Assembly (NCBI RefSeq): GCF_900090325.1
Contig: NZ_FMHW01000002.1
Coordinates: 1,054,001-1,118,000 of the forward strand
Direction of reading: 5' to 3'
Source of the DNA: Micromonospora pallida
GTDB lineage: Bacteria > Actinomycetota > Actinomycetes > Mycobacteriales > Micromonosporaceae
Length of the DNA stretch: 64,000 nt
In this document: piece by piece, positions 1 to 64,000 of the stretch
Layout of the letters: each line of letters starts with the position of its first letter
How positions within the stretch are numbered: position 1 is the first letter of the stretch
Translations under genes and position numbers: made by a program
The notes under the pieces: generated by a model
The model's input: the letters and a program-made list of their open reading frames with translations, nothing else
The model's database searches: none
Told to the model about the DNA's origin: nothing

Positions 1-3000
1 GGGCACGGCACCCACACCATGGGCACCATGGTCGGCGACGACGGCACCAACCACGTCGGCGTCGCCCCGGAAGCGCAGTGGATCGCGACGGACGGGTGCT
101 GCGCGGACAGCGGCCCCGAGTCGCTGCTCGAGTCCGGCTGGTGGCTGCTCGCCCCGACCGACGTCCACGGGAACAACCCGGACGTCTCCAAGCGCCCCCA
201 CGTCATCAACAACTCGTGGGGCCAGGGCGCGGAGCACAACTTCAACGACTTCTTCCGGGCCATCGACGAGGCCTGGAACGCGGCGGGCATCTTCAGCGTC
301 TGGTCGGCGGGCAACACCACGCCGTATGCGGCCTGCGACACCGTCTCCTCGCCAGGCTCCGCCGAGAGTGCCTACTCCGTCGGCGCCTACGCGTCGAACG
401 GCACGCTCGGGTCGTTCTCCCGCAAGGGCGAGGGTGAGGGCGGCCGGATCAAGCCCGAGATCTCCGCCCCCGGCGTGACCGTCCGGTCGTCCTACCCGAA
501 CAACAGCTACACCGAGATGTCCGGTACGTCGATGGCGGCTCCCCACGTCGCCGGCGCCGTGGCGGCGTTGTGGAGTTACGACCCGACCCTGGTCGGGCAG
601 GTCGAGCAGACCCGCCGCCTGCTCGCCGAGTCGGCCGTCGACGTCGACGACACCGAGTGCGGCGGCACCGCCGCCTTCAACAACAAGTACGGCGAGGGCC
701 GGCTCGACCTCGTCCGCCTGCTCGACCTCGCGCCGCGCCAGGGCGGCACCCTGACCGGTGTCGTGACTGCCAACGGTGCCCCGGTCCCCGCCGCCGAGGT
801 GACGATCAGCGGTCCGTTCAGCCGGTCGATCGGGACGGACAAGGACGGCCGGTTCTCGATGAACCTCCCGGTCGGCGACTACCAGATCAGCACCAGGGTC
901 TTCGGCTACCTGACCGCGACCGCGAGCGCCACGATCACCCAGGGCCAGAACACCTCGCTCACGGTTCCCCTCACCGCCGCGGCGCGCCACGACATCAGCG
1001 GCAGGGTCGTCGACGACAAGAAGCAGCCCGTCCCGAACGCCGACGTCTCCGTCAGGGACACGCCGCTGGCCGCGGTACGCACGGATGCCAACGGCGCGTT
1101 CAGGATCGCCGCTGTCCCCGAGGGCGGATACGCGCTGAACATCAAGCCCAACGCCTGCTTCTCGCCCACCACCGTCCCGCTGACCGTCGGCGCGCAGAAC
1201 GAGTCGCCGGAGATCCCGGTTGCGCTCGTCGTCGACGAGGGCGGTTACACCTGCTCCGTCTCCGAAGGCGAGTACCTGCGCGGCACGGACCCGGTCGCGT
1301 TCCCGAGTGGCGTCTGGGCCACGGTGAAGCTGCCGTTCCCGGTCGCGCTCTACAACGGGAGCCACGACACCCTCGGCATCAGCCTGCGCGGCGTGATCTC
1401 CCCGGACACCACCACCGGGCCCGGCTTCGGCGGGGCTGGCGTCTTCCCGTTCTACGTCCAGACCCCCGTCCAGACCACGGGCGGTGGCGTCTACACGGCG
1501 GCGACCAAGGTCAACGGCGAGGACGCCTTCGTCGTCGAGTTCCGCGACGTCCGGGTCTGGGCCTACCCGATCCGGTCGGAGTACACGCAGCCGGTCAGCT
1601 TCTCGGCCACCTTCACCCGCTCCGGCACCGTGATCTTCGGGTACGGCGACGGCATCGGTACCGACGACCCGGTGACCGCCGGCGCCCGCGCCATCACCGG
1701 AATACAGGGCTGGGCCGGCGTCGACGGCATCCGGTTCTCCGAATACGCCCCGGTGCTGCGCGACGGGATGATCGTCACCTACGACCTGCCTGACTTCGGG
1801 TACCTCGACGCGACCGTCGTCGACCAGAACGACGGGCTGCCGGTGGCCGGGGCCAAGGTCTCTTTCACGAACAAGTCTGGGCTCGTCGAGGCCGTCACGA
1901 CCAGCGGGACGGGCATCGTGCATCGCCAGCTTCCGATCGGCGACTACACGATGACGGTCGACGCGCCGAACTACACGACCGCGGCATACCCCTTCTCCCT
2001 CGACAAGCTCTACGCGAAGGCCAAGATCGACGCGCGTCTGACCACGGGTGTCGCCGGCCTGAAGGCCGACGGCCTCGACGCGGTGCTGGGCACCGACCAG
2101 AAGGGCGTCGGCACTCTGACGCTGACCAACACCGGCTCGGCACCGCTGACGTACGACCTGGGCGAGGCGGGGCGCCACCCGGAGCTGGACGCGACCGGGC
2201 CCACCGAGCGCACCGGGACGGGAGCCGACAGCACCATCGACCTCACCGCCTGGAACACGACGTCGACGGGCATGAAGCCGTCGGCCATCGACGGCACGAG
2301 CACCAAGGTCGATGCCGCTGCAGCGCGAGCCGCCGACAAGATCGGCACGACCTCCGGCGGCGACGTCATCACCCGGATCGCCATCCCGGGCAAGATCGAG
2401 GAGAAGGAGCCCGCTGGCGTCGGATACGACGGCGACGTCTGGGTCCACGACTACACCGCCAGGACCAACACCGCCTACACGGTGACCGGCAAGCCGACCG
2501 GCAAGGTCTTCGACGCCGCGTGGAACCCCGCCTACCGCGCGTTCGACCTGGAGCTCGACACTCGGACCGGCGACATGTGCCAGATCGAGGACAGCCCGCG
2601 CTCGGTGATCCACTGTTTCGACCGGGAGACCGGTAAGGAGACGAGGGTCATCAAGGGCACGTGGTCCACGGTGCAGCTGACCGGGCTCGCCTACAACCCG
2701 ACGCTCGACGTCTTCTACGTGGGCGGCCGCCAGAACGGCTCCATCGGGACCGTCGCCGGCACCTCGTGGGAGAACCCGGGTGAATTCCTCTCCTACTGCG
2801 CCGCGCCCAAGCCCGAGGTGATGGGGCTGGCCTACAACCCCGCGTCGAACACCCTCTGGTACAGCGACCTCGCCGCCAGCGGACCGACCCGGCTGATCCA
2901 GGTCAACCCCAGCACCTGTCAGCTCGTCAACGCCTGGTGGTTCCCGGGCATGAAGTCGCGCCAGGGCGGCGGCCTTGCGACCGACGTGACCGGCGCGCTC

Positions 3001-5448
3001 TGGGCCGTGGACCAGATCGCCGACGACGTCGTGCTCGTCGACGTCGAGGACGACCTGCTCACCGACCTGCCGTGGCTGTCGCTGTCCTCGACCGGCGGCA
3101 CCCTTGCGCCGGGGGAGTCGACGACCGTGAAGGTCTCGGTCTCCTCGAAGGACGCCAAGCCAGGAGTCCTCGGCGCGAACATCGTGGTGCGGTCCGACTC
3201 CGGACGCCAGTCCAAGACCTACGTCCCGGTGACGCTCACGACCACGAAGTACCAGGTCGGCGTCAACGTCGGCGGTCCTTCGTTCACCGACGGCTCCGGC
3301 TACACCTGGTCCGCCGACCAGGCTGCCGGCGACGGGGCGTGGGGCTACGAGGGGAAGACCAGGGTCACCTCCACGCAGGCCGGGATCGACGGCACCACGG
3401 ACGACAAGCTGTTCCAGTCGCAGCGCACCACGCCGGCCAAGGACCTGACCTACACGTTCCCCGACGCGCCCAAGGGCACCTACACGATCGATCTCGGGTT
3501 CGCCGAGATCGAGAAGGTGGCCAAGGGGAAGCGGGTGTTCGACGTCCTCGTGGACGGCTCGCTGACGGAGTACGCGTACGACGCGGCCGCAGCCGGGGGG
3601 CCGAACGCCGCCGACTGGCGCACTGCCGTCGTGAAGCACGAGGGTGGTCCGCTGACCGTGGAGCTGCGGGGTTCGAGGGGCCTGCGCGCCCCGAGCATCG
3701 CCGCGCTGCGCGTGACGCTCGACCCGCGCGCAGAGCAGGTCGAGCAGGAGCCCATGCCCGAGCAGCCGGAGCCGGGCGAGGTACCGGTGGCTCCCGCCGG
3801 TCGCTCGTACTCGTCGAAGGTGACCAGCGGGCTCTACCGCCAGGGCACCGAGCACTCCGGCTGGATCGGCGACGACCTCTGCGGCGTGCTGTGGTTCGAC
3901 TCCAGCTTCCGCTTCCCGTTCTACGACACGTCCTGGGACGGCGTGTGCGTGGTGACCAACGGCTCGTTGATCTTCGACCGCGCCAGCACGCTGGGGACCA
4001 ACACGGCACTGCCGTCGCGGAGCCCGATCGACGCGATCCGCCCGCTCTGGGACGACCTCATCGTCGACGCCCAGGGAGGCATCTACCTGGGCACGACCGA
4101 GGTGGACGGGCTGAAGGCGCAGGTCATCGAGTGGCGCAACGTCACCTTCTACAGTGATCAGACGGCCCGCGTGAGCTTCTCCGTCACCCTGATCGCGGAC
4201 GGACGGATCCAGATCGGGTACGGCGACGGGATCGGTGGCGAGAAGCCCGTGACCCGCGGGTCGTCGGCCACGGTCGGCGTGGAGAGCCTCAAGGGCAACC
4301 CCGCGAGCCAGCACTCCTTCAACCAGCCTGTCCTCACGGCCGGCCTGGGGCTGGAGTACATCCTCCCGGCCGCGGGCACGATCGAGGGCACGGTCACCGA
4401 CGCGAACGACAGCAAGCCGATCGCGGGTGCGATCGTCACGCTGAAGTCGCCGACTGGCGACCGGGTCATCACGGCCGACGCCGCGGGCCGCTGGAAGGCG
4501 CAGGCGCTGGTCGGCGAGAACACCGTGGAGGTCTGGGCGCCGAACTACGTCACGGCCAGCCGCCCGGTCACCATCGCCAAGAAGGACCAGGCCGAGGTGG
4601 TCGACTCTGCGCTCACCACGGGCATCGCGACCATCACCGGAGCCGCCTTCGACTGGTTCCTCGGCTCCGACCAGACGGCGAGTGCCGACGTGACCGTGAC
4701 CAACACCGGCTCCGCGCCACTACGGGTCCAGCTCAGCGAGCAACGCCGCACCGACGGCGGGCACGAGGCTGCCGACCTTCCGTGGCTGACGCTGACGGGC
4801 AAGGCCGCGACCGGCACGGTCGAGCTCGCGGTCGGTGAGTCCACCACGGTCACGGCGACCGTCGACAACACCGGGCTCAAACCCGGCGTACTCGTCGGTG
4901 ACGTGCTCGTGGCGTCGAACGCCGCCAAGGGCGAGGCCCAGTACACGCCGGTCCGTCTGGCGACCTCGGCCTACTGGAAGGGCGTCGACGTGGGCGGGTC
5001 CGGTCACGTCGGTGCCGATGGCTTCGTCTGGTCGCCCGACCAGGCGCTGGGCTCGGGAGCATGGGGCTACGTCGGAGGCGTCGTGCGCGCCACCGAGGCG
5101 GACATCGCCGGCACCGAGGATGACGCGTTGTTCCGCGCCCAGCGGACCGGGAAGACATTCGCCTACGTGTTCAAGAACGCGCCCGCCGGCACGTACCGGA
5201 TCGGCCTCGACTTCGCAGAGATCGAGAAGGTCAAGGCCGGCATGCGTACCTTCGATGTTCTGGTCGACGGCAAGGCCGTGCTCCACGACCACGACGTGCA
5301 GGCGAGGGCCGGTGCGCTGACCGCGGACGTGAACACGGTCACCGTCGAGCACGCCGGTGGCGATCTGAAGATCGAGTTCCGCAGCGAGATCGGCGAGCGC
5401 GACCCGATCCTCACTGCCCTGAAGGTCCAGGAGGACCCGCGCCTATGA
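1..5448 (+). CDS. Secreted S8 (subtilisin-like) serine protease, multidomain, 5' end missing
   Basis: The frame is open from base 1, and its first residues GHGTHT are the catalytic-His motif of subtilases, so the true start lies left of the window; ATG 19 is internal. The oxyanion region SAGN follows near base 305, and GTSMAAPHVAGA carries the catalytic Ser codon at 529-531. After the catalytic domain (to about base 740) come carboxypeptidase-regulatory/CNA-B-like beta domains (about 740-1240), then a unit seen twice: a jelly-roll-like segment, a CNA-B-like repeat, an Ig-like 'LTNTGSAPL' segment and a malectin-like domain (about 3250-3720 and 4970-5440). At more than 1800 residues it is several times a minimal subtilisin; the extra domains suggest carbohydrate or cell-surface binding. 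The signal peptide and catalytic Asp must be outside. It probably has nothing to do with the cluster to its right. Family call is firm; substrate unknown. Confidence 0.93.
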   Translation, partial: GHGTHTMGTMVGDDGTNHVGVAPEAQWIATDGCCADSGPESLLESGWWLLAPTDVHGNNPDVSKRPHVINNSWGQGAEHNFNDFFRAIDEAWNAAGIFSVWSAGNTTPYAACDTVSSPGSAESAYSVGAYASNGTLGSFSRKGEGEGGRIKPEISAPGVTVRSSYPNNSYTEMSGTSMAAPHVAGAVAALWSYDPTLVGQVEQTRRLLAESAVDVDDTECGGTAAFNNKYGEGRLDLVRLLDLAPRQGGTLTGVVTANGAPVPAAEVTISGPFSRSIGTDKDGRFSMNLPVGDYQISTRVFGYLTATASATITQGQNTSLTVPLTAAARHDISGRVVDDKKQPVPNADVSVRDTPLAAVRTDANGAFRIAAVPEGGYALNIKPNACFSPTTVPLTVGAQNESPEIPVALVVDEGGYTCSVSEGEYLRGTDPVAFPSGVWATVKLPFPVALYNGSHDTLGISLRGVISPDTTTGPGFGGAGVFPFYVQTPVQTTGGGVYTAATKVNGEDAFVVEFRDVRVWAYPIRSEYTQPVSFSATFTRSGTVIFGYGDGIGTDDPVTAGARAITGIQGWAGVDGIRFSEYAPVLRDGMIVTYDLPDFGYLDATVVDQNDGLPVAGAKVSFTNKSGLVEAVTTSGTGIVHRQLPIGDYTMTVDAPNYTTAAYPFSLDKLYAKAKIDARLTTGVAGLKADGLDAVLGTDQKGVGTLTLTNTGSAPLTYDLGEAGRHPELDATGPTERTGTGADSTIDLTAWNTTSTGMKPSAIDGTSTKVDAAAARAADKIGTTSGGDVITRIAIPGKIEEKEPAGVGYDGDVWVHDYTARTNTAYTVTGKPTGKVFDAAWNPAYRAFDLELDTRTGDMCQIEDSPRSVIHCFDRETGKETRVIKGTWSTVQLTGLAYNPTLDVFYVGGRQNGSIGTVAGTSWENPGEFLSYCAAPKPEVMGLAYNPASNTLWYSDLAASGPTRLIQVNPSTCQLVNAWWFPGMKSRQGGGLATDVTGALWAVDQIADDVVLVDVEDDLLTDLPWLSLSSTGGTLAPGESTTVKVSVSSKDAKPGVLGANIVVRSDSGRQSKTYVPVTLTTTKYQVGVNVGGPSFTDGSGYTWSADQAAGDGAWGYEGKTRVTSTQAGIDGTTDDKLFQSQRTTPAKDLTYTFPDAPKGTYTIDLGFAEIEKVAKGKRVFDVLVDGSLTEYAYDAAAAGGPNAADWRTAVVKHEGGPLTVELRGSRGLRAPSIAALRVTLDPRAEQVEQEPMPEQPEPGEVPVAPAGRSYSSKVTSGLYRQGTEHSGWIGDDLCGVLWFDSSFRFPFYDTSWDGVCVVTNGSLIFDRASTLGTNTALPSRSPIDAIRPLWDDLIVDAQGGIYLGTTEVDGLKAQVIEWRNVTFYSDQTARVSFSVTLIADGRIQIGYGDGIGGEKPVTRGSSATVGVESLKGNPASQHSFNQPVLTAGLGLEYILPAAGTIEGTVTDANDSKPIAGAIVTLKSPTGDRVITADAAGRWKAQALVGENTVEVWAPNYVTASRPVTIAKKDQAEVVDSALTTGIATITGAAFDWFLGSDQTASADVTVTNTGSAPLRVQLSEQRRTDGGHEAADLPWLTLTGKAATGTVELAVGESTTVTATVDNTGLKPGVLVGDVLVASNAAKGEAQYTPVRLATSAYWKGVDVGGSGHVGADGFVWSPDQALGSGAWGYVGGVVRATEADIAGTEDDALFRAQRTGKTFAYVFKNAPAGTYRIGLDFAEIEKVKAGMRTFDVLVDGKAVLHDHDVQARAGALTADVNTVTVEHAGGDLKIEFRSEIGERDPILTALKVQEDPRL

Positions 5449-5474
5449 GATAGCCGGACCGGTCCGTCAGCAGT

Positions 5475-5518
5475 GGTCAGAGCATCCTCGGGGAAGGATT
5501 GCCGTGGAGGCTCTGACC
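5475..5518. terminator. Hairpin between protease and HAD gene
   Basis: GGTCAGAG (5475-5482) pairs with CTCTGACC (5511-5518), extended inside by CCTC/GAGG after a 3-base bulge. It lies just past the protease stop and has no U-tract, as is common in actinomycetes. A second inverted repeat, GATCGT (5533-5538) with ACGATC (5572-5577), spans the end of the opposing HAD gene, so both convergent genes have a candidate terminator. Confidence 0.55.
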
Positions 5519-5562
5519 GCGGGATCTCGCGTGATCGTCTGCCGCGCGCTGGTCTTTCGTCT

Positions 5563-6918
5563 TCAGACAGAACGATCCTCACGTCCCTGGGACGCGCCCA
5601 CCATCGTTTCCTTGGGAGTTGTTAGCCGACGGCCGAGGGTGATCGACTGAGGCAGAATGTTCGGCCCGGTGAGCACGGCCTCCTGGCCACCGTCCTGGGA
5701 GAGCGCGACCCGCCATTCCATCCGGGCAAGCAGGTCCGCATCGAGCTGATCGGGTTGGCCGGAGACCACGCACAGTCCCCACTGCTCGGCGCCGGTACCT
5801 TTGGGCCACGGAATACGACACGTCCCAGCTTGCCCCACGTCTATGACGAACCAGTGTGGTGTGCCGGTCGCCGCGCGGTGTGCGAGCAGCTGCTGCCACA
5901 TTGCCTGCGAATATGCTTCGCGGGCGGTAGTGCCGAGACCGGACAGATCGAGGAGGACGCTGCGGTCGATGCCGTGGAGGCGCGGCAACTCCGCCGGGTC
6001 GGGAAGCTGGGCGCCGCCCAGTACGGTGAGCCCGGGCAGCGTGTCCAGGGGAACCTGCCGTCCTTCGGGGGCGAGCATCAGGACGCTGTAGCGTTGCGCG
6101 ACCAGTTGTTCGACGACCAGACGGGTGAGGTAGGACCTGGCGGACCCGCCGGCTCCGGTGATGAGCAGGTTGGTCTGGGCCGCGGGGAGCCGGACGGGCC
6201 GGTCGGCGGCGTCCGTACCGAGCACGACGTGTCGACGGTCGCTGTGCAGCCGTTGTCGGCCGCTGAGAACGTCACTGGCAAGCAGTTCGGCCACACCGGC
6301 GCCGTTCGGGGTGGTCAGCACCAGGTCGGCGCAGCGGCGGAGCGAATCGACCGCGTTGGCCACGGCCACCCCGAGTTCGGCGGCGGCGAACATGGCGTGG
6401 TCGTTCTCGGCGTCTCCGAACGCCATGCTGTTGTGCGGGGAGATGTCGAGTTCGGCGAGCGCGGCACACAGACCGGTGCCCTTGCTGATGCCGGCCGGCA
6501 ACAGCATCAGCTCGTCACGATTGCGCACCACCTGAACGTCCAAGCCGAGGAACCCGACGGCCTCCACCACCGCGTCGTAGGCATCCGCGCCTGCGCCCAG
6601 CAGCACCTCCCCGCGGCCGACAGCGACGCCGGCGGAGGACAGTCGCTCCAGCAGCGCGGGTTCGACCGGGTCCACGAGATGCCGGACCGCGTCGTCAGTG
6701 CGCAACACGCAGCCGTTCTCCGCCACGACCAGATCGAAACGGTTGGCCAAGCCCGGAAAGTCCGCCTCCAGGTGAGCGAGGTTGCGCCCGGTGACCAGCA
6801 GCATCCGTACGCCGTCGTCCCGCAACGCCGCGATGCGGTCGAGCACGGCCGCCGACGGCGAACCGCCGGTGGTCAGCGTGCCGTCGAGGTCGAAGGCGAC
6901 CGCACGATACCAGCGCAC
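5563..6918 (-). CDS. HAD-IIB-type phosphatase fused to a degenerate P-loop ATPase-like domain
   Basis: About 451 residues. The N-terminal 230 residues are a Cof-type HAD hydrolase: AFDLDGTLT holds the nucleophile and acid/base Asp, VTGRN is motif II, KGTGLCAALAEL carries the motif III Lys and FGDAENDHAMF is motif IV. The remainder resembles a HerA/VirB4-like P-loop domain: NLLITGAGGSARS is Walker-A-like but lacks the Lys, and WFVIDVG is Walker-B-like. GTG at 6918 is preferred because AGGAG lies about 10 bases upstream; an in-frame ATG at 6936 and a longer reading to 7017 are weaker. It is transcribed away from the acyl-CoA dehydrogenase pair, is the left-most plausible cluster gene, and may dephosphorylate a sugar phosphate. 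The fusion is uncommon; whether the second domain binds ATP is unknown. Confidence 0.75.
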   Translation of the reverse strand: MRWYRAVAFDLDGTLTTGGSPSAAVLDRIAALRDDGVRMLLVTGRNLAHLEADFPGLANRFDLVVAENGCVLRTDDAVRHLVDPVEPALLERLSSAGVAVGRGEVLLGAGADAYDAVVEAVGFLGLDVQVVRNRDELMLLPAGISKGTGLCAALAELDISPHNSMAFGDAENDHAMFAAAELGVAVANAVDSLRRCADLVLTTPNGAGVAELLASDVLSGRQRLHSDRRHVVLGTDAADRPVRLPAAQTNLLITGAGGSARSYLTRLVVEQLVAQRYSVLMLAPEGRQVPLDTLPGLTVLGGAQLPDPAELPRLHGIDRSVLLDLSGLGTTAREAYSQAMWQQLLAHRAATGTPHWFVIDVGQAGTCRIPWPKGTGAEQWGLCVVSGQPDQLDADLLARMEWRVALSQDGGQEAVLTGPNILPQSITLGRRLTTPKETMVGASQGREDRSV

Positions 6919-7226
6919 CTTGGTCGCTCTCCTCATTGGTCCGACGGCCCCGCAATCCCGACAGAACCTACCACTGGCAGGGTGCGTTCGCGGCCACGTC
7001 GGCAGCAGGCTCCACAAGGGAACCGGCCGTACTCCGCGAACTGCGGGGTGCCGCTTTGCCGTCGCCGGACTCAGCAGCTAACGTCTGTTGTCCGGTGAGT
7101 CCATCGATGCCTGGTCGGGACCGAGGGCGATCCGACACCGCGCGGATGCGACCGGTTGACGACCGAGGGCGAGCCCTGCCAGAGCGCGCGATCAGGCGAG
7201 AACGGCGTCGACGGGGAGTCATCACC
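6919..7226. other. Divergent intergenic region (308 bases)
   Basis: Lies between the leftward HAD gene and the rightward dehydrogenase pair. It contains a promoter-like sequence for the rightward genes (7056-7084) and the GGGGAG ribosome site of the first dehydrogenase. I see no convincing coding sequence or strong repeat. Confidence 0.6.
7056..7084 (+). promoter_or_regulatory. Candidate promoter for the acyl-CoA dehydrogenase pair
   Basis: TTGCCG (7056-7061), a 17-base spacer and TAACGT (7079-7084) match the layout of a primary-sigma promoter. Transcription would start near 7091, giving a leader of about 135 bases. By-eye match only. Confidence 0.4.
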
Positions 7227-9035
7227 ATGACTGTCGCAACGGACGAGCTGAGCGTTGCCGTCGAATCCGCCGCCGTGCCGGACGGTACCGTCGGGAATTT
7301 TCCCGTCCTGCTCGACGGGGAGCTGGACCGTCGGCTCGGGGACCCGAACGACCCGACGCGCGTGTTCTCGCACGTCCGGTGCCTGGAGCTGGACGAGCGG
7401 GAAGAATTCCCGGGCGAGATCTGCGCCGCGCTCGACGCGGTCGGGCTGACTCGGTTCTATGTCCCGTCCGCACATGGCGGCTCGTTGCGCAGCTATGAAG
7501 AGCTTGCGGCGCTGTTGCGCGTGGTGGCGCGTCGAGACCTGACGGTGGCGATCGCACATGGCAAGACCTTCCTCGGTACCGCGCCCTCGTGGGTGGCCGC
7601 GACGCCGGAGCAGGCCACTCGGCTGGCGAACGACGTGCTGTCCGGGGTACGCGTCGCGCTGGCTCTGACCGAACCCGACCATGGCAGCGATCTGCTTGCC
7701 ACGGAGGTCCGTGCGGTGCCCGACGCCGGTGGCTATCGGCTCACGGGGACGAAGTGGCTGATCAACAACGCGACACGCGGGCACCAGGCATGTGTGTTGG
7801 CCCGCACCGATCCGGCCGGTGGCCCGCGCGGGATGAGCCTGTTGCTGGTCGACAAGCGGACCCTGCCGCAGGGCAGCTACCGGTGCCTGCCGAAGGAACC
7901 GACCCACGGAATCCGAGCGGCTGATATCAGTGGCCTCGACTTCCGGGATGCGTTCGTGCCCGCCGACGCGCTGCTCGGCCGCCCGGGTGGCGGTCTGGAG
8001 ATCATCCTCAAGGCCCTGCAGTTGACCCGCACCGGATGCACCGCTCTGTCGCTCGGCGCAGCCGACCAGGCGCTCGAGCTCGCGACCCGGTTCGCGGTCG
8101 ACCGCGAGCTTTACGGCGGACGGCTCGTCGAGCTGCCGAACATCCGTCATACGCTGGGACGGGCATACGCCCAGCTGTTCATCGCCGAGGCGGTCAGTGT
8201 CGTGGCCAACCGGAGCATCCACGTGCTGCCCGGCGAGATGAGCGTGGTGTCCGCGGTGGCGAAGTCACTCGTCCCGACGCTGGTGGACGAAGTCATCGAC
8301 GAGCTCGGGGAACTGCTGGGGGCACGCTCCTTCCTGCGAGGGGTGTACGCCGGCGGGCGGTATCAGAAGGTGGAGCGGGATCACCGCATCGTGGCGATCT
8401 TCGACGGCAGCACGGTGGTGAACCGGAACGCGCTGATCAATCAGTTCGACCGGCTGGCTCGTGCCTACCGTCGCGGCCACAGCGACCGCGCCGGGCTGGC
8501 CACGGCGCTGCGGCTCGGCAGCCCGGTCCCACCGTTGGAACCCCGCCGACTCGGCGTGATCTCGCGTACCGGTTGCAGCCTGCTGCAGTCACTGCCGGAT
8601 GCGGTGCGGCACGTCCGCGCGCTGGTGGCGGAGCACGAGATACCGGCGCGCCTGGCAGCCGCGGTGGACGAGCTCTCCGTCCAGGTCGATGAGCTGCACA
8701 TGCACCTCGCGCAGGTGGTCCCGCACCACGGCGGTCACGGGCCGGAAGCGTTCGACCTTGCCCGACGCTACGAGCTGTGCTTGGCCGGTGCCGCCTGTGT
8801 ATCGCTCTGGTTGGCCAACCACCGGCGAGTTCCGATCGGCTCGGCGTGCGTGCCGTGGGCCGGTGGCGAGTGGTTGGCGACCTGTCTGGAGTTTCTCCTC
8901 GGACGATTGGACCCGGCGCGGCCACCGCACCAGGACATGTTCCTGACGTTGTTCGAGGCCGTCGCCCGGTCTGCCGCCCGTGGACCGGTCTCCATCCTGC
9001 CGCGCTATCTCACGAAGGAGTCCGATGGCCGGTGA
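7227..9035 (+). CDS. Acyl-CoA dehydrogenase family protein, long form, catalytic partner (ACAD1)
   Basis: 602 residues, against about 380-400 for a standard acyl-CoA dehydrogenase. The flavoprotein core spans about residues 60-410: LTEPDHGSD (near 147) and GTKWLINNA form the FAD/substrate region, and the C-terminal core has QKVERDH followed by IVAIFDGST, keeping a Glu at the usual catalytic-base region. Residues 410-602 are an extra helical domain with no motif I recognise. ATG 7227 is chosen because GGGGAG lies 8 bases before it; the frame is open further upstream but reads as non-coding. Its stop overlaps the start of ACAD2 by 11 bases, so the two are coupled and probably form a heteromer. 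Likely role: alpha,beta-desaturation or other oxidation of an acyl thioester, perhaps on the nearby carrier protein. Substrate unknown. Confidence 0.85.
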   Translation: MTVATDELSVAVESAAVPDGTVGNFPVLLDGELDRRLGDPNDPTRVFSHVRCLELDEREEFPGEICAALDAVGLTRFYVPSAHGGSLRSYEELAALLRVVARRDLTVAIAHGKTFLGTAPSWVAATPEQATRLANDVLSGVRVALALTEPDHGSDLLATEVRAVPDAGGYRLTGTKWLINNATRGHQACVLARTDPAGGPRGMSLLLVDKRTLPQGSYRCLPKEPTHGIRAADISGLDFRDAFVPADALLGRPGGGLEIILKALQLTRTGCTALSLGAADQALELATRFAVDRELYGGRLVELPNIRHTLGRAYAQLFIAEAVSVVANRSIHVLPGEMSVVSAVAKSLVPTLVDEVIDELGELLGARSFLRGVYAGGRYQKVERDHRIVAIFDGSTVVNRNALINQFDRLARAYRRGHSDRAGLATALRLGSPVPPLEPRRLGVISRTGCSLLQSLPDAVRHVRALVAEHEIPARLAAAVDELSVQVDELHMHLAQVVPHHGGHGPEAFDLARRYELCLAGAACVSLWLANHRRVPIGSACVPWAGGEWLATCLEFLLGRLDPARPPHQDMFLTLFEAVARSAARGPVSILPRYLTKESDGR

Positions 9036-10746
9036 CGTGAGGTCGGCGCAGCGGGTAGCGGCGCTGGAGCAGCAGCTGGGCGATCCCTGGGACACGGCGA
9101 ACCCGACCGGCTTCGCGGCCATCCTCGCCGCGGACGAACGGGAGGAGGTGTTCCAGGCCGGTGAGCAGGCGCTCGACCGCTGCGGCACGGCTGCGGAGCT
9201 GGTACCGGTCGCATCGGGCGGCCGCCTTGCCGGGATGGACCAGCTGATCCGCGTCACGCGCCCGGTGTGCCGCCGGGATCTGGCGTTGTGGCTCGGGTAC
9301 GGGGGAGGGCCGTTCATCGCGACGCAGAACGTCTGGGCGGCCGGGGACACCGACCAGCGTCGGACGGTTGCGGACCTCGTACTCGGCGGCGGGCGCATCG
9401 CCGCGGCCTACCACGAGCTGGACCACGGCAGCGACTTCCTGCGCGCTGACCTGCACGCCCGGCAGGTCGACTCAGGGCTGGTGCTGACCGGCCGCAAGGA
9501 GATCATCACGAATGCCGCGCGCGCCCGGTACATGGTCGTGTTCGCGCGTACCGGCGCGATGCTCAGCCCGTGGAGCCACTCCCAGCTCCTGGTCGACATG
9601 GCCGCCGTGCCGCCGGACCGGGTACGCCACCTGGACCGGTTCCCGGCCGCCGGCATGCGGGGCGTCCAGCTCGGCGGCGTCGAATTTCTGGACTGCCCGG
9701 TCCCCTCCGGTAGCTTGCTGGGCGCGATGGGTCGCGGTGTGTCCACTGCCCTGCGCTCGTTCCAGGTCACCCGGGTGATGTTGCCCGCCATGGCTACGGC
9801 GAGTCTGGATACGGGCCTGCGGGTCGCGCAGCGCTTGGGTGTACGACGACGCCTCGACGGTCGACTTGTCGCCGACCTGCCGGCCTGGCGGCAGTCACTC
9901 GTCGACGCGTTCGTCGACCTGCTCATCTGCGATGCCTTCACCACCGTGGCCGCCCGCGGGCTGCACCTGCTGCCTGGCGAGGCCAGCCTGCATTCGGCGG
10001 CGGTGAAATACCTGGTCCCCGGCTATCTGGTCGGTGCGATGCGCCGCCTGTCCGTCCTGCTCGGCGCCTCGTTCTACCTGCGCACCGGCCCGTACGCCAT
10101 CTTTCAGAAACACCTGCGGGACCTGCCGCCGGCGCTGTTCGGTCACGCCCCGCGGGCGGCGTGCCTGGCGGCGCTGCTGCCGAAGTTGCCGACGCTGGCC
10201 CGTCGTGCCTGGCCGTCGGGTGAACCCGCCCCGGGCACCCTCTACGAGCTGGGGACGGACGTGCCCGAGCTGCCGTACCACCAACTGAGCGTCTCCGGCA
10301 ACGGTCGCGACAGCTTGAGCGCTTCGTTGGCCGCGGTGTGTGCGGCGCTCGCCGGCGCCGGTGGGGAGCACCAGGAGGTGGCTGCGCTGGCCGCTGCCTT
10401 CCTTGCCGAGCTGCGTGACCTCACCCCGCTCTGCGCTGGCCTGGCGGCCGAGGACCTCACCCCGAACGCGCGTCCGGCCGCCTTTGACCTGGCGGCCCGG
10501 TACGCCACCGTGCTGGCGGCCTCGGCCTGTCTCAACGTCTGGTGGGCCGCCGGGGGCGCCGGTTTTGCGGGCGACGTGCACTGGATCGCCGCCGCGCTCC
10601 GCCGGCTCCGCCGAGGCGTGGCGCAGCCGGCCGAGCCCGCCAGCGAACCGTCGCGGTACACGTCCGACCCGCTGTGGCGTGAGCTGACGTCGAGGTTCGA
10701 CGGGGGGCAGTCGTTCGACCTCGCGGCCGGACCGGTGGCTGGTTGA
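9025..10746 (+). CDS. Acyl-CoA dehydrogenase-like protein lacking the catalytic Glu (ACAD2)
   Basis: 573 residues, the same architecture as its upstream neighbour (core plus C-terminal helical extension). HELDHGSDF (near residue 129) and LTGRKEIITNAAR match the FAD-binding face. Where ACAD1 reads QKVERDH and then FDGST, this protein reads QKHLRDLPP and then FGHAP, so the catalytic base and the FAD-contacting segment after it look lost. ATG 9025 follows AAGGAG by 4 bases and overlaps the ACAD1 stop. Known alpha2beta2 dehydrogenases (for example the mycobacterial ChsE pair) have one active and one inactive subunit, so a structural or substrate-binding subunit is the simplest reading. Confidence 0.8.
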   Translation: MAGDVRSAQRVAALEQQLGDPWDTANPTGFAAILAADEREEVFQAGEQALDRCGTAAELVPVASGGRLAGMDQLIRVTRPVCRRDLALWLGYGGGPFIATQNVWAAGDTDQRRTVADLVLGGGRIAAAYHELDHGSDFLRADLHARQVDSGLVLTGRKEIITNAARARYMVVFARTGAMLSPWSHSQLLVDMAAVPPDRVRHLDRFPAAGMRGVQLGGVEFLDCPVPSGSLLGAMGRGVSTALRSFQVTRVMLPAMATASLDTGLRVAQRLGVRRRLDGRLVADLPAWRQSLVDAFVDLLICDAFTTVAARGLHLLPGEASLHSAAVKYLVPGYLVGAMRRLSVLLGASFYLRTGPYAIFQKHLRDLPPALFGHAPRAACLAALLPKLPTLARRAWPSGEPAPGTLYELGTDVPELPYHQLSVSGNGRDSLSASLAAVCAALAGAGGEHQEVAALAAAFLAELRDLTPLCAGLAAEDLTPNARPAAFDLAARYATVLAASACLNVWWAAGGAGFAGDVHWIAAALRRLRRGVAQPAEPASEPSRYTSDPLWRELTSRFDGGQSFDLAAGPVAG

Positions 10747-10765
10747 CGCCGGCGGGTCCGGCGTC
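10745..10765. terminator. Bidirectional hairpin between convergent genes
   Basis: GACGCCGG (10745-10752), a 5-base loop and CCGGCGTC (10758-10765) form a perfect 8-bp stem. It starts at the ACAD2 stop codon and lies 15 bases from the stop of the opposing diiron gene. Confidence 0.65.
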
Positions 10766-10779
10766 CCTGCCCACGACCG

Positions 10780-11739
10780 TCACCGTCGTACCCCGGCGCT
10801 CGGCCGCAGCAGGGACAGTTCCTCGAGATGCGTGCGTACGTCGGGGGTCAGCAGGCCGAGCTTCTGGATGATGGAGACGATCTTGGCAAATAGCGCCCGC
10901 CGAAAGTCCACCATGGTGGGGTCGCTGCGCGCGTACCGGATTCCTGCCGCGACGTCGAGATCCATCCGCTCCCAGATCTCCTCCAACTGGAACCGGCGGG
11001 ACATCAGCAGCGACGCCTCTTTGAGGAAGTCGGTGCGCTCAGCCCGCTCGGCCGAGGTCAACTCGTCATAGCTGCCCTGCAACGCCAGGACGCCGAAGGC
11101 GACGTGGCGCGCCTCGTCGCGGGCGACCAGTTCGGTGATCTGTTGAATGACCGGATCGAACGCGGATGCCTGGCCGAACCGGAACACGGCCAGTGCCAGG
11201 CCCTCGACGATGACCTGCATCCCGAGGTAGACGATGTCCCAGCGGTTGTCGGCGACGACCTGAAAGAGCAACGACCGCAGGGCTGGATTGATCGGGTACG
11301 AGCGGCCGAGCCGCTGCAGATACATCGAGAACGCTTCGACGTGCCGAGCCTCGTCGGCGACCTGGCTGGCCGCGTAGAGCTTGTCGTCGATGTTCGGAAC
11401 GATCTGCACCAGCCGCGATGTCGCCAGTAACGCACCCTGTTCCCCGTGCAGGAACTGACTGGTCATCCAGCAGTGGTATTCCCAGCGGTAGTCGTTCCAC
11501 AGCTCCGGGGGAACCGGGCAGTCAGGGGACCTCAGTTGTGCCGCGCTGGCCGCCGTCTCGGGCAGTGGCGCCCCGTACCGAAGCTCGGCTGACCAGTCGA
11601 TGTCGGTGAGCGCGTTCCACTGCGCCGCCTTGCCCTTCTCGTACAGCGCTCGGAGCTTGTCCGCCTTGGCTTCGTAGTCCCAGGTGAATCGGGTCGTCGT
11701 CGTCGACTCGAACACCAACGACCCGGAGCGGTCCTCCAC
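10780..11739 (-). CDS. Ferritin-like diiron oxygenase/desaturase (R2-like fold)
   Basis: 319 residues with a complete set of six diiron ligands in the ribonucleotide-reductase-R2/acyl-ACP-desaturase pattern: Glu100 (FLHGEQG), Glu130 and His133 (DEARHVEAF), Glu179 (VEGLAL), Glu209 and His212 (DEARHVAFG). Proteins with this pattern include N-oxygenases and acyl-carrier-protein hydroxylases or desaturases. The start is GTG at 11739, with GAAGGGA about 6 bases upstream. It lies 27 bases after the carrier-protein gene on the same strand, with the fatty-acyl ligase further upstream (now separated by a transposon), so acyl-ACP is the likely substrate. It could instead act on an amine; the sequence does not decide between C- and N-oxidation. 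Confidence 0.82.
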   Translation of the reverse strand: MEDRSGSLVFESTTTTRFTWDYEAKADKLRALYEKGKAAQWNALTDIDWSAELRYGAPLPETAASAAQLRSPDCPVPPELWNDYRWEYHCWMTSQFLHGEQGALLATSRLVQIVPNIDDKLYAASQVADEARHVEAFSMYLQRLGRSYPINPALRSLLFQVVADNRWDIVYLGMQVIVEGLALAVFRFGQASAFDPVIQQITELVARDEARHVAFGVLALQGSYDELTSAERAERTDFLKEASLLMSRRFQLEEIWERMDLDVAAGIRYARSDPTMVDFRRALFAKIVSIIQKLGLLTPDVRTHLEELSLLRPSAGVRR

Positions 11740-11766
11740 ATGCGTCCCTTCGCCCGTGCGGCTGCG

Positions 11767-12105
11767 TCAGTACTGGTCGATCACGCTCGCCACGTCGTCT
11801 GGCCCGGGGATGGTGCCGAGACCGGCGGACACCTTGTCGAGCAGGAAGTCGCGCAATTCCGCTGGCGTGCCCATGGGTGGCGCCTCGGCGAGGACCGACG
11901 GGTCCAACTCGAACAGGTCTTCCAGGATCGAGGCCAGCTCCACCATGCGTAGGGAGTTGTAGTGCAACTCGCCCGCCAGGCTCTGATGTTCGCCGGCCAC
12001 GTCGACAGGTTCGGGAGCGACCCGCCCGACGAGCCGCCGGACGATGTCGTCCGTCCGAGCCAGGTCGCTGGTGTCTTCGGTGGTTGCTCGTGACGTGCTG
12101 TCCAT
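11767..12105 (-). CDS. Acyl carrier protein 1
   Basis: 112 residues. LHYNSLRMVELASILEDLF places the phosphopantetheine Ser at residue 51 in an N-S-L context, followed by the usual acidic helix. An N-terminal tail of about 20 residues is polar and probably disordered. ATG 12105 has GGAGG about 12 bases upstream. It lies between the fatty-acyl-AMP ligase gene (upstream on the minus strand, beyond the TnpB insertion) and the diiron oxygenase gene, so it is the expected acceptor of the ligase product. Slightly longer than a fatty-acid-synthase ACP. Confidence 0.88.
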   Translation of the reverse strand: MDSTSRATTEDTSDLARTDDIVRRLVGRVAPEPVDVAGEHQSLAGELHYNSLRMVELASILEDLFELDPSVLAEAPPMGTPAELRDFLLDKVSAGLGTIPGPDDVASVIDQY

Positions 12106-12184
12106 GTTCGGTCAGTGCCTCCGTTCGGGCTGCGCGGACCCTGCGAGCCGTCGCATCGTCATCAACAGATTCCTTCCGTGGATA

Positions 12185-12204
12185 CTCCGGCCTTCAGGCC
12201 GGAG
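12185..12204. repeat. Left-end subterminal hairpin of the TnpB element
   Basis: CTCCGGCCT (12185-12193) pairs with AGGCCGGAG (12196-12204) around a 2-base loop. Shape and flanking GAGGAA resemble the right-end hairpin, as in IS200/IS605 elements, whose ends are recognised as hairpins rather than terminal inverted repeats. Confidence 0.65.
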
Positions 12205-12311
12205 AGGAAACGGAACTTCTGCGAAGCAGGACAGGGCCATCCGATCCGCTGCCTGGGCGAATCGGCGTCTGCCCGCGTGTCACTCCGAGCGTCACCGCTC
12301 GGCTTACTAGC

Positions 12312-13529
12312 ATGTGGACGGTGACCAGGGCGGTGAAGCGGGCGTACAAATACCGCTTCTACCCCACCCCGGAGCAGGCCGACCTCCTGAACCGGACCTT
12401 CGGGTGCGTGCGGAAGGTCTACAACCTGGCTCTGCATGCGCGGATCGAGGCGTGGCAGCAGCGGCAGGAACGGGTTACCTACAACGTCACCAGCGGGATG
12501 CTCACCGTCTGGAAAAAGTCTGAGGAGTTGGCGTTCCTCAACGAGGTGTCGTCGGTGCCGTTGCAGCAGACGCTGCGGCACCTGCAGGCCGGGTTCGTCG
12601 CGTTCTGGGACAAGCGGGCCCGGTACCCGCGTTTCAAGTCCAAGCGTCGGTCGCGGGCGTCGGCGGAGTTCACTTCCAGGGCGTTTCGCTACCGTGACGG
12701 TACGCTCACTTTGGCGAAGCTCGCCGAGCCATTGGACATCGTCTGGTCCAGGCCGCTGCCCGACGGTGCGACCCCGTCCACAGTGACGGTGTCCCGCGAC
12801 GCCGCCGGGCGGTGGTTCGTGTCCCTGCTCTGCGAGGACACCATCACCCCCGAACCCGCCACCAGGACAGCGGTTGGTATCGATGCCGGTCTGGACTCGT
12901 TGCTGACCCTGTCGACCGGGGAGAAGATCACCAACCCCAGACACGAACGCACCGACCGCGAACGCCTCGCCCGTGCCCAACGGGAACTGGCGCGCAAGGA
13001 GAAGGACTCGGCTAACCAGGCCAAAGCCCGACTCCAGGTCGCCCGGATCCATGCCCGCATCGTCGACCGCCGCCGGGACCACCTGCACAAGCTGACCACT
13101 CGACTCGTGCGTGAGAACCAAACGCTCGTGATCGAGGACCTGTCCGTCCGCAACATGGTCAAGAACCACTCGCTCGCCAGGGCCATCTCCGATGCGGCCT
13201 GGCGACAGTTCCGCGAACTGCTCACGTACAAGTGCGCCTGGTACGGCCGGGACCTGGTCGTGATCGACCGCTGGTACCCGTCCTCCAAGACCTGCTCCGT
13301 CTGCGGAGCCGTCGCGGAAACCATGCCGTTGGGCGTGCGGTCGTGGACGTGCCGGTGCGGCACGATCCACGACCGGGACGTGAACGCGGCGCGTAACATT
13401 CTGGCCGCCGGGCTGGCGGTGACGGCCTGTGGAGCCGGTGTAAGACCTCAACGGGACACCTCCCGAACGGGGCAGTCGGCAGTGAAGCAGGAAACCCTTG
13501 GGGCGACCCAGGGAATCCCCCGCCTCTAG
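12312..13529 (+). CDS. tnpB: TnpB, RNA-guided transposon-associated endonuclease (IS1341 group)
   Basis: 405 residues, normal for TnpB. N-terminal AYKYRFYPTPEQ opens the family domain. The RuvC triad is present: Asp in GIDAGLDSL, Glu in VIEDLSV and Asp in HDRDVNAARN; the zinc ribbon is CSVCG then CRCG. ATG 12312 is chosen at MWTVTRAVK; the frame stays open upstream by chance. The stop codon TAG (13527-13529) lies inside the right-end hairpin, so the 3' part of the gene very likely also encodes the guide RNA. Catalytic residues are intact, so it may be an active RNA-guided nuclease that preserves the element at its site. Confidence 0.9.
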   Translation: MWTVTRAVKRAYKYRFYPTPEQADLLNRTFGCVRKVYNLALHARIEAWQQRQERVTYNVTSGMLTVWKKSEELAFLNEVSSVPLQQTLRHLQAGFVAFWDKRARYPRFKSKRRSRASAEFTSRAFRYRDGTLTLAKLAEPLDIVWSRPLPDGATPSTVTVSRDAAGRWFVSLLCEDTITPEPATRTAVGIDAGLDSLLTLSTGEKITNPRHERTDRERLARAQRELARKEKDSANQAKARLQVARIHARIVDRRRDHLHKLTTRLVRENQTLVIEDLSVRNMVKNHSLARAISDAAWRQFRELLTYKCAWYGRDLVVIDRWYPSSKTCSVCGAVAETMPLGVRSWTCRCGTIHDRDVNAARNILAAGLAVTACGAGVRPQRDTSRTGQSAVKQETLGATQGIPRL

Positions 13530-13547
13530 GCGGGGAAGGATGTCAAG
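13400..13547 (+). ncRNA. Predicted omega-RNA (reRNA) region at the TnpB right end
   Basis: TnpB nucleases use a guide RNA read from the 3' end of tnpB and the element's right end. Here the terminal hairpin (13518-13535) and GGATGTCAA tail match such right ends. The 5' boundary is a guess; the guide would be the flanking sequence after about 13547, which lies in the ligase gene. Confidence 0.4.
13518..13535. repeat. Right-end hairpin of the TnpB element
   Basis: CCCCGCCT (13518-13525) and AGGCGGGG (13528-13535) form an 8-bp stem with a 2-base loop that overlaps the tnpB stop codon. Same type as the left-end hairpin. Confidence 0.7.
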
Positions 13548-15189
13548 ACAACATCTCCTCCGTCACGGGGTCCGAGTCCCACTTCATGCTGCCCCCCATC
13601 TCTCCCCGGATCAGCCGGAGCCACATTTCCTGCCGTTTCAGTTTGCCGCTGGTGGTGCGGATGATCGTCCCTGGCGGCACGGCGTAGACCTGCACTCGCA
13701 GGCCGTCGGTGCCCTCGACGACGGCCTGTCCGATCGCCGGTGCGGCGTCGCCGATACCGCCTTCGACGAGGACGGCCGCCGTGTTGCGTCCCTCCAGCAC
13801 TCCCAGCAGCGCGACGGTGCGTTGCGGACTGTTCGCGACGTTCCGCGCGCACCGCTCGGCGTCCTCCGCGAACAGCCAGGCGCCGAACTGCTTGACCGAC
13901 TCGCCGAGACGGCCGACGACATAAAGCTGACCATCGCGGACGAAGCCCGCGTCTCCGGTCCGCAGCGTACCGGCGAAATCCTCCGCGCCGTCTTCGCCGA
14001 TGTACCCGTCAGCCAGCGAGACGCCACCTATCTCGATCTCTCCGAACATGTCGTCGCCCACGGTGTGGCCATCGTCGTCGACCACCCGAACCGACATGCC
14101 GGACAACGGCGTGCCGCAGCCGACCAGACGCAGCCGGCGGCTGTCCGGCATGGCGCTGGCGACCCGTTCGCCGATGACCAGGGAGGCCGGGTCGACATCC
14201 AGAACCGGGTAGGCGCCGTGCATCGACGTCCCGGTCACTGCCAACGTCGCCTCGGCGAGGCCGTACGACGGGAGAAGTACCTCTCGTCGTAGACCGCACG
14301 GCTCGAGAAGCCGCAGGAAGGCCTCGAGCACACTGTCCTCGATGCGCTCGGCGCCCACGATGACGAACCGCAGGTTGCTCAGGTCAAGGCCGGCGACGTC
14401 CGCCGGCCGCACCCGCCGCACCACATGAGCGAGACCGAACGGTGGTGTCACGGCTCCGGTCGGGACGCCTTCGCCCAGCCGACGCAGCCAACGCGACGGC
14501 GACCGGACAAACTGATCGGGGCGCATCAGCCAGACGTCCGCGGTGCGGTTCATCGGTGCCAGCAGCTGCCCGACCAGTCCCATGTCGTGGTGCAGCGGCA
14601 TCCAGCTCACATGCCTGTCTCGGGGAGTGAGCTGCATCCACTGGCTCAGAGTGGACAGCTGCCCCTGCAGCGCTTCGAAGGAGATCCGTATCCCCTTGGG
14701 CGCGCTGGTCGAACCCGAGCTGAACTGGATGAGCCCGACCTCGGGCGGCGTAACGGTGCCCGCCGCCACCGGCTCGTCGGCGATCTCCGTGACGACCGCG
14801 CAGCCCTGAGCATGGGCCAGCGACGCCAGCTGCGCGGCGACGTCGGCGCTCGTGGACAACACCCGTGCGCCGACCAGGCGGATGATGCGTTCAAGGTGTG
14901 CCGTGTAGGCCGCCCGGTCGCGGAACGCGCGCGGCGGGGCGACCGCCGTCGGCGTGGCTCCGAGCACCAGGGTGGCGAAGAAGTCGGCGACGAACTCGAC
15001 GGACGCCCACCGGACCAGGACCACAACGTCACCGCGTTCTACGCCAGCCTGGCGTAGGCGGCGAGCCGCTGCCCAGGTCAGCTCGGCGAGCCGCGGATAC
15101 GGCGTGAAATCCCACTCGTCGATCGTGGCGCTCGCGATGTGAATTCCCCGGTCGTCCGGCGGGTCCGTCAACCAGGCGAACAGCGACAC
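13543..15189 (-). CDS. Fatty-acyl-AMP ligase (FAAL-like)
   Basis: 548 residues from GTG 15189, chosen because GGAGGA lies 8 bases upstream; ATG 15225 would add 12 residues but has no ribosome site. SSGSTSAPKG is the P-loop of adenylate-forming enzymes, MPLHHDMGLVGQ is the motif typical of FAAL/FadD32 enzymes, and TSGKLKRQEM near the C-terminus holds the catalytic Lys. FAALs make acyl-adenylates and pass the chain to a carrier protein rather than CoA. Acyl carrier protein 1 is the next gene downstream on this strand, now separated by the TnpB element, whose right end abuts this stop codon; the last residues could be altered by the insertion. Chain length specificity cannot be read. Confidence 0.85.
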   Translation of the reverse strand: MSLFAWLTDPPDDRGIHIASATIDEWDFTPYPRLAELTWAAARRLRQAGVERGDVVVLVRWASVEFVADFFATLVLGATPTAVAPPRAFRDRAAYTAHLERIIRLVGARVLSTSADVAAQLASLAHAQGCAVVTEIADEPVAAGTVTPPEVGLIQFSSGSTSAPKGIRISFEALQGQLSTLSQWMQLTPRDRHVSWMPLHHDMGLVGQLLAPMNRTADVWLMRPDQFVRSPSRWLRRLGEGVPTGAVTPPFGLAHVVRRVRPADVAGLDLSNLRFVIVGAERIEDSVLEAFLRLLEPCGLRREVLLPSYGLAEATLAVTGTSMHGAYPVLDVDPASLVIGERVASAMPDSRRLRLVGCGTPLSGMSVRVVDDDGHTVGDDMFGEIEIGGVSLADGYIGEDGAEDFAGTLRTGDAGFVRDGQLYVVGRLGESVKQFGAWLFAEDAERCARNVANSPQRTVALLGVLEGRNTAAVLVEGGIGDAAPAIGQAVVEGTDGLRVQVYAVPPGTIIRTTSGKLKRQEMWLRLIRGEMGGSMKWDSDPVTEEMLS

Positions 15190-15390
15190 GACCTCGATCC
15201 TCCCCGCGCTCATCCGGACCGCCATCGATCGACAGGTGCGTCGCCGGGCGGATTGGTCATCTCAGGCTGATATTGAAGTCCTGATGGCAGTCGATGGCAA
15301 GTGTGGACGGATCGAGCCTTGCGGTCATGGAGCGCGTCGCGAACGATACGTGCGGTCGGACTGCACTGTGGAGACTCGGGGACGTCCTGG

Positions 15391-15420
15391 TTGTGCGGCG
15401 ATCGAGCGGATCACTATGCT
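15391..15420 (+). promoter_or_regulatory. Candidate promoter for the transglutaminase-like gene
   Basis: TTGTGC (15391-15396), an 18-base spacer and TATGCT (15415-15420) give a start near 15427, about 26 bases before GTG 15453. The divergent fatty-acyl ligase must be served from the same 260-base gap (15190-15452), but I cannot pick its promoter with confidence. Confidence 0.45.
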
Positions 15421-15452
15421 CGCGGGAAACCGAGCCGAAGGAGCTTCGCATC

Positions 15453-16424
15453 GTGTCGCGATCCGGTGACGCCGGCCCGATCCCCAGCGCCGACGCTGCG
15501 GTCGCCGACGACCGGTCCATGCACGGCACCACGGTTGACGAAATCAATAGGCTGCTCGCTCTGCTTGGCCGGATACCGGATGACGTTCGTCAATTCACGC
15601 ACACCGCCGAGGACGCCCGGCAACGCTACGGGTTTACGGGCGATCTGCTCGAGACGATGATCGGCGCGGGCCTGCCGCACCGACGCGACACGCACGGCGC
15701 CGCCCGCTACGACCTGACCGACCTCAAGAACATGGCGACGCACCTTACGGTCGGCGCCGGTCCACGGGCGGCGCTGCGGTACTGGGCGGCCGCGTACAAC
15801 CGTGCCACGAGCCAGGTCAACTACGAGGTGCGCTACCGGGTGAAGTGCCCTACGCCAGGCCACTCCGGCCGGTGCCGCTACCGGGCACTGATGCCGGGTG
15901 GGCAGGTGGTCGAGCGCGAGGCCGCACCGGACGATGCGCAGCCCTTGCCCGTCGTCCGGTTCACCCTGGGTAACGACTGGCCTGACCTGCCCGCATCCGT
16001 GCGGGACGTCCTGGCCGAGGTGGAAGGCCTGACGTTCATGAATCTTCCGGAGATCCTGCGTTGGGATCTGGATTTCATGCGTCGTACCGGGCTGGCCGAT
16101 TGTGCCGGTGCGGCAAAGCTGCTGGTCACGGAAGGTCGACGGCGTGGGCTCGCCGTCCGCTCGTCGTACGGCCTGCTCGCGACGGCACCGTACTCGACCA
16201 CCCATCACTGGAGCGAGTTCGCGGTGGAGGACAGGTGGGTGCCGGTCGACCCGCTATTGATCAACTTGATGATCCGGATCGGCGTGCTGGACGCTGGACG
16301 CTGGACTCCGGCGCGCTCACCTGGATCGGTTCTCAGCCGGGTGGTGGACCACCAGGGACCGCCGATCGTCAGCCATGACGGCGTCCCGATCGACGTCACC
16401 TTCCCCACCAGGGTGAAGGTGTAG
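15453..16424 (+). CDS. Transglutaminase-like cysteine protein, possible amide synthase
   Basis: 323 residues from GTG 15453 (AAGGAG 9 bases upstream). The C-terminal half holds a transglutaminase-fold triad: Cys in GLADCAGAAKLL (about 217), His in STTHHWSEF (about 250) and Asp in RWVPVDPLL (about 264). The N-terminal 100 residues include a short winged-helix-like stretch (RQRYGFTGDLLETMIGAG) and no motif I recognise. AdmF of andrimid biosynthesis is a known transglutaminase-fold enzyme that joins an acyl-carrier thioester to an aminoacyl-carrier thioester. This cluster has one acyl and one aminoacyl carrier protein, so an AdmF-like role is attractive. It could instead be a peptidase or amidase. 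Lies 83 bases before the condensation gene. Confidence 0.68.
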   Translation: MSRSGDAGPIPSADAAVADDRSMHGTTVDEINRLLALLGRIPDDVRQFTHTAEDARQRYGFTGDLLETMIGAGLPHRRDTHGAARYDLTDLKNMATHLTVGAGPRAALRYWAAAYNRATSQVNYEVRYRVKCPTPGHSGRCRYRALMPGGQVVEREAAPDDAQPLPVVRFTLGNDWPDLPASVRDVLAEVEGLTFMNLPEILRWDLDFMRRTGLADCAGAAKLLVTEGRRRGLAVRSSYGLLATAPYSTTHHWSEFAVEDRWVPVDPLLINLMIRIGVLDAGRWTPARSPGSVLSRVVDHQGPPIVSHDGVPIDVTFPTRVKV

Positions 16425-16507
16425 CTGCGCCGGGGCCGGTGCGGTCGGCGCCGTCTGACGACGGAAGGGCTCCGCCGGACGCCATCAGCCGTGAGAGGTG
16501 ACTGACT

Positions 16508-18460
16508 GTGGAAAACGTCCAGCCCATGATCTCCGCCCCTGTCCCGGCCGACCGGTTCACCGCGCAGGCGGTGCGCCAGGGACCGTTGACATGGAGCCAG
16601 CAGTTCTTCTGGTTCGACCACCACTGGCTGACCTTCCCGCATCGGCGCGTGCTGCTGCTCCGCTACACCTGGGACCCGCCCGCCGGGACGTCGCTGGCCG
16701 CGTTGGGCGCCGCGTTGGACGCCCTGGTCCTGCGGCATGAGGCACTACGTACCCGGTACGGCGTCGGCGCGGACGGGCAACCGGTGCAGGTTGTGCTGCC
16801 CCCGGAACCCGTTTCGGTCATCACCTGTCCGACTGGAAACAGCGCCGACGAGGCCGCGCTCATCACCCGCATGCGGGAACGTGACCTGGACATCGGCGGT
16901 GATCCGCCGATCCGCGTCGGGGTGCTGACCGACTCGGAAGGGTACGCCGATCGCGTGATCGTCATGGTGCACCACTTCTCCGTCGACCTGGGCGGGCTGG
17001 ACGCGATGGTCGCCGAGCTGGAGCAGCTGTCGGCTGGTGCGGCCGGCTTCGCCGCCCGCCCGGCATGGCAGCCACTCGACCAGGCAGCGGCCGAGCAGTC
17101 CGCCAGAGGCCGGGTGCGTGCCAAGCGCACGCGTCTCTATTGGGAGAATCTGTACTCCCGCATGCCGTACCAGACGTTCCCGGACCGCAAGCGTGGCCCG
17201 TTCCCGCAGCGCTACCACCTGCTGGGACTGCGCTGCGATGACGTGGAGGGTGCCGTCCGTGACGTCGCCAACCGCTACCAGAGCAGTCCGGCATCCGTCT
17301 ATCTCGCCGCTTTCGGTGCGTTCCTCTCCCTGGTTTCCGGCCAACGGTCCTGCGCTGTCACCGTGGCCGCGTCCAATCGGATCACCGCCCCGTCGGCAAA
17401 GGCCGTCGGCTGCTTGTTTCAACCGGTGATGCTCTGCCTGGACGTCGATCTCGACCGCACATTCGCCGATCTGGTCGCCCGCGCCGGCGCCGCCAACCTG
17501 ACGGCGCAGCTCAACGGGGCCTACTCCTACTTCGAGCGCAAGCAAGCCGAAGCGCGCTGCGCCCACCGTCGTGGTGTGTCGTTCCGCTCGGCGGTCGACT
17601 TCAACTATGTCGAGAACAAGACTCCACGCGCGCCGTCACCCGGCGAGGCCGTTCCGGTCTCCGGCGAGGTCTACCGCAGGCCCGCCGCGTTCACCGACGA
17701 CTCCTGCGATCTCTACCTATGGGTTTACACGCACCCGTCCCGGACCGACATCATGCTCATGGGCCACGCCGCGGTGATCAGTGCGGCGACCATCGAACAC
17801 ATCCTCGTCGGCATGCGCGAGCTCATCATGTCGGCGCGCGACGAGGACACGGTGCCGCTGAGCGGTCTGCGGCGCCTCGTCGAGGCGAAGAGCTACGGGC
17901 CTGGATGGGCGTTCGTCGACAACTGCTGGATCCGGCCGGACGACGTCCGCGCAGTGCTGCTGGCGCACCCGGGGGTTCGTGCGGCGGCGGTCGTGGTCGA
18001 CGACGACGGCCTGCTCACCGCCTACATCCACGGCGCCGACGGCACACTCGGCCCGAGCACACTGCGCCAACATGTGATCGAGCACCTGGCCGGGGGATCA
18101 GCCGTCATCGCGCCGCACCGGTATGTGCTGTGCGCCCAGGCACCCGACGATCCCGACGACCCGCGAGCATGGGCCGCGCAGCCGGTCCTGCCGGCCGTTC
18201 GCGGCGACGGGCCGACGACTGCGGAGCCGTCGGAAGCCGCGGCGCAGGCGCTCTGCGCAGCCGTGGAGAAGTTCAACCCGGGTGTCGAGGTGGACAGTTC
18301 GGCTGTCTACCTCCTGGCCGGTGGGCGAGCTGGCGTCCTGACCGCACTACTGGTTCACCTGCACGACCAGGGTTATACCGGTCTCTCGCCCTCTGACCTC
18401 GCCGGTCCGGCGTCGCTGGGCAGCCTGGCCAAGCGACTCCGGCCGGTCGGGCGGGGCTGA
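16508..18460 (+). CDS. Condensation-domain protein with vestigial adenylation and carrier segments
   Basis: 650 residues. A condensation domain (about 25-430) contains HHFSVDLGG near residue 155, the HHxxxD motif with the usual DG replaced by DLGG. It is followed by a fragment resembling the C-terminal subdomain of an adenylation domain (about 465-560, beginning DDVRAVLLAHPGVRAAAVV) and a carrier-like segment (about 580-650) in which the expected GGHS reads GGRAG, so no phosphopantetheine Ser is available. It therefore looks like the remains of an NRPS module kept for its condensation domain. GTG 16508 has AGAGGTGA about 7 bases upstream. Likely role: amide or ester formation between carrier-bound partners, or with the sugar/cyclitol part. 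It converges on the SIS gene with a gap of only 3 bases. Confidence 0.75.
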   Translation: MENVQPMISAPVPADRFTAQAVRQGPLTWSQQFFWFDHHWLTFPHRRVLLLRYTWDPPAGTSLAALGAALDALVLRHEALRTRYGVGADGQPVQVVLPPEPVSVITCPTGNSADEAALITRMRERDLDIGGDPPIRVGVLTDSEGYADRVIVMVHHFSVDLGGLDAMVAELEQLSAGAAGFAARPAWQPLDQAAAEQSARGRVRAKRTRLYWENLYSRMPYQTFPDRKRGPFPQRYHLLGLRCDDVEGAVRDVANRYQSSPASVYLAAFGAFLSLVSGQRSCAVTVAASNRITAPSAKAVGCLFQPVMLCLDVDLDRTFADLVARAGAANLTAQLNGAYSYFERKQAEARCAHRRGVSFRSAVDFNYVENKTPRAPSPGEAVPVSGEVYRRPAAFTDDSCDLYLWVYTHPSRTDIMLMGHAAVISAATIEHILVGMRELIMSARDEDTVPLSGLRRLVEAKSYGPGWAFVDNCWIRPDDVRAVLLAHPGVRAAAVVVDDDGLLTAYIHGADGTLGPSTLRQHVIEHLAGGSAVIAPHRYVLCAQAPDDPDDPRAWAAQPVLPAVRGDGPTTAEPSEAAAQALCAAVEKFNPGVEVDSSAVYLLAGGRAGVLTALLVHLHDQGYTGLSPSDLAGPASLGSLAKRLRPVGRG

Positions 18461-18463
18461 GCC

Positions 18464-19105
18464 TCAGCGTTGCTGTGCGGCCGCCACGCGCTGCTTGAGC
18501 AGCCCCACCAGCATATGGTTGACCGAGAGCATCGCGTCCTCGAAGTGGAAATTGTTGTCGTTGGGACCGGTCTGCCCGGGGAAAGCCGACGAACCCGGCA
18601 CCACGAGGCAGACGTCGGCCAGCGCTCGGCACCGCCCGCCGTCGCCCTTGGTCATGGCGAACGTCCGGGCACCGGCCGCCACCGCTACCTCCAGCGCGCG
18701 GATGACGTTCGGCGAGTTGCCGCTGCCGGAGTACGCCATCACCAGGTCCTGGTCAGTGACGAAGGGTTCGAGGGCGGCCGCGTACATGTCGTCGCTGCCC
18801 AGATCGTTCACCAGGCCGGTCAGCTCCGCGGGCGAAGAGCAGAGGTTCACGAAACGCAGGCGCTTGACTGAGGGCGAGATTCGCCGTGTCTTGTCGTCGC
18901 TGACGAAGGGATGGTGCTTGAAATCGCAGTAGGCGTGGTCGAGGGTGCCTGCGTTTCCGCCGTTGGCCATGGCGAAGACGGTGCCGCCCGCGTCGTACGT
19001 CTGGAACAGCATCTCCGCCACCGCCCGCAACGGCTCGACGGGGAAGGCGTCGATGATCGCCCGCTGCTCCGCCAGGTAGAGCCGGAGGTCGTCCTCGACA
19101 CTCAT
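18464..19105 (-). CDS. SIS-domain sugar-phosphate isomerase, GmhA-like
   Basis: 213 residues. ANGGNAGTLDHAYCDF and YSGSGNSPNVIRALEVA are the sugar-isomerase (SIS) phosphate-binding segments, arranged as in GmhA, which converts sedoheptulose 7-phosphate to D-glycero-D-manno-heptose 7-phosphate. The late helix FHFEDAMLSVNHML corresponds to the GmhA region that supplies an active-site His. ATG 19105 has GGAGG 7 bases upstream and overlaps the cupin stop (ATGA). It is the last gene of a leftward operon with a two-gene transketolase, which can make sedoheptulose 7-phosphate, so a heptose-phosphate product is plausible. An isomerase for another ketose phosphate is possible. Confidence 0.78.
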   Translation of the reverse strand: MSVEDDLRLYLAEQRAIIDAFPVEPLRAVAEMLFQTYDAGGTVFAMANGGNAGTLDHAYCDFKHHPFVSDDKTRRISPSVKRLRFVNLCSSPAELTGLVNDLGSDDMYAAALEPFVTDQDLVMAYSGSGNSPNVIRALEVAVAAGARTFAMTKGDGGRCRALADVCLVVPGSSAFPGQTGPNDNNFHFEDAMLSVNHMLVGLLKQRVAAAQQR

Positions 19106-19887
19106 CGGTGGGCCTCCGCATGCTCGGTGTCGATCCGGCCGTTGCCACGGTTGCTGTCGTCCGCCCAGCGAATGACATCGTCCAGCTCGGTGGTGGACAC
19201 CTCGATGGAGGTGTAGTCCGACTGCGCGATCACCCGGTGCAGGATGCCGGCGTCCGACGACCATCCCGACCGGCGCCGGTACAACTGCCGGGGCAACGCA
19301 TCGGCGTCGATCACGGACCCCGGATCGTCCGGGGCCGGGGCGCCGTTCAGCACCGTCGCCTCACCGTCGACCACGTAATTCGTCTCCACCTTCTGTTGGT
19401 GCGACTGCAACGACGACTGATGACCGGCGGTCATGTGGATCTGCTTGAGCGCATACGGCGGGTCGGCGAGGTTGTCGGTGTACCAGATCTCGAATCCCCA
19501 TGGCTTGTCGACGCGGTAGGACGACACGTCGACACAGGCGGCGCCTGAGGTCGCCTCCGGCACCGCGTCGACGGACTCGTGGGTCGGTCCCATCGCTGAT
19601 CCGGCCTCGAGCACCACCGCGGGTTCCGCGCCGACCTGCGCGAAGCGGTACGTGGCGGCCGGCGGCGCGTGCCAGCCCTGCAGGACGCCGTACTCGCGCC
19701 CGTGCGCCGGGTCCGCGTCACCGGTCTCCAGCCGTACCCGGCCACCAATGACGATGAAGCTCCGCTGGTCGTCCGGGTGCCGCCGGTAGCCGGAACCTGT
19801 GCCGGGCGCCAACTCGTGCTCAACGAACAGGTAGGGCGGCCGGGACAGGCCGTCGACGAGGTTCTTCGGCTCGTTAGCACGAATCAT
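19102..19887 (-). CDS. Two-domain cupin, phosphomannose-isomerase-like
   Basis: 261 residues with two beta-barrel (cupin) halves. The second half, from KPWGFEIWYTDN through MTAGHQSSLQSHQQ to TNYVVDGEATVL, resembles the metal-binding C-terminal domain of type II mannose-6-phosphate isomerases. The first half (HELAPGTGSGYRRHPDDQRSF) looks like a second, weaker cupin. ATG 19887 has GAAGGA 9 bases upstream; both ends overlap neighbours by 4 bases (ATGA), so it is translationally coupled between the transketolase C-terminal subunit and the SIS isomerase. Probably an aldose-ketose isomerase or epimerase for a sugar phosphate in this module. Confidence 0.68.
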   Translation of the reverse strand: MIRANEPKNLVDGLSRPPYLFVEHELAPGTGSGYRRHPDDQRSFIVIGGRVRLETGDADPAHGREYGVLQGWHAPPAATYRFAQVGAEPAVVLEAGSAMGPTHESVDAVPEATSGAACVDVSSYRVDKPWGFEIWYTDNLADPPYALKQIHMTAGHQSSLQSHQQKVETNYVVDGEATVLNGAPAPDDPGSVIDADALPRQLYRRRSGWSSDAGILHRVIAQSDYTSIEVSTTELDDVIRWADDSNRGNGRIDTEHAEAHR

Positions 19888-20837
19888 TCCGCGTTGTCCT
19901 TCCGGGAGGGATCGCCAGGGGCGGCGAGGAACCGGGTAATCCGACGGGCGATGCCGGGTGCGTCCAGGTCGTACCGCTCGTAGAGGTCAGCCGGCGAGCC
20001 GGCTTGTCCGTAGTCATCGACACCCCACGAATCGAATCTGATCCGCGGTCGCATGCCGAGCACGATCCGGGCGATCTCGTCGGCCAGCCCACCCTTGCTG
20101 AAGTGGTCCTCGATGACGACCGCGGTGTGGTAGCGGGACAGGAGCCGCTCGACGGCGGCGGTGTTCAGGGGCAGCGAGGAGGCGTTCACCACGGTGGGAT
20201 CCGTGCCGTGCTCCACCAGCAGGTCCGCCGCCTCGAGGACGACCGGGACCGGACCACCCATGGTGAGGATGACGGTGCCGGTGCCCTGTCGCACCACGTC
20301 GGGGTGACCGAAGCGGAACTCGTAGGCATCGTCATGGACCTCCGGGGTCGGTTGCCGACACAGGCGCAGGTAGGTCGGTCGGCGGTGCCCGACCACGTAC
20401 CGCAACATTCTGCGCGTCTCGACGCCGTCGGCCGGCTGCAGCACCTCGACGTTGGGCAGCGTCCGCATGAGCGCCACGTCACGCAGGCCCATCTGCGTGG
20501 GCCCGTCCTTGCCGATCGCCATGCCGGCGTGCGTCCCGACCATCACCACGCCGGAGTCGTTGAGACCGATCGACTGGAAGATCTCGAGGAACTTTCCCGT
20601 GAGGAAATGCCCGAAGCTCGCGACGAACGGCCGGAAGCCCTCCTGCGCCAAGCCGGCGGCCACACCGATGCCGTTCGCCTCCGCGATGCCGACCTCGAAG
20701 AAGCGGTCGGGGAAGGCGTGTTTGAACGCCGCTGTCTTGGTTGCCGCGGCGAGATCGCAATTGACCACGACGACGTACTCGTGCTGGGCGGCCAGCTCCA
20801 CGAGTGCGTCGCCGAACCAGTCCCGGGTCGCCTTCAC
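19884..20837 (-). CDS. Transketolase C-terminal subunit
   Basis: 317 residues from GTG 20837, which overlaps the N-terminal subunit stop (GTGA). RFFEVGIAEANGIGVAAGLAQ is the pyrimidine-binding domain signature with the catalytic Glu that activates thiamine diphosphate; THAGMAIGKDGPTQMG follows. The C-terminal half is the third transketolase domain. A split transketolase is common in archaea and in actinomycete clusters that need C2-unit transfer. With the N-terminal subunit it would interconvert ketose and aldose phosphates, for example giving sedoheptulose 7-phosphate for the downstream GmhA-like protein. Confidence 0.9.
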   Translation of the reverse strand: MKATRDWFGDALVELAAQHEYVVVVNCDLAAATKTAAFKHAFPDRFFEVGIAEANGIGVAAGLAQEGFRPFVASFGHFLTGKFLEIFQSIGLNDSGVVMVGTHAGMAIGKDGPTQMGLRDVALMRTLPNVEVLQPADGVETRRMLRYVVGHRRPTYLRLCRQPTPEVHDDAYEFRFGHPDVVRQGTGTVILTMGGPVPVVLEAADLLVEHGTDPTVVNASSLPLNTAAVERLLSRYHTAVVIEDHFSKGGLADEIARIVLGMRPRIRFDSWGVDDYGQAGSPADLYERYDLDAPGIARRITRFLAAPGDPSRKDNAE

Positions 20838-21721
20838 CGCACCCCCTGCTGCCGGCGCAGGTAGACGACGGCGTTCTCGTACTCCTCGGCGCTGAGCACA
20901 CCGCTGTGCGTTCCGTTGAGCAGGATCCGCTCGGGTCCGAGATAGCCCTTGAGGGTGTGCGCGATGATCACCGACGGCTGTGCGTTGTTCGTCCGGGCCG
21001 TGCTTATGGCGTCCCGGATCGCCGTATGGCAGTGGCCGTCCACCTCCTGCACGTGCCATTGGAAGGCACGAAGCTTCTCCGGCAGTGCGTGCAGGGGCAG
21101 GACCTCGTCCAACGGGCCGTCGTTCTGGCTCCGGTTGTGGTCGACGATGAGCAGGGTGTTGGCGAGTTGACGGACGCCGGCGTACATCAGCGCTTCCCAC
21201 ATCTGTCCCTCTTGGAGCTCGCCGTCGCCGACGAGACAATAGACAGTGGCGTCCTCGCCCTTCAGCCGCTTGGCCTCGGACCTGCCGAGCGCCACGGACA
21301 GTCCCTGGCCCAGCGCGCCGGTGCTGACGGCCACGGCGGGCAGCCGAGTGCGGTCCGGGTGCCCCTGTAGCCGGCTGTCAATCTGGCGTAGCGTGCCGAT
21401 CTCCGCACGGTCGAGCTCGCCGGCGGTCAGCAGGGCCGCGTACCAGGTGGGCGCCGCGTGGCCCTTCGACAGCACGAAGACATCCCCGGCCGCGCTGTCC
21501 ATCTGGTCGAACTTGAGGACGGTGACCAGGTCGACACACGAAAGCGACGATCCTACATGTCCCGAGTCAGCCAGGTGGATCATCGTGAGCACGGTGGCGC
21601 GGACCTCGTTCGCCAGCGGCGCCATGAGTTCCGGGCGGACCGGCGGGTAGTACTGGCCGTTTACCAGGTGTGGACCTCGACGCGCGAACGCCGAGTTGTT
21701 GCGGCTGGTGCTGACGGCCAC
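20834..21721 (-). CDS. Transketolase N-terminal subunit
   Basis: 295 residues. DSGHVGSSLSCVDLVTVL, LSKGHAAPTWYAAL and STGALGQGLSVALG are conserved N-domain stretches; CLVGDGELQEGQMWEAL followed by LIVDHNRSQNDG is the ThDP/Mg2+ motif (GDG...N). GTG 21721 is chosen because AAGGCAGG precedes it; GTG 21766, overlapping the GT20 stop as TAGTG, would add 15 residues. Partner of the adjacent C-terminal subunit; together they make one full transketolase. Confidence 0.9.
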   Translation of the reverse strand: MAVSTSRNNSAFARRGPHLVNGQYYPPVRPELMAPLANEVRATVLTMIHLADSGHVGSSLSCVDLVTVLKFDQMDSAAGDVFVLSKGHAAPTWYAALLTAGELDRAEIGTLRQIDSRLQGHPDRTRLPAVAVSTGALGQGLSVALGRSEAKRLKGEDATVYCLVGDGELQEGQMWEALMYAGVRQLANTLLIVDHNRSQNDGPLDEVLPLHALPEKLRAFQWHVQEVDGHCHTAIRDAISTARTNNAQPSVIIAHTLKGYLGPERILLNGTHSGVLSAEEYENAVVYLRRQQGVR

Positions 21722-21765
21722 GACGTACCTGCCTTCAGGTCGCTGAGTATGCTTGCGTCTGCTCA

Positions 21766-23253
21766 CTACGCCGACAGACCTGCACCGTGCGCGCCGGCGC
21801 TGTGCCATGCAGCCGCATCGTCGAGCTGGGCGCGTAGCCATTCCACCGGATCGCCGGTCACTGCCCGCTCCCGCAACCGGTGGGCACGCTCCGCCCGTTC
21901 GGCCGCGGGCATGGTGAGCGCCTGGTGCAGGGCATCGGTGTGCTCGTCGACCGAGGCGGGATCGATGCCGACCGCGTACGGGCCGAGAATCTCGTGAGCG
22001 CCCGCGGCCCGGGACAGCAGCAGCACCCCGTCGCGTCGGTTGACCACCGGGCCCTCCAGCGCGACCAGATTCATCCCGTCCGCACGCGGAACGACGTCGA
22101 GCACGTCGTAGTCGAGGTAGCCGGCCACCGCCCGCTCGAACGAGTCCTCGACGGTGAGCAGCACCGGCCGGTCCGGGTGCCGGGAGTTCACCTCGGCGGC
22201 GAGTCGCTCGCTTTCCCGCAGAGTCTCGACGAAGTCCGGGATCGTCATCCGTACGGGGATGAGCTGGGCGACGAACAGCGCCGTGCCGGCCATGCCCGGG
22301 CGGCGCAGCAGCGCGTCGAATGCGCGTAGGGCGCTCGGGAACGCCTTCACCGGGTCGACGCGCTCGGTGCGGAACACCATCCGCCGCCCGCCGGCCGCCC
22401 GTCGCAGCGCGGCCCGGTGCGCACGGACCGCGCCGGTGTTCTCGGCCGCGCGCAGGTGCGTCGGCGTGGCGGGAATGGGATGAGCGACGACCTTGACGGC
22501 GCGCCCCTGCGGCAACCTCACCACGCCTGCCGCGAAGTCGGTGTCGACGCCCAGGAACTCACGGCAGCAGTCGATGAAGTTGCGGGCATACCGGGGGATC
22601 TGGAAGGCGATCAGGTCGTTGCCCAGCAGGCCGGACAGCAGCTCGCGGACGACCTCCGCCGGCAGCACCCGCCATGACGGCGGGGCCGGGAAGGGTATGT
22701 GCACGAAGTGCTGCAACACGACCTTGTCGCTGAGCGCCGGTGGCAGTGCCGCCCGCGTCATGGCCGGGGCCAGATACAGCTGGTAGTCCTGCCACACCAC
22801 GTGCGCCGGCCCGCCACCGTGACGGAGTTCCTCCGTTACCGCCTCCGCCAGGTTCCGGTTGACCAGCCGGTAGCCGTCACGGTAGGCGTCGAGGTCGGTG
22901 CCGTTGACGTCGGGACGGGGCCAGCAACCGTGGTGCAGCAGCCAGAGGAGGCGGTTGGCGGCCACGTCGTAGTGACGCCGGTACGCCACGGGGTCGGTGT
23001 GGACCAGCCGTACCCGCAGGCGCGCGGCACCGGTGTCGACCTCGGTCCCGCCGCGCGCCGTCAGTTGCGCCTGGCCCGGTGTGCGGACCGAGGAGACGAA
23101 CATCGCCGACGCTCCCGACGCGGTCAGCGCGGTCGTCAGACCGTGCCGGTCGACCGCGCCACGGACGAGGCCGTCTGGGCCGCGGACCAGACGGCCGTCC
23201 GCGTCGAGAGCCGGGTCCACGAAGCTGCGGTCGTTGACGATGATCACCCGCAT
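21766..23253 (-). CDS. GT20-family glycosyltransferase (trehalose-6-phosphate-synthase/VldE-like)
   Basis: 495 residues with GT20 landmarks: HHGCW, VVWQDYQLYLAP, HFVHIPFPAPPSWRVLP, NDLIAFQ, FRTERVDPVKAF (OtsA has a G-R-x-D-x-x-K-G segment here) and DGMNLVALE (OtsA: DGMNLVAKE, so Lys is replaced by Leu). The phosphate-binding Arg and Lys appear kept. In OtsA the acceptor is glucose 6-phosphate; in validamycin VldE the fold couples two cyclitols. The unusual donor loop and the cluster's sugar-phosphate and cyclitol enzymes suggest a noncanonical donor or acceptor. ATG 23253 overlaps the dehydrogenase gene by 10 bases. The HAD gene at 25832 could act like OtsB on its phosphorylated product (inference). 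Confidence 0.82.
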   Translation of the reverse strand: MRVIIVNDRSFVDPALDADGRLVRGPDGLVRGAVDRHGLTTALTASGASAMFVSSVRTPGQAQLTARGGTEVDTGAARLRVRLVHTDPVAYRRHYDVAANRLLWLLHHGCWPRPDVNGTDLDAYRDGYRLVNRNLAEAVTEELRHGGGPAHVVWQDYQLYLAPAMTRAALPPALSDKVVLQHFVHIPFPAPPSWRVLPAEVVRELLSGLLGNDLIAFQIPRYARNFIDCCREFLGVDTDFAAGVVRLPQGRAVKVVAHPIPATPTHLRAAENTGAVRAHRAALRRAAGGRRMVFRTERVDPVKAFPSALRAFDALLRRPGMAGTALFVAQLIPVRMTIPDFVETLRESERLAAEVNSRHPDRPVLLTVEDSFERAVAGYLDYDVLDVVPRADGMNLVALEGPVVNRRDGVLLLSRAAGAHEILGPYAVGIDPASVDEHTDALHQALTMPAAERAERAHRLRERAVTGDPVEWLRAQLDDAAAWHSAGAHGAGLSA

Positions 23254-24203
23254 CCGGGCACCCCGTCGGCATCGTGCCTGGCCACGGCCCGGTAGAGGAC
23301 GGAGTAGTCCAAGTGGCCCAGACCGGCGGCGATCGCCTCGTCCGCCCGCTGCCGGGCCGCCGTGGCCATGGTCATCGCCAGCCCGTGGGCCCGGCCGGCC
23401 CGCTCGACCAGGCCCATGTCCTTGGCGAACGTGTCCACCCGCGCATCCGGCGGATAGTGCCCGCTCTCCAGCATGCGCCGCTTCCGCTTGACCAGGGGCC
23501 CGATCCGGGATCGCTCCAGTTCGTCGAGGACCGCGCCGCGGTCCAGGTCCAGCCTGTCGCTCAGCGCCAGCGCCTCGCCCAACAGCGCCACCATCGGCGC
23601 GACCGCCGCCAGCACCACCTGCTTGAACGCCGTCCCGGCCGGCACGTCACCGACGTGCACCGGATCGCCGAGCAGCGTCAGCAAGGGACGCCACCGGTCC
23701 ACCGTCGCCACGTCGCCGCCGGTCAGAATCCGCAACTCGCCGGCGGCCGCCTGTGCCCAACTGCCGAGCACGGGCGCATCCAGCAGGGCCACCGTGGGCG
23801 GCAGTAGGCTCCGGATCGCCCGCGCCTCGTCCACGCCGATCGTCGACATCTGGACCAGCACGTCGGGGTGGCCCGCCGCGATGCCCTCGGCTCCGGCGAT
23901 CACCTCGGTGACCGCCGCCCCGCCGTCCACGAGGACGATGACGGCACCAGCGCCGGCGGCCAGGTCGGCGGGCGAATCGGCCACCCGGGCACCCCGCTCC
24001 GCCAGGTCCCGGGCCCGCTCCGGATGCCGGTTCCACACGACGACCGGAACACCGCAGTCAAGCAACCGCGCGGCAACGGCCCGGCCCATCAGTCCCAGGC
24101 CGCAGACGGCCACGGGACGCGGATCGAGCGGGCGCTGGCTCGACCCGCCGTGCTCGACCACCGGGGTGTCCGGCGCGCCCGACCCGGTCTCCGATACGTG
24201 CAT
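23244..24203 (-). CDS. NAD(P)-binding beta-hydroxyacid dehydrogenase/imine-reductase-like protein
   Basis: 319 residues from ATG 24203 (AGAGGA about 9 bases upstream). CGLGLMGRAVAARLLDCG is the Rossmann GxGxxG motif; VLVQMSTIGVDEARAI and DAPVLGSWAQAAAGELRIL match the 3-hydroxyisobutyrate/6-phosphogluconate dehydrogenase superfamily. The usual catalytic Lys region reads GTAFKQVVLA. The first 27 residues are a polar tail. In this operon it may oxidise a sugar acid or reduce an imine; the motif does not decide. Its last 10 bases overlap the GT20 start. Confidence 0.75.
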   Translation of the reverse strand: MHVSETGSGAPDTPVVEHGGSSQRPLDPRPVAVCGLGLMGRAVAARLLDCGVPVVVWNRHPERARDLAERGARVADSPADLAAGAGAVIVLVDGGAAVTEVIAGAEGIAAGHPDVLVQMSTIGVDEARAIRSLLPPTVALLDAPVLGSWAQAAAGELRILTGGDVATVDRWRPLLTLLGDPVHVGDVPAGTAFKQVVLAAVAPMVALLGEALALSDRLDLDRGAVLDELERSRIGPLVKRKRRMLESGHYPPDARVDTFAKDMGLVERAGRAHGLAMTMATAARQRADEAIAAGLGHLDYSVLYRAVARHDADGVPGCG

Positions 24204-24231
24204 CCGCCCAGTTCCTCTCGTAGTCGTCCGC

Positions 24232-25485
24232 CTACGCCGAATGAGGACCGGCGGTCCGGACAAGTTCCGGGCCGAGCCAGCCCAGGTGGGTGCGCGCTGT
24301 CACACTGGCCCCGGTGGAGACCAACTCCTCCAGCAACATCAATGCCACCAGGCACAGCCCCGTGGCCAGCATTCGGCATGCGTCCCACCCGTGCACGTCG
24401 CCGTACTCCCGATGTTTGCGGTCGGAGAGCCGGCAGGCAGCCTCGGCAAGGCAGTGCACCGCGTGGACGACCAGAAGCCGGGTACGCCAGTCGGGATCGT
24501 CGCGGTCAAGTTCGGCGGCGAACGGCAACCCTTCCAGCAACGGGACGAACTGCGCCGCTGCCGTCAGGTAGGTGGCCCGGCCGGCGCGCAGGCTCACCTC
24601 GTACCGCGGCTCGTCGAGCGATCCGGTGGATCGTCGAACCACGAAGCCGCCGGCGATGGCCTGCTCGAAGACGGTCAGGCTGAACAGTGACTTGGCCAGG
24701 TCGTACACCGGATCCCAGGGCTGCAGCGTCCCGCGTGGGTCGAGCACGAGAAAACGGTCGGCGTCGACGAGCAGGTTTCCCAGGATCAGATCGCCGTGCA
24801 GCGGAAACGACAACCGGCCGGGCCGCATCAGCCGTGCCAGCCGGTCGTCGGCCAGAGCATCGATCAGCCTCGGAACGGTACGACAGGAGCGGCCGTTGAC
24901 CGTGACCCTGTCCGCGGTGAACAACGCCGGGTCGAGGTGCTGGGCAAGCAGTGGAAGCCGGCGGCGCAGCCGGTCGACATGGGTCGTTCCGAAGTGGTCC
25001 GGGGGCGCTGGCTGCCGATCGGCGGCGTACCCGTGCTCGCTCAGGGGGCGCAGGATGGTGCGGAGTCGTTCGGTGAACGCCGGAAGATCCGCGTCGGGCC
25101 GGTCCAGTAGGACGGTGAGCGGTTCGCCGGCGTGGTACGGCATTGCGTAGGCGGCCCAGCCGGGCCCACGCCACTCTCCGATCGTGCGCACGTAGTGCGG
25201 AGAGAGCACCGGCAGGCGACGGTGCACGGCCCGGATCTGCTGTGGTTTGAGCACGAAGGAATCGAGGTCGTGCCCGTCGACGATGCCGTCACGGCCGTAC
25301 AGCACCTTCACGACGACGCGTTCGCCGGGGCTCGGCTCGGTCAACCACAGCCGCGCCGGACTGCCGCCAGCGGGTAGCGCCTCGGCCTGAGCGCCAAGTG
25401 CCTGCCGCACCGGTGAGGGGAGTGCTGGGGGAGCGGTGTCACCGTGACGGTTGGTGGATCCCGACAGCACGAGGTCGCTCCCCAT
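24232..25485 (-). CDS. Aminoglycoside-phosphotransferase-like kinase (APH1)
   Basis: 417 residues. FPLHGDLILGNLLVDADRF holds the catalytic HGDxxxxN and LVLDPRG corresponds to the Mg2+-binding D-x-R/D segment; LWLTEPSPGERVVVKVLY supplies the ATP-site Lys. Kinases of this fold phosphorylate sugars, choline, homoserine and antibiotics, and one function is self-resistance. It opens the leftward sugar-phosphate operon (28 bases before the dehydrogenase). There is no clear ribosome site before ATG 25485, but a good promoter at 25513-25541 would give a leader of about 20 bases. Substrate may be a sugar of the pathway or the final product. Confidence 0.75.
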   Translation of the reverse strand: MGSDLVLSGSTNRHGDTAPPALPSPVRQALGAQAEALPAGGSPARLWLTEPSPGERVVVKVLYGRDGIVDGHDLDSFVLKPQQIRAVHRRLPVLSPHYVRTIGEWRGPGWAAYAMPYHAGEPLTVLLDRPDADLPAFTERLRTILRPLSEHGYAADRQPAPPDHFGTTHVDRLRRRLPLLAQHLDPALFTADRVTVNGRSCRTVPRLIDALADDRLARLMRPGRLSFPLHGDLILGNLLVDADRFLVLDPRGTLQPWDPVYDLAKSLFSLTVFEQAIAGGFVVRRSTGSLDEPRYEVSLRAGRATYLTAAAQFVPLLEGLPFAAELDRDDPDWRTRLLVVHAVHCLAEAACRLSDRKHREYGDVHGWDACRMLATGLCLVALMLLEELVSTGASVTARTHLGWLGPELVRTAGPHSA

Positions 25486-25489
25486 CGAG

Positions 25490-25501
25490 TCATATAGATC
25501 A
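25490..25501. promoter_or_regulatory. AT-rich element TCATATAGATCA, possible operator
   Basis: This 12-mer lies between the predicted transcription start and ATG of the sugar operon. TCATATCGATCA, one base different, occurs at 49224-49235 upstream of the PhoX-like gene. Such AT-rich matches are notable in this GC-rich DNA, but two copies are weak evidence. Confidence 0.25.
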
Positions 25502-25512
25502 ACGGTGGCGCC

Positions 25513-25541
25513 AGACTATGTGCGCGCCACCTGCCTGTCAA
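25513..25541 (-). promoter_or_regulatory. Promoter of the leftward sugar-phosphate operon
   Basis: Read on the minus strand: TTGACA (25541-25536), exactly 17 bases, TAGTCT (25518-25513). The -35 is a perfect consensus, and the predicted start near 25506 is about 20 bases before the first gene. This is the clearest promoter in the window and suggests transcription by the primary sigma factor. Confidence 0.65.
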
Positions 25542-25730
25542 TCGATGCGCCGAGCCGGCTGGGCGCCGCACCACTGTCCTGCTCGGACACTTCGACACCG
25601 TGACAGCCAGCCGGATCGGCCGGTTTCCGCCGTGGGTTGCCGGAGGGCGTGTCTGGGATTTATCGGCGCGATGCAATATCGTCCCAGCGTCCGGCGGAGT
25701 CTCCGTCCGGTGTCCCTCGAGGGGAGCGAG

Positions 25731-25835
25731 ATGGACGCGTACGCGCGTGGGTCAGTGGACCTCGCTCAGACGCTTCAGCTGCTGAGCCAGGGCGGTGTGC
25801 TCGCTGTGCCGGCCAGCGTCGGCCGTACCGCGTGA
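25731..25835 (+). CDS. Small ORF (34 residues) coupled to the HAD phosphatase gene
   Basis: ATG 25731 has GGGGAG 5 bases upstream, the best ribosome site in this gap, and the ORF ends in a GTGA overlap with the HAD start, which itself has no ribosome site. The peptide MDAYARGSVDLAQTLQLLSQ plus 14 more residues matches nothing I know; GGVLAVP faintly recalls the YrdC/Sua5 opening. It may be a leader ORF that drives HAD translation, a small protein or a remnant. I do not call it a RiPP precursor. Confidence 0.4.
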   Translation: MDAYARGSVDLAQTLQLLSQGGVLAVPASVGRTA

Positions 25836-26623
25836 CCATCAGCTACGCCGCGTTCGACCTGGACGGCACTCTGATCGATGCCGCCGACCAGCCCTACGAC
25901 GGCGTCGTGGCAGGGCTTGCCATGCTGCGTCAACGCGGTGTGGTGCCGCTGATCGTCTCCGGGCGGTCGGCGCGCTCGTTCCGGAACCTGCGCCACCTCG
26001 ACGAGCTGTTCGCTCAGCTGGACGACGAGGTGCTACTCAGTGACGGCAACGTCGTCCTAGACCGACACGCCGATCTGCTGTCGTTCCCGCTCACCTGCCC
26101 GTCCCCAGTGCTGCGCCGGCTGTCGAGCGATCCCGGCATCGACATGGTCGTCGAATGCTCAGGCGAGTTCCATGCCACCACCAAGCGCGCCGCGGCGCAG
26201 TTCGCCATGGTGTACCGGGTGCCCCGCCAGCAGGTCCCGCTCACCGGTCACGCGCTGTCGGATGTGCCGTGCTTCACCGCCGTGACGGTGTTCCGCAGCA
26301 CCACCCCCGTGCCGGAACTGTTGGACGGCACCGACTGCGAGGTGATGACGATCCGGCCGTTCGAGGCCCGGGTGGTCCGGCCGCGCGGCACGGGCAAGTC
26401 CACCGCGCTCGTGCGGCACCTGCGGCGACGTTTCGGTGAGCCCGACCTGAGCCGGACGCTGGCGGTCGGCGACGGCGCCGCCGACGCGCCGATGCTGGCT
26501 GCCTGCGCGTTCGGCGTGGCCACCAGCGACGCCAGCCCGGTGGCGGTCGAGGCCGCCACCAGGCACCTGTCTGGCGGCCTTGCCGAGTTCCTGTCCGCGT
26601 TCGACCCGGAAAGCATGGTGTGA
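25832..26623 (+). CDS. HAD-IIB (Cof-type) phosphatase
   Basis: 263 residues from GTG 25832. AAFDLDGTLID is motif I, VSGRSARSFRNL motif II, RGTGKSTALVRHLRRRF the motif III Lys region, and VGDGAADAPMLAACAFG motif IV. The long cap between motifs II and III is the C2 cap of sugar phosphatases such as trehalose-6-phosphate and mannosyl-3-phosphoglycerate phosphatases. It faces away from the GT20-containing operon, so it may remove phosphate from that enzyme's product, as OtsB does after OtsA (inference). One base separates its stop from the next gene. Confidence 0.82.
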   Translation: MTISYAAFDLDGTLIDAADQPYDGVVAGLAMLRQRGVVPLIVSGRSARSFRNLRHLDELFAQLDDEVLLSDGNVVLDRHADLLSFPLTCPSPVLRRLSSDPGIDMVVECSGEFHATTKRAAAQFAMVYRVPRQQVPLTGHALSDVPCFTAVTVFRSTTPVPELLDGTDCEVMTIRPFEARVVRPRGTGKSTALVRHLRRRFGEPDLSRTLAVGDGAADAPMLAACAFGVATSDASPVAVEAATRHLSGGLAEFLSAFDPESMV

Positions 26624-26624
26624 C

Positions 26625-27719
26625 GTGACTCCAGCGGTGTCTCCGGAGATTCAGCTCGTGCTTCTGCTGTCCCTGCCGGATCCGCGGTCCGACGAGGTGG
26701 ATGCGATGCGTCGGCTGCTCGACTCGCCACTGGATTGGAATCAGGTGCTGGGCATGCTGACGGTCCACCGGGTCCTGGGCGTGGCGTGGCACAACGTCCT
26801 CCTGTACGCCATCGAGCGGCGACAGAGGTTGAGGTCGGCGTACTTCCTCAAGTCGCTGCGGGTCTCCGCGGCCGGGCAGCGGCTGATGGCAGGCGAGCAA
26901 ACGGAGCTCACCGTGCAGGTGCAGCGGGCACTGAGCGACGCGGGGCTTCGTAGCGCGGTCCTCAAGGGCGGCGCGGTGGCGAAGATGGCCTATCCCGATC
27001 CGAGCATGCGGATGTTCAACGACAACGATCTGCTGGTGGACCGCGAACGGCTCCCCGAGGTGGAGACGGTGCTGCGCGAGCTCGGGTACGTGCAGGGCAG
27101 CTGGGACTACGCGACCGCCTCCGTCCGTCCGGCGCCACGCCGGGAGGCGCTGTTCCTCGCCCTGCACTCACATCAGACGTACTCCTACATGAAGCCGACG
27201 CCGCAGGCCCAGGCTCTGGAGTGCCACCGCCTCGACATGCATTTCTCCATCGATCTGATGACCGGCCACCGCAGTGACGCTGCGGTGTCAGCCCTGCTGG
27301 ACTCCCGTATCGAGATCGACGGCATGACGACGATCTCGGCGACCGACATGCTCGTCTTTACGTGCCTGCACTTCGCCCGGGAGGCGGTCCACCGAGGGGA
27401 GGTGCTCGCACTCAAGGATCTCGTGCTGTACAAGGTCGTGGACATCCTGGCTCTACTGGCGGCTTATGACATGAGCGATGTCCCAGATCGGGCGGCGCAA
27501 CTCGGCTTCGCTCGCGAGGTGTACTTCGCGTTGCACCATGCGGCCGACCTGTTCCCCGGCCGCGTGCCGGCGGATCTGCTCGATCGGCTACGCCCGGACG
27601 ACCTCGCCTACCTGGACGAGGTGAACGACGGTCACGCGGTGGTGCACCGGTGGCGTACGCCGATGATCCAGCGGATGTTCGACATCCATCGGCTGCGCGA
27701 GCTGACGGAGTCGACCTGA
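26625..27719 (+). CDS. Nucleotidyltransferase-fold protein of the lasso-tailoring type (NTP_transf_5-like)
   Basis: 364 residues from GTG 26625. AVLKGGAVAKMAYPDPSMR followed by FNDNDLLV is the L-K-G...R...D-x-D-L-L-V signature of the nucleotidyltransferase family often found beside HPr-kinase-like enzymes in lasso-peptide clusters (for example paeninodin). A helical C-terminal domain completes it. Here there is no lasso precursor or typical cyclase, but two HPr-kinase-like genes lie at 37.2 and 43.5 kb, so the pairing seems to have been borrowed for another phosphorylated product. It follows the HAD gene with a 1-base gap. Role: perhaps transfer of a nucleotidyl or sugar group onto a phosphate. 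Confidence 0.68.
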   Translation: MTPAVSPEIQLVLLLSLPDPRSDEVDAMRRLLDSPLDWNQVLGMLTVHRVLGVAWHNVLLYAIERRQRLRSAYFLKSLRVSAAGQRLMAGEQTELTVQVQRALSDAGLRSAVLKGGAVAKMAYPDPSMRMFNDNDLLVDRERLPEVETVLRELGYVQGSWDYATASVRPAPRREALFLALHSHQTYSYMKPTPQAQALECHRLDMHFSIDLMTGHRSDAAVSALLDSRIEIDGMTTISATDMLVFTCLHFAREAVHRGEVLALKDLVLYKVVDILALLAAYDMSDVPDRAAQLGFAREVYFALHHAADLFPGRVPADLLDRLRPDDLAYLDEVNDGHAVVHRWRTPMIQRMFDIHRLRELTEST

Positions 27720-27753
27720 GGACGCCGACGCGGGGCTCGGGTGAACAGCGGAG

Positions 27754-27779
27754 GCACCGGCGGCGCGGCCGGCCGGTGC
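27754..27779. terminator. Bidirectional hairpin between the nucleotidyltransferase and carrier protein 2 genes
   Basis: GCACCGGC (27754-27761), a 10-base loop and GCCGGTGC (27772-27779) form a perfect 8-bp stem in the 75-base gap between two convergent genes. Confidence 0.6.
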
Positions 27780-27794
27780 GTACCGCCGTGCCGG

Positions 27795-28061
27795 CTACCT
27801 CGCCGAATCGTGAACCAGCAGGGAATCGATGACCGCCCAGAGCCCGGCCGGGGTGGCGAACGTGCTCTCGGTCAGCAAGTGATCGGGAAACGTCACGTCG
27901 AACGCCTCCTCCAAGTCAAGCAGCAGGCTGACGGTTGCCAGCGAGTCCACGCCGTACGTGGCGAGGCTGAGGTCCTCGCTGATCGGCGTGCCGGGAGGTA
28001 GCAGGGTCAGGTAACGCCGCAGCGTCTCCTCGAACGGTGCGGTCCATGCCTGTTCGGTCAA
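27795..28061 (-). CDS. Acyl/aminoacyl carrier protein 2
   Basis: 88 residues. ATYGVDSLATVSLLLDLEE is a standard carrier motif with the phosphopantetheine Ser at residue 40. The start codon is TTG (28061): AGGAGG sits 7 bases before it and no ATG or GTG fits, so the rare start is well supported. It is the last gene of a leftward operon that includes an AMP ligase, a PLP decarboxylase and an acyl-CoA dehydrogenase, so it probably carries an amino acid through decarboxylation and oxidation. Confidence 0.88.
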   Translation of the reverse strand: MTEQAWTAPFEETLRRYLTLLPPGTPISEDLSLATYGVDSLATVSLLLDLEEAFDVTFPDHLLTESTFATPAGLWAVIDSLLVHDSAR

Positions 28062-28116
28062 CTCACTGCCTCCTGGTTTACGACGGATGGTGCCGACACG
28101 CCCGTACCGCAGCGGC

Positions 28117-29280
28117 TCACGGCAGCCTTCCGGCGCCGTCGAGCAGCGTCATCGTCCCGATGGCGCCCACGAGCCGGTCGTTCGAATAGTTGAGGCTCGC
28201 CGAGCGCAGGTCGCGAAAATGCCGCTCCAACGGGACGGCCGCGTCCCGCTGGTAGCCGATCATTGCCCCGCCGAGCTGGACGAGCCGGTCCACCGCCGAG
28301 AACGTCAGCTCCGAGCAGGCCACCTTCACGGTGTCGATCCGTATCTGAAGGGAACGGTCGTCGAGTGGCTGGCCGCTGTGCCGCCGGCGCAGCACCTCGT
28401 CACGCACCAGCGCGAGGTATCCGCCCGCCAGCTCTATGTCGATGCGAGCCCGGGCCAGCCGTTGCCGGAGCAGTTCGCTGTCGCGCGACATGCTCGAGGG
28501 GACGTGCCGGGAGCGGATCAGCGCCACCACCGCGTCGAGGGCGCCGCGGGCCGTCCCGAGCCAGCAGGCCGACCAGGCCAGGTGTCCGGCGGGGATCATG
28601 CTGTCCACCGCGATCGCGCGGAAGCCGCCCGGCTGCCCGATCACCTGGTGGCTGGCGGCGACGCCCGACAGTGTCATGCCGACGCTGCGGGTGCCGCGCA
28701 TGCCCATCGCGTTCCAGTCCCGGACGACCTGCGCCTCGACCTGATCACGGTGCAGGTGGACCAGACTGACGTCGCTCGGCGCGGCGTCGGGCCCGGCGCG
28801 CATGGTGATGAGGAACCCGTCGGCGTGCTCGCCGCCGGTCACGATGGGTGCGTCCCGGCGCACCAGGAGATCGTCGTCCTCGGGCAGCAGCGCCGAGGAG
28901 GCGGTCAGCAGATGCCCACCCTTGGACGGCTCGGTGGTGACGGACGCGAGGTAGTAGCCCTCCTGCGCGATACGCGGCAGGAGGTCCGAGCGCAGCCGCT
29001 CGCCGGCGTGGCGCACGACGGCGTCCACCTGCTGGCAGTGCATGGCCCAGATCATCGCGGTGGACAGGCATCCACCGGCCAGCACCGCCGCCACGTCGAC
29101 CAGATCGGCGAGGTCGCCGTCCATTCCGCCGTACTCGGCCGGCACCAGCAGGCCGAAGAGGCCGGCCTCGCGCAACGCCCGCACACTGTCGTGCGGGAAC
29201 GCCGCGCCGGCGTCCGCGGCCGCCGCATGGCGCGCCAGGACGGGCATCAGGTCGGTGGCGATCGCGAGGGCATCCGTCAT
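28117..29280 (-). CDS. Acyl-CoA dehydrogenase family protein (ACAD3)
   Basis: 387 residues, the standard family length. FGLLVPAEYGGMDGDLADL is the N-terminal domain; SVTTEPSKGGHLL and DWNAMGMRGTRSVGM form the middle domain; the C-terminal helices end LERHFRDLRSASLNYSNDRL. This C-terminus resembles the subgroup acting on carrier-bound or unusual substrates, and no obvious catalytic Glu is seen in the usual place. ATG 29280 (GGAG 6 bases upstream) overlaps the decarboxylase stop as ATGA. The next gene downstream is carrier protein 2, the likely substrate carrier. A flavin-dependent hydroxylase of the same fold is an alternative. Confidence 0.8.
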   Translation of the reverse strand: MTDALAIATDLMPVLARHAAAADAGAAFPHDSVRALREAGLFGLLVPAEYGGMDGDLADLVDVAAVLAGGCLSTAMIWAMHCQQVDAVVRHAGERLRSDLLPRIAQEGYYLASVTTEPSKGGHLLTASSALLPEDDDLLVRRDAPIVTGGEHADGFLITMRAGPDAAPSDVSLVHLHRDQVEAQVVRDWNAMGMRGTRSVGMTLSGVAASHQVIGQPGGFRAIAVDSMIPAGHLAWSACWLGTARGALDAVVALIRSRHVPSSMSRDSELLRQRLARARIDIELAGGYLALVRDEVLRRRHSGQPLDDRSLQIRIDTVKVACSELTFSAVDRLVQLGGAMIGYQRDAAVPLERHFRDLRSASLNYSNDRLVGAIGTMTLLDGAGRLP

Positions 29281-30512
29281 GCGGGCTCCGTTCGGGGTGT
29301 CACGATGACAGGTTCGTGAACAAGTCGCATCCGGGTCGCTTCGAGTACGTCCGTGCCGCGAAGCACCACCTCGGCCGGGGCTGGGTGCCCGAGGAACGCC
29401 ACCAAGCTGGCGGTCAGGCCGTATGCGCCGACGTTGGGGAACACCACCTGGTCGCCGGCCCGCAGGTCCGGCGCCTGGACGCTGCGGCCGAGGACATCGG
29501 CCGGTGTGCACAGCGGCCCGACCATGTGCACCGCCGTGGTGGGCGCAGTGCCGGTCTCCGGGGTGGCGGCGGCACGCGCCAGCTTTCCCAGCCCCGACAT
29601 GCCGCCGAGGTGGTTGATCCCGGCGTCCAGCACGACGAAGGTCTGCCCCCTGCTGCGCTTGACGTCACGCACGGTGGTAGCCAGCCGGCCGCTGTCGCCG
29701 ACCAGGTAGCGGCCGGACTCGAAGGCGATCTCGACGTCGCCCGTACGCCACCCGGACAGGTCGGCGTCGAGTGCGGCGCGCAGCGCGGCGCCCAGCCGCC
29801 GGTAGACCGGGCGGTCGCCCGGCTGTGCGTACGGTGCGGCGAAGCCTCCGCCGAGGTCCACGATGCGCATCGGCAGGCCGGCCTTGTCCCGCAGACGCCC
29901 GGCCAGCGAGACGCTGGCCTGAACGGCCTCGATGAGACTGTCCTCGTCCAGGACGTTGCTGACAGGGTAGAGATGCAGACCGGCCAACCGGGTGCCGGGC
30001 ACCGCGGTGAATCGCCCGGGATCGGCGAGGACCTGGTCCTCGTCCACGCCGAACTGGGTGGCGGCCCCGGTCATCCGGAGAGAGGTGCCGCCAGCGGCGG
30101 TGCTGTTGACCCGCAACAGGACCGTCGCCTCGGTGGCGTGTGCCAGTGCCGCGCGGCCGAGGCGGTGCAGCTCATCGGCCGACTCAGCGGAGAACCGGCG
30201 CACCCCCCGAGCCAGTGCGTCGGCGATCTCGGCGTCGGTCTTGCCCGGTCCGGTGTAGAGCAGATCCGCGCCCGCGAATCCGGCGGCCATGGCGACGTCC
30301 AGCTCACCGGCGGAGCTGACCTCCGCCCGGCAGCCGAGGTCGCGCAAGGTCCGGACCAGCGCCCGGTTCGGGTTGGCCTTGACCGAGTAGTACAGGACGG
30401 ACGGAGTGGGCAGCGCGGCCCGCAGATCGGCGTACGCCTGTTCCACGGCGTCCAGCTGGTACACGTACAGCGGGCTACCGTAGCGCCGCGTCAGGGCGGT
30501 GATGTCAGGCAT
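29277..30512 (-). CDS. PLP-dependent decarboxylase, fold type III (LysA/ornithine-decarboxylase family)
   Basis: 411 residues. YYSVKANPN carries the PLP Lys near residue 44; EVSSAGELDVA, DLGGGFAAPYA and GPLCTPADVLG (with the catalytic Cys) are family motifs. Related enzymes act on free diaminopimelate or ornithine, but VinO of the vicenistatin pathway decarboxylates an aminoacyl group on a carrier protein. Its neighbours, an AMP ligase (8-base overlap) and carrier protein 2, match that arrangement, so a carrier-bound substrate is favoured (inference). Ends in an ATGA overlap with ACAD3. Confidence 0.87.
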   Translation of the reverse strand: MPDITALTRRYGSPLYVYQLDAVEQAYADLRAALPTPSVLYYSVKANPNRALVRTLRDLGCRAEVSSAGELDVAMAAGFAGADLLYTGPGKTDAEIADALARGVRRFSAESADELHRLGRAALAHATEATVLLRVNSTAAGGTSLRMTGAATQFGVDEDQVLADPGRFTAVPGTRLAGLHLYPVSNVLDEDSLIEAVQASVSLAGRLRDKAGLPMRIVDLGGGFAAPYAQPGDRPVYRRLGAALRAALDADLSGWRTGDVEIAFESGRYLVGDSGRLATTVRDVKRSRGQTFVVLDAGINHLGGMSGLGKLARAAATPETGTAPTTAVHMVGPLCTPADVLGRSVQAPDLRAGDQVVFPNVGAYGLTASLVAFLGHPAPAEVVLRGTDVLEATRMRLVHEPVIVTPRTEPA

Positions 30513-31926
30513 GTCGGCTCACTCGGACGTCGTCCTCCAGCAGGTGGCTCAGGGCGGCCCGGTCGGTCTTGCCGGTGCTCCCGACTGGAATGGCGGGTAG
30601 CACCCGGCAACTCGCGGGAACCTTGGCCGGCTCGAGCAGCTCGTGCAGGCGCATGAGGACCTCGCCGGGCTCGAGGTCGGTGACGGCGAACAACGTCGCG
30701 TCGCGGCCGTCGCCGGGTGGCAGCAGCGCGACATCCTGCACACCGGGTATCTGGCGTGCGGCCGCCTCGACCTCGGCGACGCTGACCCGCACCCCCCGCT
30801 GCTTGAACAGGTGGTCGCGGCGACCGTGGAAGAACAGGTTGCCGTCGGCGTCGAGATGGCCGTAGTCGCCGGTGTGGAGCAGGCGCCGCCCCGTCGCCGG
30901 ATCCCGTCGGTAGGTCCGTGCGGTCAGTTGCTCGTCCTTCCAGTAGCCGCTCATCAGGTGCGGCCCGGCGACGACGATCTGGCCCTCTTCGCCGGCCGGC
31001 GCCGGCCGCCCCGACGGGTCCAGGATCACCAGGGTGGTGCCCGGCAGGGGCTTGCCCAGTGAGCCCGGTCGGGCCAGGTCCCCGTCCGGTTCGGCGATGG
31101 TGACGCGTTTGCATTCGGTGGTGCCGTACATCAGCTGGATGGCGGCGGAGGGGAATGCCTCGCGCAGGCCGTCCAGATGGGTCGCGGTCAGCTCCTGGCC
31201 GGTGTTGGTGACGAGGCGGACGCTGGGGGCGGAACCGCGGCGCGCCAGTCGGATCAGGATGGTGGCCAGGGAGGGCACCACCGGGACGACGGTGACTCCA
31301 TGCCGGCGGATCGTGGCGAGTAGCGCACCGTCACCTCCCGGTCCTTGCAGCACCAGGCATGCGCCCGCTGCGGCTGCCAGGAAGGCCTGGTAGAGACCGT
31401 AGTCGAAGGAGAGCGGCAAGCGGCACAGAATGACGTCGTCCGGGCGGTAGCCGAGGCGCTCGGCGATCGCGCCCACCGCGAACAGCACCTGTCGATGCGG
31501 GCAGACCACTGCCTTGGGACGGGCGGTGCTGCCGGAGGTGTAGAGGAAAAGCACCGGCGACTGCGGATCGACGGGACTCCGGATCGCCGTGTCCGCCACC
31601 GGGGGAGGACCGGTCAGGGTCAGTGCGGGCTCCGCGTCGTCGATGACGTGCGCCCACTGCGCGGGCCGCAGGTCCGCGCTCAGTGGTACGGCGACCGCCC
31701 CGAGGTGCGAGCAGGCGTAGACCGCCGCGAGCACCCAGCGCTCGGCGGCCGCCCGGATCAGGACTCGGTCGCCAACGCCGACCCCGGCGTCGTGCAGGCC
31801 AGCCGCATACCCGCGGCTGTACCGGTCCAGTTCGGCGTAGGTCCAGGAGCCGGTCGCGTCGCGTACCGCCATGGCTTCCGGCTGCCGGGCGGCCGCCTGC
31901 GCCACGAGGGTGTGCAGGAACGTCAC
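30505..31926 (-). CDS. AMP-dependent ligase, probably amino-acid-activating
   Basis: 473 residues from GTG 31926, overlapping the histidine-phosphatase stop (GTGA). [18 protein letters not shown] is the P-loop, [10 protein letters not shown] the A5 motif, [18 protein letters not shown] the hinge region, and [11 protein letters not shown] holds the catalytic Lys. It lacks the FAAL motif of the other ligase in the cluster. With the decarboxylase and carrier protein 2 it resembles the VinN-VinL-VinO system, in which an adenylation enzyme loads a beta-amino acid on a carrier protein. The substrate cannot be read reliably from sequence. Confidence 0.85.
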
Positions 31927-32552
31927 GGCTCGAGGTGGCGGACGTCGCCGAGGCTGACGACCTGGCGGTTGTGGAAGAAGTCGTCCTCGCGCAGCGTGGT
32001 GATGCTGCCGGAAGGCGCCCGCAGGTTGACGTATCCAAGGGACGCGATCGGCATTTTGATCCACGCCGCGACCACGAACGTCAGGGCGAAGCCGTGGGTG
32101 GAGATGATCTGATGCTCGCAGGGGCTGCGCAGGATGTCGTCCATCGCGGCGTAGACGCGCGTCGCGAACGCCGTCTTGGTCTCGGCGCCCTCCACTCCCT
32201 CCTCGTGTCCCATCCGGTCGCCGACCGCGGGCGGCGGGACGAACCGCTGGTCCAGCCATGCCTGAGGCCGGCCCTCGGCCACGCCGTACGACTTCTCGCG
32301 CAGCCGGCGGTCCAGGACCGGTTTGATCCCGAAGCGGCCGGCGACCGCCTCGGCCGTCTGCGAGGCGCGTCGCAGGTCGGAGGAGTACAGCTCCACCTCA
32401 GAGCCGTCCGGAACGGCGTCGCGTAACGCTGTCGCGATGGCTGCCGCTGCCTCGGCGCCGGCCGGCGTGAGCGACGAGTCGTGCCAGCCTCCGACCACAT
32501 CGTCGAGGTGATGGGTGGCCTCGGGGTGGGCGATGACGTAAAGGGTGCGCAC
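31923..32552 (-). CDS. Histidine-phosphatase-superfamily protein with altered RHG motif
   Basis: 209 residues. [20 protein letters not shown] and [10 protein letters not shown] match the phosphoglycerate-mutase/histidine-phosphatase fold, including the second catalytic His. The first motif, normally RHGET, reads [10 protein letters not shown]: the phosphorylated His is kept but Arg and Gly are Ala and Pro, so phosphate binding must differ. GTG 32552 has GGAAGG about 10 bases upstream. It sits in the amino-acid-module operon, overlapping the ligase. Possible roles: phosphatase on an odd substrate or a reassigned fold member. Confidence 0.76.
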
Positions 32553-32579
32553 CGGTGGATGCCTTCCTTGTCGGATCGG

Positions 32580-34316
32580 TCAGGGCAGTGACAGTTCGAG
32601 GACCATCAGGCCCCACAGCAGGCGGGCATGGTCCCTGCCGCGGGCGTGCTCCGCGATGACGCCGCTCACGGCGCTCTGGCTGAGCATGCCGGACGAGCAC
32701 AGCCGAGGCCGGGTCAGCACGTCGACGGTGAAGTCCCACAGCGCTCTGCCCGGCGTCAGGTAGGCGCTGACGGGGAAGGTGAACGGCTGCTTGTCGCGGC
32801 GTTGCACCGAGAGTGGGACCAGTCCCACGCCGGCATCCCAGAGGACCTGCTTGCGGCGTGCTCCGCCGACCTTCAGAGCGTCGGGCGTTCGCCGGGCGAA
32901 GCGGGTGACTGCCGGCTGGCAGTAAGGGACACGGCCCTCGATCGTGTTCGCCATGGCGAGATGATCGAGCTTGCGCAGATTGAGGCTCGGCAGCTTGTAC
33001 GTCCGGTCGAAGCTCAGTATCTGTTCGACCGCGCTGGCAGCGGGGCGGGTCAACAGCTCGATGGCACGCTGCCGGCTGCTGGTCCCGGAGTCGACCATGC
33101 GGCGATAGTCGGCGGTGTAGAGCGCCCGGTAGTCAACCTCGGGAATCAGCGACAATCGGTCGAGATAGCGTGCCGGCCAGGCGTCGTCACGGGCGGCCAG
33201 GGCGGTGCTGTACCGCCGGTAGCCGCCGAACTGCTCGTCCGCGCCGTCGCCGACGAAACAGACCCGGAAGCCGGCCGCCGAGATCTCCCGGAACAGCACG
33301 TACGCGCTCAGCGCGTGCGGAGTGGCGTTGGGCGTGCCCAGTGCCGTCACCATGTCTGGGAGCAGTCGCGGCAGGTCAGCCTCGCGGATCTCGACCGTCT
33401 CGAGCGGAATGCCCGCGTGGGCCGCTGCCTCGCGGGCGAAACCGTGTTCGTCGCTCGGGTGCCGTCCCTCGTGCGTCACATGGAAGCCGGTGACGTCGTC
33501 GCGCCGTTGGGCGAGCAGCGTCGCGAGGATGCTCGAGTCCAGTCCGCCCGACAGCTGCACCGCGATGGGCGCGGCCTGGCCGGACATGGCGGCCACCTCC
33601 CGGGTGAGCAGCATGCGCAGGCTCTCCGGCGTGGCTTCCCCGTCGTCCGGCAGGTCGGTGTCCGCGGGGCTGTGCACGACCACCGCGCCGTCCTCGCACA
33701 CCAGCTGCTCGCCGGGGCGCAGGGTGGACACCCCGGCGTACAGCGACGTCCCGTCCGGCAGGCACTGCCAGTTGAGGTAGTGGTCGACGGCGCCCGCGTC
33801 GACGTCCAACGGCATCTTCACGAGGGCCGCGAGGCCACGCGGCTCGGACGCGAAAGCCACGCCGTCGCTGGTGACGGTGTAGTAGACGGTCTTTACGGCG
33901 AGCCGGTCGCACCACAGTGACATCCGGCGTCCGGTCCGCAGGTCCACCAGGGCAATGGCGAACATGCCCTCCAGCCGGTCCACGAACCGGTCGCCGTGCA
34001 ACTCGTAGTAGGGCACGATGATCGACCCGTCGGAGTCGCCGTCGACGTGCACACCGTGTTCGGCTAGCTCCTTTCGGAGGGCCCGGAAGTTGTAGATCTC
34101 TCCGTTGAACACCGCGTGCACGGTGCCGGCGGCGTTGCGGAACGGCTGGCGGCCCGTGGCCGGGTCCTGGATGGCGAGGCGGTTGCAGCCCAGGCCCCAG
34201 CTCTCTCCGGTGACCCGATCCTGCTGGTCCGGGCCGCCGGCGAGCTGGACGTCGCGGGCAGCGTCCAGCCCGGCCCGGTCACAGGCGCGTCCGTAGTAAC
34301 CGTAGATCCGGCACAT
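32580..34316 (-). CDS. Asparagine-synthase-type (AsnB-like) glutamine amidotransferase
   Basis: 578 residues from ATG 34316 (GGAG about 5 bases upstream). MCRIYGYYG leaves Cys2 as the glutaminase nucleophile after Met removal; FNGEIYNFRALRKEL and the LAVKTVYY region belong to the class II amidotransferase domain (1-210). QLSGGLDSSILATLL is the PP-loop of the synthetase domain. Such enzymes move ammonia from Gln onto an AMP-activated carboxylate, and in secondary metabolism form amides, beta-lactams or lasso rings. Nothing here shows which. Lies 55 bases after the nucleotidyltransferase gene in the leftward operon. Confidence 0.9.
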   Translation of the reverse strand: MCRIYGYYGRACDRAGLDAARDVQLAGGPDQQDRVTGESWGLGCNRLAIQDPATGRQPFRNAAGTVHAVFNGEIYNFRALRKELAEHGVHVDGDSDGSIIVPYYELHGDRFVDRLEGMFAIALVDLRTGRRMSLWCDRLAVKTVYYTVTSDGVAFASEPRGLAALVKMPLDVDAGAVDHYLNWQCLPDGTSLYAGVSTLRPGEQLVCEDGAVVVHSPADTDLPDDGEATPESLRMLLTREVAAMSGQAAPIAVQLSGGLDSSILATLLAQRRDDVTGFHVTHEGRHPSDEHGFAREAAAHAGIPLETVEIREADLPRLLPDMVTALGTPNATPHALSAYVLFREISAAGFRVCFVGDGADEQFGGYRRYSTALAARDDAWPARYLDRLSLIPEVDYRALYTADYRRMVDSGTSSRQRAIELLTRPAASAVEQILSFDRTYKLPSLNLRKLDHLAMANTIEGRVPYCQPAVTRFARRTPDALKVGGARRKQVLWDAGVGLVPLSVQRRDKQPFTFPVSAYLTPGRALWDFTVDVLTRPRLCSSGMLSQSAVSGVIAEHARGRDHARLLWGLMVLELSLP

Positions 34317-34371
34317 CTCGTCTCCAGTGGCAGTACCGAGCCCGCAGGCATCCAGGGGCACGACCGGGCTT

Positions 34372-35475
34372 TCAGGAGGACCTGTTGTTCTCCCCTGCGG
34401 GCGCCGTCCGGCCGGTCGCCCACTGCTGTAGCGGCAGTCCGTGGTCGACCGTGCGGCGCTTCTCCATGGCGGCTAGCAGCTCGCGGAGCGAGGGGACGTC
34501 GGCCTCGGCCTCGCGGGCCCGGAAGCAGTACTCGTTCGAAATCTCGGCGTTCCAGCTCATCGTGGGGTGCAGCTCGGCTTTCAGCAGATCGACGAAGTCG
34601 CTTCGGCTGACGAACGACTCGGTGTCGTCGCGGACGCGGCGGATCTCCGCGAATGCGCCGTCGATGAGGTCGAGCCACGACAGGATGGCATCCTGTGCGT
34701 GGCTGGCATTCGGCACGCCGTAGGCGTTGAGCTGCCGGAACTCGTCGGCCAGCCCGGACAGTGACTCGGGCAGTCGGGACAGGAACCGGGCCAGGTACTT
34801 CGGATTGCGGTTGGTGTTGCCGTAGATGTGCGTCAGGCCCCGGAACGTGTCGACGCCCAGTTTCCGGGCCGCGATCAACGCGGACTCGTAGTCACGTTGT
34901 ACCCACATGCCGGCCAGGTCCCGGAAGTCGGGGTAGCTGCCGACAGCGGTCCGAAAGGCGGTGTAGGCGAGCTCGCCGGGGCGGATCACTTCCCGAAGCT
35001 TGGCGAACTCGCCGGCGTTGGTCAGCGCGACGCCGTAGGTCAGTCGCGACAGCAGCCGGAAGTCCACCGAGGACGCGGCGAAGCTCGACGACTTGCGGGC
35101 GCGGTTGCACAGGTGGGAGTAGAGCCTGGTGTGCGCGGCCAGCATCTCAGTGATCTCGTCGAGAGTCCAGTACTCCACGTCGACGCCCAGGAGGCTGTCC
35201 GGCAGGTAGTCGAAGCTGGCCTTGACCCGGTCGCCGCTCGTGTAATACCGCATGTGCTGGTCCCGCGGGAAGGTCTCGCGGTGGAACCGGTCATCCGGCT
35301 GGCGGGCGATGAGAGAGAAGTCGAAGTCCGACGAAGGCGTGCCGGAGCCGTCCACCAGCGATCCTGACAACACCAGGATGTCACTGTCGGTCAGATGGAT
35401 CTTGCTCAGGACAGCCTGCTCGTCGAAGTCGTCCATGCCCTCGACCGTGGTGATGTGTTCATGGAAGGAAAGCAC
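34372..35475 (-). CDS. Minimal-nucleotidyltransferase-fold protein
   Basis: 367 residues. SGSLVDGSGTPSSDFDFSLI is the GSxxxGxxxxxSDxD motif that binds the nucleotide and two metal ions in polymerase-beta-type nucleotidyltransferases. The C-terminal 250 residues are helical and unrecognised. GTG 35475 has AGAGAGGA about 12 bases upstream; ATG 35436 is an alternative start. It heads the leftward operon with the AsnB-like, phosphatase and ligase genes. It may nucleotidylylate a sugar, cyclitol or the product (a resistance role is also possible). Confidence 0.7.
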   Translation of the reverse strand: MLSFHEHITTVEGMDDFDEQAVLSKIHLTDSDILVLSGSLVDGSGTPSSDFDFSLIARQPDDRFHRETFPRDQHMRYYTSGDRVKASFDYLPDSLLGVDVEYWTLDEITEMLAAHTRLYSHLCNRARKSSSFAASSVDFRLLSRLTYGVALTNAGEFAKLREVIRPGELAYTAFRTAVGSYPDFRDLAGMWVQRDYESALIAARKLGVDTFRGLTHIYGNTNRNPKYLARFLSRLPESLSGLADEFRQLNAYGVPNASHAQDAILSWLDLIDGAFAEIRRVRDDTESFVSRSDFVDLLKAELHPTMSWNAEISNEYCFRAREAEADVPSLRELLAAMEKRRTVDHGLPLQQWATGRTAPAGENNRSS

Positions 35476-35505
35476 GACCGTCCAGGTCCTCTCTCAATAA
35501 AATGA

Positions 35506-35514
35506 AGATCTATC
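35506..35514. promoter_or_regulatory. AGATCTATC element upstream of the nucleotidyltransferase gene
   Basis: The same 9-mer occurs at 44650-44658 upstream of HPr-kinase-like gene 2, on the same strand relative to its leftward target gene. The surrounding 20 bases are AT-rich against a GC-rich background and fit a promoter/operator for the leftward operon. Confidence 0.3.
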
Positions 35515-35584
35515 CTTAGCATGGTGGTCCAGGCTCGTCCAGACCTGTCCGCTGAGCACCGGCCGCCGCTTACCACCACATCGA

Positions 35585-35613
35585 TTGCTTCGACGTGCGC
35601 CGACGGGTACAGT
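35585..35613 (+). promoter_or_regulatory. Candidate promoter for the P-loop kinase gene
   Basis: TTGCTT (35585-35590), a 17-base spacer and TACAGT (35608-35613) predict a start near 35620, about 75 bases before ATG 35695. The same 219-base gap must hold the divergent promoter for the leftward operon. Confidence 0.4.
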
Positions 35614-35694
35614 CTGGCCACTCGGGTTCCTGGGGCGAATATCTATTGGCGTTGTTGACTTTCGGGTCGTAGAAGGCGCGGGGAACGACGGCAG

Positions 35695-36267
35695 ATGCGC
35701 GGGCGGCGATTACTCATCACCGGGGCGAGTGGCGCCGGAACCACTACGCTGGGACGCGCCCTGGCGACCCGGTGGGCGATCCCTCACGCGGACGTGGATG
35801 ACTACTTCTGGCTTCCCACCTCTCCGCCGTTCCTCCACAAGCGGCCCGCCGTCCAGCGGGTGGCCCTGATGGAGGCGCTGTTCGTGCCACGGGATGCCTG
35901 GATCCTGTCCGGATCGCTCGACGGCTGGGGCGACGCCGTCATCGCCCGCGTCGACGGCGTGGTCTTCCTCATGCTCGATCCCGGTGCCCGCATGGACCGG
36001 CTCATGAGCCGCGAAATTCTCCGATATGGCGACACGATCGAGCAGGGCGGGACCAACGAGGCAGCCCACCGGGACTTCCTGGAGTGGGCGCGCGGCTACG
36101 ACGATCCGGCGACCTCCGGCCGCAGCCGGGCCACCGACGACCGGTGGTTGGCGAGCCTGCCGTGTCCGGTGCTCCGTCTGGACAGCCGGCAGCCGGTGGC
36201 GAACCTGGTCGCCGCGGTGGAGCAGTGGGCCGATCGTGGGGTGACTGCGGGGAGCCACGTTCGGTGA
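35695..36267 (+). CDS. P-loop (adenylate-kinase-like) small-molecule kinase
   Basis: 190 residues. LLITGASGAGTTTLGRAL is a Walker A motif with T-T-T in place of K-S/T, as in many actinobacterial adenylate-kinase-like proteins; HADVDDYFWLP follows as the usual acidic substrate loop. The rest fits the NMP-kinase fold (DRLMSREILRYGD). It overlaps the next kinase gene by 4 bases (GTGA), so two phosphotransferases are co-translated. Substrate unknown; in this context a sugar or cyclitol phosphate is as likely as a nucleotide. Confidence 0.75.
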   Translation: MRGRRLLITGASGAGTTTLGRALATRWAIPHADVDDYFWLPTSPPFLHKRPAVQRVALMEALFVPRDAWILSGSLDGWGDAVIARVDGVVFLMLDPGARMDRLMSREILRYGDTIEQGGTNEAAHRDFLEWARGYDDPATSGRSRATDDRWLASLPCPVLRLDSRQPVANLVAAVEQWADRGVTAGSHVR

Positions 36268-37225
36268 ACGAGGCCCGCTTGCGGCGAGTCGTGGCCGCCG
36301 TCGACAGCGGGCGGGCGCAGGCCCTCGATGGCAGGGGAGTCAACCGGTCGTTCCGGCTTGTCGACGGCGATCGGCATCTGTCAGTGAAGGTGCACTGTGC
36401 GAGCCGATCCACCGACGCCCAGCTGTTGCGGATCCGACGCATCGACGCGCTGCTCCGCGGCATTCCCTGGTATCCCTGTTTGATGGACGCCGCCCTGGTG
36501 GGGTCCCGGCTCGTCGTGATCCGGCCGTTCGCGCCGGGAGCGCCGCCGCACGGCGCGCTCCAGCACGTGGGCCGGCTCGTCGGGGTCCTGGGCGACCTGG
36601 CCGATCACGGCTTCGATCCCGGCAGCGAGGAGTTGGTGGGTGACTACGCGACGCCGTGGCTGTCCGGATGGGAACGGGAACGCCAGGCGGTGGTCCCCGT
36701 GCTGGCCGGTGAGCGCGGAGACCTGGCCCAGGCGATCGACGAACACGGCGCGGCTCTGCGGGCCGGCGCGGCGCGATTGACCTGCGCCAAAAGGGCGATG
36801 GCATACCACGGTGATCTGCACGGGCGCAATTTCATCGTGAGCAGCCGCGGTCAGCTGACGGTCATCGACTGGGACGAAGCGGGATTCTCGCGTCGCCCGG
36901 CGGATGTCGGCAAGGCTCTCTGGCTGTCCTGCCGGCGCGAACGGGGCGACTTTGTGTTGGATGCGGACGCTGTGCAGGATTTCCTCGCCCGGGTGCACGC
37001 CAGGATGCGACTGCCGTACCCGCACGCCGGCGACCTTGCTCTGCTCGGGGGATCTGGTTCCTTCCCACGCTGAGTCACGTGACCCTGCTCGGACAGCGGG
37101 ACGCCGCGTTGGTGCCGTGGTATCTCGACTGGATCACCCGGTTCTGGGTCCGCTTCAATGAGAATCTGGCGCTCGTCCGCAGGACAGCCGTCGTCCTCGA
37201 GAGGGCGGCTGACTCCGCTCACTGA
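36264..37225 (+). pseudogene. Aminoglycoside-phosphotransferase-like kinase (APH2), apparent frameshift near 37049
   Basis: The intact reading from GTG 36264 stops at 37073 (269 residues) and includes YHGDLHGRNFIVSS and LTVIDWDEAG, the catalytic and Mg2+ motifs of the APH fold. A different frame then continues from the G-run at 37047-37051 with IWFLPTLSHVTLLGQRDAAL and natural-looking sequence (VPWYLDWITRFWVRFNENL) to a stop at 37223-37225, giving 320 residues, a normal family length. One missing G in the run, by sequencing error, mutation or -1 slippage, explains this. The catalytic core is complete either way. Its extended end overlaps the opposing HPr-kinase-like gene by 7 bases. Confidence 0.75.
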
Positions 37226-38379
37226 GCGACCCAGGCGCTTCTGGTGAGCTCGCCCGCGAGGCTGGCGAGGTCTGCCGCACTGCCCACGGAACATCGCAGC
37301 AGCGGCAGTTCGGCGATGTTCTCGAGGAACACCTCGAGGGACGGGGGATCCGTGCGCCGGGATACCGGCACCCGCAGCCAGTCCTCGCCGTACAGGTTGT
37401 CGTCGCGGGAGAAGCAGTTGCGCCCTATCACCTCGGCGGCGTACTCCAGGGTGGAGCGTTCGCAGTAATACGCCGCGGTCGGGTCCACCCGCGGCAGGAT
37501 CACACCACCCAACGGCGCGTGCGAGATGACCGGAACGCCGAGGTAGCGGGTGACCTCCCGGCAGCTCAGTTTCATCTTGTCCTCGCCGTGGAACCGGTCC
37601 CAGTCCGACTCCGGGCCAGGCATGCCTGCCCGCAGGTTCCAGTCCTCGAAACCGGCGATGCCCATGACGTCGAGCGATCCCTTGTTGATGGCAAGCGGCA
37701 GGGGGCACGCCGTCAACCGGTAGAACCCGTCGGCGCGGTCGACGTGCATGCGGTCGTTGCCCATCCAGCCGGCCGAGGGCAGGAGCCGGGCCAGTGCGAT
37801 GGCCGTCGTGGACTTGCCGGCGCCGGAGTCGCCGACGACCAGCCATCCGCAGCCCGCATACACCAGCGCCGAAGAGTGCAGAATCAGTGAACCCGCCGCC
37901 GTGGCGAACCGGGTGGCGACGTCGCGGATCAGGCGGGTCAGCCACCGGTCGCCCAGTCGGGATCGGGGCCGCACGAGGACGGCGCGCCGCCCTGTGCGCA
38001 CGAGCGCGGCCACCTCGTCGGAGTTCACGTCCCGCAGCGTGAAGACGGTGTGGTCGCCGATGTCGTACCGGGGCTGCCGGAAGCCACGGGTGAGCTCGAA
38101 CTCGCCCCGCGTCGCAGTGCCCGCCACCTCGTCGAGCAGGGCCTGGATGTCCGCCTGATCGCGGACCAGGTCGATGATTGTGAGTTCAGGCTCGTCGTCG
38201 CGGCCGTCCTCGCCGGGCACCACCTCGACGCTCTGCATGCCCGGCGGATGGAACGTCTCGGCGACCAGAGCGGCGGACCCGGGGGACTCGGTGCGGATCC
38301 GCACCTGGTGTCCCCGAACGAGCAGGAGTTGGGCCGTACCGCCGGCGGGTTCGGCCGCAGCTGCCCGGTCGACGTTCAT
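37219..38379 (-). CDS. HPr-kinase-like P-loop protein 1
   Basis: 386 residues from ATG 38379 (AAGGAG 8 bases upstream). LVVGDSGAGKSTTAIALARL is Walker A of the HPr kinase/PEP-carboxykinase fold, preceded by SLILHSSALVYAGCG, the strand typical of HprK-like tailoring enzymes. The N-terminal 150 residues are not HPr kinase and may bind substrate. In lasso clusters such proteins phosphorylate the peptide and appear with a nucleotidyltransferase of the type at 26625. Here the target is probably a small molecule. Starts the leftward run that ends tail-to-tail with APH2. Confidence 0.76.
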   Translation of the reverse strand: MNVDRAAAAEPAGGTAQLLLVRGHQVRIRTESPGSAALVAETFHPPGMQSVEVVPGEDGRDDEPELTIIDLVRDQADIQALLDEVAGTATRGEFELTRGFRQPRYDIGDHTVFTLRDVNSDEVAALVRTGRRAVLVRPRSRLGDRWLTRLIRDVATRFATAAGSLILHSSALVYAGCGWLVVGDSGAGKSTTAIALARLLPSAGWMGNDRMHVDRADGFYRLTACPLPLAINKGSLDVMGIAGFEDWNLRAGMPGPESDWDRFHGEDKMKLSCREVTRYLGVPVISHAPLGGVILPRVDPTAAYYCERSTLEYAAEVIGRNCFSRDDNLYGEDWLRVPVSRRTDPPSLEVFLENIAELPLLRCSVGSAADLASLAGELTRSAWVAQ

Positions 38380-38401
38380 TTGTGGTCTCCTTGACAGACG
38401 A

Positions 38402-39208
38402 CTACAGGAAGTACTCGGCGGCCGCGCCTGCCCGGAATACCGTCCAGGAGCGGAAACCGATGTGCCGCAGCACCTCGATCACCTCCGGGTACTGGTCGGC
38501 GATGCGGTCAGGGACGTGCGCATCCGAGGCGAACGTGAGGGGGACCCCGAAGTGGTGCGCGCGTTCCAACAGGTCCGTTTCGGGGTACCAGCCGCCGCAC
38601 TGTTTCGTTCCACCCGACGTGTTGATCTCCATCGCCGCGCCGGAGTCGCGGATGGCCAGCAGCATCTCGTCGGCCGCGGCCGCCGCCGGTACCGCACCCA
38701 GCTGCGGGAAGTTGCCCTTCAACGCGTCCACATGGCCGATGACCTGGAACAGCCCGGACCGGGCGCACTCGGCGACCGTCCGGAAGTAGCGGCTCTTGAC
38801 GTCGCCGAGTTCACCCTCGTCCACCTCGGCCCACCGGGTGACGTCGAAGATGTCGCGGCCCTCGAACATGTGCACCGATCCGATGATGTAGTCCAGGGGA
38901 TACCCATCAAGGGCCGCCGAGTACCGGTCCATCCGGCCACGGAAGTAGTCCGCCTCCGTGGAAACGAGGATCTCGATGCTGTTCGCGAACTCCGCCTTGA
39001 GCGCCACTGCCTCGGCGATGTAGGACGGGAACTGCGATTTCGGCATCGCCACCCGGGGCAGCGCATGATCATCGTCGGCAGCGAACATGGGGGTGTGGTC
39101 GGAAAGTCCGAGCACCCGCACGCCCTTGTCCAGTGCCGCGAGGACGTAGTCGCGCAATGAACCGGTGGCATGCCCACACCGCTCGTGGTGCGTATGCAGG
39201 TCGATCAT
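38402..39208 (-). CDS. PHP-domain phosphatase (histidinol-phosphatase-like)
   Basis: 268 residues. MIDLHTHHERCGHATG gives the first PHP metal ligands (HxH), GLSDHTP the next, STEADYF and IGSVHMF the middle ones, VIGHVDALK a further His and FASDAHVP the final D-A-H. All ligand motifs of a trinuclear-metal histidinol-phosphatase fold are present. Histidine biosynthesis genes are absent, so it is likely to dephosphorylate a pathway intermediate, perhaps a cyclitol phosphate made by the inositol-phosphate-synthase homologue upstream in the run. One base separates it from the SDR gene. Confidence 0.82.
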   Translation of the reverse strand: MIDLHTHHERCGHATGSLRDYVLAALDKGVRVLGLSDHTPMFAADDDHALPRVAMPKSQFPSYIAEAVALKAEFANSIEILVSTEADYFRGRMDRYSAALDGYPLDYIIGSVHMFEGRDIFDVTRWAEVDEGELGDVKSRYFRTVAECARSGLFQVIGHVDALKGNFPQLGAVPAAAAADEMLLAIRDSGAAMEINTSGGTKQCGGWYPETDLLERAHHFGVPLTFASDAHVPDRIADQYPEVIEVLRHIGFRSWTVFRAGAAAEYFL

Positions 39209-39209
39209 G

Positions 39210-39998
39210 TCAGACCGCCAGGTATCCGCCGTCGATCGGCAGGTCGGTGCCGGTGATGAAGCTGGCCTCGGACGACAGCAGGAATGCGATCGGCGCCGCC
39301 ACCTCGGCCGGGTCGGCGAACCGCCGGAGCAGGAACCTGCCGCCGTGTTCCGGTGCTGCCTCCGCAGCCGCCCGGTCCAGGCCGAGCACCTCGCGGTGGA
39401 AGCGTTCGTTGCTGGCGTTCCACACCGTGCCGGGGCTGACCGAGTTGACGCGGATCCCCCGTGGCGCCAGGTCCTGCGCCATGCATCGGGTGAAGCCCAG
39501 CACGGCTGCCTTGCCGGTGTTGTACGTGAGGTAGCCTTCCTGCGCGATGTGCGCGGAGATGGACGCCATGTTCACGATGGCCGCGTCGGCGTTGCGCTCG
39601 GGCAGCCCGGCGACGAATGCCCGGGTCACGTGGGACAGGCCGATGATGGTGGGATCGAGCGCCGCGTGCCAATCCGCCGCGGTCGCTTCTACACCCTTGA
39701 AGACGAAACCCGCGGCCAGATTGACCAGCAGGGTCGGCGTCGCCCAGCTGGCCGGGACGCCAGCGAACGCCGCGTCCACCGCCGCGGTGTCCGTCACGTT
39801 GCCCACCGCCAGGTGCGCCGAGTGGCCCTGCCGGTGCAGACGGGCGATCGTGTCGCGGCCGGCGTCGGCGCTGATGTCCAGGATGACGACGCGGCAGCCC
39901 TCCGCGCAGAGCCGCTCGGCGACGGCGGCACCGATGCCCTGTGCGCCACCGGTCACCATCGCGGTGCGACCGCGCAGGCCGCGGGAGAGACCAGTCAT
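39210..39998 (-). CDS. Short-chain dehydrogenase/reductase 1
   Basis: 262 residues from ATG 39998 (GAAGGG 8 bases upstream; ATGA overlap with the NDK-like gene). TGGAQGIGAAVAERL is the NAD(P) motif, NMASISAHIAQEGYLTYNTGK holds the Ser-Tyr-Lys catalytic residues, and DLPIDGGYLAV is the usual C-terminus. The D after VVILD suggests NAD(H) preference. Context suggests oxidation of a cyclitol or sugar hydroxyl. Confidence 0.85.
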   Translation of the reverse strand: MTGLSRGLRGRTAMVTGGAQGIGAAVAERLCAEGCRVVILDISADAGRDTIARLHRQGHSAHLAVGNVTDTAAVDAAFAGVPASWATPTLLVNLAAGFVFKGVEATAADWHAALDPTIIGLSHVTRAFVAGLPERNADAAIVNMASISAHIAQEGYLTYNTGKAAVLGFTRCMAQDLAPRGIRVNSVSPGTVWNASNERFHREVLGLDRAAAEAAPEHGGRFLLRRFADPAEVAAPIAFLLSSEASFITGTDLPIDGGYLAV

Positions 39999-41014
39999 AC
40001 GAGGACCCTTCCATTCGTGGGGGTGGTTGTGGCCCATCGCCGGACGAGCCCGATGACTTCGTCCCGGCTGAGGCTCTCGGTGGCACCGTGCGGAGCCACC
40101 GTGTCGGCCGGGCCGCAGGGCAGGTTGTGATCGGCCGCCAGCCCGGTGATGAAGGCGGTGGGCACGCCGTGTCCGACCAGCGCCCGGCCAAGCGCGGTAC
40201 TGTCCACCCCGCAGCCGTCGGCCGCCGCGAAGTACCGCCAGGCTTGCAGCATCCCCTCCAGGTGTCCAGCCGACAGGTGTACACCGTTTCGGCCTTCGGA
40301 GAGCTCGATGCCGTGCCGGCCCGCCACGGCGCCCGCCGCACCGCGCAGCGATCCGGGGGCCGCCTGCCCCGGGTGCAGGGCGCCGAGCAGACCGGACCGT
40401 AGGTCACCGACCTCACGGTCGCTGTGGCACTCGAGAAGGCCCACGAGCGCGCCGCGGTCCTGCCGGTAGGCGTCGGCCAGTGCAGGCAGGAACCCGTTGA
40501 GGACCACGATGGGTCGGCCGAGGACCTCCACAGTCGAGGCGTAGGAGCCGGAGCCCAGTTTGGTGATGCCCGCCTCGCGGCAGCGAGTCTCAAGCGTGGC
40601 CGCGGACAGGTTGGCGTCGTGATCCAGAGCGGCGTATGCACCCAGCACGTCCAGCCGCCCCGACGTAGCCGTCAACGCCTCCAGCGCCCGCCGCGCGTCA
40701 CCGGCCAGTGCAGCGGCGCCGTCGGCGGCGACTCGGTGCAGGCGGGGATAGTGACGCAGCAGGGCACCGCGTGCGCTGAAGTCCGCGGCCGGCATGACGG
40801 CGCAGCGCAGGATGTCCACCTCGCCGGAACCGAGGACGCGCACCACCTCGGTCATCGCTTCTTCCGCGGCGGCGCCCAGCAACTCGGGCTTGACCAGTAC
40901 GACGACGTGGCTGCCGCTGTCGGGCGCCGGTTTCCGTACCAGGCCGGTGTCCCGGCGGCCGCCCACCTGCCGCGCTCCGGCGACGAGGCTGTGGACGTCC
41001 TCCCTGGTCACCAT
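39995..41014 (-). CDS. Nucleoside-diphosphate-kinase-like protein, enlarged
   Basis: 339 residues, more than twice a standard NDK (about 135-150). Residues near the N-terminus, VVVLVKPELLG, match the NDK opening (VKPD). Later LVGLLECHSDRE, ALHPGQAAPGSLRG and GRNGVHLSAGHLEGM match the NDK stretch NP..A.PG.IRG...grN..H.S, including the phosphorylated His. A large insert lies between these blocks. It overlaps the SAM-synthetase gene by 7 bases and the SDR by 4, so all three are co-translated. A triphosphate-making or phosphotransfer role on a noncanonical substrate is my inference. Confidence 0.68.
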   Translation of the reverse strand: MVTREDVHSLVAGARQVGGRRDTGLVRKPAPDSGSHVVVLVKPELLGAAAEEAMTEVVRVLGSGEVDILRCAVMPAADFSARGALLRHYPRLHRVAADGAAALAGDARRALEALTATSGRLDVLGAYAALDHDANLSAATLETRCREAGITKLGSGSYASTVEVLGRPIVVLNGFLPALADAYRQDRGALVGLLECHSDREVGDLRSGLLGALHPGQAAPGSLRGAAGAVAGRHGIELSEGRNGVHLSAGHLEGMLQAWRYFAAADGCGVDSTALGRALVGHGVPTAFITGLAADHNLPCGPADTVAPHGATESLSRDEVIGLVRRWATTTPTNGRVLV

Positions 41015-42198
41015 AGGGTGATGCCCTTCTCGATGAGCTCGACCGTCAGGTCGCCGGTGCTGGCAACCATGGCCTCCACGAGCGCGCCCAGCGCCGGCTC
41101 GTCCGGCTCCGGAGTCGTGACCACGACCTCGTCGGGCCGCTCCAGCGGCGCCTCCTTGGAAGTGAAGATGTGGACCTGCGCCGGTCCACCGAAGGTCTCG
41201 TGCACCTGCTGGGCCAGCCGCATGGCCATGACATTGTAGATCTTGCCGGTGTGGTCCAGAGGATTCTTACCGGCCGGTGCCTCGATGCTCATCGGGCGCA
41301 TCGGCGTGATCAGGCCGTTGACCCGGTTTCCGCGACCGACCACGCCCACGTCCCCCGTGTCCGCCACGGAGCCCAGCGCCGTCAGGTACGCGCGGCCGTT
41401 GCGGTCGGTTGCGTTCATCAGCATCCGGAAGTCGTCGACGTGCTGCGTGGCGACGTACTGCTCCAGCTCCTGCTGGATCACCGCCTTGCGGGCCCAGTAC
41501 TCGTCGATGGAGGCGATGTGCGCGGCGAGGAACGGCATGTTGACCACCAGGCTGAAGGTGTCGCCGCGCCGGCTGCCGAACACCTTGACGTCCCACCCGG
41601 TGTCCGGGTGTCGCCGTTTGAAGTCGTCGCCGTTGATGAGGTTCTCGAGCTCCAGCACGACACGTTCGAGGCGGGACAGGGGAGCGTATCCGTGCAGGAG
41701 ATTGGTGTCGTTGGAGACCAGCCCGCAGGACCGTAGTGGCACCAGATCGCCCGGGGAACCCGGCTGGTACCGGGATACGCCGCGCCCGGAGCCCTGGTGG
41801 TCCACCACGCCGATCTCGACCACGAGGTGTCGGGTGGGGTCGAAACCGGTGGTGACCTCGACCAGGACGTCGGCGGCGGCGCGGAACATGATGTCCTGCA
41901 CGGGGATGGCGGTGTCGCCGACGCGGAAGGCAGCCTTGCCGAAGACCTTCACCCGGTACGGCGAGGTGAGCTCGCCGCGCCCGTAGCCGATGTCGGCGCC
42001 GCCGCCGTACAGCGTGACCTTGTCGAACCAGTGGTGCGCGACCCCACCGAACTCTTGGATGCAGTGCAGCGAGTAGTACCGTGACATGCGCTCCGCGATG
42101 GCGTCGCACATCGTGTCCGGATGTCCTACTCCCTTGCGTTCGACCAGCTCGTACGGCAGGTCCTCGACCGATCGGGAGGTGCGTTCAATCGACAGCAT
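41008..42198 (-). CDS. Archaeal-type S-adenosylmethionine synthetase
   Basis: 396 residues. VERKGVGHPDTMCDAIAE, SNDTNLLHGYAPLSRLE, GRGNRVNGLITPMRPMS and GKNPLDHTGKIYN are hallmarks of the archaeal methionine adenosyltransferase family, which differs strongly from bacterial MetK. The motifs look intact, so it may make SAM from ATP and Met. No methyltransferase, radical-SAM enzyme or other SAM user is visible in the window, and the gene is co-translated with the NDK-like gene. It could supply SAM to an enzyme outside the window, or carry out an analogous displacement of a triphosphate on another substrate. Confidence 0.88.
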   Translation of the reverse strand: MLSIERTSRSVEDLPYELVERKGVGHPDTMCDAIAERMSRYYSLHCIQEFGGVAHHWFDKVTLYGGGADIGYGRGELTSPYRVKVFGKAAFRVGDTAIPVQDIMFRAAADVLVEVTTGFDPTRHLVVEIGVVDHQGSGRGVSRYQPGSPGDLVPLRSCGLVSNDTNLLHGYAPLSRLERVVLELENLINGDDFKRRHPDTGWDVKVFGSRRGDTFSLVVNMPFLAAHIASIDEYWARKAVIQQELEQYVATQHVDDFRMLMNATDRNGRAYLTALGSVADTGDVGVVGRGNRVNGLITPMRPMSIEAPAGKNPLDHTGKIYNVMAMRLAQQVHETFGGPAQVHIFTSKEAPLERPDEVVVTTPEPDEPALGALVEAMVASTGDLTVELIEKGITLW

Positions 42199-42234
42199 CG
42201 ACCGTCTCTCTTCGTACGCGGTGGGCAGTGGTCC

Positions 42235-43302
42235 TCAAGAAACGAAACCGAGGAAGGCCGCTCTCGCCTCCCCCTCGGGCAGGCCGCGCGGCGGACTCTT
42301 GAACAGCAGGGCGCAGGCGTCGTTCACGGCGCCGGACAGGGCGCGGTCGGTGGCCAGCCGGGCGGCCCGGACGGCGTTCGCGATGACGCCGGCGGCGTTC
42401 GGGCTGTCCTCTACCGTCAGTTTGACGTCGATCTTCACCTCGGAGCCGAGGACGGAGGTCGCCGTGATGTTGAGGAAGCACACCTTCGTGTCGGCCAGGT
42501 GGCGGATGAAGCCGGTCGGTCCGGCCGCGATGCTGGCATCGTCCATCCCGGCGGCCCGCAGCGCGTTGGCCTTCGAGGTGAACTTGGACGCCGAGCGCGT
42601 GGGGTCGGCCAGGTTGAGGAAGTCGGTGTTCCCGCCGACGTTGAGCTGATAGGTGCTCGACGGCACCAGGCCGCGGCTGAGCAGCAACTCCAGCAGGGCG
42701 GTGTGCAGTGTCGTGGCACCCAGGTGACTGCGCAGATCGTCGCCGAGAATCACCACGCCGGCATCGGCGAATCGGCGGCACAGGGCCTCGTCGCGGGCCA
42801 GTTCCTCGGGTGTGGCGTTCACGACGGCTATGCCGGCGGCCAGCGCGGCGTCGGCGAACATCCGGATAGCCCGGGAAGCGCCGGTGGGCAGCATGATGAC
42901 GAGGACGTCCGCCTCGAGTTCGATCAGCGCCTTCGTGACGTCCTCCGGTCGAGCGTCCTGCGCGGCGTCGGCGGGCTGAACGACGCCACCCAGCGGCCCG
43001 GCGAGGCCGTCGAGCACCGGCGCGGGCAGGACCGGTGAATCACCGTCGGCGCCGAGCGGGACGAAGGCGGTCGCGGAGACGACGGGGGTGGCGAAGGCGT
43101 CGGACAGGGATCGGCCCACCTTGGTCGCGTCCACGTCGAACGCCGCAACGACCCGGACGTCGGACAGGAGGTACCCACCCACCGAACGGCACATGAGGCC
43201 CGGAGGTGTGGCGGCGGGGTCCGCCTGCGCCTGAGCGACGAACTGGCTGAAGCTGGATGCGCAGTTGCCTGCGCCGGCCAGTACCACACGGATCGGTTTC
43301 AC
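42235..43302 (-). CDS. myo-Inositol-1-phosphate synthase family cyclase
   Basis: 355 residues from GTG 43302, fixed by AAAGGAG 7 bases upstream; the frame is open to 43497 but is low-complexity there. VVLAGAGNCASSFSQFV is the NAD+ motif, YQLNVGGNTDFLNLADP and ASKFTSKANALRA hold the family's Gly-rich and catalytic-Lys segments, and DVKLTVEDSPNAAGVI is the C-terminal signature. The family turns a hexose 6-phosphate into a cyclitol phosphate; homologues in aristeromycin-type clusters make five-membered rings. Actinobacteria also carry a housekeeping copy for mycothiol, but the position in this cluster argues for a dedicated one. Confidence 0.9.
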   Translation of the reverse strand: MKPIRVVLAGAGNCASSFSQFVAQAQADPAATPPGLMCRSVGGYLLSDVRVVAAFDVDATKVGRSLSDAFATPVVSATAFVPLGADGDSPVLPAPVLDGLAGPLGGVVQPADAAQDARPEDVTKALIELEADVLVIMLPTGASRAIRMFADAALAAGIAVVNATPEELARDEALCRRFADAGVVILGDDLRSHLGATTLHTALLELLLSRGLVPSSTYQLNVGGNTDFLNLADPTRSASKFTSKANALRAAGMDDASIAAGPTGFIRHLADTKVCFLNITATSVLGSEVKIDVKLTVEDSPNAAGVIANAVRAARLATDRALSGAVNDACALLFKSPPRGLPEGEARAAFLGFVS

Positions 43303-43493
43303 AGGGGTCTCCTTTCCCGGCTGTCCACGGGTGTGCGCCGGAGAGGCCAGAGCTGATGTGTGTGAACGACCGGTATCCGCCCTCCGGCCGCGTTCGCCGG
43401 CTGCACGATGTGGTCCTCCAGGAGGGGCGGGAGGCGGCGGTCGCAGACCACTGCCCCACGTCGTTGGGCCGGACGCGACTTCCCGCTCGGGCG

Positions 43494-44528
43494 TCACGGG
43501 CCGACGAGCTGGCTGCTCAAAAATCCGGCGAGCCGATCGACCTGCCGCCGGACGTCATGGAAGTCGTACCGGAATCGGTATGTCGGCAGGGCCGTGAGGG
43601 CATCCCGGGTCGGCTCGGCACTGCCCGGCTCGGGTTCGTGCCCGAAGATGTTGAGGTGCTTGTTGGGCTGGGCCAGAAGGCGCCGCTCCAGCAGCGTCCG
43701 GCGCTCCGACGGGTGCACCGGGGCGAGGGTGGCCTCCGCCGGATCGTCGGCGAGGCTCAGGTGCACGACAACGTCGACCCGGGCGTGCTGGCCGATCTTG
43801 GTGTCCAGCAGGTCCGCGTACTCCCAGGGGTAGAGCAGTGCCGTGCCGTTCGGTTCGGCGCCGGACTCACGCAGACGCGGCAACGTCGCGTTGGCGGGAT
43901 GCGACAGCCGGGACAGGACAGCTTGCGCGCGGTCGTGCCCGAACAGCAGGTCCAGGGTGTCGAGACGTACCGAAACCGACCGCGGCCAGCCGAAGCCGGT
44001 GACGCCCTCGTCGCCGTCGCCGGCGAGCATGCTGACGTCGTCGTTGCAGACCATGACGCCGGATCCGTCGAGGACGCCGGCCATGATGAAGGACGTCTTG
44101 CCGGCCCGGCTCCCGCCGACCAGCGCGACACCGATGCCGTTCAGCTCCACCAGTCCCGCGTGCAGGAACGACGTGCCCTGGCGGGCGGCCGCCGAACGGT
44201 GGATCGCCCGGGTCGCCCGCAGCAGCGACTGAGCCGTCCAGGCATCGCCGCTCGGAGCCAGATGGAAGAGAAACCTCCGGGAGTGGTCGACGGCGTACTC
44301 CACGGTTTCCTCGCCGTGGGCGGTGACCAGCTCGGGCACCGACTCGCCGGTGGGTTCGGTGTCGGCAAACACCTCCCACGCGCCGGTATCCGGCCTGCCC
44401 GCTTCCAGGGTGAACCACGGTGCTGCCAACCGGCTGATCTGGTCGGCCACAGCTGGCGTGCATGTGAGACCGGTGTGGGCGAACCTTGACCGAATGGCGT
44501 GTCGGCGCAGTTTGTTACCGGAAACCAT
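43494..44528 (-). CDS. HPr-kinase-like P-loop protein 2
   Basis: 344 residues. GVALVGGSRAGKTSFIMAG is Walker A, preceded by TSFLHAGLVELNG as in HprK-like kinases; MVCNDDVSMLAG resembles the acidic loop after it. Only the core resembles HPr-kinase-like protein 1; the N-terminal domains differ. ATG 44528 is chosen at MVSGNKLRRH; GTG 44540 is an alternative. The AGATCTATC element lies about 120 bases upstream and is shared with the nucleotidyltransferase operon. It may phosphorylate a second position of the product or of a carrier-bound intermediate. Confidence 0.7.
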   Translation of the reverse strand: MVSGNKLRRHAIRSRFAHTGLTCTPAVADQISRLAAPWFTLEAGRPDTGAWEVFADTEPTGESVPELVTAHGEETVEYAVDHSRRFLFHLAPSGDAWTAQSLLRATRAIHRSAAARQGTSFLHAGLVELNGIGVALVGGSRAGKTSFIMAGVLDGSGVMVCNDDVSMLAGDGDEGVTGFGWPRSVSVRLDTLDLLFGHDRAQAVLSRLSHPANATLPRLRESGAEPNGTALLYPWEYADLLDTKIGQHARVDVVVHLSLADDPAEATLAPVHPSERRTLLERRLLAQPNKHLNIFGHEPEPGSAEPTRDALTALPTYRFRYDFHDVRRQVDRLAGFLSSQLVGP

Positions 44529-44649
44529 GGTGGTGCCCACCCCATGTCTCTGGTCATGCCCCGCGCGGGGGCGCAGCTGCGCGGCGGGTCCCCTCCGGTG
44601 GAGAAGGCGCCGCGGCCGGTCGACTGGATCAGCTTCCGGCGAGGATGCT

Positions 44650-44658
44650 AGATCTATC
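44650..44658. promoter_or_regulatory. AGATCTATC element upstream of HPr-kinase-like gene 2
   Basis: Exact 9-base match to 35506-35514. It overlaps ATCTATCGATATG (44652-44664), whose complement begins CATATCGATAG and partly matches the AT-rich elements at 25490 and 49224. It could be an operator; unproven. Confidence 0.3.
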
Positions 44659-44698
44659 GATATGTTGCAAGGGCTGCGCATCGCCGAAACGGGAGAGT

Positions 44699-45394
44699 TC
44701 AGTTCACAACGAGTGGTCCTGATGTGTCCCAGCCCAGCTCCTGTCGCCCGCGGAAAAACCTGCCATTGGAGCGCGCGGCAGGCAGTTTCAGGAGCCGGAC
44801 CAGGTCTTCGGCGGCCAGGCGGGGATCGTTGGGCGCGGTCCGGGTGCCCATGTCGGTGCGGATCCATCCGGGACAGAACGCGAACGCAGACAGGTCCGCG
44901 TTTCGCCGCTCGAAGTGACGCGCGAGTCCGAGCACAAGTGCGTTGAGGGCCAGCTTGGACGCTCGGTAGGCGAACGAGGCGCCGTCGGCGTCCTGGAGGC
45001 GGCCCATCCCGGACGAGACACACAGGACCCGCCCCGAGCCGCGGGCAAGCATCGGCGGCGCGTAACGCTGAACCAACTGCGTCGCCCCGAACAGGTTCAC
45101 CGCGAATGTCTCGCGCAGGTCCGCGAGGGACAGCGCGAACAGGTCACCGTATCCGCCGCGCGGATCGTCGAGGTACACGCCGGCATTGTTGACCAGCACG
45201 TCGACGGCCTCGCCGGCGAACAGCTCGCACGAGACCGGTTCCCGGAGGTCCACGACCCGGTAGTCGTCGAGTGGGACATGCTGCGGCGCGACCGACAGCC
45301 CGACACCCAGCACCCGGTAGCCAGCCGCCTTCAGCTCATGGCAGATGCGGATACCCAGACCACGAGACACCCCGGTGACCAGAGCAGTCGGCAT
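44699..45394 (-). CDS. Short-chain dehydrogenase/reductase 2
   Basis: 231 residues. ALVTGVSRGLGIRICHEL is the cofactor motif, DVLVNNAGVY the family NNAG, and LCVSSGMGRLQDADGASFAYRASK holds the Ser and Tyr-x-x-x-Lys. There is no clear ribosome site before ATG 45394. It diverges from the ABC transporter genes with a 100-base gap. It may oxidise or reduce a sugar or cyclitol intermediate. Confidence 0.82.
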   Translation of the reverse strand: MPTALVTGVSRGLGIRICHELKAAGYRVLGVGLSVAPQHVPLDDYRVVDLREPVSCELFAGEAVDVLVNNAGVYLDDPRGGYGDLFALSLADLRETFAVNLFGATQLVQRYAPPMLARGSGRVLCVSSGMGRLQDADGASFAYRASKLALNALVLGLARHFERRNADLSAFAFCPGWIRTDMGTRTAPNDPRLAAEDLVRLLKLPAARSNGRFFRGRQELGWDTSGPLVVN

Positions 45395-45494
45395 CAGGCA
45401 AGCGTAGTCGCCGTACCGTGCCTGTCCGCATGCCCGGACGCGCTTCGGTCGGGTCGCACCACGGGCATCGATCCATGGCTAGGATCGGTCGGCG

Positions 45495-47348
45495 ATGAGA
45501 CCTCCCTCCGGCGACGCCAGCCGGCCGATGACGACGCGATCCACTCTGCGCGACCGGATGCTGCTGATCGGCGAGTTGCGCCACAGCGGTCCGCTCGCCG
45601 TGATCGTGCTGATGTTCACGCAGGTGACGATCGCCCTCGTCCCCGCGCTGACCGCGCTGACGATCGAGAACCTGGTGAACCGGGTCCTGCTCGGGTCGTC
45701 GTTGACCGTCGCGCTGATCCTGCTCGGCGCGGTCCTCCTGGCCGGACGGTTGGCGCAGACGGTCTCCGCGCCGGCGACCTTCCTGGTCTCGCAGCGCATC
45801 GACATGGCCCGCCGTGCCGCGCTGACGTCACTGGCGGTCTCCGGAGCGCACCTCGGGCCGATGGAACAGCCCCGGACTCGCGAGCTGATCCGGGTGGCCC
45901 GCGCGGATCCGGAGTTCTGGGCCGAACGTCCACCGGGGACGGGCGCGACGGCCCAGCTGGATCTCATCATGCGCTGGATCGGTGTGCTCGCCGCCACCGC
46001 GGTGCTGGCCAGCTTCGCCTGGTGGCTCGCCCCCCTCGTGATCATCCCGGCCGTCGCCAGCCGTTGGCTGTGGCGGCGTCAGTTCATGGAACACATCGAG
46101 ATCGAGCGGCGTGGCGTGTCGGCCGGGATGGAGGCGGACCACTGGCGGCGCCTGGCGGTGGACGCGACCGACGGCAAGGAGAGCCGCACCTTTGGGCTCC
46201 AGCACTGGGCGCTCGCTCGCTGGCATGAGCGGCTGATGACCATGTTGTCGCCGAAGTGGCACGCCGGTATCCGTAGCGTCCTGGACCAGTGGCAGGTAGC
46301 GGTGCTGGTCGGGCCGCCGCTGACCGTGGCTTTCACACTGGTCGTGTGGCACGCCGGGCAGAACGGCGACGGCGTGGCCGAGGCGGCGGCGGTACTCGGC
46401 GCCGGCTGGGCGGTCCTCAACCTGCTCGGCTTCATCGACGCGCTGGAGATCGAGGGGGCCATCCCCGGCTGCCGCGCGTACGCCACGTTGCGCGCCGAGA
46501 CCGCCGACCCGTACGTGCCTGTCGCCGCGGTATCCCAGAGCCTGGATGCGCCGCGCGTACGCTTCGAGCAGGTCTCGTTCGCCTACTCCGCCACGGGTCC
46601 GGCCGTGCTCGACGGCCTCGACCTGGAGATCGCCCCCGGCGAGCTGCTCGCCGTCGTCGGCCTCAACGGCGCCGGCAAATCCACGCTGATCAAACTGCTA
46701 GCTGGGCTCTACACACCCAGCTCCGGCCGTATCACCGTGGACGGCGTCGACCTGGCGGCTGTCGAACCGCCGCTGTGGCGCAGCCGGATTTCCATCGTCT
46801 TCCAGGACTTTGTCTGCTACCACCTGTCCTGTCTCGACAACGTCGCCCTCGGGTACGCGGCCGCGCCGGTGGACCGCAAGCGTATCGAGCAGGCGGCAGC
46901 CGACTCCGGACTGGACCAGCTGGTCGCCCGCCTGCCCCTCGGATGGGACACCCCGCTGGCCCGCACCCGCGTCGGCGGCGTGGACCTCTCCGGCGGCCAA
47001 TGGCAGAAGGTCGTGTTGACCCGGGCGATGTACGCACTGCGCTGTGGAGCCCGGCTGCTGGTACTCGACGAGCCGACGGCCCATCTGGACGTCAAGTCGG
47101 AGTTCGAGGTCTTCCACGAACTCGCCCGGCACAAGCGGCACGCCGGCGTAGTGCTGATCTCACACCGGCTGTCCACGGTCCGCCTCGCCGACCGCATTGT
47201 GCTGCTCGATGGCGGCCGGATCGTGGAGTCCGGTTCCCATGACGAACTGATGGCCGAGGACGGCCGGTACGCCAAGCTCTTCATCACCCAGGCGGAACGC
47301 TTCAACCAGGGTTTCGACGACAGGTTCGACGAGGAGGACACGCCGTGA
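45495..47348 (+). CDS. ABC exporter half-transporter 1 (membrane and ATPase domains fused)
   Basis: 617 residues. About six membrane segments in the first 320 residues are followed by an ATPase domain: GLNGAGKSTLIKLLAG (Walker A), VDLSGGQWQKVVLTRA (signature), LLVLDEPTAHLD (Walker B) and ISHRLSTV (H-loop). Leaderless translation from ATG 45495 is possible: TAGGAT (45480-45485) lies 9 bases upstream and no ribosome site is seen. Met12 at 45528 is an alternative. Fused half-transporters of this type export peptides, lipids or hydrophobic antibiotics. Paired with the next gene as a likely heterodimer for product export. Confidence 0.9.
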   Translation: MRPPSGDASRPMTTRSTLRDRMLLIGELRHSGPLAVIVLMFTQVTIALVPALTALTIENLVNRVLLGSSLTVALILLGAVLLAGRLAQTVSAPATFLVSQRIDMARRAALTSLAVSGAHLGPMEQPRTRELIRVARADPEFWAERPPGTGATAQLDLIMRWIGVLAATAVLASFAWWLAPLVIIPAVASRWLWRRQFMEHIEIERRGVSAGMEADHWRRLAVDATDGKESRTFGLQHWALARWHERLMTMLSPKWHAGIRSVLDQWQVAVLVGPPLTVAFTLVVWHAGQNGDGVAEAAAVLGAGWAVLNLLGFIDALEIEGAIPGCRAYATLRAETADPYVPVAAVSQSLDAPRVRFEQVSFAYSATGPAVLDGLDLEIAPGELLAVVGLNGAGKSTLIKLLAGLYTPSSGRITVDGVDLAAVEPPLWRSRISIVFQDFVCYHLSCLDNVALGYAAAPVDRKRIEQAAADSGLDQLVARLPLGWDTPLARTRVGGVDLSGGQWQKVVLTRAMYALRCGARLLVLDEPTAHLDVKSEFEVFHELARHKRHAGVVLISHRLSTVRLADRIVLLDGGRIVESGSHDELMAEDGRYAKLFITQAERFNQGFDDRFDEEDTP

Positions 47349-49147
47349 CCCGCTACCTGCGGCTGTGGACCGAGATACTGGGTGTCTCGTGGCGCCACGC
47401 CCGTGGGCTGACCACCACGGTGTTCGGTATCGAGGTCGGCCTGGTCGCCGGGAACATCGGCATCGCACTGGCCCTGCGAGCCGCCGTGGACGGACTTGTA
47501 GCCGGCGATGTCCCCGCCGCCGTCACCGCCGCGGTGGTCGCGGCGGTGGCCTCGACGACGGTGTTGTTGCTCAATCGGCTGCACGGACTGATCGGGCTGT
47601 TCCTGATCGTTGAACGGGTCGGCATGGTTCTGGAACAACGTCTGCTCGAGGACATCGCCGCGCTCGAACGCATCGAGCATCTCGAGCGCAGCGACTACCT
47701 CGACCGGCTGACTGTGCTGCGCTACGCGCCGAAGCGGATCGTGGGCGGGATGTGGAACGCGGTCCGCGCCTGCTTCACCATGCTGCAGCTGGCTCTTACG
47801 CTGCTGTTGCTCGGCTCAGTCAGCCCCTGGCTGCTGGTGCTCCTCGTGCTCGCCGCGGCCCCGTTGTGGTGCGACCGCGCGGGCCGGAAGATCGAGAGCC
47901 ACGCCGAGATCAGCACCGCTGAAGCGTTCCGGCTCCAGCGGCACCTGTTCGATGTCGCCACCGACGCCGCTGCGGGCAAGGAGATCCGTACCAGCCAGGC
48001 CGGGCACCGGGTCGCACAGTTGCAGGCGGCGGCGTTTCACGAGGCCACCGTCGGCCGGTACAGTGCCCGTGTCCGCGCCGCCTGGCTGCGCGCTGCCGGC
48101 TGGACCGTCTTCGTGGCCGGCTTCATTGCCTGCCTCGGTATCGTGGCGCGCCAAGCCGCGGCGGGCACCGCCACCCCGGGCGACGTCGTCCTCGTCGTGA
48201 CACTCACGATCAACCTCCAGCAGACCGTGCAGACCGCCGTCAGCCAGCTCGCCACCACGATGAACGCCGGTCTTTTCCTGGACCCGTACCTGTGGCTCAG
48301 GGCATATCTGCAGCAGGAGCGGTCCGCGCGCCGCGGCGACCTCCCGCCGCCCGAGCGCCTGACCACCGGTATCCGCCTCGACCGGGTCGGCTTCTCGTAT
48401 CCGGGCGCGGCTGAGCCGGTGCTCGCCGACGTCGACGTCCTGCTGCCCGCCGGCAGTGTGGTCGCGCTCGTCGGAGAGTTCGGGTCGGGCAAGTCCACGC
48501 TGGTCAAGCTACTCAGCCGCTTCTACGAACCCAGCCTCGGCCGCATCACGATCGACGGCACCGACCTCCGCGACATCCAAACCGAGCAGTGGCGCAGGCG
48601 TACCAGCGCCGCCTACCAGGACTTCGGTCGGTATCCCCAGATGACCTTCGCAGAGGCGGTCGGACTGGGCGACATCAGGCGTCTCGACGATGTGGATGCG
48701 GTCGGGCGTGCCATCGACGCGGCCGACGCCCAGGGGATCGTCAGGCGTCTGCCCGCAGGCGCGGCGACCCGCCTGTCACCGCTGTACGGCGGTGTCGACC
48801 TGTCGGAGGGACAGTGGCAGAAGACCGCACTAGCTCGAGCCAGCATGCGGACGGACCCGTTGCTCTTCATGCTCGACGAGCCGACCGCGTCCCTCGACGC
48901 CCCGAGCGAGCACGCCATCTTCCAACGCTACATGCAGCGGGCCCGGCAGCTGGCCGCCCGCAACGGCGCCATCACCCTGGTGGTCTCCCACCGGCTGTCC
49001 ACGGTCGCCGGAGCCGATCTGGTGCTGGTGCTGCATCGGGGCAGGCTGGTGGAGCAGGGCACCCACGACCAGCTGATGGCGGCCGGCGGGCGGTACAGCG
49101 AACTGTTCGGTCTGCAGGCCAGGGCGTACCGCCTGCGTCGGCCGTGA
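47345..49147 (+). CDS. ABC exporter half-transporter 2
   Basis: 600 residues. GTG 47345 overlaps the first half-transporter by 4 bases (GTGA) with GAGGAGG upstream. Membrane domain first, then GEFGSGKSTLVKLLSRF (Walker A), VDLSEGQWQKTALARA (signature, LSEGQ instead of LSGGQ), LFMLDEPTASLD (Walker B) and VSHRLSTV. In heterodimeric exporters one of the two ATP sites is often weaker; the signature change fits that pattern. Probably the last gene of the cluster. Confidence 0.9.
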   Translation: MTRYLRLWTEILGVSWRHARGLTTTVFGIEVGLVAGNIGIALALRAAVDGLVAGDVPAAVTAAVVAAVASTTVLLLNRLHGLIGLFLIVERVGMVLEQRLLEDIAALERIEHLERSDYLDRLTVLRYAPKRIVGGMWNAVRACFTMLQLALTLLLLGSVSPWLLVLLVLAAAPLWCDRAGRKIESHAEISTAEAFRLQRHLFDVATDAAAGKEIRTSQAGHRVAQLQAAAFHEATVGRYSARVRAAWLRAAGWTVFVAGFIACLGIVARQAAAGTATPGDVVLVVTLTINLQQTVQTAVSQLATTMNAGLFLDPYLWLRAYLQQERSARRGDLPPPERLTTGIRLDRVGFSYPGAAEPVLADVDVLLPAGSVVALVGEFGSGKSTLVKLLSRFYEPSLGRITIDGTDLRDIQTEQWRRRTSAAYQDFGRYPQMTFAEAVGLGDIRRLDDVDAVGRAIDAADAQGIVRRLPAGAATRLSPLYGGVDLSEGQWQKTALARASMRTDPLLFMLDEPTASLDAPSEHAIFQRYMQRARQLAARNGAITLVVSHRLSTVAGADLVLVLHRGRLVEQGTHDQLMAAGGRYSELFGLQARAYRLRRP

Positions 49148-49223
49148 CCAGCGGAAACGCAGGTGGCGGCCCTGTTTGCTTCCGTTGACGAGGTGGCGGC
49201 CGAGTCTGCTGATCGTGGGCACA

Positions 49224-49235
49224 TCATATCGATCA
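49224..49235. promoter_or_regulatory. AT-rich element TCATATCGATCA, possible operator
   Basis: One base different from 25490-25501 (TCATATAGATCA). TTGACG (49241-49246) follows; a candidate -10 (TAGTGG) is 19 bases further on, so any promoter here is imperfect. The 188-base gap before the PhoX-like gene also holds a repeated AGGTGGCGGCC (twice near 49162 and 49191). Confidence 0.25.
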
Positions 49236-49335
49236 GTATCTTGACGGGTGAGGTGGGATGTGACGTAGTGGATCGAGCGGTTCGGGTCGAGGTCGGCTGG
49301 CCCGCAGCCGTCCGTGACGTCTAGGAGGCTTGTCC

Positions 49336-50724
49336 GTGTCTATGTCTCGCCGCCAGTTCCTGTCCCGCTCGGCCGGAGCTGGTCTCGCTGTGACCGTGGT
49401 CGGTTCGGTCGACGCCCTGTTCACCGCGGCACCCGCGCTGGGGGTGTCCGGTCCGGAGATCGGGTACGGTCCGCTGGTGCCCGACCCGGCCGGCATGCTC
49501 GACCTGCCGGTGGGCTTTCGCTACACAGTGCTGTCGCGCGAAGGCACCGTCCGGCCGGACGGTGGCATCGTGCCGAGCCGGTTCGACGGCATGGGTGCGT
49601 TCGCCGGCAAGGCGCGCGGTACTCGCCTGGTCCGCAACCACGAGTGCTCGCCGACCGCGAAGATCACGGTCGTGGCTCCGCCGGAACGCACGTACGACCC
49701 GGCCGCCGGGGGTGGGACCAGCACACTCGCCGTCGACGCGGCGAACCGCGCCGTCACTGAGCACGTCAGCCTGGGCGGTACGGCCATCAACTGTTCCGGC
49801 GGCCGGACGCCGTGGAACACCTGGCTGACCTGTGAGGAGACCGAAGACAAGGCGGGGACCCGCGGGTACACGAAGGACCACGGATTCGTCTTCGAGGTCG
49901 ACCCGTACGACAGTGCTCGCAACACGGATCCGACACCGCTGACCGCGATGGGCCGGTTCCAGCACGAGGCGGTCGCGGTCGACCCGCACACCGGCATCGT
50001 CTACGAGACCGAGGACGCGTTCGTGGCGCCGCTGGGCAGCTTCTACCGCTTCCTGCCGAACCGGCCGCTCGGCGGCCACGGGAGCCTGCGGGCAGGCGGC
50101 GTGCTGCAGGCTCTGCACGTCCCGGACCTGCCGGACCTGTCGGTGGTGACCGAGGCGGGCACGTCCTTCTCCGGCGTCGAGTGGCTTGACGTGCCGGACC
50201 CGCTGGCGACGACGGAGTCGGTCCGTGCCCAGGACTACCGCAAGCCGATCACGGGTGGGTACAAGATCGAGGGCGCCTGGTGGGGGGAGAAGGACGGCTG
50301 TGCCTACTTCGTCTCGTCGTTCGCCCGGCGTGAGCTGGGCTCGGCCCGCGACCACGACGGCCAGGTCTGGCGGTACGACCCGCGAGCCAACACGTTGCGG
50401 CTGGAGACCATCTTCACCCGTCCGACGCCGGCGCCGGAGAACCCGGAGTTCGACTCCCCGGACAACATCTGCATGTCGCCGTACGGGGGCCTGATGATGT
50501 GCGAGGACGGGATCGGGGACCAGCACATCCTCGGTACGACCGCCGATGGCGAGGTGTTCGTTTTTGCGCGTAACCGGGTCAACGTCGGCACCGTGGCGGA
50601 CCCGGAGTACGGCGAGCTGGCCGGAGCGGCGTTCTCCGCCGACGGCCGGACCATGTTCTTCAACGTCTACAACCCGGGCATCACGTACGCCGTCACCGGC
50701 CCCTGGAACCGCCGCCAGAGCTGA
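49336..50724 (+). CDS. PhoX-like (DUF839) phosphatase, Tat-exported
   Basis: 462 residues. GTG 49336 is chosen because AGGAGG lies 7 bases upstream; TTG 49330 and ATG 49342 are alternatives. MSRRQFLSRSAGAGLAV with a hydrophobic stretch is a twin-arginine signal. WLTCEETEDKAGT and GRFQHEAVAVDP match the PhoX/DUF839 beta-propeller, where Glu and other residues bind Fe/Ca. PhoX hydrolyses phosphate esters outside the cell. It may belong to general phosphate supply rather than to the cluster, although export of phosphorylated intermediates for extracytoplasmic cleavage is conceivable. Confidence 0.85.
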   Translation: MSMSRRQFLSRSAGAGLAVTVVGSVDALFTAAPALGVSGPEIGYGPLVPDPAGMLDLPVGFRYTVLSREGTVRPDGGIVPSRFDGMGAFAGKARGTRLVRNHECSPTAKITVVAPPERTYDPAAGGGTSTLAVDAANRAVTEHVSLGGTAINCSGGRTPWNTWLTCEETEDKAGTRGYTKDHGFVFEVDPYDSARNTDPTPLTAMGRFQHEAVAVDPHTGIVYETEDAFVAPLGSFYRFLPNRPLGGHGSLRAGGVLQALHVPDLPDLSVVTEAGTSFSGVEWLDVPDPLATTESVRAQDYRKPITGGYKIEGAWWGEKDGCAYFVSSFARRELGSARDHDGQVWRYDPRANTLRLETIFTRPTPAPENPEFDSPDNICMSPYGGLMMCEDGIGDQHILGTTADGEVFVFARNRVNVGTVADPEYGELAGAAFSADGRTMFFNVYNPGITYAVTGPWNRRQS

Positions 50725-50757
50725 CTCCGCAGCCGGGCGGTGTGACCGAGCCGGCCT

Positions 50758-50807
50758 GAGCGTCCCGCCGCCCCGGTGTCTGACGGCGCCGGGGTGGTGT
50801 GACGCTC
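50758..50807. terminator. Strong nested hairpin between convergent genes
   Basis: GAGCGTC (50758-50764) pairs with GACGCTC (50801-50807), enclosing CCCCGG (50771-50776)/CCGGGG (50789-50794). It lies between the PhoX-like gene and the opposing histidine-kinase remnant. Confidence 0.65.
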
Positions 50808-50841
50808 GGGCCGGACGGCTGAACCCGTCGGGCCGGTGGTG

Positions 50842-51300
50842 CTACCGGGCGGGATGCCGCCGACCGAACTGGGCCTGACTCCCCGCCTGTTCCGTCTGCT
50901 GGTCGGCGCGGGGAAGCGTGATGGTGAACGTCGTCCCGACGCCGGCCTCACTCGCGACCGTGATGGTGCCCTGGTGATCGGTGACGATCTGCCGGGCGAT
51001 GGCGAGGCCGAGGCCACTGCCCCCGGTACGGCGGCCCCGCGCGGCGTCGGCCCGCCAGAACCGGTCGAACACGTGCGGCAGCGCGTCCGCTGCGATTCCC
51101 GAGCCGGTGTCGGCGACCTGGACGATCGCCTGCGTGTCGGTGCGGCTCGCGGCCAGCCGTACGCTGCCGCCCGCAGCGGTCGCCCGTAGTGAGTTGGTGA
51201 CGAGATTGCCCACCACCTGACGGAGCCGGTCGGGATCGGCGTGTACCGCAACGGGCTCGGCCGCCACGCGCAACGACACCCCGGCTGACTCCGCCCGGGC
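50842..51300 (-). pseudogene. Histidine kinase remnant (C-terminal ATPase domain only)
   Basis: The reading from about 51300 to TAG 50842 contains PDRLRQVVGNLVTNSLRA (N-box), VADTGSGIAADALPHVFDRF (G1/F-box) and GGSGLGLAIARQIV (G2-box), the ATP-binding domain of a sensor kinase. The sensor, HAMP and phosphoacceptor-His parts are missing: homology stops abruptly at about 51300, where an alcohol dehydrogenase fragment begins on the other strand. A start codon could be found by chance upstream, but the kinase cannot work as one. Confidence 0.8.
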
Positions 51301-51879
51301 GCGGCGATCAACACCGGTGCGGTGGGACGCGGGGATTCCGTGGCCGTCATCGGCTGTGGGGGAGTGGGCGACGCCGCCGTCGCCGGCGCTCGTCTGGCCG
51401 GCGCCTCGACGATCATCGCCGTGGACCGCGACGCACGCAAGCTCGAGTGGGCCCGAGACCTCGGAGCCACCCACACCGTCGACGCCTCAGCCACCGACGC
51501 CGTCACCGCGATCGCGGAGCTGACCGGCGGGTTCGGTGCCGACGTCGTGATCGACGCGGTCGGACGGCCGGAGACTTGGAAGCAGGCGTTCTACGCCCGC
51601 GACCTCGCGGGCACGGTCGTGCTCGTCGGCGTGCCCACCCCGGACATGCGCCTGGAGATGCCCCTGCTCGACATCTTCTCCCGCGGCGGCGCGCTGAAGT
51701 CCTCCTGGTACGGCGACTGTCTGCCGGAGCGGGACTTCCCCATGCTGATCGACCTGTACCTGCAAGGCAGGCTGCCGCTGGACAAGTTCGTCACCGAACG
51801 CATCGCGATCGACGACGTCGAGAGGGCGTTCCGCACCATGCACGCCGGCGAGGTGCTGCGCTCGGTCGTGACGCTATGA
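51301..51879 (+). pseudogene. Zinc-type alcohol dehydrogenase remnant (3' half)
   Basis: From 51301 the plus strand reads [20 protein letters not shown], then [17 protein letters not shown], the cofactor-binding half of a medium-chain alcohol dehydrogenase of the mycothiol-dependent formaldehyde-dehydrogenase type. The zinc-binding catalytic half is missing. GTG 51322 cannot give a functional enzyme. It ends in an ATGA overlap with a metallo-beta-lactamase-fold gene, the order seen in intact actinobacterial pairs. Confidence 0.8.
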
Positions 51880-51965
51880 GTGGCACCCTGCGGATCGACC
51901 GCGTGGTCACCGCCGGGGTGTTCCAGCTCGACGGCGGCACCTCGGACCGCCACTGCAAGGGGTAG
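51876..51965 (+). pseudogene. Metallo-beta-lactamase-fold hydrolase remnant (first about 22 residues)
   Basis: ATG 51876 overlaps the dehydrogenase stop. [20 protein letters not shown] is the typical opening of the MBL-fold protein that follows this dehydrogenase in actinobacteria. The match ends after GGTSD and a stop follows at 51963-51965 (29 residues). The rest of the gene is gone. Confidence 0.6.
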
Positions 51966-52084
51966 CCTGGGCGCGGGAGCCGTCCGAAGGCGATCGGGTC
52001 GACCCCGTTAGGTTTCGCTGCCAGGTCCGGTCTGTCCTTCAGTGCCCGGCACCGGTCGGGCTCGGCATCGCTGAGGAGACAGAC

Positions 52085-52432
52085 ATGGCGGTAGGAGTGT
52101 TCGCGGGCATCGCGGTGCGCGACTATGACAGCGCCCTGGAGTGGTACAAGCGGCTGCTCGGTGCTGAACCGACCTTCTATCCGAACGAGATCGAGGCGGT
52201 CTGGCAGTTGGCCGAGGATCGGTACGTGTACATCATCCAGGATCCCGACCGGGCCGGCGGAGCTGTCAGCATGATCTGGGTCGACGACCCAGCCGCCGAG
52301 GTTGCGAGGATTTCCGGACGGGGCCTGGAGCCGGTCGACGTTGAGAAGCACGGCTCGGTCTGGAAGTACGTCTTCCACGACAGCGACGGCAACGAGACCG
52401 GAATCGGCGGAGAGGTCTCGACGACCGGATGA
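52085..52432 (+). CDS. VOC (glyoxalase/bleomycin-resistance) family protein
   Basis: 115 residues. GVFAGIAVRDYDSALEWYKR is the opening of a VOC domain and KYVFHDSDGNETGIGGE its closing strand, with the usual Glu near the end (VFHDSDGNE). Standard single-domain length. ATG 52085 has GAGGAG 7 bases upstream. Members include metal-dependent lyases, dioxygenases and drug-binding proteins; nothing tells which. It lies alone after the scar region. Confidence 0.8.
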   Translation: MAVGVFAGIAVRDYDSALEWYKRLLGAEPTFYPNEIEAVWQLAEDRYVYIIQDPDRAGGAVSMIWVDDPAAEVARISGRGLEPVDVEKHGSVWKYVFHDSDGNETGIGGEVSTTG

Positions 52433-52739
52433 TCAGTGGCCCCGTGCTTCAGGCGTGGTGACCTCGGACCACTCTTCCCCGTCCCCCGTAGTTAGATCGA
52501 CCGCCAGTGAACTGCCATCCCGTGTGCCGTTGACCCACCCGACTGGGCCTTTCGGCTCACGTCCGAGGAGACCGCCGCTCTGTATCAGGAGTTGCGGGAC
52601 GTCGTCGACCGCTACCGGCGGGATGCGCCGGAAGTGAGGGCGGATCACGGTGGTCCAGGACCAGGGTGTGCTCTCGCGGCGAAGCAGCGACCGCGACCAA
52701 TGGCGAGGCACATCTCGGCTGGGAACTGTGGGCGGGGGA
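52433..52739. other. Intergenic region (307 bases) between VOC and CitE-like genes
   Basis: Lies between convergent genes. Apart from the possible regulator remnant (52541-52640) I see no convincing gene, promoter or strong hairpin. Confidence 0.5.
52541..52640 (+). pseudogene. Possible remnant of a winged-helix (ArsR-like) regulator
   Basis: One plus-strand frame reads WAFRLTSEETAALYQELRD then VVDRYRRD, resembling the last helix of small actinobacterial helix-turn-helix regulators. It has no start or DNA-binding part. Short match, so tentative; it fits the other broken genes at 50.8-52 kb. Confidence 0.3.
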
Positions 52740-53627
52740 TCAGGGCGCAGCATAGTCACGTCCCGGGCTGCTGTGGGGGGAGGCACCGGCCCTGCTCAGT
52801 ATCTCCGCCGCGCTGCGGACCACGGCCCGGTCCACCATTCGTCCTTGGTCGTCGACGGCCACCCCTGATCCGTCCCGCTCGGCCCGCTCCAGGGCGTCGA
52901 GGATCCGCCGGGCGGTGGACACTTCCTCGGTGGTGGGGGTGAACACGCCGTTGATGGTGGCGAGTTGGCCGGGATGCACGGCGCTGCGGGCCCGGAAGCC
53001 CTGGCGCAGCAGGGCACGGCTGGTCCGCTCCAGCCGTTCGGGGTCGTGTAGGAGGGTCTCGACCGGGCCGACCGGCGGGGTGATCCGGGCCGCCGCCGAG
53101 GCGACGACGACCTGGGAGCGGATCGCGGCGAACTCGGTGCGGTCCGCGTCGGGTTGCAGGCCGAGTTCGCCGGCGAGGTCCGCCTCGCCGATGCCCAGTC
53201 GCAGCACCCGGGGCGCGGCGGCGACCTGCGCGCAGGCCAGGGCACCCCGGGCCGTCTCGATCAGCGCCACTACCCGGAACGTCCGTTCCGGCAGGCCGAG
53301 CCGCCGCTCCGCGACCAGCAACCCCCGATCGACCTCGTCCAGCAGTTCCGGCTCCGCCTTCGGTACCCAGATCCCAACCACCGTCGCGGTGAGCACCGCC
53401 AAGTCCGCCTCGACCTGGTCGCTATTGATCCGTACCCAGTGGGCCACCCCGACCGGCGCGTTCCGCAGGTGCGCGGCGACCGTCTCGCGGGCCTGCTCCT
53501 TGCGGGCAAGGGCGACGGCGTCCTCCAGGTCGAGCACGAGCGCGTCGGCGTCCCGCCCGGGTGCCTTGTGCAACAGGTCCGCGCGGTCCCCGGGCACGTA
53601 CAGGTAACTGCGGGCGACGTCGGTCAC
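52740..53627 (-). CDS. CitE/HpcH-type (citrate lyase beta / malyl-CoA lyase-like) aldolase
   Basis: 295 residues. SYLYVPGDRADLLHKA and ALVLDLEDAVALARK are the family's substrate/metal opening; ALIETARGAL supplies the metal-binding Glu and LGIGEADLAGELG a further acidic ligand. The C-terminus GVFTPTTEEVSTARRILDAL is typical. Enzymes of this family cleave or form beta-hydroxyacyl-CoA compounds such as malyl- or citramalyl-CoA. GTG 53627 overlaps the amidohydrolase stop (GTGA). It is the last gene of the leftward catabolic run, with a CoA-transferase upstream that could supply its CoA-ester substrate. Confidence 0.85.
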   Translation of the reverse strand: MTDVARSYLYVPGDRADLLHKAPGRDADALVLDLEDAVALARKEQARETVAAHLRNAPVGVAHWVRINSDQVEADLAVLTATVVGIWVPKAEPELLDEVDRGLLVAERRLGLPERTFRVVALIETARGALACAQVAAAPRVLRLGIGEADLAGELGLQPDADRTEFAAIRSQVVVASAAARITPPVGPVETLLHDPERLERTSRALLRQGFRARSAVHPGQLATINGVFTPTTEEVSTARRILDALERAERDGSGVAVDDQGRMVDRAVVRSAAEILSRAGASPHSSPGRDYAAP

Positions 53628-55096
53628 GCCGGTGCCCTGCCGGCCCGGGGCACGTACCGGCCCTGCGGGGTGCCGGTCACCTTGCCGTCGACGAGCACGT
53701 GCTCACCCCGGACGAAGGTGTCGGTCACCCGCGCGGTCAGCTCGAAACCTTCGAACGGCGTGTACTCCTGCGTCGACTCGGAGTCCTCGGCCCGCACCGT
53801 CCAGGTCGCGTCGGGGTCGACCAGGCAGAGGTCGGCGTCGTACCCCTCGGCGATGGCTCCCTTGTCGGCCAGGCCGAACCGGCGGGCCGGGTTCCAGGAG
53901 GTGAGCGCGGCGACGGCCGACAGCGGCAGGCCGCGACGGCTGCCCTCGGTGACCAGGCCGGGCAGCAGGTACTCGGCACCGCCGAAGCCGGACTTGGCGA
54001 GGAACACGTCGTCGCGGGGGTTGCCGAACTTCAGCTCGTCCTTGCAGCAGGCGTGGTCGCTGACCACCCAGTCGATCCGGCCGTCGAGCAGGTGCCCCCA
54101 CAGCGCCTCGACGTCCTCCCGGGGCCGCAGCGGCGGGTTGACCTTGCCGCCGAGCCCGTGGGCGGTGGTGATGTCGGCCAGCAGGTGCCCGATGGTCACC
54201 TCCCGGCGGAAGTCGATGTGCGGGAACGCCTCGGCCATCCGCAGGGCCGCGTCGAGCGCCTTCGCGGAGGAGAGATGCAGCAGGTTGATGGTGGGCAGGC
54301 CGGTCTCGTGGGCCAGGTACGAGGCGATCGAGACGGCGAGTCCCTCGGAGTGCGGCGGCCGGGAGGCGTGGTAGGCGGCCAGCCCGCTCAGGGTGCCCTC
54401 CTGTTCCACCCGCCGGGTGTAGGCGCTCATGATCTCGGCGGTCTCGCAGTGCAGGGACAGCGAGATGTCCGAGGCCAGCTCGGGGAAACGCTCGCGGGCC
54501 GCCTGTACCCCGCGCATGACGAACTCGAAGTGGGCGTAGTCGTACCGCTCCCCCTCGGGGATCATCAAAAAGGAGTTCTGGTCGGCTGAGCGGCCGTGCA
54601 GGCCGTGGCTGCCGTAGAACATGAAGATCTTGAACGAGGTGACGCCGAACTTCTCCACCAGGTCGGGGATCTCGTCGATGTGCTCGCTCATCATCGGGGC
54701 GAGGTGGAAGCCGTAGTCGATGTAGGAGCGGCCGGCGCTGGCGGCCAGCACGTCGGGGAAGAAGTTCTCGTAGCGTCCGCCCCGGTTGAGGTAGTACTGC
54801 CCGGTACGCATGTAGGTCAGCGCGGTGGTCACCCCGCCCTGGGCGGAGGCGCGGCTCTCGGAGGCGGTGTCCTCGCTCAGCGGGTTGTAGATGCCCCAGT
54901 GCTGGTGGGCGTCGACCACGCCGGGGAAGGCGAGACGGCCACCGCCGTCGACCACGGTGTCGGCCTCTTGCGTGTCGATGCCGGGCGCGACGTGGACGAT
55001 CCGTCCGTCCCGGACGCCGATGTCGGCGGACTCCACGTCCGGCCGGTCGTGCCGGACGACGCGGACGTTGCGCAGCAACAGGTCGAAGGATGTCAT
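53624..55096 (-). CDS. Cyclic amidohydrolase (dihydroorotase/hydantoinase family)
   Basis: 490 residues. DAHQHWGIYNPL holds the HxH metal pair, TSFKIFMF the carboxylated-Lys position, LHCETAEI and LLHLSSAK the next two His ligands and VSDHACC the catalytic Asp. This is the complete metal set of a binuclear cyclic-imide/ureide hydrolase (allantoinase, hydantoinase, dihydroorotase). ATG 55096 has GAGGAG 7 bases upstream. With the cyclase-family and MmgE/PrpD genes it suggests opening of a cyclic amide followed by processing of the acid. Substrate unknown; it is unlikely to be housekeeping PyrC given the context. Confidence 0.85.
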   Translation of the reverse strand: MTSFDLLLRNVRVVRHDRPDVESADIGVRDGRIVHVAPGIDTQEADTVVDGGGRLAFPGVVDAHQHWGIYNPLSEDTASESRASAQGGVTTALTYMRTGQYYLNRGGRYENFFPDVLAASAGRSYIDYGFHLAPMMSEHIDEIPDLVEKFGVTSFKIFMFYGSHGLHGRSADQNSFLMIPEGERYDYAHFEFVMRGVQAARERFPELASDISLSLHCETAEIMSAYTRRVEQEGTLSGLAAYHASRPPHSEGLAVSIASYLAHETGLPTINLLHLSSAKALDAALRMAEAFPHIDFRREVTIGHLLADITTAHGLGGKVNPPLRPREDVEALWGHLLDGRIDWVVSDHACCKDELKFGNPRDDVFLAKSGFGGAEYLLPGLVTEGSRRGLPLSAVAALTSWNPARRFGLADKGAIAEGYDADLCLVDPDATWTVRAEDSESTQEYTPFEGFELTARVTDTFVRGEHVLVDGKVTGTPQGRYVPRAGRAPA

Positions 55097-55100
55097 GGTC

Positions 55101-56576
55101 TCACTCCTCGGAGGGGCAGGCGCTGGCGAGCGAGGTCGGTGCCGGCGTACCGGCTGGCGGGGCGGTGTTCACGGCGGCGAGCAGGCCGGTCAGCCGGCGT
55201 ACGTCGGCGGCCTGGTCCAGCCGGCCGATCTCCTGCTCGACCTGGGTGGCGACGTCCGGTGCGAGCCGTCCGGCGACGTTGTGGTGAAACTTCAGCGCCA
55301 GCTCGGCGGTGGAGAGCGGACGCTGCGGGCCACCCCGGTTGGCCAGCACCTCTGCGGCCCACACCCGGCCGTCGCGGGTGACCACCCGCAGCACCGCCGG
55401 GAACTGGTACGGAAAGATCGCATCGCACCGGTCGTCGGGTACCACCTCGACCCGCGCCATCAGCGCCCGGCGGACCGGGTCGGCCGCGAGGGCATCGGTG
55501 AAGTCGTCCGGGCCGACGCCGAGGACGCCGCCCCCGCACAGCCCCGCGACCACCGCGTACGGGCCGCTGAACTGTGCCTCGTAACCGGTGCGTGGAGCCC
55601 GCTTGCGGTCGATCGGCTGGCCGATCGTGCGGATCACCGGGGTCGGCACGCCGAGGGTGATCTTGTCGATGTCCGCGACGGCCAGTCCCCGTTCGCGCAG
55701 GGCGATCGCCGCGTCGATCGCGGCGTGAGTGAAGTGGTTGGCCGGGTAGGGCTTGAAGAAGATGCCCGGCACCGCCCACCTCGCCCCGAGTCCGTCGACG
55801 ATCTCGGTCGGGTCGAACTCGCCGCGCAGGAACGCCTGGAAGAAGCCGAAACGCCCTTCCAGTACCGTCGGCGGGCCGCTGATGCCGTGTTTGGCCAGCG
55901 AGGCTGCGGTCACCGCGGCGTGCGCCGCCCAGCCGCAGTGAATCCGCTTCACCGTGCCGCCGGTGCGGTTGGCCTCGATCAGGCCGGCGGCCATCGACGC
56001 GGCCACGCCGAGGCTGTCCAGGGTCTGCCCGGCGTCCAGACCGAACAGGCGGGCGACGGCGACGGCCCCACCGAGGGTGCCGCAGATGGAGGTGGCGTGC
56101 TGGCCGTGCTCGAAGAAGACCGAGTTGCCGGCGGTGCGGTCGTAGCCGGCCATGCCGACCCGGATGCACACCTCCAGACCTACGGCGATGGCGGCCACCG
56201 TCTCCCGGCCGCTGGCACCCGTGAGCTCGGCGGCGGCCAGCGCGGCCGGGACCACCGAGGCGCTGGGGTGCAGCACCGAGGGCAGGTGGGTGTCGTCGTA
56301 GTCGAGGGAGTGGGCCAGCACGCCGTTGGCGAAGGCGGCGAGAGCGGCCGGAACCCGGGTGTCCAGGCCGATCGCCCTGGCCTGGCCCCGGCCGCCCTGC
56401 TCGCCTACGTAGGCTAGGGCCGCCTGGCTGGTGGGCAGCGGGGACGCGGCGACGCAGAGCCCGACGACGTCGAGCACCCGGCGGCGTACGCTGTCGACCA
56501 CCTCCGGCGGCAGTCCGGCGGCCGGGGTGTCGGCGGCGAAGGCGGCGAGGCGCTGCCCGAGGGTCCGCTCAGCCAC
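55101..56576 (-). CDS. MmgE/PrpD family protein
   Basis: 491 residues from GTG 56576, overlapping the cyclase gene by 8 bases. HSLDYDDTHLPSVLHPSASV is the family motif (DYDD...HP), followed by EHGQHATSICGTLGGAVAVA and KPYPANHFTHAAIDA. The family includes 2-methylcitrate dehydratase, cis-aconitate decarboxylase and iminodisuccinate epimerase. No propionate genes are adjacent, so methylcitrate is unlikely; a C4-C6 dicarboxylate in this catabolic route fits better. Four bases separate it from the amidohydrolase gene. Confidence 0.88.
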   Translation of the reverse strand: MAERTLGQRLAAFAADTPAAGLPPEVVDSVRRRVLDVVGLCVAASPLPTSQAALAYVGEQGGRGQARAIGLDTRVPAALAAFANGVLAHSLDYDDTHLPSVLHPSASVVPAALAAAELTGASGRETVAAIAVGLEVCIRVGMAGYDRTAGNSVFFEHGQHATSICGTLGGAVAVARLFGLDAGQTLDSLGVAASMAAGLIEANRTGGTVKRIHCGWAAHAAVTAASLAKHGISGPPTVLEGRFGFFQAFLRGEFDPTEIVDGLGARWAVPGIFFKPYPANHFTHAAIDAAIALRERGLAVADIDKITLGVPTPVIRTIGQPIDRKRAPRTGYEAQFSGPYAVVAGLCGGGVLGVGPDDFTDALAADPVRRALMARVEVVPDDRCDAIFPYQFPAVLRVVTRDGRVWAAEVLANRGGPQRPLSTAELALKFHHNVAGRLAPDVATQVEQEIGRLDQAADVRRLTGLLAAVNTAPPAGTPAPTSLASACPSEE

Positions 56577-57405
56577 GGCTGACCACCGCCAGGGGGCGCA
56601 CCGGCGAGCCGGTGGCACCGAACAACGGCAGCGGGATCATGACGAAGGTGAACTCGTACACCTCGTCGCGGGCGAGTTCCTCCAGCGCCATCGCTTCGAT
56701 GAGGTAAATGCCGTGTTCGACGAGGAGGATCCGGTGCGCGGGCAGGCTGGTGTGCCCCTGGCCGGGGGGCAGGCACTCGAAGGCGATGGTGTCGGCCCCG
56801 ACGGCGTGCACCTGCCGCTCGGCCAGCCACCCGGCGCCGGCGCTGCTCACGCCCGGTACTCCCGAGTCGCGGCCGACGTAGACGCTGCGGTCCTCGTGGC
56901 CGAAGAACCGGCCCCAGCCGCTGCGGATCAGCACCACGTCGCCCGGTTCCACCGGGGTGCCCTGCCGGCGGGCGGCGGCGTCCAGGTCGGCGGGAGTGAT
57001 CTCGTAGCCAGCCGGGCAGTGCTCGCCGAGCACGGCGGGGACGTCGAGCAGCACCCCACGGCGCAGCATCGGCTCGACGGTGTGTACGCCGAGTTCGGTG
57101 AACCGGCCACCGGCCTGCGCGTCGGCCGCGTCGGCGCCGCCGTGCAGCCGGCCCTCGTGCGACACGTGGGCGAGGGCGTCGACGTGGGTGCCGACGTGGG
57201 TGCCCATGACCAGCAGGTCGTTTGCGGCCGAGCCGCCGTCGGCGCGGACCATGTCGCCGTGGCGGCGGGGCATGCTGAGCCAGAACGGCGGGTGGTTCGG
57301 CGACTGGGGCATGCCGATCGTCAGTAGCCGGCCGAGGTCGTAGATCTGCGCACCGCCGCGTACGGCGTCGAGCAGGCGGTCGGCGGGCCTTGCGGTGATG
57401 GTCAC
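56569..57405 (-). CDS. Cyclase-family metal hydrolase (kynurenine-formamidase-like)
   Basis: 278 residues from GTG 57405. GTHVGTHVDALAHVSH is the HxGTHxDxxxH motif that binds the metal in the cyclase/KynB family; VLIRSGWGRFFG and CLPPGQGHTSLPAHRILL are other conserved parts. The family hydrolyses formamides, isatin and related ring amides. Its operon partners (amidohydrolase, MmgE/PrpD) support hydrolysis of a cyclic or N-acyl amide. Confidence 0.82.
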   Translation of the reverse strand: MTITARPADRLLDAVRGGAQIYDLGRLLTIGMPQSPNHPPFWLSMPRRHGDMVRADGGSAANDLLVMGTHVGTHVDALAHVSHEGRLHGGADAADAQAGGRFTELGVHTVEPMLRRGVLLDVPAVLGEHCPAGYEITPADLDAAARRQGTPVEPGDVVLIRSGWGRFFGHEDRSVYVGRDSGVPGVSSAGAGWLAERQVHAVGADTIAFECLPPGQGHTSLPAHRILLVEHGIYLIEAMALEELARDEVYEFTFVMIPLPLFGATGSPVRPLAVVSRG

Positions 57406-57436
57406 GGTTCCTCGCGTTTCAGCAGGGTCGGCGACG

Positions 57437-58636
57437 TCAGGAGACGATGTCGCGGTCTCGGAGGCCGGCGATCTCGGCCGGATCGCAGCCAAGTTCGTCG
57501 ATCAGCAGGGAGTCGGTGTCGGCACCGGGCGCACGCCCGGTGAACCGGATCCGGCCGGGGGTGGCCGACATCCGCCACATCACGTTGTGCATCCGCATCG
57601 GCCCGAGGTCGGGGTCGTCGACCACGGTGACCATGCCGGTCTCCCGTACGTGCGGGTCCTCGACGATGTCCCGGGCGTCGTAGACCGGGGCCACGGCGGC
57701 ACCCGCCTCGGTGAACGCGCGGCTCACCTGCTCGCGGGTCCGGGCGCCGATCCAGTCGCCGACGTACTTGTCGAGTTCGTCGGCGTGGGCGGCGCGACCG
57801 GCGCCGGTACGGAACCACGGCTGCTCGATCACCTCCGGATGCCCGACCAGCCGCAGCACCCGCTCGGCGATCGCCTGGGCGCTGGTCGACACCGCGACCC
57901 AGGTGCCGTCGCGGGTGCGGTACGTGTTGCGCGGGGCGTTGTTGGTCGACCGGTTGCCGTGGCGGTGCTCGACGATGCCGAGTTGGTCGTAGACGGTGGG
58001 GCCGGGGCCGACCGCCGCCATGATCGGCTCCAGCAGGCTCAGGTCGATGACCTGGCCGGTGCCGCCGTTGCGGTCCCGGTGCCAGAGCGCCATCATCACC
58101 GCCGACGAGGCGGCGATGCCGCAGATGCTGTCGGCCAGGCCGAACGCCGGCAGGGTGGGCGGGCCGTCCGCAGCACCGGTGAGGTGGGCGAAGCCGCTCA
58201 TCGCCTCGGCCAGGGTGCCGAAGCCGGCCCGGCCGGCGTACGGGCCGGTCTGACCGAAGCCGGTGATCCGGGCGATGATCAGGCGGGGGTTGACCCGGTG
58301 CAACTCCGCCGGCCCGACCCCCCAGCGTTCCAGCGTGCCCGGCCGGAAGTTCTCCACCAGCACGTCGGCGTTCTCGGCCAGGCGCAGCAGCAGCGCCGCC
58401 CCCTCCGGGGCGGACAGGCTCAGCCCGACCGTACGCTTGTTGCGGGAGATCTCCTTCCACCACAGTGGCTGCCCATTCTTGGACTTACCGTGCCCACGCA
58501 TGCTGTCGCCGGCGGTCGGGTGCTCGATCTTGATCACGTCAGCGCCGAAGTCGCCGAGGATCTGGCAGCACAGCGGCCCGGCCAGGATCGTCGAGACGTC
58601 CAGCACCCGCACTCCCGCGAGCGGTCCGTCGTTCAC
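57437..58636 (-). CDS. CaiB/BaiF-type (class III) CoA-transferase
   Basis: 399 residues from GTG 58636, preferred over GTG 58645 because GGAGG lies 8 bases upstream. VRVLDVSTILAGPLCCQILG and DFGADVIKIEHP are the N-terminal signature, NKRTVGLSL follows, and GTGQVIDLSLLEPIM places the catalytic Asp. Moves CoA between carboxylic acids, probably to activate the acid for CitE-type cleavage. Lies 31 bases before the cyclase gene. Confidence 0.88.
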   Translation of the reverse strand: MNDGPLAGVRVLDVSTILAGPLCCQILGDFGADVIKIEHPTAGDSMRGHGKSKNGQPLWWKEISRNKRTVGLSLSAPEGAALLLRLAENADVLVENFRPGTLERWGVGPAELHRVNPRLIIARITGFGQTGPYAGRAGFGTLAEAMSGFAHLTGAADGPPTLPAFGLADSICGIAASSAVMMALWHRDRNGGTGQVIDLSLLEPIMAAVGPGPTVYDQLGIVEHRHGNRSTNNAPRNTYRTRDGTWVAVSTSAQAIAERVLRLVGHPEVIEQPWFRTGAGRAAHADELDKYVGDWIGARTREQVSRAFTEAGAAVAPVYDARDIVEDPHVRETGMVTVVDDPDLGPMRMHNVMWRMSATPGRIRFTGRAPGADTDSLLIDELGCDPAEIAGLRDRDIVS

Positions 58637-58736
58637 CAGGTCCACCTCCCCATCCCCGAATCGGTGTCGGCCGGGCGGGTACGGGGTGCCCCGCCCAGCG
58701 GTCTCGTGTCGGTCCCCGTCGCCGGGGCGGCCTGGT

Positions 58737-59558
58737 CTAGCCCGGATCGGCGGGCGTCCGCGCCCCCGGGATCCGGTAGCCGAGCTCGGCGGAGATCTCG
58801 CCGGCCGCCGCCGCGACCAGGGCGCCGTGCGCCGCGCAGACCTGTGGGGTGAACCGGTCCTGCGGCCCGCACAGCGAGATCGAGCCGAACACCTGCCCGG
58901 TGCCGTACCGCACCGCCGCGGCGACGCTGCCCGCCCCGTTCTGCCGTTCTCCCATGCTCACCGCGTAGCCCTGCTGCCGGACCAGGGCCAGTTCGGCGCG
59001 CAACGCGCCGGGGTCGGTGATGGTGGACGGAGTGACCTGCCGCATCGGCTGGGCGAGGTACTCCTCGACCTCGGCGTCGGGCAGGGCGGCGAGGATCGCC
59101 TTGGACGACGAGCCCGAGTGCAACGGGTGGCTGGTGCCCAGGGACACCGACATGCGTACCTCGTGCGGCGACAGCACCTGGTCGATGTAGACCCGCAGCC
59201 AGCCCTGCCGCACCGAGAGCGTCGCGGTCTCCCCGCTGTCGCGCACCAGGTGGACCAGGTAGCGGCGGGCGGTGTCCGGCACGTCCAGGGCACGCAGCGC
59301 GGCCAGTCCCACCGCCAGCGCGCCGGCGCCGAGCCGGTACCGCTTGGTGTCCTCGTTGAAGCTGAGGAAGTCGTCGGCCACCAACTCCTTCAGGATCCGG
59401 TACGCCACCGCCTTGGGCAGGCCCAGTTCCCGCGCGATCGTCGACACGCCAAGGGTTTCCGGCGCCCGGTCGGCGATGATGTTGATGACGTCGAGGGCCC
59501 GGCCGAGGCCGGAGCGGACGCGGGTGTCGTCCCGCTCGACGAGGGGCGTGGTGGTCAT
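58737..59558 (-). CDS. IclR-family transcriptional regulator
   Basis: 273 residues from ATG 59558 (GAGGA 7 bases upstream). RALDVINIIADRAPETLGVS, ARELGLPKAVAYRILKEL is the winged helix-turn-helix; the C-terminal effector domain includes SGSSSKAILAALP and SISLCGPQDRF. IclR proteins commonly control adjacent catabolic operons in response to a pathway acid. It sits in the middle of the leftward gene run, with a 100-base gap downstream and a 202-base gap upstream, where an operator and separate promoters are expected. Confidence 0.9.
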   Translation of the reverse strand: MTTTPLVERDDTRVRSGLGRALDVINIIADRAPETLGVSTIARELGLPKAVAYRILKELVADDFLSFNEDTKRYRLGAGALAVGLAALRALDVPDTARRYLVHLVRDSGETATLSVRQGWLRVYIDQVLSPHEVRMSVSLGTSHPLHSGSSSKAILAALPDAEVEEYLAQPMRQVTPSTITDPGALRAELALVRQQGYAVSMGERQNGAGSVAAAVRYGTGQVFGSISLCGPQDRFTPQVCAAHGALVAAAAGEISAELGYRIPGARTPADPG

Positions 59559-59575
59559 GGCTGTCCTCACTGTCG

Positions 59576-59755
59576 ATGTACCTGGGCGCAGGGACGGCCG
59601 GCGCTCACGGCGGCGCGGGCGTACCCGGCGGCAATCCCGCCCATCGTCGCGGCCGTTCCCGGGCGACCACCAGCGCCACGGCGGCGAGCACCACGGCACC
59701 GGCGAGACGCTGCCGCCCGGCAGTGCCGACGGCGGCGTCACCAACGCGGTCCCAC
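59576..59755 (-). pseudogene. Possible transporter C-terminal remnant after the Ohr-like gene
   Basis: In the same frame as the Ohr-like gene, after its TGA, the strand reads WDRVGDAAVGTAGRQ then RLAGAVVLAAVALVVARERP, ending at a stop. The hydrophobic segment with a basic tail resembles the end of an EamA/DMT transporter. There is no start codon context. Tentative. Confidence 0.25.
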
Positions 59756-59760
59756 GCGGG

Positions 59761-60204
59761 TCACTGGTGTCCATCGGCCCGGATCGTCACGGCGGTGTTG
59801 CCCCGCAGGGCATTGGAGTACGGGCAGAGCCGGTCCGCCGCCGCCACGGCCCGCTCCAGGTCACCCTGTGGGCAGTCGGGCGCGGACACCGCCAGGGCCA
59901 CGGCGATGGCGTACCGGCCGTCGCCGGTCGGCCGCAGCGACACCGACGCAGTCACACTGGTCGAACCGGTGCGTACGCCTTCCTGGCGGGCGGCCACCGC
60001 GAGGGCGCTGTCGAAACAGGCGGCGTAGCCGGCGGCGAAGAGTTCTTCCGGGTCGGTGCCCGGGGCATCGGGACCGCGCTGCGCGGGGCGGGTCAGGTCG
60101 ACCCGCAGCGTCCCGGTCAGCGACCGTGCCGTGCCGCCCCGCCCGCCGCTGACCCGCACCGTCGCGGTGTAGGTGACCTCAGCCGGTACGGTCGCTCCGC
60201 TCAT
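59761..60204 (-). CDS. OsmC/Ohr-family peroxide-reducing protein
   Basis: 147 residues from ATG 60204 (GAGGAG 8 bases upstream; ATGA overlap with the hydrolase gene). AAGYAACFDSALAVAA and RLCPYSNALRGN carry the two redox Cys in the positions typical of organic-hydroperoxide resistance proteins. Detoxifies organic peroxides, perhaps linked to oxidative steps of the neighbouring pathway. Confidence 0.85.
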   Translation of the reverse strand: MSGATVPAEVTYTATVRVSGGRGGTARSLTGTLRVDLTRPAQRGPDAPGTDPEELFAAGYAACFDSALAVAARQEGVRTGSTSVTASVSLRPTGDGRYAIAVALAVSAPDCPQGDLERAVAAADRLCPYSNALRGNTAVTIRADGHQ

Positions 60205-61052
60205 CGCGCCGTCTCCTCGGAGCCGCTGGCGTGGACCTGGGCGGCGACCGCGTCGGCGAACGCCTCGGGCTGTTCGTCGGCGACGAAGTCGGTGCCGCCG
60301 GGGATGGTGACCAGCGGCGCGTGGGGCAGCGCGGCCCGCACCACCGGGGTGAACCGGTGCACCAGATCCGCGTCGCCGTGCAGCAGCACGGTGGGGATTC
60401 CGGTCTTCGTCAGGGCTTCGGTGTCGAGTTCGTGGTCGAAGACCGCCCGGTAGGCCGTGGCGTAGTCCGGGCCGGTCAGCAGGTACTCGGCGACCTGCCG
60501 GTCGGCCTCCGCCGGGGTGAGCCGGGGGTAGAGGCCGTACACCCGGTCCCAGATCACCCGCAGGTGGCTGCCGTCGCGGTCGGGGACGTAGCCCGGCGCG
60601 TACGACGTCTTTTTCTCCTGCCGCTCCTGCTCGTCGTAGAGGGGCAGGCCCTGCAGGATGAGCCGGTGCACCCGCTCCGGGTCGCGCAGGGTGGCCTCGG
60701 CGGCGACGACCGCGCCGGTGTGCTGCCCGAGCAGGTGCACCCGGCCCAGGCGGAGGGCGTCGGCGGCCTGCCACAGCCCGGCCGCGTACTCCGGGATCGA
60801 CCAGGGACGCGGCGGCGGGTCGGAGAGGCCGAATCCGGGGGTGTCCACGGCGACCACCCGCAGACCCCGGGCGGCCAGTGGGGCCAGCGCGGTGTCGTAG
60901 GTGGCCGACGACAGTGGGGACTGGTGCACGATGAGCAGCACCGGGGCGTCGTCGTCGCCGGCCGTACGGTAGTGCACCTGGCCCCACGGCACGTCGACGT
61001 AGCCACGCCGCCCGGTTCCGCGTGCCCGGCTGGTTGCCTCTCGCTCGCTCAT
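60201..61052 (-). CDS. Alpha/beta-hydrolase-fold protein with an atypical catalytic triad
   Basis: 283 residues from ATG 61052 (ATGA overlap with the M20 gene). VDTPGFGLSDPPPRPWSIPE is a classic alpha/beta-hydrolase stretch. The nucleophile elbow G-x-Nuc-x-G reads GQHTG, so the nucleophile position is His instead of Ser, Asp or Cys, and the usual catalytic His segment (PGGH) reads GGTDF. The acid may be in LLHGDADLV. Either the chemistry is unusual, another residue serves, or the protein is not a hydrolase. The surrounding operon suggests an amide/ester pathway. Confidence 0.75.
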   Translation of the reverse strand: MSEREATSRARGTGRRGYVDVPWGQVHYRTAGDDDAPVLLIVHQSPLSSATYDTALAPLAARGLRVVAVDTPGFGLSDPPPRPWSIPEYAAGLWQAADALRLGRVHLLGQHTGAVVAAEATLRDPERVHRLILQGLPLYDEQERQEKKTSYAPGYVPDRDGSHLRVIWDRVYGLYPRLTPAEADRQVAEYLLTGPDYATAYRAVFDHELDTEALTKTGIPTVLLHGDADLVHRFTPVVRAALPHAPLVTIPGGTDFVADEQPEAFADAVAAQVHASGSEETAR

Positions 61053-62413
61053 GCCGTCACCGCCATGGCCGCCATGACCTCCACCACGTGCTTGATGCCC
61101 GCCCGGTAGTCGTCGAGGCGGATGTTCTCGTTGGGGCCGTCCACCCCGGAGTCGGCCCGGGACACCCCGACGCCGACGATCGGCCGGCCGGCCAGCACCC
61201 CCTGGTTGCCGATCCACTGTGTGTACGGCTCGATCACCGGCTCGGTGCCGTACACCCGGCGGGCCGCATCGGCGACCAGCGCGACGAACGGGTCCCGGTG
61301 GTCGGTGACGTTGGGCCGGCTGGTGGCCATCACCTCGACGTCGAGGTCACCGAAGCCGGTGGCGGCCAGGTGCCTGCGGATGGCGGTGAGCACCCGGTCC
61401 GGGTCCTGACCGGGCACCAGCCGGATCTCCAGCTTCGCCGAGGCGGTCGCCGGGATGCCGAGGGTGACGTCGTCGCGCATGTCTCCGCCGGCGATGCCGG
61501 TGACGGTCAGGGTCGGCACGGTACGGATCGCCTCGGCCGCCTGCCGGTCGTCCAGGCCGCCGGTGAAGCCGTCGACGCCGGCCCGGCGACGTAGGAACTC
61601 ACCGTCGAAGTCCACCTCGGCCAGCAGGTCACGCTCCGCGTCGGTCAGCGGGCGTACGTCGTCGGCGAAGCCGGGGACGGTGACCGTGCCGTCGGGCTCC
61701 TGCAGGCGGGCCAGCGCGGCGGCCAGCCGGGCGGTCGCCGCCGGCAGCAGGACGGTGTTCTGGCTGGTCAGGTCCCGGGGCAGGGTATGCGCGGTGAGCC
61801 GGAGGTACAGCACACCCTTCTCGGCGAGTTTGAGCAGCAGCCGGTCCTGCCCGTCCACCCAGGAGTTCTCCCAGAGCGTCCCGTCGCTGGTCAGCCGTTC
61901 GGCGTGGGCCGTGACGAACGAGCCCAGACCGGGGCTGTGCAGCCACTTCTTGCCCTCCACGATGAACCGGCTGGTGACCGGCGGGGTGAGCCCGGCCAGC
62001 CGCCAGGCGGCCACCGCGTGGATGCGGGACATCAGCGCGCCCTTGTCGTCGGCCACCCCCCGGGCGTACAGCCGGTCGTTGTGGATCTCGGCGGCGTACG
62101 GCGGGCTGATCCAGTCGGCGTCGTCGCCGGCCGGCTCCACCTCCACGTCGTAGTGGGTGAAGTGCAGCAGCGACCGGTCGGCGGCGCCGGGCACCTCGGC
62201 CAGCACGTACGGGTAGGAGTGTTCCCACTCGATGACGTCTGCCTGCCCACCCCAGTTGCGTACCGAGGCGGCGATGAACTCCGCGGTGCGGACCATCTCC
62301 TCGGGTTCCTGGCGACGGCTGCGGATGCGGCAGAGCTGTTGCAGTTCCTCGACGAACTCGTCGAAGTGGGCGTCGACTGCGGCGAGCGCGGCGGCGGTGT
62401 CGGGGTGGGTCAT
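61049..62413 (-). CDS. M20-family peptidase-like protein with degraded active site
   Basis: 454 residues. LLHFTHYDVEVEP (HxD) and GVADDKGALM (bridging Asp) match M20 metallopeptidases, but the catalytic Glu-Glu segment, normally EGEEEIGS, reads FIVEGKKWLHS, and the last metal ligand, normally H-x-P-N-E, reads DGPNENIR. Two of the five or six key residues are therefore lost. The fold and the dimerisation domain look normal, so it may have a new role or one metal site. ATG 62413 has GGGAGGA upstream. Confidence 0.78.
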   Translation of the reverse strand: MTHPDTAAALAAVDAHFDEFVEELQQLCRIRSRRQEPEEMVRTAEFIAASVRNWGGQADVIEWEHSYPYVLAEVPGAADRSLLHFTHYDVEVEPAGDDADWISPPYAAEIHNDRLYARGVADDKGALMSRIHAVAAWRLAGLTPPVTSRFIVEGKKWLHSPGLGSFVTAHAERLTSDGTLWENSWVDGQDRLLLKLAEKGVLYLRLTAHTLPRDLTSQNTVLLPAATARLAAALARLQEPDGTVTVPGFADDVRPLTDAERDLLAEVDFDGEFLRRRAGVDGFTGGLDDRQAAEAIRTVPTLTVTGIAGGDMRDDVTLGIPATASAKLEIRLVPGQDPDRVLTAIRRHLAATGFGDLDVEVMATSRPNVTDHRDPFVALVADAARRVYGTEPVIEPYTQWIGNQGVLAGRPIVGVGVSRADSGVDGPNENIRLDDYRAGIKHVVEVMAAMAVTA

Positions 62414-62447
62414 GGGCTTCCTCCCGCTGGTCGGGGGTGGTGGCAGT

Positions 62448-63182
62448 TCAGTGGATGGTCACGCCGCCGTCGACGAAGATCGTCTGGCCGGTGACCATCG
62501 CGGCGGCGGTGCTGAGCAGGTACGCGACCGCGTTGGCGACGTCGGCGGGCTCGGCCATCCGCCCCAGCGGGATGGTGGCCAGCTTGTCGGCGAGGTACGT
62601 GGCATCGCCGCGTACGTCGGTGGTCATGTCGGTGGGCACGATGGTCGGACCGACCGCGTTGACGCGGACCTGGTCGGGGGCCCACTCCAGGGCGAGCACC
62701 CGGGTCAGGTGCAGCACCCCGGCCTTGCTGACGCAGTAGCCGACGGTGTCGAGCACCGCGATGTGTCCGTTGGTGGAGCCGAGGTTGACCACCGCGCCCC
62801 GGGCGGCGCGCAGGGCCGGGTAGGCGGCCTGGCACATCCGGAAGGTGCCGGTCAGGTTGACGTCCAGGACGGTGGTGAAGTCCTCCTCGGACATGGTCGC
62901 CGCCGGCCCCCGGCGGACCACCCCGGCGTTGTTGACCAGCAGGTCCAGCCGGCCGTGCCGGTCGAGCACCTCGGCCACCAGGTCCTGACAGGAAGGCGCG
63001 GAGCGGACGTCGACCCGGTGCCGGGTGTGCGTACCGCCGGTCAGGCCGGCCCAATCCTGCGCCACGTCGGCCTGGGCCACGGTGGCTCCCCGCTCGGCGA
63101 GGGTCGCCGCGATCCGGGCACCGATGCCCCGCGCCGCGCCAGTCACGAGGGCGACCCGCCCGTCGAACCTGTTCGGGTTCAT
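62448..63182 (-). CDS. Short-chain dehydrogenase/reductase 3
   Basis: 244 residues. VALVTGAARGIGARIAATL is the cofactor motif, NNAGVVRRG the NNAG, GSTNGHIAVLDTVGYCVSK the Ser-Tyr-Lys triad and FVDGGVTIH the end. ATG 63182 overlaps the ABC permease stop (ATGA) with AAGGTG upstream. Probably oxidises a hydroxy acid or alcohol of the catabolic pathway. Confidence 0.87.
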   Translation of the reverse strand: MNPNRFDGRVALVTGAARGIGARIAATLAERGATVAQADVAQDWAGLTGGTHTRHRVDVRSAPSCQDLVAEVLDRHGRLDLLVNNAGVVRRGPAATMSEEDFTTVLDVNLTGTFRMCQAAYPALRAARGAVVNLGSTNGHIAVLDTVGYCVSKAGVLHLTRVLALEWAPDQVRVNAVGPTIVPTDMTTDVRGDATYLADKLATIPLGRMAEPADVANAVAYLLSTAAAMVTGQTIFVDGGVTIH

Positions 63183-64000
63183 GCGCCGATCACCTTGGTG
63201 TCCTCGGCCCAGAAGGCGAGGCGGCGTTGCAGCAACTGGATGACGAAGTGGGCGACCAGCCCCATCACCGAGAGCACCACCAGCACCGCGAACATCCCGG
63301 CGATGTCGAAGTTGTAGTTGGTCTGCAGCAGCAGATAGCCCAGACCTTCCTTGGCGCCGATGAACTCGCCGACGACCGCGCCGAGGATGGCGAAGACGAT
63401 GCCGATTTCCAGCCCGGCGAAGATGAACGGCAGTGCGCTGGGCAGCCGGACCATCCGGAAGATCTGTGCCTTGCTCGCGCCGAACACGGTGAGCATCTGG
63501 ATCCGGTCGGCGTCGGCGGCGCGCAGCCCCTCGATGACGTTGACCAGCATCGGGAAGAACGAGATGACCGCGGCCATCACCACCTTGCTGGTCAGGCCGA
63601 AGCCGAACCAGAGCACGAACAGCGGGGCCAGCGCGACCTTGGGCACGGTCTGGAAGGCCACGATGTATGGCATCAGCGTCGCCTCGACCACCTTGATCTG
63701 GGAGATGACCGTGCCGAGCACGACCGCCGCGCCCACGCCGATGACGAAGCCGAGCAGCGCCTCCTGGGTGGTCACCCAGAAGTGGCCCCAGAACTGGGCG
63801 TCGGTGAGCTGCCGTTGCAGCGCCTCGACGATCTGCGACGGCCGGGGCAGCACGTACTCGTCGACCTCGAGCAGTTGGGTGCCGTACTCCCAGGCGACCA
63901 CGACCACGACGAACACGGCCGGGACCAGCCAGAGCTGGGGTCGTTCCCGCAGGTCCAGCGGGCGCCGGGCGGGCCCGTCCGGCTTCGGCGCGCCGGCGCG
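63179..64000 (-). CDS. ABC transporter permease (SsuC/TauC/ThiX-like), 5' end missing
   Basis: The frame is open to the window edge and continues upstream of GTG 63916 as LDLRERPQLWLVPAVFVVVV, a natural membrane start, so the gene begins outside. VLPRPSQIVEAL is the periplasmic opening; PKVALAPLFVLWFGFG and the EGLRAADADRIQMLTVFGAS segment with GASKAQIF form the coupling loop (EAA motif) to an ATPase. Five to six membrane helices. Such permeases import sulfonates, taurine, thiamine precursors or nitrate-like ions; the catabolic genes downstream suggest the imported compound is the substrate of this operon. Confidence 0.88.
   Translation of the reverse strand, partial: RAGAPKPDGPARRPLDLRERPQLWLVPAVFVVVVVAWEYGTQLLEVDEYVLPRPSQIVEALQRQLTDAQFWGHFWVTTQEALLGFVIGVGAAVVLGTVISQIKVVEATLMPYIVAFQTVPKVALAPLFVLWFGFGLTSKVVMAAVISFFPMLVNVIEGLRAADADRIQMLTVFGASKAQIFRMVRLPSALPFIFAGLEIGIVFAILGAVVGEFIGAKEGLGYLLLQTNYNFDIAGMFAVLVVLSVMGLVAHFVIQLLQRRLAFWAEDTKVIGA

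What the first reader, a model, noticed from the sequence alone, without database searches (positions are those of the whole stretch)
5563..49147. Uncharacterised cluster of about 38 genes with no known scaffold-building enzyme
Seen: two adenylating ligases, two carrier proteins, three acyl-CoA dehydrogenases, a diiron oxygenase, a fold-III decarboxylase, a cyclitol synthase, a split transketolase, a GT20 enzyme, at least eight kinase/phosphatase/nucleotidyltransferase-type genes and a dimeric exporter. There is no PKS, terpene synthase or working NRPS module. Inference: an acyl/aminoacyl amide joined to a phosphorylated sugar or cyclitol. I know of no described cluster with this set.
Basis: partly seen in the sequence, partly recalled or inferred. 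Interest (0 to 1): 0.88.

Follow-up and report, generated by a model that had tools for sequence, protein, structure and literature searches.

The report
Conserved cyclitol-nucleoside antibiotic gene cluster
This is a cluster of about 37 genes whose widely shared core looks built to join a ring-shaped sugar alcohol to adenosine using a repurposed SAM-making enzyme, which would be a new way of making an antibiotic scaffold if confirmed in the laboratory.

Summary
The cluster is real and fills a sharp 43.7-kb island (about 5,521-49,239). The cluster is layered: (1) MIPS, MAT, an SDR and an NDK-fold protein occur in 13 of 13 compared loci (11 actinomycete genomes, one Bacillota and one Pseudomonadota plasmid); (2) AsnB, an ANT-like nucleotidyltransferase and kinases join them in 9 actinomycete loci; (3) an aminoacyl-ACP module is shared with Crossiella and S. 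spinosus; (4) the left third (FAAL, AurF, GT20, transketolase, SIS) has no match above 36% identity there. The MAT keeps its catalytic His, ribose Asps and adenine-stacking Tyr, but the Asn that binds methionine's carboxylate is Trp in 120 of 120 listed sequences and stays Asn in 25 of 25 other Streptomyces-genus MATs. I infer an adenosyltransferase with a non-methionine nucleophile, probably the cyclitol, giving a 5'-O-adenosyl-cyclitol like adenomycin, which has that ether. In this window it would be further aminoacylated, glycosylated and lipidated. The chemistry is untested; confidence about 0.42.

The parts
5521..49239 (.). whole island / biosynthetic gene cluster
   Evidence: Alignment to same-genus genomes ends at 5518-5521 (5 of 5 fetched); conserved block resumes at 49240 (2 of 2 fetched); GC3 0.872 vs 0.939 in flank genes
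5563..6918 (-). HAD-IIB phosphatase with C-terminal extension
   Evidence: PF08282 E 3.6e-27
7227..9035 (+). acyl-CoA dehydrogenase-like flavoenzyme 1
   Evidence: PF00441, PF02770, PF02771
9025..10746 (+). acyl-CoA dehydrogenase-like flavoenzyme 2
   Evidence: PF02770 E 5.3e-10
10780..11739 (-). AurF-type diiron oxygenase
   Evidence: PF11583 E 6.9e-14
11767..12105 (-). carrier protein 1
   Evidence: PF00550 E 0.003, below cut-off; NSL serine motif
12312..13529 (+). IS200/IS605 TnpB-type transposase (insertion, not pathway)
   Evidence: PF01385 E 6e-31, PF07282, PF12323
13543..15225 (-). fatty acyl-AMP ligase-like
   Evidence: PF00501 E 2.5e-45; best NCBIfam NF006624 fatty acyl-AMP ligase, 297 bits, below its cut-off 600
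15519..16424 (+). transglutaminase-core protein
   Evidence: PF01841 E 6.8e-7
16508..18460 (+). free-standing condensation-domain protein
   Evidence: PF00668 E 2.6e-24; HHxxxD motif
18464..19105 (-). SIS isomerase, GmhA-like
   Evidence: PF13580; TIGR00441 E 3.9e-16, below its cut-off
19102..19887 (-). cupin
   Evidence: PF07883 E 4.5e-8
19884..20837 (-). transketolase C half
   Evidence: PF02779 E 7.5e-36, PF02780
20834..21721 (-). transketolase N half
   Evidence: PF00456 E 1.2e-39
21766..23253 (-). GT20 glycosyl/pseudoglycosyl transferase
   Evidence: PF00982 E 4e-66; OtsA-type 5lqd 167 bits, VldE 3vdm 154 bits
23244..24203 (-). HIBDH/6PGDH-type reductase
   Evidence: PF03446 E 2.7e-31
24232..25344 (-). 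APH-type kinase 1
   Evidence: PF01636 E 2e-10
25832..26623 (+). HAD-IIB phosphatase 2
   Evidence: PF08282; 64% id in Crossiella locus
26637..27719 (+). NTP_transf_5 nucleotidyltransferase
   Evidence: PF14907 E 3.8e-38; 73% id in two other loci
27795..28061 (-). carrier protein 2
   Evidence: PF00550 E 1.8e-7
28117..29280 (-). acyl-CoA dehydrogenase/flavin monooxygenase-like 3
   Evidence: PF02771, PF08028; best PDB 3pfd (69 bits) and DszC-type 5xb8 (67 bits)
29277..30512 (-). fold-III aminoacyl-ACP decarboxylase, BtrK-like
   Evidence: PF02784 E 1.1e-34; best PDB match BtrK 2j66/7ru7, 223 bits, next 157
30505..31926 (-). aminoacyl-ACP ligase
   Evidence: PF00501; best PDB match 3wvn, 427 bits (VinN by recall)
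31923..32552 (-). histidine-phosphatase-fold protein
   Evidence: PF00300 E 1.8e-30; reads A-H-P where R-H-G is usual (usual motif recalled)
32580..34316 (-). AsnB-type glutamine amidotransferase
   Evidence: TIGR01536 291 bits over cut-off 267; Met-Cys start and SGGLDS present
34372..35475 (-). ANT/KNTase-fold nucleotidyltransferase
   Evidence: 54 homologues besides itself; AF2 pLDDT 91.5; Foldseek best ANT 6un8 E 1.3e-4, TM 0.38/0.51
35695..36267 (+). P-loop small-molecule kinase (AK-like by name only)
   Evidence: PF13238 E 5.6e-4, below cut-off; P-loop conserved
36264..37073 (+). APH-type kinase 2
   Evidence: PF01636 E 6.5e-12; HGDLHGRN and DWD
37219..38379 (-). HprK-like kinase 1
   Evidence: PF07475 E 0.003, below cut-off; Walker A in 9 of 9
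38402..39208 (-). PHP (HisJ-like) phosphatase
   Evidence: PF02811 E 9.8e-22; NF005596 211 bits over cut-off 202
39210..39959 (-). SDR 1
   Evidence: PF13561 E 8.3e-49; match in 13 of 13 loci, 35-83%
39995..41014 (-). NDK-fold phosphotransferase
41008..42198 (-). W-type MAT-family adenosyltransferase
   Evidence: PF01941 E 5.5e-93; Asn61 to Trp in 11/11 and 120/120, other key residues kept
42235..43302 (-). MIPS-family cyclitol-phosphate synthase
   Evidence: PF01658; 233 bits to Mtb Ino1 1gr0, 190 to five-membered-cyclitol synthase 6k96
43494..44450 (-). HprK-like kinase 2
   Evidence: Walker A and NDD motifs; PF07475 only E 0.069; in 12 of 13 loci
44699..45394 (-). SDR 2
   Evidence: PF00106 E 9e-27
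45495..47348 (+). ABC exporter half 1
   Evidence: PF00005; 71% id beside the core in Crossiella
47345..49147 (+). ABC exporter half 2
   Evidence: PF00005; 75% id beside the core in Crossiella

Best explanation
A specialised-metabolite gene cluster whose core makes an adenosine-cyclitol ether (5'-O-adenosyl-cyclitol) nucleoside. MIPS cyclises glucose 6-phosphate to an inositol phosphate, and SDR enzymes re-set or oxidise a ring carbon. The MAT-family enzyme then uses the triphosphate of ATP as leaving group, as in SAM synthesis, but with a cyclitol oxygen (or nitrogen) instead of methionine sulphur as nucleophile. The P-loop kinase and the NDK-fold protein would next phosphorylate this AMP-like mimic. 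HprK/APH kinases, PHP/HAD phosphatases and the ANT-like transferase set protection and timing. In this window the scaffold is decorated by (a) a decarboxylated amino acid made on carrier protein 2 (ligase, BtrK-like decarboxylase, flavoenzyme) and transferred by the condensation domain, (b) a fatty acyl group (FAAL, carrier protein 1, two flavoenzymes, diiron oxygenase), (c) a sugar made by transketolase/SIS/cupin/kinase/phosphatase enzymes and attached by GT20, and (d) an amide by AsnB. An ABC pair exports it. Shown: gene content, boundaries, conservation layers, folds, active-site substitutions. Inferred: every chemical step.
For: MIPS, MAT, SDR1 and NDK-like matches occur in 13 of 13 loci compared, two of them on Bacillota and Pseudomonadota plasmids (there SDR1 is 35-39% and NDK-like 23-29%). 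In a search of 392 genomes of the genus of S. albireticuli (two of the finds already known), 5 hold a W-type MAT and 5 of 5 have MIPS within about 16 kb; MIPS was found by 0 of 25 N-type MATs in 4-kb loci and 0 of 7 in 20-kb loci. 37 of 119 MAT entries share an exact longest-contig length with a MIPS entry. Cluster MATs keep H30, H59, N158, D198, Y268, D280 (pfMAT numbering) but have Trp for Asn61 in 11 of 11, against Asn in 25 of 25 N-type MATs and 3 of 3 archaeal ones. Of 547 homologues the 120 listed (one is the window's own) all have Trp; 115 keep His59 and 5 have Asn there. Residue roles: PMC3853416 and PMC8727953 (passages). Adenomycin has adenosine C5' joined by an ether to C3 of an L-chiro-inositol derivative (PMC6540904, passages). 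No SAM-dependent methyltransferase family was hit among the island ORFs scanned. NDK fold and active-site residues kept. BtrK- and 3wvn-like aminoacyl module.
Against: No biochemistry. Trp57 could still allow methionine or an analogue, and His59, Asn158 and Asp280, which also touch methionine, are kept. Alignment of the flexible loop is ambiguous (searches place it differently). Seven Streptomyces-genus loci of the family carry a gene that in S. albireticuli hits methyltransferase models, so plain SAM supply is possible there. A role for NDK/AK is guessed. No adenomycin producer genome was identified, and the gulosamine of adenomycin (and serine, recalled) has no clear counterpart here. MIPS is 41% identical both to Mtb Ino1 and to the five-membered-cyclitol synthase, so the ring size is open. 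AsnB and the left third are not explained by the core model. SDRs are common proteins, so low-identity SDR matches in the plasmids may not be orthologues.
Confidence: 0.42

Rival explanations
1. The MAT is an ordinary though divergent SAM synthetase kept in the cluster to supply SAM or to resist a product that inhibits MAT; the product is an acyl-aminocyclitol without adenosine.
For: Catalytic His and ribose/adenine residues intact; the S. albireticuli relative carries a methyltransferase-family gene.
Against: Carboxylate-binding Asn replaced by Trp in 120 of 120 listed sequences while 25 of 25 N-type Streptomyces-genus MATs keep it; no SAM-dependent methyltransferase hit in the window's island; repeated pairing with MIPS in three phyla is not expected for a housekeeping spare.
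Confidence: 0.25
2. Carbocyclic nucleoside of the aristeromycin kind: MIPS makes a five-membered cyclitol, and kinases plus NDK and MAT build a carbocyclic ATP and SAM analogue.
For: AK-like, NDK-like and MAT are linked in 9 close loci; the five-membered-cyclitol-phosphate synthase 6k96 (Ari2 by recall) is also a MIPS-family enzyme.
Against: Window MIPS scores 233 bits to Mtb Ino1 and 190 to 6k96 and does not group with 6k96 in a tree whose deep support is poor; no phosphoribosyltransferase or adenylosuccinate enzyme was hit among the island ORFs scanned.
Confidence: 0.12
3. One reading: an acyl/aminoacyl amide of a phosphorylated sugar or cyclitol, with the MAT peripheral. (Overlaps with the first rival.)
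For: Ligases, carriers, C domain, GT20 and kinases all present.
Against: The aminoacyl module has close matches in only 2 of 13 loci that hold the core and part of it in a third; the sugar and fatty-acyl modules have none above 36%, so they decorate rather than define it.
Confidence: 0.2
4. Two neighbouring clusters: a core (about 25.8-49.1 kb) and an unrelated lipid/sugar cluster (5.5-25.4 kb). (Not exclusive of the best explanation.)
For: The left third matched the 13 compared loci only at 25-36% and patchily: HAD, ACAD1, FAAL, C domain, transketolase halves, reductase; a transposase lies in it.
Against: One island with one composition and sharp ends; split transketolases and a condensation domain also sit beside the core in Crossiella and S. 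spinosus.
Confidence: 0.2

Closest known systems
Adenomycin (C19-97), Streptomyces griseoflavus
   Same: Natural adenosine 5'-O-ether to an inositol (PMC6540904, passages; producer and 1980 structure reference from PMC11452475, passages); matches the product inferred for the core
   Different: No biosynthesis paper among the 20 of 21 papers listed; L-gulosamine, and serine and sulphate (recalled), have no obvious genes here
Archaeal-type methionine adenosyltransferase (PF01941)
   Same: Family, catalytic His, ribose and adenine residues
   Different: Asn61 to Trp in the 120 listed sequences; different flexible loop; MIPS as neighbour
Five-membered-cyclitol-phosphate synthase 6k96 (Ari2 of aristeromycin, recalled) and myo-inositol-phosphate synthase
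   Same: MIPS family; Ari2 starts a cyclitol nucleoside pathway (recalled)
   Different: Window MIPS does not group with 6k96; other nucleoside-assembly genes not seen
Butirosin BtrI/BtrJ/BtrK and vicenistatin VinN/VinO aminoacyl-ACP decarboxylation (pathway roles recalled)
   Same: Ligase, ACP and fold-III decarboxylase; best PDB matches 2j66 and 3wvn
   Different: Extra acyl-CoA-dehydrogenase-like enzyme; sits in a cyclitol cluster
Validamycin VldE / OtsA GT20
   Same: GT20 family, 154-167 bits
   Different: Listed outside matches in 396 same-phylum genomes reach 44% identity at most
Thuringiensin (thu) cluster
   Same: Adenosine joined to glucose and phosphorylated (PMC4147579, passages)
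   Different: No MIPS or MAT among the 11 thu genes named there

Membership tests
Functional SAM synthetase (archaeal-type MAT) | catalytic His, two ribose Asp, adenine-stacking Tyr | tested here: met
   11 of 11 cluster MATs; 120 of 120 listed sequences
Functional SAM synthetase (archaeal-type MAT) | Asn61 that binds the methionine carboxylate | tested here: not met
   Trp in 11 of 11 and 120 of 120; Asn in 25 of 25 N-type and 3 of 3 archaeal
Functional SAM synthetase (archaeal-type MAT) | flexible-loop Asp141/Leu142 | tested here: inconclusive
   Loop alignment ambiguous; no clear equivalents
Nucleoside diphosphate kinase | NDK fold | tested here: met
Nucleoside diphosphate kinase | active-site Lys, Tyr, Arg, Asn, His (roles recalled) | tested here: met
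   K42,Y89,R224,N243,H246 invariant in 6 sequences down to 20% identity
Nucleoside diphosphate kinase | recognised by a Pfam model | tested here: not met
   No Pfam family at E 0.1; PDB profile search only E 0.26
BtrK/VinO-type aminoacyl-ACP decarboxylation module | ligase + ACP + fold-III decarboxylase together | tested here: met
   27795-31926
Five-membered cyclitol synthase (Ari2 type) | closer to 6k96 than to myo-inositol-phosphate synthase | tested here: inconclusive
   190 vs 233 bits; 41% to each; poor deep support
Lasso peptide cluster | AsnB-like cyclase of the lasso family | tested here: not met
   NF033535 77 bits against cut-off 525; TIGR01536 over its cut-off
Adenomycin-type cyclitol nucleoside | product with 5'-O-adenosyl-inositol ether | not testable with these tools
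   No metabolite data; producer genome not identified
Any cluster in MIBiG | whole-cluster similarity | not testable with these tools
   MIBiG/BiG-SCAPE not available

The most novel reading that the evidence does not exclude
A MAT-fold enzyme subfamily marked by HHWF has been recruited, in at least three phyla, to alkylate a cyclitol with the adenosyl group of ATP. It founds a hidden class of cyclitol-nucleoside (ATP-mimic) pathways, of which this window is a lipidated, aminoacylated and glycosylated member.
Probability: 0.36. Interest if true: 0.9.

Novelty: new variant of a known kind. Interest (0 to 1): 0.72.

Why it matters
If right, it supplies the missing enzymology for 5'-O-adenosyl ethers such as adenomycin, whose structure dates from 1980 and for which no biosynthesis paper was listed. 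It gives a one-residue sequence flag (HHW for HHN) that would separate such pathways from true SAM synthetases; proteins with the flag are now named methionine adenosyltransferase in Streptomyces, Bacillus safensis, Enterococcus rivorum and Streptococcus mutans entries. It would widen MAT chemistry from S-alkylation to O- or N-alkylation with ATP. Even if the product differs, a MIPS-MAT-SDR-NDK cassette found from a Bacillota plasmid to Actinomycetota is a pathway that I could not match to a described one and that is easy to test.

Tried and rejected
Lasso peptide reading (AsnB + HprK-like + NTP_transf_5): rejected on cyclase scores. Carbocyclic nucleoside/SAM analogue: weakened by MIPS comparison. 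Trehazolin/validamycin reading from GT20: similar scores to OtsA (167 bits) and VldE (154); among 150 same-family genomes only the window's own had a GT20 match at E <= 1e-60; among 396 same-phylum genomes 167 match at E <= 1e-55, at most 44% identical apart from the window's own. Literature searches, judged from listings, showed no cluster with this gene set in an open-access library; one aristeromycin/coformycin cluster paper was not held. The first MIPS tree used a wrong Parageobacillus ORF and was redone. Two of ten NTase loci (L010, L011) lay on short contigs, hold only part of the core and were left out of the 13-locus table. Of six plasmid hits three were fetched (H1-H3) and two entered the table; H3 has an N-type MAT and no MIPS match; H4-H6 were not opened. 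Of 26 N-type MAT places, 25 had 4-kb loci; 7 wide loci were taken, one of them for the place without a 4-kb locus. MAT search in the order of Umezawaea: 1 of 298 genomes, Umezawaea itself. The transketolase halves match those of Crossiella and S. spinosus at only 29-36%, so orthology is doubtful. PDB searches for HprK1 and the NTase profile gave no convincing relative, and the AurF-like protein only weak ones.

Full report
OBSERVATION. By my count 37 genes fill 5,563-49,147. The edges are sharp: alignment with same-genus genomes stops at 5,518-5,521 in 5 of 5 fetched, with about 19.5 kb seen beyond, and a conserved block restarts at 49,240 in 2 of 2 fetched, with 2-4.4 kb seen on the cluster-facing side. 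Island genes have GC3 0.872 against 0.939 in flanking genes. The genome's other MIPS, 39% identical, lies 4.9 Mb away, so the cluster copy is a second one.

CONSERVATION LAYERS. The nucleotidyltransferase at 34,372-35,475 has 54 homologues besides itself, by name mostly Streptomyces, also Nocardia, Kutzneria, Umezawaea and Crossiella. Ten genome loci were found; eight were widened. In the resulting 13 loci MIPS, MAT, SDR1 and the NDK-like gene are in 13 of 13, HprK2 in 12 of 13. AsnB, NTase, AK-like, APH2 and HprK1 are in 9 of 9 close-type loci (the eight plus G251); HisPhos, SDR2 and PHP in 8 of 9 (not Umezawaea). The aminoacyl genes (ligase, decarboxylase, flavoenzyme 3, carrier 2, NTP_transf_5, HAD2) are in Crossiella and S. 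spinosus at 38-73%, and without the decarboxylase in G404 at 23-54%. The ABC pair is shared at 71-75% only with Crossiella. The left third has only patchy matches at 25-36%. Seven Streptomyces-genus loci (six plus G490) instead carry another conserved set of ten genes, seven of the ten called in S. pyxinae; in S. albireticuli these hit aminotransferase, methyltransferase, acyl-CoA dehydrogenase, START-type, HAD, ABC and epimerase models. G404 has a DegT aminotransferase next to the core, and the Parageobacillus plasmid a split DegT-like gene (by eye), pointing to aminocyclitols.

THE MAT. Two papers give residue roles in archaeal MATs (PMC3853416 and PMC8727953, passages seen). Mapped on the window enzyme, the catalytic His (26), both ribose Asp (203, 283), the adenine-stacking Tyr (271), His55 and Asn163 are kept. 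The Asn that holds the methionine carboxylate is Trp57 in 11 of 11 cluster enzymes, and Asn in 25 of 25 other archaeal-type MATs of that genus and 3 of 3 archaeal ones. The 120 listed of 547 homologues, down to 51% identity and including Bacillus, Enterococcus and Streptococcus entries, all have Trp; 115 of 120 keep His59. The W-type travels with MIPS: 5 of 5 in the 392-genome sample (two of the five already known), against 0 of 25 N-type in 4-kb loci and 0 of 7 in 20-kb loci, and 37 exact contig-length matches between two lists of 119. My inference is that the nucleotide half of the site is preserved and the methionine half is not.

DECORATION IN THIS WINDOW. The decarboxylase is closest to BtrK (2j66, 223 bits; next 157) and the ligase to 3wvn (427 bits; VinN by recall), so a decarboxylated aminoacyl-ACP is likely. 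FAAL, carrier 1, two flavoenzymes and AurF suggest a modified fatty acyl group; the free condensation domain could join either acyl group to an amine. The operon 18,464-25,344 (SIS/GmhA-like, cupin, two transketolase halves, GT20, reductase, APH) suggests a ketose-derived sugar, perhaps a heptose, moved by GT20. These assignments rest on family names.

WHAT WEAKENS IT. No product is known, MIPS ring size is open, loop alignment in the MAT is uncertain, and the AsnB step is unexplained. A SAM-supply role cannot be excluded, least of all in loci with a methyltransferase gene. MIBiG was not available, and the paper library lacks most subscription journals.

VERDICT. The family is best called a new variant of nucleoside/cyclitol clusters; the W-type MAT with MIPS is the part a specialist should test first.

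Noticed in passing
window 12312-13529 +: IS200/IS605 TnpB-type transposase between carrier protein 1 and the FAAL gene, opposite in strand.
   Followed up: partly
window 19-5448 +: Left flank is an S8 subtilase with malectin and carboxypeptidase-regulatory domains, full length at 81-83% in 7 of 30 other same-genus genomes and in two pieces in one more.
   Followed up: partly
window 49390-50724 +: PhoX phosphatase just outside the right edge; 92% identical in two same-genus genomes, with no cluster sequence in the 2-4.4 kb seen on that side.
   Followed up: partly
L107 (NZ_CP040554.1) 7142-20189: Compact core on a conjugative Parageobacillus plasmid, interrupted by IS256 and with a DegT-like gene lying in two reading frames.
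   Followed up: partly
L109 (NZ_CP108307.1) 6976-14117: Streptomyces plasmid cluster with an N-type MAT, glycosyltransferase, Gfo/Idh/MocA oxidoreductase, sugar-phosphate isomerase/epimerase, carbamoyltransferase and NUDIX: another possible adenosyl-sugar pathway.
   Followed up: no
L044-L068: A separate archaeal-type MAT (about 40% identical, HHN type) occurs in 25 of the 392 genomes searched; its neighbourhood was not annotated.
   Followed up: no
P0280, P0284: W-type MATs are listed for Streptococcus mutans and Enterococcus rivorum, named methionine adenosyltransferase.
   Followed up: no
window 29277-34316: Ligase, decarboxylase and amidotransferase each hit exosortase/EPS-associated models (TIGR03098, TIGR03099, TIGR03108), all below cut-off, suggesting a related trio in such loci.
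   Followed up: no
L082-L083: G490 carries two SDR1 copies and genes of two cluster types side by side, a hybrid.
   Followed up: no
window 31923-32552 -: Histidine-phosphatase-fold protein has A-H-P where R-H-G is usual (usual motif recalled); substrate or activity may differ.
   Followed up: no
G000 whole genome: 74 AMP-binding matches in a 7.76-Mb genome, many in very long frames, point to an unusually NRPS-rich strain.
   Followed up: no
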